DNA from: a virus
IMG/VR virus record: IMGVR_UViG_3300048091_000383
Location: 1-25,027 of that record
Length of the DNA: 25,027 nt
Direction: 5' to 3' (one strand)
In this document: one piece after another, positions 1 to 25,027 of the stretch
Numbering within the stretch: the stretch's first letter is position 1
Layout: each line of letters begins with the position of its first letter
The notes under the pieces: generated by a model
The model's database searches: none
What the model was told of the DNA's origin: nothing
Seen by the model: only the letters and a program-made list of their open reading frames with translations
Position numbers and translations under genes: made by a program

Positions 1-2
1 AG

Positions 3-323
3 GCGGTACGGCGGCGTCTGTCCGGTACGCTGTCCGAATTGAATGCACTGCGGGAGCGCTATCCGGACTATATGTTGCCGATCCCGGCCCAGGGGGGGCC
101 GGGGTACTCGTGCTTAGACGTTGAACAAGAAGTAGCCTCAAGAACTCGCTCTGCAGCCCAACATCACTTATTTTTACCTTATTTGTACCCGGTTTCATAC
201 CCGGTTCCAAAATTCTGTAGCGATGTCGACAACCCGCCTATTCACTACGGAAGATGTCCACTTTCGTCTCTAAACATTTTCGAAGCGAAAGGTCGTTTGC
301 CCCGATCTCGAACCAGCCGCTAG
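3..323 (+). CDS. possible 3' end of an unrecognised flanking gene (partial)
   Basis: An open frame enters from the left edge (frame starting at base 3) and runs to a stop at about 323. Its first 30 or so codons look protein-like, with a charged helix followed by RYPDYMLPIPAQ. The later part is low-complexity in character and overlaps the 3' end of brxL by 86 bases in convergent orientation. I recognise no family. The true gene may lie mostly outside the window and be fused to unrelated sequence at an island junction, or the frame may be spurious. It is recorded because nothing else occupies 1-237. Confidence 0.2.
   Translation, partial: AVRRRLSGTLSELNALRERYPDYMLPIPAQGGPGYSCLDVEQEVASRTRSAAQHHLFLPYLYPVSYPVPKFCSDVDNPPIHYGRCPLSSLNIFEAKGRLPRSRTSR
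186..206. repeat. short direct repeat downstream of brxL
   Basis: TACCCGGTT occurs twice (186-194 and 198-206), separated by 3 bases, about 30 bases past the brxL stop. It is not an inverted repeat, so it is not a hairpin terminator. I see no convincing Rho-independent terminator between 85 and 237. Confidence 0.5.
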
Positions 324-2328
324 GCTTTTGATAGAAATCGAGGCCACGCCCAATCTTGATGATCCAGCCGTTGTCGAGGCGAACCTCACGGTCATGGATG
401 TTCGGGTTGAGCTTCACTTCTAACTCGACATCCAATTCCAAGAGACTCTGCTTGAGCTCGTCGAGCTTCTCGGCAATATCAACCAACTGGGTCTTGTCGT
501 CGTATCCAGTGATCAGACTGATCTTCTTAACCGTTCCTGCCTTTAAAACCGTTTCACAGAAGCGAACGAAGTTCTGAATTTGATGTTGCAACCGGATGTA
601 CGGGTCTTCGATCACGACTGACTTCGCCCCGCGCAAGTAGGGGCCGAGGATGGACTCATAGCTGTACCCGGTATCGCCATAAAGGATAGTAAAGTGCTGT
701 TCTTTAAGCTCTACCGATGACAACGTAACCTCTGCTGCTGGCGTAGCAATCGGTGCTTGGGCGGTTGCGGGTTTCGCTACAGGCGACTCCGGCAGCGCTT
801 CGACTGCAGCGCAGAGTTGGCCATCAGCCCTATTCAAACGACGACGAGCCGGCTCTTGCGTCGCAGACACGTCCTTCGATTCTGGGCAGAAGACCACCAC
901 CTCTTCACCGCTGGCATTGAAGTAGGAGAGATTAATCTTCGCGAATTCGTCATCCGGCTTGCGCTTGTTCATCTGCTCCTTGACTCGACGACGACATTCC
1001 GTCGCGAAGGCAACGTATTCCTCAAACTCGTCGTCAGAGGGCGGTCCATGCGGGTGAAGTATCTTCAAGAAGGCGCAAACGGTCTTTTTAATCCCCTTTT
1101 CGTCGCGCCCTTCGATAGCCTTGCCGAGCCGGATGCGCTTATTAACTTCCTCGTAACGATTCGTATGCTTGAACTGATAGTGGAAGGCCTCTGCCAAGTA
1201 ATCGGTGATAAAACCGTAGTTGCTGGTCAAGAACTCGCTACTGTTTTTTGGCATTTCCCAGCCTGGAATATACGCTGCAAAGCGATCCATGACCGCCAAG
1301 TCCAACTCGAGCGGAAGCGGTTGGAAAAGGTCATGCTCGTTAGAATTCACAACCTGTTGCACCGACACGTCAATGTTCCCAACAAAGCTCAGGCTTGCAT
1401 CGGCAATGACTTCGGCCCCACGTGAAAAGCGTCCGTTGGCCATAAAGTCCTTCATGATTTGGATGGTATCCGGGTCTTTAACTTTGATGCCGCCCACCTC
1501 GTCAAAAGCCACTGTGTCCCAAAATCCGACCAGCCCCACTTTTCGGCGTGCGTTGTTGTAGAACAGCGTTGCCTTGGTCGCTTGCCCCCCCGAAATCAAG
1601 GTGGCGTAGGGAGAGAACTCGCTGAAAAAATAGGACTTGCCGGTGCCGCGTGGCCCTAGCTCGATGTAGTTGTAGTTGGGTTCGACCAACGCAGCCAACC
1701 TGGCGATGAAGTGCATCTGCACGCGCTTCGAGAGCTTACTAGGCTCCAGACCAACGGAACGCAACACCGCCGCGAGCCATTCATCACGCGTAAACGCCGC
1801 ACGCCCTTCTGTATATCGCTCGAAGTCAAAGCGAGTCAGCTGGATGGGGCGCAGGTCCTCAATCGAGAACGCGTAATCATCCTCATCAATGTCGTTGTGC
1901 GCCAAGGTGACTTCTGCCCAAATGCCGCCTTCCAGCAAGCGATCATTGTCCCGGTAGAATTTCTCGCCAATGGCAATGCGCTGCGAGTTGAAGTTCTCCA
2001 GCGAGGCCCAGTGGCGCTTTTCCTTTTCAACATAGCGAACATGAACCTTATCGATGAAGCGGTGCTTGCCCTTCGTGGCCACCCTGGACTGAGCCGCATT
2101 GGCTTCATCTGGCCGAACGTAGTTTTCCTGCAGCGACGAGAGCACAGCTTCCATGCCAGCGTCCATCTCTGCCTGGTCATTGCTAGCGCAATATTTGGCG
2201 AGCAGAAACTCCAGAACGAACGTCGGGACGTTGGTGCCTTTCTTGATTCGATGCAGCAGGTCCTTGCGGAGCACCTTACCGTCGAATGTGGAGTTTAGCT
2301 TTTGGTCGAGTTCGTCCATAGGGCTCAT
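238..2328 (-). CDS. brxL: BrxL-type AAA+ protein with MIT_C/PLD-like C-terminus
   Basis: This is the last gene of the BREX operon, 696 aa. BrxL proteins are ring-forming AAA+ DNA-binding motors needed for phage restriction in type 1 systems. Visible features are an N-terminal helical/OB-like region, Walker A GPRGTGKS at about 225-232, Walker B VAFDEV at about 273-278, and a sensor-like segment FVGNID at about 315-320. A Pro/Ala-rich linker (about 480-540) follows. The C-terminal 154 residues do not look like the Lon-type protease domain usual for BrxL. Instead they resemble the MITD1 C-terminal phospholipase-D-like domain, with IHDREVR at about 644-650 followed by NGW and KIGRGLDFY. The start codon overlaps the pglZ stop by 4 nt. 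The gene appears less GC-rich than pglZ, which hints at a separate origin. The AAA+/BrxL call is firm; the C-terminal domain assignment is from pattern memory. Confidence 0.88.
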   Translation of the reverse strand: MSPMDELDQKLNSTFDGKVLRKDLLHRIKKGTNVPTFVLEFLLAKYCASNDQAEMDAGMEAVLSSLQENYVRPDEANAAQSRVATKGKHRFIDKVHVRYVEKEKRHWASLENFNSQRIAIGEKFYRDNDRLLEGGIWAEVTLAHNDIDEDDYAFSIEDLRPIQLTRFDFERYTEGRAAFTRDEWLAAVLRSVGLEPSKLSKRVQMHFIARLAALVEPNYNYIELGPRGTGKSYFFSEFSPYATLISGGQATKATLFYNNARRKVGLVGFWDTVAFDEVGGIKVKDPDTIQIMKDFMANGRFSRGAEVIADASLSFVGNIDVSVQQVVNSNEHDLFQPLPLELDLAVMDRFAAYIPGWEMPKNSSEFLTSNYGFITDYLAEAFHYQFKHTNRYEEVNKRIRLGKAIEGRDEKGIKKTVCAFLKILHPHGPPSDDEFEEYVAFATECRRRVKEQMNKRKPDDEFAKINLSYFNASGEEVVVFCPESKDVSATQEPARRRLNRADGQLCAAVEALPESPVAKPATAQAPIATPAAEVTLSSVELKEQHFTILYGDTGYSYESILGPYLRGAKSVVIEDPYIRLQHQIQNFVRFCETVLKAGTVKKISLITGYDDKTQLVDIAEKLDELKQSLLELDVELEVKLNPNIHDREVRLDNGWIIKIGRGLDFYQKPSGWFEIGANDLSLRKCLETKVDIFRSE

Positions 2329-4853
2329 TCCGTATAGTCGGTTTCAAGCGCCAGATTGCTGTAGGCGGCCAGGGTTGTGGGGTTCAGCGTTTTGACCGAG
2401 AACTTGCCTCTGAACTCATCATCCATTCGCAGCGCAATCTGTTTGCGCTTGCCTGGCATCAGGGTCACGGTTCTGGTCGCGGGGTTCACATCGCCGCCTG
2501 GGCGCGGCTCTCCTACCACATTGCCCTTGCTGTCCTGTGCTTCCACCAATATCTCCACGCTCAGATCTTGTGAGAACATGTCGTCGGCCACCAGTATCAC
2601 TTCGATGACCGGCAATCGCGTAGTTATTCGTTTGGCTCCGTTCTTGTAACTCAGATCCACCACTACCTTGCGCAATTCCGCATGGGAAGCGGTATCCAGC
2701 CGGGCCACCAGCACCGGCACAACGGCCTCCGCCAGGGACGCCCCGCCGTGGAAATACACGTGCCCTGAGCGATAGGGAGCCATGCTGCGAGGTAGCGCCA
2801 CTTGTGTGAAATCACCGCGAATGCCGACCTTTTCTGCGCCGACAACCAGGCTATGTGCGTCGGCTGTGCCGTCGCCTAGCATCATGCGGTCGTGGGCATT
2901 CACCAGCCATTTCCCTTGCGGTTTCACGCACACATCGCCGGCCTCCGCATGAGCATTGAGGAAGAAGCCATGGTCGGTGACGATTACCGCCTCTTTGAAG
3001 CCCATGCCACGCAGCTTATGTAGCGCGACTCGGATCAGCTTGAGCGTGCCGGGGATCAGGCCTAGCGTTGTCTCGGGGTTGCTTTCAAGTTGGCTGTCGA
3101 TTTCCGTGGAGCGTAGCACCAGCAGATCGACGGTGTCTGCGATCTTCGGATTGCCGCGTACAAAATCGTTGAGCGGCATTTCCGCGAAGCGATCGCCATA
3201 CCGCTTGGACAGCACATTCATACGCTGCGGGACGTTGCTTACTGGAGTACCCGCCAACTTCGGTACCAGTGAATCGCTCTCCAGTGACAGTGTCAGCCCC
3301 GTGCGTGCACCAGGGAGCAAACTCGCCATACCTACCAGGGTGATGGTCGGCAGCTGCGCATAGGCTGCTTGCAGCTCCACCGGCCCATCCTCCGCCAGCA
3401 GTTTTTCGAGCGCCACGCCCAGCTCATAGCGCAGGGCGTCCACCATCAGGTATGCGACCTTGCGCCCGCTTTCCTTGAGGCGATCTGCCACCAGGCGATC
3501 AAAGGTATCGGAGTTGGCCAATCGCCCAGTCGGCGGCCACCCCGTAGTCTCAACGTGCTTCACGAACACGCCCTGGACCTTTTCGGCCAAACGCCGATAG
3601 CGGGCCCGAGCCTGGCCAATCACCTCATGCATCAAGCCATGTGGGTCGAGGAAGTCGCCCGCCGCTTGCTCAAACTCGCGCTGCAAGCGATCTGCCTCGC
3701 GTAGGCTGCCCAGGTAGAAGTCGATCAGCTCCGCTTGCGAGCGGGCGTGATCCGGGAGCTGGCGCTCAAAATCGTCGCAAGCCTCAACTAGGCTCAAGCC
3801 AGACCGCACCAACTCCCACTGGGCCTGGCTTTCGCCCTTGCCGAGCCATACCGAGCTCTTATGGCGAGTCAGCACATGGCGAGTGGCATCGGTGTCGCCG
3901 CTGACAATTCCCTTGATCGCTGTGCGCAGGAAGGTTCGCTCCTCGAAGGGGAAGGTGTCGCGCTCGCCCAGGTCTTCAATCGCACCACAAAGATCGGTCA
4001 GATTGAGTTCCGCCTCGGTGGTCTCAGCGCGCTCGATGTATATCGCGCGTGACTTCGGATCGCTGCGCAGCCGGTCGCACACATCCTCGACGATCGGTCT
4101 GGCTTCCATCGGTGCGTGTGGCACACCCTTCAGGGTGTCCGGCAGCGCCACTGGCAGATCAAATACAAACTCACTGAACAGCACGTAACGCCACAGTTCA
4201 TCCGCCAGGGCAGACCAGGTCTTGCTGCGCGTCTTTACGCTCAGACCCAAGGTAGCGCGGAGGAAGTCATGCGCCTCTTGTACCCAGCCTTCCTGCCCCT
4301 TGAGAGCTTCGGATTGGCTTATACTGGGGGCCAGTAGTGCAGCCAGAATCTCGCGGCCGGACTCAACCCGCAGAGTGGCTCGTAACTGGGGCCAGCTCAC
4401 ACCGCCGCCAATGGCATCGATCACTGCATAGGTCGGCCCAGAGTGAGATGCGGCAAACACCTGCCGAATCTCGGTCGCGTGATCCGGCCTGGCGCGCAGA
4501 CATAGGCTCAGATACTCGTCGCCATCATCTTGCGGGAACACCGCGCCGCATTCTGCGTACAGGGCGAATGGATCAGCTTGCTTCTGCTCGTCGGTTTCCG
4601 GGCGCTTGGCGGGCACATAGATCAACACCCCTTCCAACGGTGCCTTGGGCTGCCCCACCTCGCGCAGTGCCTGCAGCGCCGCCTCACGGCTTTCGATGCT
4701 GCTTTCAGACGCATCGACCACTCGCACCTTGTCGGTGGCCAGATCGAAACACTGCTCGCGGTAGCGCTTGTCGGCGTCATACACCACCAAGGCGCCAGCT
4801 TGTTTCAGGCGCGGTCGCAGCACGCTTTCTCGAATGAATTCCGCAATCGTCAT
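2325..4853 (-). CDS. pglZ: BREX PglZ alkaline-phosphatase-superfamily protein
   Basis: 842 aa. PglZ is a core BREX protein of the alkaline phosphatase superfamily. Published work shows metal-dependent nuclease or phosphodiesterase activity for some members. The PglZ domain is recognisable from VAYLMVDALRYEL (about 467-478, metal-binding Asp), LPTITLVGMASLLPG (about 501-515), IVTDHGFFL (about 624-632) and HGGASLAEAVVP (about 702-713, conserved His). The N-terminal 400 residues are a helical BREX-type region, and the last 120 look like a beta-sandwich. The start ATG overlaps the stop of the upstream GmrSD-like gene by 4 nt, and its own stop overlaps the brxL start by 4 nt, so translation is probably coupled. 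All expected metal-site motifs look intact. Confidence 0.93.
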   Translation of the reverse strand: MTIAEFIRESVLRPRLKQAGALVVYDADKRYREQCFDLATDKVRVVDASESSIESREAALQALREVGQPKAPLEGVLIYVPAKRPETDEQKQADPFALYAECGAVFPQDDGDEYLSLCLRARPDHATEIRQVFAASHSGPTYAVIDAIGGGVSWPQLRATLRVESGREILAALLAPSISQSEALKGQEGWVQEAHDFLRATLGLSVKTRSKTWSALADELWRYVLFSEFVFDLPVALPDTLKGVPHAPMEARPIVEDVCDRLRSDPKSRAIYIERAETTEAELNLTDLCGAIEDLGERDTFPFEERTFLRTAIKGIVSGDTDATRHVLTRHKSSVWLGKGESQAQWELVRSGLSLVEACDDFERQLPDHARSQAELIDFYLGSLREADRLQREFEQAAGDFLDPHGLMHEVIGQARARYRRLAEKVQGVFVKHVETTGWPPTGRLANSDTFDRLVADRLKESGRKVAYLMVDALRYELGVALEKLLAEDGPVELQAAYAQLPTITLVGMASLLPGARTGLTLSLESDSLVPKLAGTPVSNVPQRMNVLSKRYGDRFAEMPLNDFVRGNPKIADTVDLLVLRSTEIDSQLESNPETTLGLIPGTLKLIRVALHKLRGMGFKEAVIVTDHGFFLNAHAEAGDVCVKPQGKWLVNAHDRMMLGDGTADAHSLVVGAEKVGIRGDFTQVALPRSMAPYRSGHVYFHGGASLAEAVVPVLVARLDTASHAELRKVVVDLSYKNGAKRITTRLPVIEVILVADDMFSQDLSVEILVEAQDSKGNVVGEPRPGGDVNPATRTVTLMPGKRKQIALRMDDEFRGKFSVKTLNPTTLAAYSNLALETDYTE

Positions 4854-6658
4854 TTGTCACCCCGCAGGCTCAGGATGGACATCACCTCCTTGAGCATCTT
4901 GTCTGTTCTCGCCGTAATGGCGGCCTCGTTCCAATCATCCTGGCTAGCCAAGTCGGCATTCAGGTACAAACCGTTGCGATAGCCAATGAAATCGCCCTGA
5001 TCGTTCTTGCGATCCCGCTTCTTCAAGAACTCCATTGTGCCGAGCTTCGAGTTGTAGCCACTCAGAGTCAGGTTGCCGAGCTGGTGAGCACAGCGCTCGC
5101 GAATGGCAGCCGCAGTACCTTTATGAGCCCCTTCGAGCATCGTCACCCAGCCCGGTCCTAAGTTCTCGGTCTTCGGTAGGATGTGTTCAACGGTAAATAC
5201 GGGGCGGTCATTGGCGTCATGTGCCCACAGGTCGCGTTTGTTTTCCCGGGTTTGGTGTGTCTCTTCCAGCTTGCAGAGCATGAACCGCGTGGCCTCGTAA
5301 TTCTCGAGGTACACGTCGCCCTTGAGGCGCGACTCACAAACCTCTTGCGGGGTTGCTCGTGCCAGCAACCAATCACTGGTTTGCTGGATGAAGCCGTCCA
5401 GCGTCGTGATCTCGCCACTGCGAATCTGCGTCAGCAAGTGGCTCACCAGCTCCATGAACATCGGGTCGAGTTCGCGGGTGGGCGGCATATCGGTGAGGTT
5501 GCGCCAGAAGAACCACTTGGTGAGCAAGGCGGCCAAGCGGCTCAATGCGTCACCCTCAGTCCACTTCTGGCTCTGCGCTACCTGGCTGCCCCACAGCAAG
5601 AATGCATAAGCCGGCGCGGCCCCCAAGCGCTGGAGGTCCTGCAAGGCGACTGCGGCGGCGTCTCCCCATTCCTCTTTTGCCATGGTGGGGTTGAGCAGCG
5701 CCGAGTAGGTTTTGCCCTTGGCCTGCAGCGCGCCGAACAGCCACACCGGGCGCTTGCGCAGCAGGGTGTCGTAGATGGTGATCAGGTTCGAGCGCGTGGC
5801 GCGGGTGCAGCCTTTTACCTCCACCCGCTTGAGGTACTTGAACATGTTGTACAGCTGGCGCAGAAAGCGCTCCTGCACCGCCGAGTCGGGCAACAGGTCG
5901 ATCAGGTCTTTCCATTCGTCAAATGCCCGGTCGATGCCATAGTCGGGGCACTTGTCCAATTCGGCCAGCAAATTGTTCTTGATGATGTCGATGGCCGAGA
6001 GCGGGATCCCCCGGTTGTTGATTGACTCGAACAACATGAAGGCATCGGAATGGCTGCGCACCTCGATCTTGACCAACATGGCGGTTTTGAGCTTCTCCAG
6101 CAGGGCCAGTGCGCTGTCCTGGCTCAGCCCATCAAGTCGCTCGCAGAAGTAGCGGTAAGCGCGCGCAATGCGGCGGTTGCCGAAGTTGCTCAAGCCCTTC
6201 GGCGCTTTTACCTGTTTGGGGAACAGATCACTCAGCACCTTTTGGAAATCGGTCTTGTTCTGTGCTTGCTCGCTGGGTTCCAGACGCCACTGACCAGAGG
6301 TGCGGACGAAAATGCGGCTTTCCAGGTTGTCCAGCTCCACCAGCAGGCGGCGATCAGGATTCAGAATGGCATTCAGCTTGTCGTAGAACGCACAGAACAA
6401 CAGGCTGATGGTGGTAAACCGCTGTTGGCCGTCGATCAACTCTAGTCGGCTACCGGCCATGCCATCTTGCTGGGTGTTCACGCAAATGATGGAACCTAAG
6501 AAGTGCCCGCTGGGCGACTCCTCCAGGTCATTGAACAGCGCATCCCAGTTCTTGCTGCCCCATACATATTCGCGCTGGTACTTGGGAATGAAGAATGACG
6601 TTGTCCCATCGGGGCTGAAGTAGAAGCTGACCGGCAACGCTTTGACGTCCTGAATCAT
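4850..6658 (-). CDS. GmrSD-like (DUF262/DUF1524) type IV restriction nuclease
   Basis: 602 aa single-chain protein. GmrSD/BrxU-family enzymes hydrolyse NTPs and cut phage DNA carrying modified (e.g. glucosylated) cytosines. The DUF262 (GmrS-like) part shows IPKYQREYVW at about 24-33 and IDGQQRFTT at about 75-83. DGQQR is the nucleotide-hydrolysis signature. The DUF1524 (GmrD-like HNH) part shows EHILPK at about 491-496, GNLTLSGYN at about 528-536, and a conserved W near 578. The gene lies inside the BREX operon between pglX and pglZ, with 4-nt overlaps at both ends, so it is made together with the BREX proteins. This resembles the BREX-plus-BrxU pairing known from some enterobacterial plasmids, where BrxU covers phages BREX cannot stop. 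The family call is firm; substrate specificity is inferred. Confidence 0.88.
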   Translation of the reverse strand: MIQDVKALPVSFYFSPDGTTSFFIPKYQREYVWGSKNWDALFNDLEESPSGHFLGSIICVNTQQDGMAGSRLELIDGQQRFTTISLLFCAFYDKLNAILNPDRRLLVELDNLESRIFVRTSGQWRLEPSEQAQNKTDFQKVLSDLFPKQVKAPKGLSNFGNRRIARAYRYFCERLDGLSQDSALALLEKLKTAMLVKIEVRSHSDAFMLFESINNRGIPLSAIDIIKNNLLAELDKCPDYGIDRAFDEWKDLIDLLPDSAVQERFLRQLYNMFKYLKRVEVKGCTRATRSNLITIYDTLLRKRPVWLFGALQAKGKTYSALLNPTMAKEEWGDAAAVALQDLQRLGAAPAYAFLLWGSQVAQSQKWTEGDALSRLAALLTKWFFWRNLTDMPPTRELDPMFMELVSHLLTQIRSGEITTLDGFIQQTSDWLLARATPQEVCESRLKGDVYLENYEATRFMLCKLEETHQTRENKRDLWAHDANDRPVFTVEHILPKTENLGPGWVTMLEGAHKGTAAAIRERCAHQLGNLTLSGYNSKLGTMEFLKKRDRKNDQGDFIGYRNGLYLNADLASQDDWNEAAITARTDKMLKEVMSILSLRGDK

Positions 6659-8577
6659 TCATCGCCTCCGGTCTTCTTCCGACCACGCGTCTTCTTCGGC
6701 GCTGACTCAGGCTCGATGTATAAATCCTCCAGACTATGGGCGATGGCGAGCGACTTGTCCGTCTTGCACTTTTCACGCACACGTTCGGGCCAGTAATTCA
6801 TGGCCAGGTGCGCCCAGTCGTAGTCGCCTTTTTCCACCTTGGCCCAGGTGTCTTTGAGCATCTTTTGCCATGGCTTGTGACGGAACAACGGCCACAGCGG
6901 TGCGGCGCTGATCTGTACGCCGTCGTCATGGATTGGCTTGTAGGTCGGTGCGAGCTTGAGCAGAATGTCGCGCAGCTCGATCAGCTCCAGCTCAAAGGCT
7001 TGCAGGGCTTCGAACTGTTTTTCATCGTCGCGAGTGCGGGCAGAACCTTTGTTGCGCAGCACGGTCACGTCCGTGCCGACTTGTTTGAGCTTGGGCTCGA
7101 CGAAGTCGTTGATGGCGGTATAGAGCGTCTGGCTGCTGAGGGTGGGGTAATAGACCCACAGCGTGTAACTACCAGAAGTGGTGCTCAGCGGCCAGTAGAT
7201 GGGTGCTTTGCGGCGGCTCTTGGAGTAGCGCTGCAGATGGAAGGGGAAAAATTCTCGCTGTAACCAGTGGCGAACATCCTCCGGCACTGGCACCTCAACG
7301 CGAACTAGCACTTCCTCCACTAAACGCGCGAGGTCATGCGGGTGCCCTTGCTCGTCTACCAGGATGCCAACGTGGGAGTGAAATGACTCATCACCATCCG
7401 GTAACATGCCAGGACTTTTGGCTGGTAATGGGTCGAAGGGCTCTGGCTCGGGCGGTGCCGCGCGCTCGCCGGTGGCCAGGCGCCAGTCGAAGCGACCAAA
7501 GGCTACACCGACAGACCACGAAAGTAACGCTGATTGTCTGTCGGCAGGTACCTGCTCTTCTTCCTCATCCTCGGCATCTTCTTGATCTGTGGCGCCGTCC
7601 TCAGTGGCTACTGTCTGAGTGACGGTGGCACGATCAGTGCTGGAGAATCCATAGATGTCAAAGGCTACATCGTCGATCTCGGCCTGAATCTTTGTGAGGT
7701 CGGTTTCGATGGCTTCGGGCGCGAACTCGCCCGTACGGCCACGTAAGATGGCTGGCAGCAAAAAGGAATGCGATGTTTCTTCGATGGTGTTGAGCGTGCG
7801 CTTAAGCGACCAGGCTTTAAGAACCAGAGACGTTAGACGATCAGACTTATCCCGTTCGACACTTGGGATTGGCATCCGCTGGAGCGCACCGCCGGCAAAT
7901 TCTGGGTGGCCAAATCGCCCGAGCAAAAGCTTAAAAATGAAATCAGCGCACGAACTGCTGAGCAACCCAATCAACCAAAGCAGGTCTTCATCGGGAGAAA
8001 AACCGCCACAGCCTCTTTTGCTAAATGCACATCCCGCAGGCAACACCGATGGAGCGAAGTGCGACGCTCGAAGCGGCCACGTAAATCCAGGACGAAAGTA
8101 GAACTCGGTGGCATTGATCATGGCCGTCCATTGATCACCCCAGCCATGGGACGAACGATATGCGGACGCGAAAGCTTTCAGTTCAACCCCGTCATTTGTC
8201 CAAAGTACGACGAAAGGCAAGTCGGAATAGAAGGACGATGGTGAACCGCCCTTGGCCAACGGCACCCATTCCGAATTTGACAAGGCTTCTGGGGTGGCTA
8301 TCTCCCAGAAGAGTCGCAAGAATCGCGCATCATCATTCGTCGCCAATCCCGCTTTTGCCGTTCTGTCATGTCGCTCAAACGCAGGATGGTTTGAGAACAG
8401 GTCTCTGAGTTGGTCGCCAACCCAATATGCAAACGGCGCCCCGGGTACCGCGCGGAAAGAGTCAGGTCGCGCATCAAAAACTCTTGATTCGCTTTGTCCG
8501 GCTCTCACAGCGGCGCAGGTAGCCAGGAGCGCAGTTGATTTTTCCTTTTCGGCGAGCAATCGCAAGAAAGTAGTCAT
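6655..8577 (-). CDS. pglX: PglX C-terminal half: target-recognition and tail domains
   Basis: 640 aa. It corresponds to the C-terminal half of a normal (about 1200 aa) PglX methyltransferase. The order is FLRLL and KAGLATNDDARFLRLFWE (about 74-91), which continue the usual PglX sequence just after the catalytic core. A recognition-domain-like region (about 100-245) comes next, then an acidic linker (about 330-342), and then the conserved PglX tail RYSKSRRKAPIYWPLS (about 450-465) and its continuation to about 477. It has no SAM-binding or NPPF motif and so cannot methylate alone. It presumably pairs with the product of the preceding ORF to recognise the BREX site. The start ATG overlaps the stop of that ORF (ATGA). 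There is no homopolymer or simple repeat at the junction. By eye the recognition region is more AT-rich than the flanks, as expected for swapped specificity modules. Confidence 0.85.
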   Translation of the reverse strand: MTTFLRLLAEKEKSTALLATCAAVRAGQSESRVFDARPDSFRAVPGAPFAYWVGDQLRDLFSNHPAFERHDRTAKAGLATNDDARFLRLFWEIATPEALSNSEWVPLAKGGSPSSFYSDLPFVVLWTNDGVELKAFASAYRSSHGWGDQWTAMINATEFYFRPGFTWPLRASHFAPSVLPAGCAFSKRGCGGFSPDEDLLWLIGLLSSSCADFIFKLLLGRFGHPEFAGGALQRMPIPSVERDKSDRLTSLVLKAWSLKRTLNTIEETSHSFLLPAILRGRTGEFAPEAIETDLTKIQAEIDDVAFDIYGFSSTDRATVTQTVATEDGATDQEDAEDEEEEQVPADRQSALLSWSVGVAFGRFDWRLATGERAAPPEPEPFDPLPAKSPGMLPDGDESFHSHVGILVDEQGHPHDLARLVEEVLVRVEVPVPEDVRHWLQREFFPFHLQRYSKSRRKAPIYWPLSTTSGSYTLWVYYPTLSSQTLYTAINDFVEPKLKQVGTDVTVLRNKGSARTRDDEKQFEALQAFELELIELRDILLKLAPTYKPIHDDGVQISAAPLWPLFRHKPWQKMLKDTWAKVEKGDYDWAHLAMNYWPERVREKCKTDKSLAIAHSLEDLYIEPESAPKKTRGRKKTGGDE

Positions 8578-10466
8578 GCTTGTTTCTCCAATACGTACGC
8601 TGCCGCCTCAACCATGGCGTCGTCCATCACCCCATGGCCTAAATCAGCCATCGCTTCAGGTTTGGCAATACCGAGTACAACGCCTTCTCTCCAGTTACGA
8701 TAAGTCGTCAAGAAGAAACATGTCCGCGACGTTATTGCACCAATGCGTCCGCCAGGGCGCAGCAGTTCCAGGCCCCGCTCCACCATAATGGCCAGCAAGT
8801 CGTTTTTGCTACGCGGATATGCCTTGGCGAGCTGATTCTTTGTGTTTGCCGCTAACGCCCCGAATGGTGGATTCATAACCACCACATCGAACACCTCTCG
8901 ACAGAGATCGATTAGCCGCAGACCCTGCAACGCGTCCTGTGCAAACAGCCGCCCCTGGTAGGTCGATTTCGCGGCATGGGCAAATTCGGTGAGTGCCTGT
9001 CGCAGCCGTGCCTCTGCTTGCTGCCAGTTCTCCTGCTCCTGTTGGGCAAACAAGCCAGTACCTTTGCCGACATAAACCTGACGAATCAAGTGAGGCAGCT
9101 CCCGTTCGACCTGGAGCAGCACACCCATTTCCGGCAGCCCCTTGAGCAGTTGGAGGGTCTTCTCGAACAGCTCGGCATCGCGCTGATCGAGGTTGGCCGC
9201 AAGTTGCTGGCGCAACTCGCGTTCTGCAGGCGGCGCAATGGCGGCGACCACATGGCCCCGGCCAATCAGCGGCCGTTCTCTGGCCTTCAAACCGGCGTCG
9301 TGCCAGGCGCGCTGCGCCCGCAGCCACAGCGCCAGCGACGCGATTTGCGCGGCGCGCGGATCGATGTCCACACCGTAGATGTTGTGTTCGATGATCAAAC
9401 GCGGAACGTCGCGCAGAAATGCCGCCTCGTCCTTGTAAGTCTGGCTCAGTGGTTTCAGCTCCGCTTTGGGCTGAGTCGAGACATCCAACGAGCCGGGGCC
9501 GTGCTGTTGTTCCCAGGCCCATGCTTCGCGGTAGATATCGGCGAACAGATCAAAGGCGTATAGGCCGAAGTGCATGGAGCCGCAGGCCGGGTCCAGCAGC
9601 TTGAGAGTGCGGGGGTCACGCAGCTTGATGGCGGCTTGAGGCGTTTCGTCCGGCTTCACCAGCAGGTACTGGCAACGATCACGTAGGCCGGTGGCCCCGC
9701 CCGTGACGTTGAACCAGAGACGCCCGAGGGTGTTGTCCACTAGGAACTCAACCACGTAGCGCGGCGTGAAGAACTGGTTGCGTACCGCAAGTTCGCGGCT
9801 ATTGCGCGGCGCCTGGCTGGCATCGCGCATGGCCTTGCGCTCTTCCTTGGAGTTGAAGTACTGGTAGATCCAGCCGATGGTTTCGTCCTCACTCCACAGC
9901 AGGGCGATGTCGGCATCGTGGATCAGATTCAGCACTTGCAGCAGTGCTGCCTCGCGCGGGAACAGGCGGCCCTGCGGTGAGTAGCGGTCGAACAGGCCCG
10001 GCAGGTCTTGGGCGAGCTCATCGAACACGCTGAACAGGTACACGCGGTAGGCATCGCCGGTTTCGCCCAGGCCGGTGCCAGCTAGGCGCGCGTAGAGCTG
10101 AAAGCCCTTGGCCTGGAAACCATTGCCGACCGATTCAACCAACAGACCACGCGCCTCGGCCATGCGCAGCGCGGCCAGGCGATTGAGCACGGTGAAGGCC
10201 TGCTCGCGCACGATGCGATCCAGTCCCTGCATAACGTTCATGTCGCCGCTGGCGGTGTAGTGGGCCAGGGTGTCGCGCAGGATCCGGGCGGTTTCGCGCT
10301 GGGCGTCATTGATGTGCCGCAGACTGGCCAGATCGGCCACGGTGCCCGCGTTGGGGTCCATGCCGTAGTCGTTCTGTAGCTGGCGAGTGAACTCCTCTTC
10401 CAGCACGCGGCGCGCATCGTTGACGAAGCGCTGCAAACGGTTTCTTGTTGTTTGGTCGAAGGCCAT
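8574..10466 (-). CDS. pglX: PglX N-terminal half: adenine-specific DNA methyltransferase core
   Basis: 630 aa from ATG at 10466; an AGGAA about 8 nt upstream supports this start over the TTG one codon earlier. PglX methylates N6 of adenine in a non-palindromic BREX motif, marking self DNA. Visible features are the typical PglX helical N-terminus, QFFTPRYVVEFLV (about 231-243), SAM-binding motif I DPACGSMHF (about 292-300) and catalytic motif IV NPPFG (about 532-536). The usual RTCFF and GVMDDAMVEAAAYVLEK sequences that close the catalytic core come last. The ORF ends at once after this point, where an intact PglX would run on into its recognition domain. That missing part is the next ORF, entered through an ATGA overlap. 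The gene starts 10 nt after the helicase stop. The catalytic residues look intact. Confidence 0.92.
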   Translation of the reverse strand: MAFDQTTRNRLQRFVNDARRVLEEEFTRQLQNDYGMDPNAGTVADLASLRHINDAQRETARILRDTLAHYTASGDMNVMQGLDRIVREQAFTVLNRLAALRMAEARGLLVESVGNGFQAKGFQLYARLAGTGLGETGDAYRVYLFSVFDELAQDLPGLFDRYSPQGRLFPREAALLQVLNLIHDADIALLWSEDETIGWIYQYFNSKEERKAMRDASQAPRNSRELAVRNQFFTPRYVVEFLVDNTLGRLWFNVTGGATGLRDRCQYLLVKPDETPQAAIKLRDPRTLKLLDPACGSMHFGLYAFDLFADIYREAWAWEQQHGPGSLDVSTQPKAELKPLSQTYKDEAAFLRDVPRLIIEHNIYGVDIDPRAAQIASLALWLRAQRAWHDAGLKARERPLIGRGHVVAAIAPPAERELRQQLAANLDQRDAELFEKTLQLLKGLPEMGVLLQVERELPHLIRQVYVGKGTGLFAQQEQENWQQAEARLRQALTEFAHAAKSTYQGRLFAQDALQGLRLIDLCREVFDVVVMNPPFGALAANTKNQLAKAYPRSKNDLLAIMVERGLELLRPGGRIGAITSRTCFFLTTYRNWREGVVLGIAKPEAMADLGHGVMDDAMVEAAAYVLEKQA

Positions 10467-10476
10467 CAATCAATTC

Positions 10477-13197
10477 CTATTGTTCTGTGCCTGCTTGCTG
10501 TGAACCAGGCGCTTGCCAATCCTGGCCAAAGTGAGCGCGCAGGCTCTCGATGGCGGGCGGCAAAGCGCCGTCGCAGGTCACACCCAGGTAAGTGGCCGCA
10601 CGGGTGGTGCCCACGTACAGGTATTTGTCGAAGAGCGCTGGGTGCAATGCGGCGAGCTGGTCAATTCCGACGAAGAACACCGCTTCGAACTCCAGGCCCT
10701 TGATGTGCTGGATGTCGAAGACGCGCACATTGCTTTCCTGGCCCACCGCCTGACCCTCGCGGCAGGCAATGACCTGGATGTTGTGCTCGGACAGGACTGC
10801 GTTTAGTGCCTCAGCAACCGGTACCACGTCGTCTTCAGTATTCACAAAGATGGCGGTGGACGGCAGCTGACCGACGAAACGCTCGATCTCTCGGATGCGG
10901 TCTGCCAACCAACTCACCACGATTGCTGTGTCTGTGGCGTGCTCCAGGAGCGCGGGCGCTACGCCGCCACTATCCACGTGTGCGGGCAAGCTGACGTTCT
11001 GCTCGGTGCCGCCGACGGCGCGGATCATGGCGCGAGCCAGATCGTTCAGTTGCTTGCTCTGCCGATAGGAGACGGAGATCTCCTGGATGTCGAAGTCGGC
11101 AAAGACCCACTTCATTTCATCGGCGGACCGCGCACCCCAGGTGGTCAGGCGCTGGTTGAAGTCGCCGCAGGCAAAGAATGAGCGCAGCCGTGGATGCGCC
11201 AGGGCGGCCATACAGGCCAGCTGGATAGGCGAAAAGTCGGTGGCTTCATCCACCAAGACCTGGTTGCGGTAGTGCCCCAGGATGGGCTGGAGTGCCGACC
11301 AAGCGGGGCTGTCGATATCTCGCTGCACGTTGGGCCGGCTGATCAGGTCGCCTGCGGCGCGCAGGATGGCGAGCAGCACAATGTCCAGTTCGAGCGGATG
11401 GATATCGCGGGCTTCGAAGCCTTCGTTGCGATACCAGCTCCCGGCTTGCTGGCGTTCGCGCCGGAACGCACGGTAGCGCTTGGGAATGCCGTCGAGATAA
11501 CGCTTGACCGGGTTCACGAAGCGGCGCGCGTTGGTCTGCACGAGCAGACTCGCACCCACTTCGGCGCGGTCGGCTTCTGTCAGGCCACGCTCTGCCAGCC
11601 ACTCAATGATTTTTCCGTTGCGTGATGACTTGCTGACCGCGCGCTTTGATGCTGCCGCACGGGCTTGGGCTCGCACCGCTTGCATGTAGGCGTTGAGAGC
11701 AGCGGCACGACCGGTGCGTGGTGCCGTGGTGTCTTCTTCCTCGTCAGCATCGAGTTCGTCTTGTTCATCTGCATCGGTGGCCTGGACTTGCTGCAGACCA
11801 TCAATGAAGCGCGCCAACTCATCTAGAAATGCCCGGTGGCGGTTGAGCTGGAGGTTGAGTGCGGCTTTGATCTTTCCGTCAGAGGCTTCTTTCAGGCTGG
11901 CAACGAGTGCCTGTACTTTCGGGAGCTCGGCTGCCAAGGACCCGAAGGTGGAAGCCAACGCGCCATCGCCCGCTTGCGTCAGAATGCTGTGCAGCCGATC
12001 GCCCAAGCGCTGGACATCTGGCGCCTTGCCTTCGCGGAGCATGTTGGCCGCTTCATGCAGCTCTTGCACGTAGAGATTGCGCTGCCATGTGTTGAAATCG
12101 TCGAACCAATGAATCGGGCGATCCAGCGCCTCACCACTCAGATTTGGCAGGCTGTCTTTCAGTACAAAGATGCCACCACCCGATGCGGTTCTAAGAACGC
12201 CGAAAGCGTTTCTGGCCAGTTCGCGCCGGTAGTCCTGCCAGGTTCTAATGCGCAGATCGGAGGCGGGAACGCCTTCACGCGCAAAAGCCTCCTTAAGGTA
12301 CTGCTTGAGCAATTCGGTGGGCGTGAACATTAGCCAGCTGTTGGCGTGCGAGACGCCCTGGGTGGTTGCCACCGTCTCAATCAGACGTTGTTCGCCTTCG
12401 TCCAGAAAGGCAGTGTCGAGCTTCTGGCCGAGACGACGAATCAAGGTTGTCGTCTTACCCGTGCCGGGCGGACCAAGAATCAGCAAGCGCTTGTCGAGGG
12501 GAAGGCGAAAAATCTCATCCTGGTATTGGTCCAGAACGGGCTGATCGCGCAGCCCCATCTTGGTGATGACGCTTCGGCGCACGCCGTCGATGATGTTGGC
12601 CTTGACGGTTTCTTCGGCCAGTAATTGACCCAGGAGGTCTTCGGTGACTTCTTCTCCGGCAACCTCAATCAGTAGCGCTCGCAACGACTCGATAGTGAGT
12701 GGGCCGAAATGCTCAGCTTCCACCACGGTGTCGCGCGAATCCCAGCCATCGGCCAGAGCGGCGGGGCGGAGTTGAGCGCGCTCCAAGACCTCGACAACGG
12801 TGCCATTGGGCAGGGCGAATTCAGCCCCGATTGCCAAAGAGGCCAGACGACCAACCGGGGCACGGTAACTGGCCAGATTCTGAAAACCCGAAACCGGCGT
12901 GGTTCGACAGATGTAATAGGTGCGCTCGTCGCCTTCCTCATCCACAACAACGACACGGGCGATCGCAGGCTCGGCTGCCAATACCTGATAGCTCTCTCGG
13001 TTCGCCTGGCTGATCCGATCCAGTTTCTGGATGGCCGAGCTAGACGTCATCGTATTGACGCTCGCCAAGGCATCGGAGCCCAGCTTTCGACCATCGTGCA
13101 GGTTGCGTTTTGCAGCCGTAGAGATGCTGTCGAGCTGGGTGAGCGCCTCGCCTGCGACCTGCTCGATGTGTTGCCTGGATCTGGTAGTCAGTTCCAT
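10477..13197 (-). CDS. SF1 (UvrD/HelD-like) helicase with N-terminal Gre-like domain
   Basis: 906 aa. A superfamily 1 ATP-dependent helicase/translocase: Walker A GPPGTGKTT (about 242-250), VLVDEATDFSP (about 647-657, motif II), GDFNQRL (about 678-684, motif III), SYRQSKQL (about 710-717, motif IV) and YVGTTRAATYLGV near 861-873 (motif VI). A long insertion, including an acidic stretch at about 476-489, separates the first motifs. Residues about 80-143 resemble the C-terminal domain of GreA/GreB transcript-cleavage factors (DEEGDERTYYI, then APVGRLASL, then LPNGTVVEVLE). They follow a helical N-terminus of about 75 residues. It sits between brxC (2 nt away) and pglX (10 nt away), so it belongs to the BREX operon, but it is not one of the named BREX helicases (BrxHI/BrxHII). 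The domain layout suggests contact with RNA polymerase, which is only an inference. Confidence 0.85.
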   Translation of the reverse strand: MELTTRSRQHIEQVAGEALTQLDSISTAAKRNLHDGRKLGSDALASVNTMTSSSAIQKLDRISQANRESYQVLAAEPAIARVVVVDEEGDERTYYICRTTPVSGFQNLASYRAPVGRLASLAIGAEFALPNGTVVEVLERAQLRPAALADGWDSRDTVVEAEHFGPLTIESLRALLIEVAGEEVTEDLLGQLLAEETVKANIIDGVRRSVITKMGLRDQPVLDQYQDEIFRLPLDKRLLILGPPGTGKTTTLIRRLGQKLDTAFLDEGEQRLIETVATTQGVSHANSWLMFTPTELLKQYLKEAFAREGVPASDLRIRTWQDYRRELARNAFGVLRTASGGGIFVLKDSLPNLSGEALDRPIHWFDDFNTWQRNLYVQELHEAANMLREGKAPDVQRLGDRLHSILTQAGDGALASTFGSLAAELPKVQALVASLKEASDGKIKAALNLQLNRHRAFLDELARFIDGLQQVQATDADEQDELDADEEEDTTAPRTGRAAALNAYMQAVRAQARAAASKRAVSKSSRNGKIIEWLAERGLTEADRAEVGASLLVQTNARRFVNPVKRYLDGIPKRYRAFRRERQQAGSWYRNEGFEARDIHPLELDIVLLAILRAAGDLISRPNVQRDIDSPAWSALQPILGHYRNQVLVDEATDFSPIQLACMAALAHPRLRSFFACGDFNQRLTTWGARSADEMKWVFADFDIQEISVSYRQSKQLNDLARAMIRAVGGTEQNVSLPAHVDSGGVAPALLEHATDTAIVVSWLADRIREIERFVGQLPSTAIFVNTEDDVVPVAEALNAVLSEHNIQVIACREGQAVGQESNVRVFDIQHIKGLEFEAVFFVGIDQLAALHPALFDKYLYVGTTRAATYLGVTCDGALPPAIESLRAHFGQDWQAPGSQQAGTEQ

Positions 13198-13199
13198 GC

Positions 13200-16100
13200 T
13201 TAGTTCCCACCCGTTCCAGGCTGGTCACCCACAACAAGAGACACTTCGATCTCGGCATACAGCGCGAGCTGAGCCTTGATTTCATGAAGCTGCTGAATCA
13301 GCGCGTCGATGTCCGCCGCCGAAGTCATCTTCACCGGCACGGCGATCGACTTGGTGAGCTTGGCCGGGCCTTTCTCGCCGGTCTTGGCCCGCTCTTCTTC
13401 CATGCGCTGGCGCAGGCGTTCCTGGCCCTGGCGCTGGATCGACCGCTTCAGGTTGTCGAGGGTGCTGTTGATGTCGTAGTCGCGGGCCAACAGCTTCTTG
13501 AGTCCAGCCAGATCCTGTGTTGCTGTCAGGGCGAGCCCGTCCAGCCGGTTCACGGCGTTGCCGCGCTCCTCCTGGGTGAGTTCTTCCCACTCGGGTATGC
13601 GCTGCAGATCCTCTACACCTTCCTTCAAACGCAGCTTTTGCTGATCGGAAAGCGTGATGACAGCATCGCGCACGCGGCTCTTCAGATGGGTGAGCTGCGA
13701 ATTGAAGTCGGCGGTGTGTTTGTAGAAATCTTCTTTGCCCAGGCGCTCTGACAGGGTTCCCAGGTCCTCGGCAAGTTCGCGGCGCAGCTCCCCTGGCACG
13801 CCGGTATCCGGCAAGGCCTCGATATCACGGCGATGGGCCTGAAGATCCCGAAGGGTGGCTTCGAGCCCGTTGTCGAGTACGCGCTTCACTTCCAGCGCCC
13901 ACTTGAGGTTATCGTAAATCGCGGAGGTTTCGGCGCCCAGGCGCTGTGGAGCGTCTGAGGCATCGGTGAACAGGACGTCGGCAATGTCCTGGTTCAAGGT
14001 GCGGATGCGGTCACTGCCCGCCAATCCAAGGCCACTGAGCTTTTCGGCCAAGGAGCCGTAGTCGTGCTGGAAACGCGGGAAGTGCTTTGCTGCTGCCTTG
14101 CTGATCTCTTGCTCCAATGGAATAACCATGTCGCCCACCAGTTCAGTGAGCCGCTCTGCCGCCCGACCGAGCGTTTCGATGGACGGACGCTCGTCGCGCA
14201 GCGCGACGCCAATCTGCTTGAAGGAGTTGTTGGTCTTCAGCGCGTCGATCGCCTGTTGCCCTGCAGCTGTGACCTCACGCCCCGAGACCTTGAGTTTGAT
14301 TTCGCCCGCCATGAGCATGGCGGCCACGATGTAGCGCGTGGTATCGGGTGACCAGCCGAACGGATCGTTGCTGAAATCGTCGAGCAGGCGCTTGCCATCG
14401 ACGGTACCGCGCTTGTCAATGTAGTCGCGGATGCTGATCATCGCCTTGTGGTCGGTCTTGAACGAGGCGCGACCTGCCACGGTTTGCACCAGGCTGAGTG
14501 GGTCCAGCGTACTGCTAATGGCGGCGGGGTTGGCGACCTTGAGGAATTTCTCGGCGGTGTCGGTTCCCGCACGTACCGGAGCTTCTACGTACCGGTCGAA
14601 CACCTGGTCAGCTACGTCGGAAAGCAGCTTCTTGGCGGCCTCCAGCAGATCGGCATCCAGCGCCGACACCGCCGTGGCCTGTCCCCGGAACACAAACGAG
14701 CCTGCTTGCAGGGTTTGCTTGATCTTGCTCTGCAGCTGGGTAGCCAGCTTGGCAGCACGGTCGAGCTGGCCAGTGCAGTAGTCTTTGACCTCTTGGTCAG
14801 GCTCGTTGCGATGCAATTCAGCGATGCGCTGGCAGCGATAGATTTCGTTTGCCAGATCGTCGAGTTCGGAATTGGCGCGAGCCAAGAGCCCGATGACATT
14901 TCGACCCGCCCGGCTGCGGGAGTCATCCAGCATCCGGTTCTTGGCGGTCTCATAGTCGCTGGCGGGCACCAACTCGACAACGGTCTGGATCGTGCTTTGA
15001 TCACCGGCCAGGCTAGTGATGGTGCTGCCGGACTGGATTTTCAGGCCCGTTGCGACAGCCATCGTGCCATGAAGACTGACGCGGGGCAGCGGGTCGAATG
15101 ACTCGCGCAGTGCATCGTTAAAGATACGCTTCACGTCCACGGTGCGCAGTGCGATGGCACCACGCTCCTGCTCGATATCCCGCAACTTTTCACTGAGGAA
15201 CACAAGGCTGCCATCCTTCTCGCCTAGAGGCACATGCACGTCGTTCAGCATCTCTTCAACGGCACTCTTCACCGTGTCGAGCTGTGAAGGTGCCGTGACG
15301 GAGGGATGCATCAGGCTAGCGACGTTCTGCACCGACACCGGAAGGTTACCGAGGATCTGCAGCACGGCGACGGACTTCGCAATGTCCTGATGGAGTTGCG
15401 AATCTGGGAAGCGAATCTGGACCTTGCCAACCGCCTGGTGGATGGACGTGAAAGCGCGACGAATGTCCTTCTCCAGCTCGTCGTAAAGCGTGACCGTGGT
15501 GGCCAGCCAGCCCACGGGCTGATCGGCCATTGCCTTGGTACCGCCTTCACCTTTCAGGACATCCTGGATCACTTTGATCGCAGAGCGCAGGCCGATGCCG
15601 CCGGTGGACTTTGCGAGCGCGCCGAGTAGGTGCAGCAGGATGTCGAAGTGCGCCGGCAGGAACGGGTAGAGATTGGTGAAACTCTCTTTGCTGAAGTCCG
15701 CGTCGTAATACTTGGCGTCCTGCAGCTTGGTATTGTGTCGCAATGCCTGACCATGAGCATCGAACAGCTTGCCAAGCTCAGTCTCGCCCGCTGGAGATTT
15801 GCCGAGCAGACGGCGGTAGCAGATCTCCTTGATATCGCTCGATTCGAGGTCGATCTGGATCGGGAAGCGGTCCTTGAGCTTGTAGAGCTTGTCGGAGTTC
15901 AGTGCGGCGCGTGGGTCGTCTTCCGTCAGCGTCTGCTGCGCCGTAGAGATGATCCATGCCTTGCCGTCTCCCAGCCGCTTGAGGTTCTTGGCCAGGCCAT
16001 CGAGGTTGAGGATCAGGTTGTCGCGCGAGGCCACGTACTGACCGACCTCGTCGACAATGAAAATGATGTTCTGCTTGCCGCTTTTTTCGCGGACGATGTC

Positions 16101-16841
16101 GATCATCTCCTGCACGCGCTGGTCTTCGAACTGGAAGAAGCCCTCGGTGCTGGAAGAGAAGGACTTGGCCTCTGGGAAGAGTGCCGGATACATCTCATAG
16201 GCGATCTTGGGGATCAGCCCGTCGATTGCCAGTGGGTTGTTCTGTACTCGGGCCCAGGTTGCGCCCGGCAGCGCCTTGGCGATCCGTTCATGTAGCTCAT
16301 GCGTGCGCCCATCCTTCTCAACCATGCGCTCGAAGGCCGCGACCTTGAGGTTGCGCGAGTAGCCGGCCCACTGCAGCACTTTGAAATATAGCACCGTGGA
16401 AACATCTTCCATCGTGGCGCCGGCGAGCATTTCGCTGGCGAGGTCAAGCATGACCACGGCGGCCGGGAAGCGCTTCGCCACAGTGCTGAGGAGGGCCTTG
16501 GTCTGTGGCTTGTGAAGGCGATCCTGCAGGTAGTTGATGAACGGCGTGCTGTCGATAGTACGGTGATCGTCAAACGCCAAGCCGAGATACTTGGTGAACG
16601 AGCTCTTACCAGAGCCGTAGAAGCCAGAGACCCAGACGCCCACCTCATTTTCGCCACCGGATTCCATCGCAAGCTGCATGCGTTCAAGGAGCTTGCGGAA
16701 CTGCTCTTCAATGCTTTCGGTGACCACGTATTCAGAGATCTCAGCCTTGAGGCGGCCTTCTTGTGAGGCGCCATAGGTGATGACCTTCTCAATGGTCCGG
16801 TAGATGTCCTTGCTTGAATCGAAGAGTGAGCGAATGGTCAT
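13200..16841 (-). CDS. brxC: BREX P-loop ATPase BrxC
   Basis: 1213 aa, the usual size for BrxC/PglY, a very large AAA-like ATPase that is a core BREX component of unknown exact mechanism. The N-terminus carries Walker A GFYGSGKSS (about 73-81) and Walker B IIFIVDEVGQY (about 259-269). The opening MTIRSLFDSSKDIYRTIEKV is characteristic of the family. The rest is mostly helical, with coiled-coil-rich stretches toward the C-terminus. It starts 28 nt downstream of brxB, with no strong Shine-Dalgarno visible, and ends 2 nt before the helicase start. No truncation or motif loss is seen. Confidence 0.95.
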   Translation of the reverse strand: MTIRSLFDSSKDIYRTIEKVITYGASQEGRLKAEISEYVVTESIEEQFRKLLERMQLAMESGGENEVGVWVSGFYGSGKSSFTKYLGLAFDDHRTIDSTPFINYLQDRLHKPQTKALLSTVAKRFPAAVVMLDLASEMLAGATMEDVSTVLYFKVLQWAGYSRNLKVAAFERMVEKDGRTHELHERIAKALPGATWARVQNNPLAIDGLIPKIAYEMYPALFPEAKSFSSSTEGFFQFEDQRVQEMIDIVREKSGKQNIIFIVDEVGQYVASRDNLILNLDGLAKNLKRLGDGKAWIISTAQQTLTEDDPRAALNSDKLYKLKDRFPIQIDLESSDIKEICYRRLLGKSPAGETELGKLFDAHGQALRHNTKLQDAKYYDADFSKESFTNLYPFLPAHFDILLHLLGALAKSTGGIGLRSAIKVIQDVLKGEGGTKAMADQPVGWLATTVTLYDELEKDIRRAFTSIHQAVGKVQIRFPDSQLHQDIAKSVAVLQILGNLPVSVQNVASLMHPSVTAPSQLDTVKSAVEEMLNDVHVPLGEKDGSLVFLSEKLRDIEQERGAIALRTVDVKRIFNDALRESFDPLPRVSLHGTMAVATGLKIQSGSTITSLAGDQSTIQTVVELVPASDYETAKNRMLDDSRSRAGRNVIGLLARANSELDDLANEIYRCQRIAELHRNEPDQEVKDYCTGQLDRAAKLATQLQSKIKQTLQAGSFVFRGQATAVSALDADLLEAAKKLLSDVADQVFDRYVEAPVRAGTDTAEKFLKVANPAAISSTLDPLSLVQTVAGRASFKTDHKAMISIRDYIDKRGTVDGKRLLDDFSNDPFGWSPDTTRYIVAAMLMAGEIKLKVSGREVTAAGQQAIDALKTNNSFKQIGVALRDERPSIETLGRAAERLTELVGDMVIPLEQEISKAAAKHFPRFQHDYGSLAEKLSGLGLAGSDRIRTLNQDIADVLFTDASDAPQRLGAETSAIYDNLKWALEVKRVLDNGLEATLRDLQAHRRDIEALPDTGVPGELRRELAEDLGTLSERLGKEDFYKHTADFNSQLTHLKSRVRDAVITLSDQQKLRLKEGVEDLQRIPEWEELTQEERGNAVNRLDGLALTATQDLAGLKKLLARDYDINSTLDNLKRSIQRQGQERLRQRMEEERAKTGEKGPAKLTKSIAVPVKMTSAADIDALIQQLHEIKAQLALYAEIEVSLVVGDQPGTGGN

Positions 16842-16869
16842 AGGTCTATTTCAGGGTTCTTTTGTCTGT

Positions 16870-17445
16870 TCAGCCGCCGACGTGGACGGAGCGGTAATTG
16901 CCGTCTTCCGGGTAGAAGCCGAGAAACTTCAGGCGCGTCTTGCCAGTTCGCACGCCGGGGTACAGAAAAACCGTCGGCACATGAAACTTGCCCTGGAGCT
17001 GGCTTTCGATGGCGCCGATCCGCACAAACGGGTGCAGTGCCTCAAGGTCCGTTACCAACAGCAGCGCGTTCTGTTGACCTTCGAGCGGCTGTAGGGCATC
17101 CTCTAGCCGCTTCAGTAGTCCGTTATCAGCGGTCAGGATGTCCGCCAGCGCCTTGTTGGTACGCGGCCAATCCAGTGGCGCCGACTTGTCTTCCATTACG
17201 CACAGGGACCAGAACGGGTCGTCTTTGAGCAGCGCCCAGATCTGTTCGGCGATGGAGAACGTGTGCACATCCCAGCCTTCCTGACGAAGCTTGGCTACCC
17301 ACGCGGGCGTCTGCCGTTTCACCTCGAGGATTTGTTCTGGGGCGAAGACCAGGTAGTAGATCGGCTCGAAGCTCGCATGGCCAAGCTCGCGCCCGTGCCG
17401 AATGCGCTCGCGCAACTCGTCAAAATCAGCTTTGAGTGAGGACAT
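16870..17445 (-). CDS. brxB: BREX protein BrxB (DUF1788)
   Basis: 191 aa, the normal length for BrxB, a small core BREX protein required for defence in several type 1 systems. Family signatures are PIYYLVFAPEQILEVKRQ (about 28-45), a middle block with DDPFW, and the highly conserved C-terminus with FLYPG, KTRLKFLGFYPEDGNYRS and the final HVGG. The start overlaps the brxA stop by 20 nt, implying coupled translation. I see no catalytic motif. Assigned by DUF1788 family resemblance and position between brxA and brxC. Confidence 0.93.
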   Translation of the reverse strand: MSSLKADFDELRERIRHGRELGHASFEPIYYLVFAPEQILEVKRQTPAWVAKLRQEGWDVHTFSIAEQIWALLKDDPFWSLCVMEDKSAPLDWPRTNKALADILTADNGLLKRLEDALQPLEGQQNALLLVTDLEALHPFVRIGAIESQLQGKFHVPTVFLYPGVRTGKTRLKFLGFYPEDGNYRSVHVGG

Positions 17446-18214
17446 CGCAGAGCGTCTCCATATTTTGTAGTTTCCAGCTAATTCGAATCACGTCACCCGC
17501 CGCTTGGAGGATGAGTAGTCCCTGCAGCGAAAGCCGCTTGATCTCTTCTAGCACGTCCTCACGGGCCAGACCAAACAGCTGCCAGTCTTCGTGTGCCAGC
17601 AGAGCATTGTCGCCAACACCAGAAAAATGGAGCTCGTAGGCTAGATAAGCAACGGCTGACGGCGATATACGGAACGGCAGAATGCGGCGACTTGAACGCA
17701 GTCCCTGCTCTAGCATTCCATAGTCGGCGCAGCATCCAGTCAGATAGCCAGAGACACGCCGCATCGTCGTTTCGGACCAGCGTTTACTAGTCTTGCCGTC
17801 GTCGATACTACGTTCAACAAAAGCTCGAGCATCAGCATTAGTAAGCTGGGTATATCCACCTGCATACCGCGCCCAATAAACCTGCCGAACGAAGTCGCCG
17901 AAGATTGGATTTGCTCGACTCGTAAACACGAGCATGAGCTGTGTAAGGTCAGCCGTTGGAATTGTCCCGGCCAGCCGCTTAAGGTGTGTTGCTGGCGCGC
18001 CCGCTGCTATCAAATATCGAGGAGCGAAGCACTCAACAACGATATTACGGAGTCGGCGTGCAGTGACATTCGGAAATCGCCCCGATTCCAAAGCGACCTG
18101 GTGCAATTGGTTCGCTGACATGCCGGGCGACCACAGGTCGAGCAGTGTCTTAGTCTCGTTGACGAGTCCGAGGCCTGCCTGCAACTGGGTTGTGTAGAAC
18201 TTCTTATCAGCCAC
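17426..18214 (-). CDS. brxA: BREX protein BrxA (DUF1819)
   Basis: 262 aa, somewhat longer than the usual 200 or so. BrxA is a small DNA-binding helical protein (NusB-like fold in published structures). DUF1819 hallmarks are present: ARRLRNIVVECFAPRYL near 52-68, a block around FGDFVRQVYWARYAG, and KRWSETTMRRVSGYLTGCCADYGML near 143-167. The start codon is GTG at 18214, 2 nt after the brxE stop, with GGATAG just upstream as a possible ribosome site. Base composition is a little more AT-rich than brxB/brxC. Confidence 0.88.
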   Translation of the reverse strand: MADKKFYTTQLQAGLGLVNETKTLLDLWSPGMSANQLHQVALESGRFPNVTARRLRNIVVECFAPRYLIAAGAPATHLKRLAGTIPTADLTQLMLVFTSRANPIFGDFVRQVYWARYAGGYTQLTNADARAFVERSIDDGKTSKRWSETTMRRVSGYLTGCCADYGMLEQGLRSSRRILPFRISPSAVAYLAYELHFSGVGDNALLAHEDWQLFGLAREDVLEEIKRLSLQGLLILQAAGDVIRISWKLQNMETLCDVLTQS

Positions 18215-18216
18215 AG

Positions 18217-18714
18217 CTATCCAACGAGATAAGGATAAGTTTGACAGTTCTGCGAGAAAGCTGATGAATAAGCACCAGCTATGGCACGCAAAATATCAAC
18301 AGATTGAATATCTTTAATACTTCCAATAGCCATTGGGCCGACGTTAAACGTCAGGCCAGTGACCACAAGTTTATCCAAAGCGCCGAGTGCCTCGTCTATA
18401 TTCTTTGGTACCTGGTTAGTAAACTCACCACTGCTTTGTTGCACAAGCAGATGAAGATCCTGTTCGACCTCTTCTGGCAGACGGAACAAATGGTAGCTAC
18501 CAACACTTAAGTGCTCATCGTGAAGACGACGTGCTGCCTCTAGCACACCGTGATACTGAGCCAGGGAAGTGGTTTTGGAAAAAACCGGCTCCAAGAAGAG
18601 ACGACTCGACGCCTCATAAAAAGCTGTTGGCCACCAAGCAAAGTTTGCGCGTTCGCCTAGATACCCAATCAGGACGCGCAATTGTAGAAGTGTTGAAAGG
18701 TATGATTCCGTCAT
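18217..18714 (-). CDS. brxE: BrxE-like small BREX protein
   Basis: 165 aa. The order of motifs (LLQLRVLIGYLGE, then WWPTAFY, then FLEP and AQYHGVLEAARRLHDEH) matches my memory of BrxE, the first gene of type 6 BREX loci, whose molecular role is unknown. It lies 2 nt before brxA. No enzymatic motif, signal peptide or membrane segment is visible. The gene is clearly more AT-rich than the core of the operon. If it is not BrxE it is at least a BREX-associated small protein, judging by the tight linkage. The BrxE name needs a profile search. Confidence 0.65.
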   Translation of the reverse strand: MTESYLSTLLQLRVLIGYLGERANFAWWPTAFYEASSRLFLEPVFSKTTSLAQYHGVLEAARRLHDEHLSVGSYHLFRLPEEVEQDLHLLVQQSSGEFTNQVPKNIDEALGALDKLVVTGLTFNVGPMAIGSIKDIQSVDILRAIAGAYSSAFSQNCQTYPYLVG

Positions 18715-18760
18715 CTCATCTTATCCAGTAACTATTGCTTCATCGGCATCCGCACACCTG

Positions 18761-18958
18761 TCAATTTTCGTCGGCGGATTTGCTTTCGTCAGCTGCACCG
18801 GACTTTACCCATGCATCAACATCCATACGCTGGAACTTCCAGAAGCGCCCCACCCGATGAGCCGGCATCTCTTTTTTCGAGATCCATGCGTACACACTGT
18901 CTTTGCTAACCCCGAGATGTTCAGCAATCTCCTCAACTGACAACCAACGGTCTGACAT
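18761..18958 (-). CDS. excisionase/MerR-type HTH regulator (helix-turn-helix 17)
   Basis: 65 aa. A compact winged HTH of the excisionase/AlpA type: WLSVEEIAEHLGVSKDSVYAWISKKEMPAHRVGRFWKFQRMDVDAWV covers nearly the whole protein, with a short acidic tail. GAGG lies 8 nt upstream of the ATG. It is the first gene of the BREX operon, 46 nt before brxE, so it is a good candidate for the operon's regulator. It differs from the WYL-type BrxR regulator of many type 1 loci. It could instead be a remnant excisionase of the island, but no integrase is present in the window. Confidence 0.85.
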   Translation of the reverse strand: MSDRWLSVEEIAEHLGVSKDSVYAWISKKEMPAHRVGRFWKFQRMDVDAWVKSGAADESKSADEN

Positions 18959-19005
18959 AGTGTTGCCTCATCAATAGCGATTTGGTCATGATCTCATGAT
19001 GGTTG

Positions 19006-19043
19006 CCCAATGTAAATGGGATTTGGCCGGATTAGATGGGATT
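19006..19043. repeat. candidate operator: near-palindrome plus 20-bp-spaced direct repeat
   Basis: CCCAATGTAAATGGG (19006-19020) is an imperfect inverted repeat. ATGGGATT occurs at 19016-19023 and again at 19036-19043, exactly 20 bases (two helical turns) apart, and each copy is followed within a few bases by CCGG. The spacing fits cooperative binding by a small HTH protein such as the gene just downstream. Confidence 0.4.
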
Positions 19044-19177
19044 ACGAACCGGAAATGCAAACTCGGCAACATGACAAAAATGCATGCCTACCATAGGGAC
19101 GACTACAGTTGAGTGAATACGCACCGAACCAATTTCCCACTAGTCCCTGGCCAACAAAAACTGCAGACCTTGTCTTT

Positions 19178-19212
19178 GGATGTAACTCGGGATGTAACCT
19201 TCTTCGTGTAAC
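19178..19212. repeat. short direct repeats GGATGTAAC
   Basis: GGATGTAAC occurs at 19178-19186 and 19190-19198 (12-base period), with a third partial copy TGTAAC at 19207-19212. The role is unknown. It could be a recombination-site arm or binding site near the island edge. Confidence 0.35.
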
Positions 19213-19224
19213 CACCGAGGTTAC

Positions 19225-19235
19225 CGTTTAAAGAC
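19225..19235. repeat. target-site duplication of the IS, left copy
   Basis: CGTTTAAAGAC, 11 bases, immediately outside the left inverted repeat. An identical copy lies at 20713-20723. Confidence 0.95.
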
Positions 19236-19252
19236 CACCCCTTTCAAGGTCT
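19236..19252 (+). repeat. IS left terminal inverted repeat
   Basis: CACCCCTTTCAAGGTCT, perfectly complementary to the right end at 20696-20712. Confidence 0.95.
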
Positions 19253-20632
19253 TTAGAAAATTCTCCCATTCTTGAGCACCTGCGCAGTGGAAACGTGTTT
19301 GCGGGCCTCTGCGCCAGACACGTAGCCCGGCTTTTTGGGCACCTTCGGGCCGCGCTTGTGTTTGCGTAGTCTGAGCGGGTCAGCATGTTCGGCGACCTGC
19401 AGCAGCAAGTTCGCCAACTCGCCGGCATTGAGATTGTCGTAGCGCTGCCAATCGCCGCTGGGAAGCGCGATCATCATGCCTTCATAGGCGGCCTTGATCT
19501 CCAATGCGAGATAGAAGGCCGATAGTTCGATCTCGCCGGTTTGGTCCAGTTGATGGCGAACCGTGATGGCGCGTTCGATCAGCGCGAGCACGTTATAGGC
19601 CAATACGGCAACGCCAAATGCCAGCAATGCGGCGCGCGGGTGTCCCAATGCTGCGATTTCGCTGTTCAAGGCCGCTTCAAGGCGCTGGAACATATTTTCG
19701 ATCCGCCAGCGCCTGCGGTAAAGGGATGCGATGTATTCAGCGCTGAATGCCGACTCAGGCAGGTTGGTCAACAGCCGGATTACTGTATCGCCATCGTCGG
19801 TCGGCTTGTCCAGTTGTAGCTCGATACGACGTAAAAACACGACCTCGCCTTGCTCGGTACGGATGCTGACTAACTGCTCCGAAACGACGCCAGTGTCAAC
19901 GCGCCCACAGGGACGCATTTCAGAGCAAGCGATGGGGTTGGGCGTACGACCATGCTCGCGTACGATGAAAGCGCTACCGTGCCGATGCCAGCCAGACAGG
20001 ATGGGTCTGGTGCTGAAGTTGCGATCGGCGATCCACAGTTCACCGGGTTGTGCACGTTCGAGTATCGGCGACATGCAGGCGCGCTCTTGGGCGTGAGCGT
20101 CTTCGCAAGGAATCATATCAATCACCAACCCGCTGTCCGGGTCGTAAACCACTAGCGAATGTCCCGGCAAGGCGGCACCGCGAAACTGGCGCAAGGGCTT
20201 GAGCCACTTCTCGCTTGCGGGCAGATGGTTGCCGTCCACAATGCGCAGGCGGTAGCCTTCCACGGTCGCCGCTCGGGTTGGCTGCATCGCATTTATGACC
20301 GACTCAAGCCGCTCATTGCTGCCTTGAACCAGCGCCCGAATAACACTCGGGTCGGTATGGTTGATCTTGTCATACAAAGCCGTGACCGATACCGGTAACC
20401 CTGCATACGCTTTGGCCGCGGCATGGAGCGATGGACGCAGCCCCATCGCTACAACCGACATGATCTCAACGACAGACGAAAACAGCAGCTCGCGCGTGTA
20501 CTGCAACCGCCGATGCCCTTCGAACACTGTGTCGATCCAGTTCCGGTCCAAGGTCCGCTGAACGGCTAATCTCGCCATCACGGGAACCGGTGCCCGCTCA
20601 GCAAAACGGGCCATTACGTCATCCAGCACCAT
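19253..20632 (-). CDS. IS4-family DDE transposase
   Basis: 459 aa. Catalyses cut-and-paste movement of the surrounding element. IS4-type DDE residues are visible: Asp in RIVDGNHL (about 133), Asp in LWIADRNF (about 203), and the YREK-like block YRRRWRIENMFQRL (Tyr about 305, Arg 308, Glu 312). The N-terminal 125 residues are the DNA-binding region. The length is normal for the family and the frame is unbroken, so it is probably active. A strong inverted repeat lies just upstream of the start. Confidence 0.95.
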   Translation of the reverse strand: MVLDDVMARFAERAPVPVMARLAVQRTLDRNWIDTVFEGHRRLQYTRELLFSSVVEIMSVVAMGLRPSLHAAAKAYAGLPVSVTALYDKINHTDPSVIRALVQGSNERLESVINAMQPTRAATVEGYRLRIVDGNHLPASEKWLKPLRQFRGAALPGHSLVVYDPDSGLVIDMIPCEDAHAQERACMSPILERAQPGELWIADRNFSTRPILSGWHRHGSAFIVREHGRTPNPIACSEMRPCGRVDTGVVSEQLVSIRTEQGEVVFLRRIELQLDKPTDDGDTVIRLLTNLPESAFSAEYIASLYRRRWRIENMFQRLEAALNSEIAALGHPRAALLAFGVAVLAYNVLALIERAITVRHQLDQTGEIELSAFYLALEIKAAYEGMMIALPSGDWQRYDNLNAGELANLLLQVAEHADPLRLRKHKRGPKVPKKPGYVSGAEARKHVSTAQVLKNGRIF

Positions 20633-20640
20633 GGCTTACT

Positions 20641-20677
20641 CCCGAACATGTCTGAAAAATACATTAGACATGTCGGG
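20641..20677. promoter_or_regulatory. inverted repeat upstream of the transposase start
   Basis: ACATGTCT (20646-20653) pairs with AGACATGT (20666-20673), extended by CCCG/CGGG outside one unpaired base. It lies 9-45 nt before the transposase ATG. It could form a hairpin that limits transposase translation from transcripts entering from outside, as known for IS10/IS50, or it could be an operator. Confidence 0.5.
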
Positions 20678-20695
20678 CTCGGGTTAATGCCCGAT

Positions 20696-20712
20696 AGACC
20701 TTGAAAGGGGTG
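20696..20712 (-). repeat. IS right terminal inverted repeat
   Basis: Complement of the 17-bp left end; perfect match. Confidence 0.95.
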
Positions 20713-20723
20713 CGTTTAAAGAC
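20713..20723. repeat. target-site duplication of the IS, right copy
   Basis: CGTTTAAAGAC, identical to 19225-19235. Confidence 0.95.
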
Positions 20724-20750
20724 CTGGTTAACTGATGCAACCAGAGATTT
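20724..20750 (+). terminator. weak Rho-independent terminator candidate
   Basis: CTGGTT (20724-20729) and AACCAG (20739-20744) form a 6-bp stem with a 9-nt loop. They are followed by AGATTTTT. Stability is low. It would stop plus-strand transcripts before the hcp region. Confidence 0.3.
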
Positions 20751-20763
20751 TTGCTATGTCGTC

Positions 20764-20801
20764 GTTGAACGACTTGTGCGGACCTATGACCGCAGTTCAA
20801 C
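20764..20801. other. two-tier inverted repeat upstream of hcp
   Basis: GTTGAAC (20764-20770) pairs with GTTCAAC (20795-20801). Inside it TGCGG (20777-20781) pairs with CCGCA (20790-20794), leaving a one-sided 6-nt bulge and an 8-nt loop. It lies about 100 nt before the hcp start. It may be a leader-RNA structure or a protein-binding site. It does not match integron attC core sites. Confidence 0.4.
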
Positions 20802-20897
20802 AGCCACTGTTGTGTCTGGTCTCTCAACCTTTTGAGGCCTGCCAAGCAGCAGTACCCCCGCCAAAGCCAGAATGCCTCACCACACAGCGGAGGCATC

Positions 20898-21385
20898 ATG
20901 GCAGCGGACTACTACCTACAGCTCGACGGCATCAAGGGCGAATCGACCGACAGCAAGCACCAAGGCTGGATCGAGTGCACGATGGTGCACTGGGAGATCA
21001 AGCAGCCCAAGAGCGCGACTGCATCGACTGGCGGTGGCCACACCGCCGAGCGTGCTGAACTCAGCGAGATCAGCATCAGCAAGCTGGTGGACCTGGCGTC
21101 CCCGCTGCTGGCGCAGACATGCGCTTGCGGGAAAACGATCCCGAAAGCAAAACTCGAAATGCTGCGCGCAGATGGCAACGGCGAGCCGATCAAGTATTTC
21201 GAGGTCGAGCTAGAGAACGTGCTGATCGGGCACTGGCGCCCAGCTTCGGTGGCGATTTCCCGACCGAGACCTTGGGACTCAAGTTCTCCAAGATCCGGTG
21301 GAAGTACACCCAGCAGAAGATCGTAGGCGGTAGCGCTGGCAACACGGCCGGCGGCTGGGACCTGGCGACGAACAGGATCGCATGA
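20898..21385 (+). pseudogene. hcp: type VI secretion tube protein Hcp, frameshifted
   Basis: Hcp forms the hexameric inner tube of the type VI secretion system and carries small effectors in its lumen. The start MAADYYLQLDGIKGES is supported by CGGAGG just upstream. The frame is good to about codon 112 (ELENVLIG). It then shifts: the expected continuation LAPSFGGDFPTETLGLKFSKIRWKYTQQK and the Hcp-type ending GGWDLATNRIA are in the next frame, ending at 21385. Restoring one G in the GGG at about 21228-21230 would give an intact 162-aa Hcp. As read, the product would end at 21326 with a wrong C-terminus. The cause is a true mutation or a sequencing error in a short G run. Confidence 0.88.
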
Positions 21386-21804
21386 TGCGCGCCACCGGAT
21401 CTGCCCCCAAGGCGAACCCGTCAAAGTCGCGCAAGGTCATCAAGGTCAACCTGACGGCGCAAATGGTAGATGCGTACGATGGGGGCGAACGCATCCATCG
21501 CTTTGAATGCGTCAGCGGCGACAAGGATCACCCGACCGATCGCGGCAAGTTCAAAATTCAGCGAAAGCACGAGATATACCGTAGCCGTGCTTACAATGTA
21601 CAGATGAACTACGCGATGTTCTTCACCGCAGATGGCAAGGCGCTGCACCAGTACCATGGCGCCGCACCCCTGAACGTCGTCCGCGCTTTCCGCAGCAGGG
21701 TAAGCGAGTGGTTCGGATCGCACGGATGTGTTCGCCTAACCGAAGCCGACGCACGGACACTGTTCGAATGGGCACCGCTCGGCACTGCCGTGGAGGTGTT
21801 TTGA
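21382..21804 (+). CDS. L,D-transpeptidase (YkuD) domain protein, candidate T6SS effector
   Basis: 140 aa. YkuD-fold enzymes cut or exchange peptidoglycan peptide cross-links. The active-site motif SHGCVRL is at about 113-119 (Cys 116), with YHG (His about 92) upstream and TDRGKFKI near 52-59. There is no signal peptide, which is odd for a housekeeping L,D-transpeptidase but right for a toxin loaded into Hcp. It overlaps the hcp stop by 4 nt and the next gene by 1 nt. Small L,D-transpeptidase effectors linked to type VI secretion (Tlde1) are known, and this may be one. Catalytic residues look intact. The enzymatic fold is clear; the effector role is inferred. Confidence 0.8.
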   Translation: MMRATGSAPKANPSKSRKVIKVNLTAQMVDAYDGGERIHRFECVSGDKDHPTDRGKFKIQRKHEIYRSRAYNVQMNYAMFFTADGKALHQYHGAAPLNVVRAFRSRVSEWFGSHGCVRLTEADARTLFEWAPLGTAVEVF

Positions 21805-22406
21805 TGCCGCATCCGTTTGGTATTCGGCCGCTGATTTTTGGCGCTGGACTCTTCATCGCGGGAGTAGCCTTGGGCATTGGATTGGCAGGCTGGGCGTCGT
21901 CGCGTTTGGACGGGAATATTCGCAAAGGCAGCACCTTGATGAGCATTCTCCCAGAATCCGTCATGTCGCTGACCTATGCGACCTCGCTTGGTATGACCAC
22001 CGCACAACGGTCCGCACCAGATGCGCCCTTTCAGATCTTGTCCACCTTTGCGGACGGGCGGCCAGTGCAACGCTGCAGTACAGCGGCGGCGGATATGGGC
22101 GAACGTCTGGACGACCTGGTGACACTGACCGCACGGCGCGGCCTCTCGCTTGAGCAGCGCGCCAGCGAGTTCCCAATACAGCTGGGCGTCATTGAAGTCC
22201 GCGACTCTACCATCGCTGAACCGTCTGGCCCTGTGCTGGTCTTCACCAACAAGGACAGGACCGCAGTTGCTGTCATTGTTGATGGACACGCCGCCGAGGT
22301 GACACTAGAGGTTACCAAGTTCGAGTGGCTCGAAACAGCCTGCTCAGGGCGTTCTCTTCAGGCCAAATACAGGCGTCCGGCTGCTTCCCTTGGGCCGGGG
22401 CAGTAG
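21804..22406 (+). CDS. membrane-anchored protein, candidate immunity protein
   Basis: 200 aa, start ATG in a TGATG overlap with the preceding stop. Residues about 9-29 (PLIFGAGLFIAGVALGIGLA) form a single N-terminal membrane anchor. The remaining 170 residues should face the periplasm. I do not recognise the soluble domain. A periplasm-facing partner directly after a peptidoglycan-targeting toxin is the normal arrangement for a type VI immunity protein, so that is the likely role. Confidence 0.65.
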   Translation: MPHPFGIRPLIFGAGLFIAGVALGIGLAGWASSRLDGNIRKGSTLMSILPESVMSLTYATSLGMTTAQRSAPDAPFQILSTFADGRPVQRCSTAAADMGERLDDLVTLTARRGLSLEQRASEFPIQLGVIEVRDSTIAEPSGPVLVFTNKDRTAVAVIVDGHAAEVTLEVTKFEWLETACSGRSLQAKYRRPAASLGPGQ

Positions 22407-22438
22407 TGTTCCCAGTTCAGCCCCTTAGCCCTCGCCAT

Positions 22439-22473
22439 TGCGATCCGCGCCTCGTTACCCTGCGCGGATCGCA
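22439..22473. terminator. strong hairpin between convergent genes
   Basis: TGCGATCCGCG (22439-22449) and CGCGGATCGCA (22463-22473) form a perfect 11-bp stem with a 13-nt loop, at the 3' end of the phage helicase gene and facing the end of the immunity-like gene. No T-run follows, so it is a hairpin that may stop or stabilise both transcripts rather than a classical Rho-independent terminator. Confidence 0.45.
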
Positions 22474-23348
22474 TAGCGGTTCGCCATCTCTCCGGCGGTT
22501 TCGAGGTACTGCTGCGATTCGATGTCGAACCAGAACCCGAACTTGCCCTCGTATTCGCCGTTGCGTTGCTTCTCGCACGCGACGATACAGGTTGGCTCAC
22601 CTTTGCCATCCCGCTCCGCTTTCTTGTTGCGCCACACGATAAACACGTTGTCCACCATGTCCGTGATCGCGCCAGCACCCTTGATGTCGAACTTCCCAGG
22701 CACGCTCATTTCGCTCTCGCCCTTGCGGACGTGGTGGACCAGGTGGATATGCACCTGGTGCGTTTGGGCGAATGCGCACAGCTCGTTCACAAAATCCTTC
22801 TGCGCGTTGTAATCATCCTCGCCGCGGACGCACTTCATCAGGCTGTCGATTACGAATTGCGTGATGCCGAACGTGCGCACCGCGTAGCGCATCACGGCGA
22901 TCAGCTTTCGCCATTCCACGGCTCCGACATGGTCATACATCCACAGGCGTCCGTCGGTCCAGCAGTGAAAATCGCACAAGAACTGACGCGTCGGATCGCG
23001 GCCGGCATACGCCTGGCGGCTCATGCGCTGCATCTGCTTGACCGGCTTCATCTCGAACGAAGCGACCATCACGCGTTCGCCCTGATAGCACAGGTCCAGT
23101 TCTACCTGCGACAAGAACATGCTCTTGCCGTGACCGTTGATGCCCGCCCACACGGAGACCTCGCCACGGCGAAACGCTACTTTCGACCGCGTTTTTTGCC
23201 ACAGCATGGTCGGCACAGCACGGGTGTCGGGAGGGGCGTAGAAAGCGTCAATGGTGTCCTGCAGCCAGTCCGATGCAGGGCGCACAACATGCGCCTCCTG
23301 TTCCTCCATGTAGGCAGCGAAATCGATATCGTCAGGGATCAGCTGCAT
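22455..23348 (-). CDS. phage DnaB/Twinkle-like replicative helicase ATPase
   Basis: 297 aa from ATG at 23348, chosen because GGAGG lies 8 nt upstream; an in-frame start at 23375 would add 9 residues. RecA-like core of a replicative helicase: Walker A GINGHGKS (about 69-76), Walker B QFVIDSL (about 164-170), and a later HLVHHVRKGE (about 202-211) with IKGAGAITDMVDNVFIVWR, typical of DnaB/Twinkle-type helicases. It lacks a long N-terminal primase domain. It overlaps the previous phage gene by 17 nt and likely works with the O-like initiator two genes upstream. Confidence 0.85.
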   Translation of the reverse strand: MQLIPDDIDFAAYMEEQEAHVVRPASDWLQDTIDAFYAPPDTRAVPTMLWQKTRSKVAFRRGEVSVWAGINGHGKSMFLSQVELDLCYQGERVMVASFEMKPVKQMQRMSRQAYAGRDPTRQFLCDFHCWTDGRLWMYDHVGAVEWRKLIAVMRYAVRTFGITQFVIDSLMKCVRGEDDYNAQKDFVNELCAFAQTHQVHIHLVHHVRKGESEMSVPGKFDIKGAGAITDMVDNVFIVWRNKKAERDGKGEPTCIVACEKQRNGEYEGKFGFWFDIESQQYLETAGEMANRYAIRAG

Positions 23349-23781
23349 AAGGCACACCTCCGGGGCCACGCGCATAGGTGCGGCCGGTTATAAAATCCTT
23401 GTTTTGAAAGTCCATCCACTTCAGGAAGTCCAGCTCACGCGTCCACATCGAGACCGGTTTGCCCACATCCTCTGCGGTCGGCACCAGATAGACGTGCGCG
23501 CCCCATTTGCCGCCCGGGTTCCACACGTCCAGGTTCGCGGGCTCCGCCAGAGCGATAGCCTTCAAGGTCAAAGCCCAGTTATCCAGGTCGCACACATACA
23601 CGCACACGTCGAGCCCGCGCACCCAGCGCCAGTCGTAGGCCATGCCCGGCTCTGCCAGCACGAGCGGCTGCTGCGTCAGTACCCGGCCACGCAGCGAAAC
23701 GATGACCAAACCGGCAGGGCGCAAGCCCTTCATACGTGCCTGCACGATCAGTGCTGCGTTCTGCGGAAGTGGCAGCGTCAT
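23332..23781 (-). CDS. phage protein of unknown function
   Basis: 149 aa, not recognised. It begins with a 4-nt overlap (ATGA) with the O-like gene and ends overlapping the helicase, so it is part of the replication module. No known motif, membrane segment or signal peptide is seen. Trp and Asp are frequent (WRWVRGLDVCVYVCDLDNW). Gene position suggests a helicase loader or primase accessory role, but the sequence itself does not show that. Confidence 0.6.
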   Translation of the reverse strand: MTLPLPQNAALIVQARMKGLRPAGLVIVSLRGRVLTQQPLVLAEPGMAYDWRWVRGLDVCVYVCDLDNWALTLKAIALAEPANLDVWNPGGKWGAHVYLVPTAEDVGKPVSMWTRELDFLKWMDFQNKDFITGRTYARGPGGVPYAADP

Positions 23782-24530
23782 TCCCAGTCCCTCTCGTCAC
23801 TCTTGCTGGAGAAGTCGAGTTCGCCCGCGTAGTTCGCGAATTTCGTCGCGTTGAACAATGTGGCCGGGCGTAGGTACACGCGCATTTTGTCGTCGTGCTG
23901 CCAGGCCGCGACCTTGGCGTCAATGACCGCGCGGCACTCGTCGATCGACGACTCGCCCAGGCGAGCCACGATCAGCAAAACAGTCGCCTTGAGCGGCTTG
24001 TAGCGCCTGCCGGTCTTCTCGTTCAGGTAATCGAGGATGGCAATGGCGTCCGACATATCGGACAATGTTTTACTTCCTTTAGACTCCTTTCCATTCCGTG
24101 GGCGAGTACTCGTCGACTGCTCGTCGATAATTCGGCGAGTAGTCGGCGAATTATCATCGACTGCTCCGCGAGTAATCAGCGAATGATCGGCTTGTACCTG
24201 CGCTTCCGGGACCGGATGGCGATAAGTAGGCTTCTCGATCTTCTGATGCCTCGTCCAGCCGGTTACCTGCCAGTAGCCCTTCCCGTCGACTTGATAGGGA
24301 TACAGCAGTCCCGCCACCACCAGCTCGTCGATCATGGCCTGGATCGTGCCATCGCCAATCTGGTCGGACGGGAACACTTCCATCTTCAGGCGCTTGGTGG
24401 AAGCCGGATGCACCCCGTGGTCGTCGCAAAAGGTCCAGATCCCGATGAACAGGAGACGCGCGACCAGCGAGCAGTCGGCGACCTGCTCCGAAGTCCAGAA
24501 CTCGGGTTTGATCGTGCGAATGCGGGCCAT
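23778..24530 (-). CDS. phage O-like replication initiator (Phg_2220_C domain)
   Basis: 250 aa from ATG at 24530, which lies 2 nt after the upstream stop; a GTG at 24545 is possible but less likely. N-terminal winged-helix type region (MARIRTIKPEFWTSEQVADCS and onward, about 1-100) as in phage replication proteins, then a variable linker (about 110-155). The C-terminal domain (about 160-245) matches the 'conserved phage C-terminal' family: LNEKTGRRYKP and KMRVYLRPATLFNATKFANYAGEL. The linker DNA contains iteron-like repeats, so this gene probably carries the phage origin, as the lambda O gene does. The N-terminal part should bind these repeats. Confidence 0.83.
   Translation of the reverse strand: MARIRTIKPEFWTSEQVADCSLVARLLFIGIWTFCDDHGVHPASTKRLKMEVFPSDQIGDGTIQAMIDELVVAGLLYPYQVDGKGYWQVTGWTRHQKIEKPTYRHPVPEAQVQADHSLITRGAVDDNSPTTRRIIDEQSTSTRPRNGKESKGSKTLSDMSDAIAILDYLNEKTGRRYKPLKATVLLIVARLGESSIDECRAVIDAKVAAWQHDDKMRVYLRPATLFNATKFANYAGELDFSSKSDERDWE
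24061..24098. other. AT-rich stretch beside iterons, candidate unwinding element
   Basis: AT-rich, strand-biased segment (purines on the coding strand) directly following the iterons in the direction of the gene. This is the arrangement seen in lambda ori. Confidence 0.45.
24102..24182. repeat. three iteron-like repeats with 33-bp period (candidate origin)
   Basis: GCGAGTA occurs at 24102, 24135 and 24168, exactly 33 bases apart. Each begins a 15-base unit of consensus GCGAGTANTCNNCGA. Between them are TCGTCGACTGCTC (24110) and TCATCGACTGCTC (24154), and the inverted pair GATAATTCG / CGAATTATC around the middle copy. The repeats lie in the linker of the O-like gene, giving an 11-residue protein repeat as by-product. 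Confidence 0.65.
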
Positions 24531-24532
24531 GA

Positions 24533-24688
24533 TTAGAACCCGCACTCGCGTGCGATGGCACGCATCGCAGCCTCGTATTCCGTCGGCGTGGCACCCGGGT
24601 TAGCCTTCACCCAGGCAGCCTTTTTCGCTTCATACATTGCGAAGTCGGGCTCCTGGACCTCGGCGTTGCACTGAAATTGTTCGAACAT
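24533..24688 (-). CDS. small phage protein, 51 aa
   Basis: ATG at 24688 is chosen because GGAGGGG lies just upstream; the longer open frame to 24802 starts inside the AlpA-like gene. The product (MFEQFQCNAEVQEPDF and onward) has a short helix-rich core, AMYEAKKAAWVKANPGATPTEYEAAMRAIARECGF in two parts. It is common in phage early regions; no function is known to me. It lies 11 nt after the AlpA-like gene and 2 nt before the O-like gene. Confidence 0.65.
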   Translation of the reverse strand: MFEQFQCNAEVQEPDFAMYEAKKAAWVKANPGATPTEYEAAMRAIARECGF

Positions 24689-24699
24689 GCGCCCCTCCG

Positions 24700-24909
24700 T
24701 TAGACCGACTTGATCAGGGCGCGGATATCTTCGACGCGCCACATCGTGCAGCGGCCGAGCTTGACTGGTTTCGGGAAGCGCCCCGTGCGGACGCCATCCC
24801 ACCAGCAGGACTTCTTGACGGGGATGATCGGGGGGATCGGCGGCACCGCATTGGCGTCGCCAATGATTTGCGGCAGCCGGAGGAAGCCTGTTTCAGGGAG
24901 GTGGTTCAT
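24700..24909 (-). CDS. AlpA-family phage transcriptional regulator
   Basis: 69 aa. Matches the AlpA/HTH family used by P4-like elements and prophages to control excision or early genes: GFLRLPQIIG, then PIIPVKKSCWWDGVRTGRFPKPVKLG, then WRVEDIRALI. AAGGA sits just upstream of the ATG at 24909. First gene of the minus-strand phage module, so it probably controls that operon. Confidence 0.85.
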   Translation of the reverse strand: MNHLPETGFLRLPQIIGDANAVPPIPPIIPVKKSCWWDGVRTGRFPKPVKLGRCTMWRVEDIRALIKSV

Positions 24910-25027
24910 TACAGCCGTCCTTATGTGGTTGAGAACGGTCTGTATCGTATGAGCGCGGACGATATAAATCCGCTAGTGCCATACGCCCGAAAAAACGGGC
25001 GGATTGCACTACTTTAGATCAGGGGCT
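24910..25027. other. upstream region of phage module with a perfect hairpin
   Basis: No convincing gene. CGCCCG (24984-24989), AAAAAA loop and CGGGCG (24996-25001) form a perfect 6-bp stem. The promoter for the AlpA-like operon should lie here, but I cannot place it with confidence. Confidence 0.4.

What the first reader, a model, noticed from the sequence alone, without database searches (positions are those of the whole stretch)
238..18958. BREX locus with a gene set outside the standard subtypes
Seen: one minus-strand operon of HTH, BrxE-like, BrxA, BrxB, BrxC, SF1 helicase, split PglX, GmrSD-like nuclease, PglZ, BrxL. Known: type 1 BREX is BrxA-B-C-PglX-PglZ-BrxL, and type 6 has BrxE with BrxD/BrxHI instead of BrxL. 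Inference: this is a mosaic of types 1 and 6, or an undescribed subtype, with its own helicase and a built-in type IV-like nuclease.
Basis: partly seen in the sequence, partly recalled or inferred. Interest (0 to 1): 0.8.

Follow-up and report, generated by a model that had tools for sequence, protein, structure and literature searches.

The report
Phage-borne BREX with split methyltransferase
This is an intact bacterial anti-phage BREX operon of a distinct lineage that keeps two parts (BrxE and BrxL) usually assigned to different BREX types, splits its DNA-marking enzyme into separate "marking" and "target-reading" proteins, and carries exchangeable extra weapons.

Summary
The locus is a true BREX, but not an ordinary type 1 and not a recent type 1/type 6 mosaic. 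In BrxC and PglZ trees all BrxE-bearing rows lie on one side of a 100/100 branch, apart from the type 1 references (six for BrxC, seven for PglZ). Inside, a bacterial BrxE+BrxL clade (window, beta/gammaproteobacteria, Thioflavicoccus, Hymenobacter) is sister to type 6. The BREX with this helicase recurs in 16 of 80 genome loci found with the helicase. BrxE+BrxL without it occurs on plasmids of Halobacteria and Bacteroidota.

Two further points. (1) The PglX split is a conserved architecture: 13 of 21 loci, 12 with overlapping stop and start, cut near the methyltransferase/specificity hinge; one locus has two tandem specificity genes. (2) The helicase and the GmrSD nuclease are cargo. The helicase (UvrD core, HelD-like arm) also sits in type III RM and DISARM/Druantia-like operons and has moved between systems. 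GmrSD has the BrxU precedent. Function is inferred; nothing was assayed.

The parts
18761..18958 (-). 65-aa HTH_17 (excisionase-type) regulator, first gene of the operon
   Evidence: PF12728 63.6 bits; 94% identical gene in Herbaspirillum L031. L021, the one other upstream regulator tested, is a WYL protein.
18217..18714 (-). BrxE family protein, 165 aa, function unknown
   Evidence: NF033447 154.2 bits (cut-off 40); below BREX-6 BrxE NF033448, 29.8 bits (cut-off 80). Model pLDDT 72, no usable PDB fold match.
17426..18214 (-). BrxA, long form (262 aa)
   Evidence: PF08849 85.8 bits; PDLC02445 over 2-262. The six type 1 references have 183-210 aa, the 26 other rows 260-289 aa.
16870..17445 (-). 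BrxB, 191 aa
   Evidence: PF08747 39.6 bits; PDLC02465 382 bits
13200..16841 (-). BrxC AAA+ ATPase, 1213 aa
   Evidence: NF033441 854 bits (cut-off 400); PDLC02483 2179 bits; Walker A GFYGSGKS
10477..13197 (-). SF1 helicase, 906 aa, UvrD core with HelD-like N-terminal coiled coil and beta domain; cargo slot 1
   Evidence: PF13538/PF00580 over cut-off; HelD ranks first by profile and by Foldseek; UvrD first by VIA-align Z; 94 genome relatives found, 80 kept
8574..10466 (-). PglX N half: N6-adenine methyltransferase without target-recognition domain, 630 aa (start taken as the ATG one codon inside the listed TTG)
   Evidence: PF07669 71.8 bits; aligns to PglX 8c45 residues 154-609
6655..8577 (-). 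PglX C half: target-recognition/specificity protein, 640 aa, ATGA overlap with the N half
   Evidence: PDLC02532 849 bits; aligns to 8c45 from residue 641; overlap
4850..6658 (-). GmrSD-family type IV-like endonuclease (BrxU-like), 602 aa; cargo slot 2
   Evidence: PF03235 132 bits, PF07510 65 bits, both over cut-off; DGQQR motif
2325..4853 (-). PglZ, 842 aa, nuclease effector of BREX
   Evidence: PDLC02561 1408 bits; below each of the six typed NCBIfam PglZ cut-offs it matched, BREX-6 closest (169.9 of 400)
238..2328 (-). BrxL, 696 aa, with C-terminal PLD/HKD-type domain
   Evidence: TIGR02688 475 bits (cut-off 329); PF16565 176 bits over 554-694; HDREVRLD at 645

Best explanation
A complete, phage- or prophage-borne BREX operon of a distinct BrxE+BrxL lineage, sister to type 6. 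Shown by sequence: gene content, intact motifs, recurrent order, own deep clades, a conserved split of PglX near its domain hinge, and two cargo slots (BrxC-PglX and PglX-PglZ). Inferred: PglXN (methyltransferase) and PglXC (target recognition) form a two-subunit enzyme, like HsdM and HsdS of type I restriction-modification, that marks one adenine in an asymmetric host motif with help from BrxA/B/C/E. Unmarked phage DNA is then blocked by PglZ nuclease and BrxL, a ring ATPase with an HKD-type nuclease tail. The helicase is an exchangeable motor that clears or unwinds target DNA, possibly displacing RNA polymerase as HelD does. GmrSD cuts phage DNA with modified cytosines that BREX cannot read. 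The freed specificity gene lets the lineage swap or double its target motif.
For: Gene identities. This BREX with the helicase in 16 of 80 genome loci, 15 genomes, several cut by contig ends. BrxE in all 16 helicase- or PglZ-derived loci that hold a complete brxA. BrxL and no BrxD or BrxHI in the BrxE+BrxL loci that reach that far (weak generic BrxHI similarity in L114 only), against BrxD+BrxHI and no BrxL in 3 of 3 type 6 references. BrxC and PglZ trees 100/100 for type 1 against all BrxE rows, and 100/100 and 100/99 for type 6 with the bacterial BrxE+BrxL clade. Split in 13 of 21 PglX loci: 10 with 4-nt overlap, 2 with 1-nt, 1 interrupted by an insert. Junction maps between PglX residues 609 and 641 of 8c45, near the hinge at 654-659 (PMC11341690, passage). 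In the 9 split loci of the pair list against the window: N half 87-93%, target-recognition part 38-45%, rest 74-80% identical. Two tandem PglXC genes in L045 with 20-28% identity across residues 91-250 and 92% nucleotide identity over the last 580 nt.
Against: No function was assayed. BrxE has no fold match. Tree distances are large and the tool warns of long branches meeting; type 5 was not sampled; the root is assumed on type 1. In the BrxL tree the archaeal BrxE systems group with four Lon-type type 1 BrxL, not with the window, so BrxL itself may have been exchanged. PglX is fused in 8 of 21 loci of the same lineage, and the recognition part is just as variable among these, so the split is neither essential nor needed for motif change. 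The two tandem specificity genes rest on one metagenome bin.
Confidence: 0.72

Rival explanations
1. It is ordinary type 1 BREX with accessory genes: types 5 and 6 and this one are sub-branches of a broad type 1, and BrxE is just another accessory.
For: Gene set BrxA-B-C-PglX-PglZ-BrxL is complete. Both PglX halves score best with the BREX-1 PglX model (458 and 255 bits, cut-off 500 for the whole protein). PMC12839542 (sections 12, 17 and 19 and part 1 of 35 read, plus passages) groups types 5 and 6 with type 1.
Against: None of the type 1 references nests with the BrxE rows in BrxC or PglZ (100/100). PglZ scores 92 bits against the type A cut-off of 270. BrxA is long-form.
Confidence: 0.15
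2. It is a recent chimera: a type 1 operon that captured brxE from a type 6 system.
For: The published scheme puts BrxE in type 6 only and BrxL in types 1 and 4 (PMC12839542, passage and section 19). Identity varies along the operon: the window shares HTH, BrxE and BrxA at 90-94% with L031 but BrxE at 72% and BrxA at 87% with L021, although BrxC, helicase and PglZ are nearer L021, so genes do recombine within the lineage.
Against: The window BrxE scores 29.8 of 80 bits with the BREX-6 BrxE model, while three type 6 BrxE pass it. BrxC, PglZ, PglX and BrxL are all in their own deep clade. The combination spans Pseudomonadota, Bacteroidota and Halobacteria.
Confidence: 0.07
3. The PglX split is a broken or phase-off gene, as described for truncated pglX in other BREX loci.
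For: [quoted passage not shown] phase variation is called common in pglX (PMC11341690, passage). L041 carries an insert at the end of its N half.
Against: Same cut site with overlapping stop and start in 12 of 13 split loci and open frames on both sides. The split lies near the domain hinge. Tandem second specificity gene in L045.
Confidence: 0.1
4. The helicase and GmrSD are unrelated passengers of a defence island with no role in BREX.
For: Same BREX without the helicase in L101, L102, L104 and L105; helicase in many other contexts. The helicase tree needs 5 BREX/non-BREX changes, at least 2 forced by supported branches. BrxU gives protection on its own (PMC8565348, passages).
Against: In the 14 loci read on both sides the helicase always lies between brxC and pglX, and its two repeated partners outside BREX are also DNA-methylation systems.
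Confidence: 0.35

Closest known systems
BREX type 6 (BrxE-BrxA-BrxB-BrxC-PglX-PglZ-BrxD-BrxHI)
   Same: BrxE, long BrxA, sister position in BrxC and PglZ trees; PglZ closest to the BREX-6 model
   Different: BrxL instead of BrxD+BrxHI; BrxE and PglZ below the BREX-6 cut-offs; PglX split
BREX type 1 (BrxA-BrxB-BrxC-PglX-PglZ-BrxL), including the BrxL-HKD form
   Same: Same six core genes and order; BrxL with HKD-type tail, as reported for 1030 of 2913 type 1 taxa with BrxL (PMC12839542 section 19)
   Different: BrxE present; BrxC, PglZ, PglX and BrxL in other deep clades
Haloarchaeal plasmid BREX with BrxE and BrxL (L011, L113, L114, L115, L117)
   Same: BrxE-A-B-C-PglX-PglZ-BrxL order
   Different: PglX annotated as one gene; BrxL groups with Lon-type type 1 BrxL; deeper branch
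BrxU of pEFER (GmrSD type IV enzyme in BREX)
   Same: Single-chain GmrSD within a BREX operon (PMC8565348, passages)
   Different: BrxU lies between brxC and pglX, here between pglXC and pglZ; no sequence comparison of the two was reported as a hit
HelD, RNA polymerase recycling motor
   Same: Top profile and Foldseek match; of the 50 entries listed by VIA-align only the HelD ones align from the N-terminal coiled coil (model residues 7-11)
   Different: Far below HelD family cut-offs; UvrD scores higher by Z; RNA polymerase contact unknown
Type I restriction HsdM/HsdS
   Same: Separate methyltransferase and specificity genes, variable recognition part with conserved C-terminal part, one case of tandem specificity genes; the comparison with HsdS gene habits is recalled
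   Different: No HsdR; sequence or fold relation of PglXC to HsdS not tested here

Membership tests
BREX (any type) | BrxC and PglZ present | tested here: met
   NF033441 854 of 400 bits; PglZ domain PF08665 39 of 25 bits
BREX type 1 | BrxA, BrxB, BrxC, PglX, PglZ, BrxL | tested here: met
BREX type 1 | PglZ of type A or B above curated cut-off | tested here: not met
   TIGR02687 92.4 of 270; NF033450 59.6 of 400
BREX type 1 | BrxC and PglZ inside the type 1 clade | tested here: not met
   6 (BrxC) and 7 (PglZ) type 1 rows separated at 100/100 from all BrxE rows
BREX type 6 | BREX-6 BrxE above cut-off | tested here: not met
   NF033448 29.8 of 80 bits; general BrxE family 154.2 of 40 is met
BREX type 6 | BrxD and BrxHI present | tested here: not met
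   no tblastn match (E 1e-6) to two BrxD and two BrxHI queries in the window
BREX type 6 | BREX-6 PglZ above cut-off | tested here: not met
   NF033443 169.9 of 400 bits
BREX type 5 | clade membership with type 5 BrxC/PglZ | not tested
   no type 5 reference was fetched; the PglZ_5 model scored 36 of 250 bits
BrxL-HKD | HKD/PLD tail with HRD motif | tested here: met
   PF16565 176 of 25 bits; HDREVRLD at 645
GmrSD / BrxU | GmrSD_N and GmrSD_C domains | tested here: met
   132.2 of 33.2 and 65.2 of 23 bits
GmrSD / BrxU | cleavage of modified-cytosine DNA | not testable with these tools
   needs an enzyme assay
HelD | curated HelD family score | tested here: not met
   47.0 of 1100 and 46.5 of 1051 bits at best
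HelD | N-terminal coiled-coil arm plus UvrD-like core | tested here: inconclusive
   Foldseek E 1e-19; VIA Z 26.4, rmsd 8.8, 543 residues, model 7-891; UvrD Z 32.2, rmsd 4.3, 409 residues, 111-893
Type I specificity subunit (HsdS) | HsdS fold of PglXC | not tested

The most novel reading that the evidence does not exclude
A BREX lineage has moved to the type I restriction design: one methyltransferase subunit served by exchangeable, sometimes duplicated, specificity subunits, carried by phages together with a HelD-like motor that is traded between BREX, type III RM and DISARM/Druantia-like systems as a general helper of methylation-based defence, perhaps acting on transcribing RNA polymerase.
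Probability: 0.35. Interest if true: 0.8.

Novelty: new variant of a known kind. Interest (0 to 1): 0.62.

Why it matters
The latest BREX survey that I read in part restates that BrxE is exclusive to type 6 (PMC12839542, passage). Here BrxE marks a larger clade that includes BrxL-bearing systems in bacteria and archaea, with type 6 placed among them. That makes the order in which BrxL and BrxD/BrxHI replaced each other testable. A PglX naturally cut near its hinge gives a tool to separate BREX methylation from motif recognition: the authors of the PglX structure could not express the C-terminal domain alone (PMC11341690, passage). It also predicts strains with two BREX motifs from one methyltransferase. 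The shared helicase points to a step common to several modification-based systems.

Tried and rejected
Mosaic of types 1 and 6: rejected by clade structure. BrxE function from fold: pLDDT 72, best Foldseek E 2.6, nothing usable. PADLOC gave no family for BrxE. BrxE in 398 sampled Pseudomonadota genomes: one over the cut-off, which is the Dyella centre genome itself, and one weak hit below it, so this sampling supplied no further relatives. Paper searches (9 of 10 used): none of the listed titles, abstract starts or passages read describes BrxE with BrxL or this helicase in BREX. Several lists were capped (30 of 53, 15 of 66, 10 of 45), and the HelD search was weak because 'held' is an English word. 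Supplements could not be read, and the 2015 founding BREX paper was not read. VIA-align ranks UvrD above HelD and Foldseek the reverse, so I do not call the helicase a HelD. A clade of bacterial plus archaeal BrxE+BrxL rows without type 6 was rejected by AU test (PglZ p 0.023; BrxC p 0.0001), but I named the groups after seeing the trees.

Rows left out: 27 of 35 PglZ and 26 of 35 BrxC rows went into, 22 and 21 into the AU tests; L010 (frame-broken Hymenobacter) was in no tree; L022, L041 and L045 were left out of the PglX identity profile; 8 helicase translations with stops or X, and fragments under 880 aa, were left out of the 69 helicases kept, of which 59 plus the window were aligned. Of 10 plasmid records with the helicase I read 6 contexts. 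Helicase contexts are clusters within five frames on each side, and some contigs end sooner.
Full report
OBSERVATION. The window is a 25,027-base IMG/VR virus record. Genes 238-18958 form one minus-strand operon. Catalytic motifs are in place. PADLOC models match BrxA, B, C, PglZ and BrxL almost end to end at very high score, so members of this lineage were probably in PADLOC's training sets; that inference is mine.

WHERE IT BELONGS. By curated cut-offs it is neither type 1 nor type 6: PglZ reaches 92 of 270 (type 1A), 60 of 400 (1B) and 170 of 400 (type 6) bits, and BrxE reaches 30 of 80 for BREX-6 BrxE. Three type 6 references (Azospirillum, Aulosira, Pseudanabaena plasmids) pass the BREX-6 BrxE model, carry BrxD and BrxHI and lack BrxL. 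The window and its relatives are the reverse (L022, L045, L053 and L099 end before BrxL, and L114 shows a weak generic helicase similarity). Plasmid relatives with BrxE and BrxL are Thioflavicoccus, two Hymenobacter (one frame-broken) and five Halobacteria. In trees of PglZ (27 rows) and BrxC (26 rows) rooted on type 1, all BrxE rows lie on one side of a 100/100 branch, with Halobacteria outside and type 6 sister to the bacterial BrxE+BrxL clade (100/99 and 100/100). AU tests reject a BrxE+BrxL clade without type 6 (p 0.023 PglZ; p 0.0001 BrxC; groups named after seeing the trees). PglX gives four deep clades. BrxL gives a clade of its own for the bacterial group, while archaeal BrxL groups with four Lon-type type 1 BrxL, so whether BrxL was ancestral in the BrxE clade stays open. 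The tool warned of long branches; type 5 was not sampled.

RECURRENCE. A helicase-profile scan of genome contigs (84,980 species by the tool's description) found 94 relatives and kept 80. Sixteen of the 80, in 15 genomes, lie in this BREX: Dyella, Methylocaldum, Chitinilyticum, a Burkholderiales bin, Chitinasiproducens, Alcanivorax (two loci), Nitrosovibrio, a gammaproteobacterial bin, Herbaspirillum, Pseudoxanthomonas, Stutzerimonas, Comamonadaceae, Rhodoferax and Lysobacteraceae bins, and Thiodictyon. L022, L026, L045, L053 and L099 are cut by contig ends; 13 of the 16, and the viral L015, show both neighbours of the helicase slot. Because the query was the helicase, this says nothing about how often the BREX lacks it. 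A PglZ scan of virus records gave 5 loci: one with the helicase, four without. All 16 loci from these scans that hold a complete brxA carry brxE. BrxE is rare: among 398 sampled Pseudomonadota genomes only the Dyella centre genome passed the cut-off.

SPLIT PGLX. Of 21 PglX loci examined (window included) 13 are split and 8 fused (L022 is cut by the contig end beyond the junction). In 10 the halves overlap by 4 nt (nine ATGA; GTGA in L045), in two by 1 nt (TAATG), and in L041 an insert interrupts the end of the N half. The junction maps between residues 609 and 641 of the solved Salmonella PglX, close to the hinge at 654-659 that separates the methyltransferase domain from the recognition domain at 662-849 (PMC11341690, passages). 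Against the window, the 9 split loci in the pair list show 87-93% identity in the N half (residues 201-631), 38-45% in the recognition part and 74-80% in the rest; a tenth split locus, L102, fell below that list's threshold. The recognition part is at least as variable among the fused PglX, so variability alone does not need the split. A Comamonadaceae bin (L045) has one N half followed by two C halves in tandem (638 and 630 aa, overlapping stop and start), 20-28% identical over residues 91-250 but 92% identical in nucleotides over the last 580. This is the pattern I recall for type I specificity genes. I read it as a methyltransferase with separable, exchangeable specificity subunits; no assay or fold of PglXC was done. 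Literature passages describe two-piece or interrupted pglX as truncation (PMC9716671) and note phase variation (PMC11341690).

CARGO. Slot 1 (brxC-pglX) holds the helicase; in Herbaspirillum it is preceded by two TOTE-type genes. Slot 2 (pglX-pglZ) holds this GmrSD in 7 of 19 readable relatives (L021, L023, L024, L025, L028, L041, L102), another GmrSD_N protein in L031, an additional HEC-07-like protein in L021, and an AAA_21 ATPase in L030. Among 77 helicase loci outside this BREX (64 genome, 7 viral, 6 plasmid), 21 carry the type III restriction-enzyme cluster, and 6 carry a DISARM/Druantia-like cluster with a DrmMI-like methyltransferase (one representative of each cluster annotated). The rest are mixed, including one beside a cysteine desulfurase/PAPS-reductase operon. 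In a quick tree of 79 helicases (SH-aLRT only) BREX members are not one clade: 5 changes by parsimony, at least 2 forced by supported branches. The helicase model (pLDDT 83) matches HelD first in Foldseek (E 1e-19) and UvrD first by Z (32.2 against 26.4), but of the 50 entries listed only HelD aligns from the N-terminal coiled coil (model residues 7-11). A role in clearing RNA polymerase is a hypothesis only.

PHAGE SETTING. Beyond an IS-like transposase gene with 32-nt inverted ends (19236-20712) the window has a phage replication initiator and a DnaB-like helicase. Viral relatives L102, L103 and L104 have phage tail genes beside the BREX; the genes tested beside it in L101 and L105 gave no structural phage family. 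So this BREX appears to ride on phages or prophages more than once, as far as IMG/VR contigs show; I did not test the genome loci for this.

VERDICT. A new variant of BREX. The gene set is real and recurrent. The mosaic reading is not borne out; the subtype reading is sound in phylogeny, though naming is a matter of convention because PMC12839542 folds types 5 and 6 into a broad type 1. The split methyltransferase with a duplicated specificity gene is the most interesting part.

Noticed in passing
window 19236-20712: Transposase gene (DDE_Tnp_1) with 32-nt inverted ends (78% complementary) between the BREX operon and phage genes.
   Followed up: partly
window 22455-24545: DnaB-like replicative helicase and phage replication initiation protein, so the BREX is next to phage genes.
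   Followed up: partly
window 21382-21801 (+): Possible L,D-transpeptidase (YkuD, 78.5 bits) on the opposite strand.
   Followed up: no
L102, L103, L104: Viral relatives carry the same BREX beside phage tail genes.
   Followed up: partly
L002, L003, L029, L034, L040 and others: The helicase is embedded next to SNF2 and (where annotated) DUF4391 genes and a type III methyltransferase and restriction enzyme: a repeated extended type III RM operon; one paper search for DUF4391 listed one paper, unrelated by its title and abstract start.
   Followed up: partly
L008 12171-15024: Thioflavicoccus carries a different ATP-binding-domain gene plus a DUF2290 gene between the two PglX halves.
   Followed up: no
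L031 6463-9995: Herbaspirillum has a TOTE-conflict-type helicase and a DUF7017/TOTE S1 protein between brxC and the helicase.
   Followed up: no
window 16870-18958 against L031 and L021: The 5' part of the operon (HTH, BrxE, BrxA) is closest to Herbaspirillum, while BrxC, helicase and PglZ are closer to Dyella: recombination inside the lineage.
   Followed up: no
L010: The Hymenobacter sp. BRD67 copy of the BrxE+BrxL BREX is broken into many short frames.
   Followed up: no
L011 1-3273 and 9206-12904: Halobaculum has a second annotated pglX upstream of brxE besides the one in the operon.
   Followed up: no

What the first reader, a model, noticed from the sequence alone, without database searches (positions are those of the whole stretch)
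238..700. BrxL with a MIT_C / phospholipase-D-like C-terminus instead of a Lon-like domain
The last 154 residues contain IHDREVR, NGW and KIGRGLDFY, the signature I associate with the MITD1 C-terminal domain, a non-catalytic PLD fold that binds membranes in eukaryotes. A Pro/Ala-rich linker joins it to the AAA+ part. A changed effector domain on the BREX motor could change what it does to phage DNA or where it acts.
Basis: partly seen in the sequence, partly recalled or inferred. Interest (0 to 1): 0.65.

Follow-up and report, generated by a model that had tools for sequence, protein, structure and literature searches.

The report
Phage-defence motor with PLD-fold tail
The last gene of a bacterial phage-defence (BREX) operon encodes an ATP-driven DNA-binding ring protein whose tail, instead of the usual protease-like domain, is a domain nearly identical in fold to one in a human cell-division protein; the architecture is real but common and already published, while what the tail does has not been shown.

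Summary
Confirmed: the minus-strand ORF at 238-2328 (696 aa) is BrxL with its N-terminal and AAA+ domains, and residues 554-694 match Pfam MIT_C at E=5e-52. Human MITD1 matches the same stretch at E about 1e-37. An AlphaFold model of the tail (pLDDT 95) matches MITD1 with TM-score 0.90 and then other PLD enzymes, never Lon. There is no sequence similarity to the Lon-like tail of other BrxL.

Not new: a January 2026 paper (PMC12839542) reports 1030 of 2913 Type-1 BrxL with this tail, calls it an HKD-type DNase with an HRD motif, and PADLOC already models the full-length protein. I find it in five bacterial phyla.

Across 141 bacterial copies the HxR...D/N site is almost invariant (H 140/141, R 140/141) and aligns by profile with the HKD of active PLD enzymes, which fits a DNA-acting role better. 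But lysine never occurs, and human MITD1 has the same residues, so catalysis is unproven.

Added here: the window-type BrxL (from BrxE-carrying BREX) is closer to human MITD1 (42-51%) than to other BrxL tails (26-39%), and the tree groups them with full support.

The parts
238..2328 (-). brxL, 696 aa, last gene of the BREX operon
   Evidence: PADLOC PDLC02508 matches end to end, E 9e-292
1900..2289 (-). BrxL N-terminal domain (residues 14-143)
   Evidence: Pfam PF20442, E 2.7e-43
928..1869 (-). BrxL AAA+ ATPase domain (residues 154-467); Walker A GPRGTGKS at 1633-1656, Walker B VAFDE at 1498-1512
   Evidence: Pfam PF13337, E 3.6e-119; motifs
694..876 (-). Ala/Pro-enriched linker, residues about 485-545
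   Evidence: composition
247..669 (-). MIT_C / PLD-fold domain (residues 554-694)
   Evidence: Pfam PF16565, E 5e-52; AF2 pLDDT 95.2; MITD1 TM 0.90
592..606 (-). DPYIR motif (residues 575-579), R invariant in 141 of 141
373..399 (-). IHDREVRLD: HxR(x4)D, the counterpart of the PLD HKD motif (H645, R647, D652)
337..351 (-). GRGLD motif (residues 660-664)
2325..4853 (-). pglZ
   Evidence: Pfam PglZ; PDLC02561
4850..6658 (-). GmrSD-type (BrxU-like) type IV restriction gene inside the operon
   Evidence: Pfam GmrSD_N and GmrSD_C
6655..8577 (-). C-terminal half of PglX as its own gene
   Evidence: PDLC02532, positions 1-626 of a 682-position model
8574..10469 (-). N-terminal methyltransferase half of PglX as its own gene
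   Evidence: Eco57I; PDLC02527 positions 1-659
10477..13197 (-). UvrD/HelD-like helicase within the BREX operon
   Evidence: UvrD_C_2, UvrD-helicase; HelR/HelD weak
13200..16841 (-). brxC
   Evidence: NF033441 854 bits
16870..17445 (-). brxB
   Evidence: PF08747
17426..18214 (-). brxA
   Evidence: PF08849
18217..18714 (-). brxE
   Evidence: NF033447 BrxE_fam

Best explanation
This is the BrxL subunit of a Type-1-like, BrxE-carrying BREX system. Shown by sequence and model: BrxL N-terminal and AAA+ parts with intact Walker motifs, and a PLD-fold (MIT_C) tail in place of the Lon-like tail. Inferred: the AAA+ part assembles as a ring on double-stranded phage DNA, as solved BrxL does. The PLD-fold tails pair across two rings, taking over the tail-to-tail joining that the Lon-like domain performs in solved BrxL. 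That pairing brings two HxR sites together facing the DNA in the chamber, where they bind and probably cut the phosphodiester backbone as an auxiliary effector beside the PglZ nuclease. Cutting is the least certain step: about 0.4 for real catalysis, about 0.6 for the tail acting on DNA in some way.
For: Domain matches; AAA+ part about 46% identical to Lon-type BrxL and matching solved DNA-bound BrxL. In solved BrxL the rings bind dsDNA and the C-terminal domain joins two rings tail to tail (PMC10164562). PLD fold by model, with neighbours MITD1, PLD1, Streptomyces PLD and PLD3 co-crystallized with ssDNA. H 140/141, R 140/141, D or N 141/141, RGLD D 141/141 and DPYIR R 141/141. Profile alignment puts H-x-R and D on HKD of PLDc_2 enzymes. 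Nearly every copy lies on BrxL, in a BREX operon wherever the neighbourhood was read; the other, divergent or weak copies include a helicase-type protein and a protein beside restriction genes. An independent paper reads the domain as an HKD-type DNase (PMC12839542).
Against: No activity has been shown by anyone I could find. None of the 141 copies has K at the catalytic lysine position (140 R, 1 C). Two intact-looking BrxL have lost H or R (L142 Q, L007 C). Human MITD1, for which no enzyme activity is known to me, keeps the same H and R. In solved BrxL the C-terminal domains lie far from the DNA (PMC10164562). The isolated tail is not basic (net charge -4). The HKD profile match is modest (78% probability). 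I could not model the dimer.
Confidence: 0.5

Rival explanations
1. The PLD-fold tail is purely structural: it replaces the (also non-catalytic) Lon-like domain as the dimerisation element that joins two BrxL rings, and the conserved site is a folding or ligand pocket without catalysis.
For: The Lon-like tail it replaces has no protease dyad and serves ring dimerisation (PMC10164562, PMC12839542). K is absent from all 141 copies. Same site kept in MITD1, a protein described as a dimer (own knowledge of the MITD1 structure paper).
Against: Near-invariance of polar, charged residues (H, R, R, D, R, Q, N) at the PLD active-site positions across phyla is more than dimerisation alone would need.
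Confidence: 0.3
2. The tail tethers BrxL to the inner membrane, for example at the site of phage DNA entry, as MITD1's tail binds membranes in cytokinesis.
For: 47% identity and TM 0.90 to the MITD1 membrane-binding domain; the domain is highly conserved between the two.
Against: No membrane-related partners stood out near the copies inspected; copies sit on DNA-processing proteins in restriction loci. Net negative charge. What is conserved is the HKD-equivalent site. The lipid-binding surface itself could not be examined.
Confidence: 0.12
3. Ordinary BrxL with a Lon-like tail that the reader mis-assigned.
For: Database names still call it 'Lon protease-like'.
Against: Pfam, PDB sequence match, AF2 fold and direct comparison with Lon-type tails all exclude it.
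Confidence: 0.01

Closest known systems
BrxL with C-terminal 'HKD-endoDNase' (HRD motif), Type-1 BREX, PMC12839542; PADLOC PDLC02508
   Same: Same architecture, HxR...D motif and operon setting; PDLC02508 covers residues 4-695 at E 9e-292
   Different: That paper does not mention MITD1 (0 occurrences). Here the system carries BrxE, a UvrD/HelD-like helicase, GmrSD and a split pglX.
Acinetobacter BrxL (PDB 8EMC, 8EMH; PMC10164562)
   Same: N-terminal and AAA+ domains align over residues 5-472
   Different: C-terminal domain is Lon/RadA-like there and PLD-fold here
Human MITD1 C-terminal PLD-like domain (PDB 2YMB, 4A5Z)
   Same: 47% identity, TM 0.90, identical HxR, RGLD and DPYIR residues
   Different: Fused to an ESCRT-binding MIT domain instead of an AAA+ ring; HRN rather than HRD; eukaryotic cytokinesis

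Membership tests
BrxL (BREX) | BrxL_N plus BrxL AAA+ domain with Walker A and B | tested here: met
BrxL (BREX) | lies in an operon with brxA, brxB, brxC, pglX, pglZ | tested here: met
Canonical Lon-like BrxL (TIGR02653 type) | Lon-like C-terminal domain | tested here: not met
   TIGR02653 matches only residues 5-484 and below its cut-off; no similarity to Lon-type tails
MIT_C (PF16565) | profile match over the curated cut-off, full length | tested here: met
   176 bits against 25, positions 1-142
MIT_C / MITD1 PLD fold | PLD fold | tested here: met
   AF2 and Foldseek
MITD1 protein | N-terminal ESCRT-III-binding MIT domain | tested here: not met
   no MIT domain in the protein
MITD1-like membrane binder | binding to acidic membranes | not testable with these tools
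   needs liposome assay; net charge -4 does not settle it
HKD / PLD nuclease | HxK(x4)D catalytic motif | tested here: inconclusive
   HxR(x4)D at the aligned position, K in 0 of 141
HKD / PLD nuclease | DNA cleavage | not testable with these tools
   no experiment here; PMC12839542 infers it

The most novel reading that the evidence does not exclude
The C-terminal domain of eukaryotic MITD1, a cytokinesis factor, and the tail of BrxE-type BrxL are one close lineage exchanged between bacteria and eukaryotes, most simply from a BREX phage-defence protein into early eukaryotes, and the intact HxR site means that both still bind or process a phosphodiester (nucleic acid or lipid).
Probability: 0.3. 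Interest if true: 0.65.

Novelty: already known. Interest (0 to 1): 0.3.

Why it matters
The locus itself is an ordinary case of a published BREX variant. It matters because nobody has shown what the tail does: the HxR site can be tested with two point mutations, and the answer would say whether about a third of Type-1 BREX systems with BrxL carry a second nuclease. The close kinship with human MITD1 gives that question a eukaryotic side, since MITD1 keeps the same residues.

Tried and rejected
Folding full-length BrxL from a single sequence gave a useless model (pLDDT 39); the domain model with 47 homologues replaced it. Weak MIT_C hits in sugar-ABC-transporter ATPases (L104, L107, L127) are chance-level and below cut-off. 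Net charge did not separate membrane from DNA binding. Whether MITD1 nests inside window-type BrxL or is their sister could not be resolved (AU p 0.5). I considered MIT_C as a rare fusion or an assembly error and rejected it: 446 relatives by a single motif scan and over-cut-off matches in five phyla. I considered a frameshift in pglX and rejected it: the two halves are separate genes in several relatives.

Full report
What is there. The window carries a complete BREX operon on the minus strand: brxE, brxA, brxB, brxC, a UvrD/HelD-like helicase, pglX in two genes, a GmrSD gene, pglZ and brxL. brxL is the ORF 238-2328, 696 aa. Pfam assigns BrxL_N 14-143, BrxL_ATPase 154-467 and MIT_C 554-694 (E 5e-52). 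Walker A and B are intact.

Is the tail really MITD1-like? Yes. Against PDB sequences, solved BrxL (8EMC) stops at residue 472 and MITD1 takes over at about residue 550, E 1e-37. An AlphaFold2 model of residues 538-696 from 47 homologues has pLDDT 95.2 and pTM 0.90. Foldseek ranks MITD1 first (TM 0.90, E 3.5e-21), then human PLD1, vaccinia F13, Streptomyces PLD and mouse PLD3; no Lon fold appears among the 50 listed. Lon-type BrxL tails from five plasmids show no similarity to it.

Is it new? No. PMC12839542 (Nucleic Acids Res., January 2026) counts 1030 of 2913 Type-1 BrxL in which the Lon-like domain is substituted by what it calls an HKD-endoDNase with an HRD motif, citing an earlier report. 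I identify that domain with MIT_C from the matching description (BrxL C-terminus, HRD motif, frequency); its supplementary sequences were not read. PADLOC's PDLC02508 models this full-length protein, and a 2025 paper citing earlier work already lists PF16565 with BREX (PMC12715929). One peptide motif found 446 relatives in GTDB genomes. Over-cut-off MIT_C matches occur in 7/399, 3/251, 6/297, 10/194 and 26/395 genomes of five phyla sampled; each sample includes its seed genome, and a few of the matches are weak or in other proteins.

The site. In 141 full-length domains: H 140, R (HxR) 140, D 131 or N 10, W 141, R of RGLD 140, D of RGLD 141, R of DPYIR 141 and Q 141. Lysine is never seen. Many of the 141 are close relatives of the window; a set thinned to under 80% identity plus a few (53 rows) still has H invariant and R at 90% or more. 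Human MITD1 has the same H, R, RGLD and DPYIR, with N at the D position. Profile-profile alignment with 22 HKD domains of PLDc_2 enzymes places H, R and D on HKD (local, 78% probability, E 1.8e-5). That supports the published HRD reading as a homologous position. It does not show activity, and the identical site in MITD1 warns against reading conservation as nuclease catalysis.

Lineages. MIT_C tails split into two groups separated by a long, fully supported branch (100/100). Group A contains the window; in all seven cases where the operon start could be seen (window, L002, L003, L160, L162, L163, L164) brxE is present. In group B operons whose start was seen, no brxE match was found. Human MITD1 lies with group A, 42-51% identical to its members against 26-37% to group B, while the window tail shares only 26-39% with group B. 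Whether MITD1 is inside or sister to group A is unresolved, only one eukaryotic sequence was available, and the direction of any transfer is unknown. A tree of the N-terminal plus AAA+ part is compatible with a single change between MIT_C and Lon-like tails, so the Lon-like tail could even be the derived state; with five Lon-type sequences and long branches this is only a lead.

How it most likely works. Solved BrxL forms rings on dsDNA, and its C-terminal domain joins two rings tail to tail (PMC10164562). PLD domains with one motif typically pair to form one active site (own knowledge), and MITD1 is a dimer (own knowledge). I therefore infer that PLD-fold tails pair at the ring junction and present HxR sites to DNA in the chamber, adding a DNA-binding or cutting function beside PglZ. 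Ring and DNA loading: by homology. Pairing: inference. Cutting: inference, about 0.4.

Limits. Sequence and model evidence only; no dimer model, no coordinates to inspect surfaces, and the earlier paper cited for BrxL-HKD (Li 2025) was not held.

Noticed in passing
window 6655-10469: pglX is split into two overlapping genes (methyltransferase half and C-terminal half). Relatives L002, L158 and L159 are also split, with two other genes between the halves in L002, whereas L003, L162, L163 and L164 look fused or nearly so, so the split is natural.
   Followed up: partly
window 10477-13197: A 906-aa UvrD/HelD-like helicase sits between brxC and pglX. A close copy is at the same place in L158, and an ATP-binding-domain protein sits after the first pglX half in L002.
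   Followed up: no
L177 98-13069, L215 67-15815, L214 1198-5675: A divergent BrxL-MIT_C lies beside a PglZ-like protein in all three; L177 and L215 also have DUF4007 (SspB-like) and an Eco57I-type methyltransferase, and L215 an SspC/BrxC-like ATPase. This looks like a Type-4-like BREX with a methyltransferase, although PMC12839542 says Type-4 BrxL lacks C-terminal extensions.
   Followed up: partly
L173 16113-19310 (also L149): A 1065-aa protein with MIT_C followed by 16 Sel1 repeats and no BrxL AAA+ part, near a SNF2-type helicase, an Eco57I methyltransferase and an Mrr nuclease.
   Followed up: partly
L125 1-1938: A weak MIT_C-like domain with an HDR motif at the C-terminal side of an MZB-domain (MrfA-like) protein in a 2047-aa frame.
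   Followed up: no
window 19253-24545: Beyond the BREX operon: DDE transposase, L,D-transpeptidase, DnaB-like helicase and phage-type replication initiation protein. The record is classed as viral in IMG/VR, so the BREX may ride on a prophage or other mobile element.
   Followed up: partly
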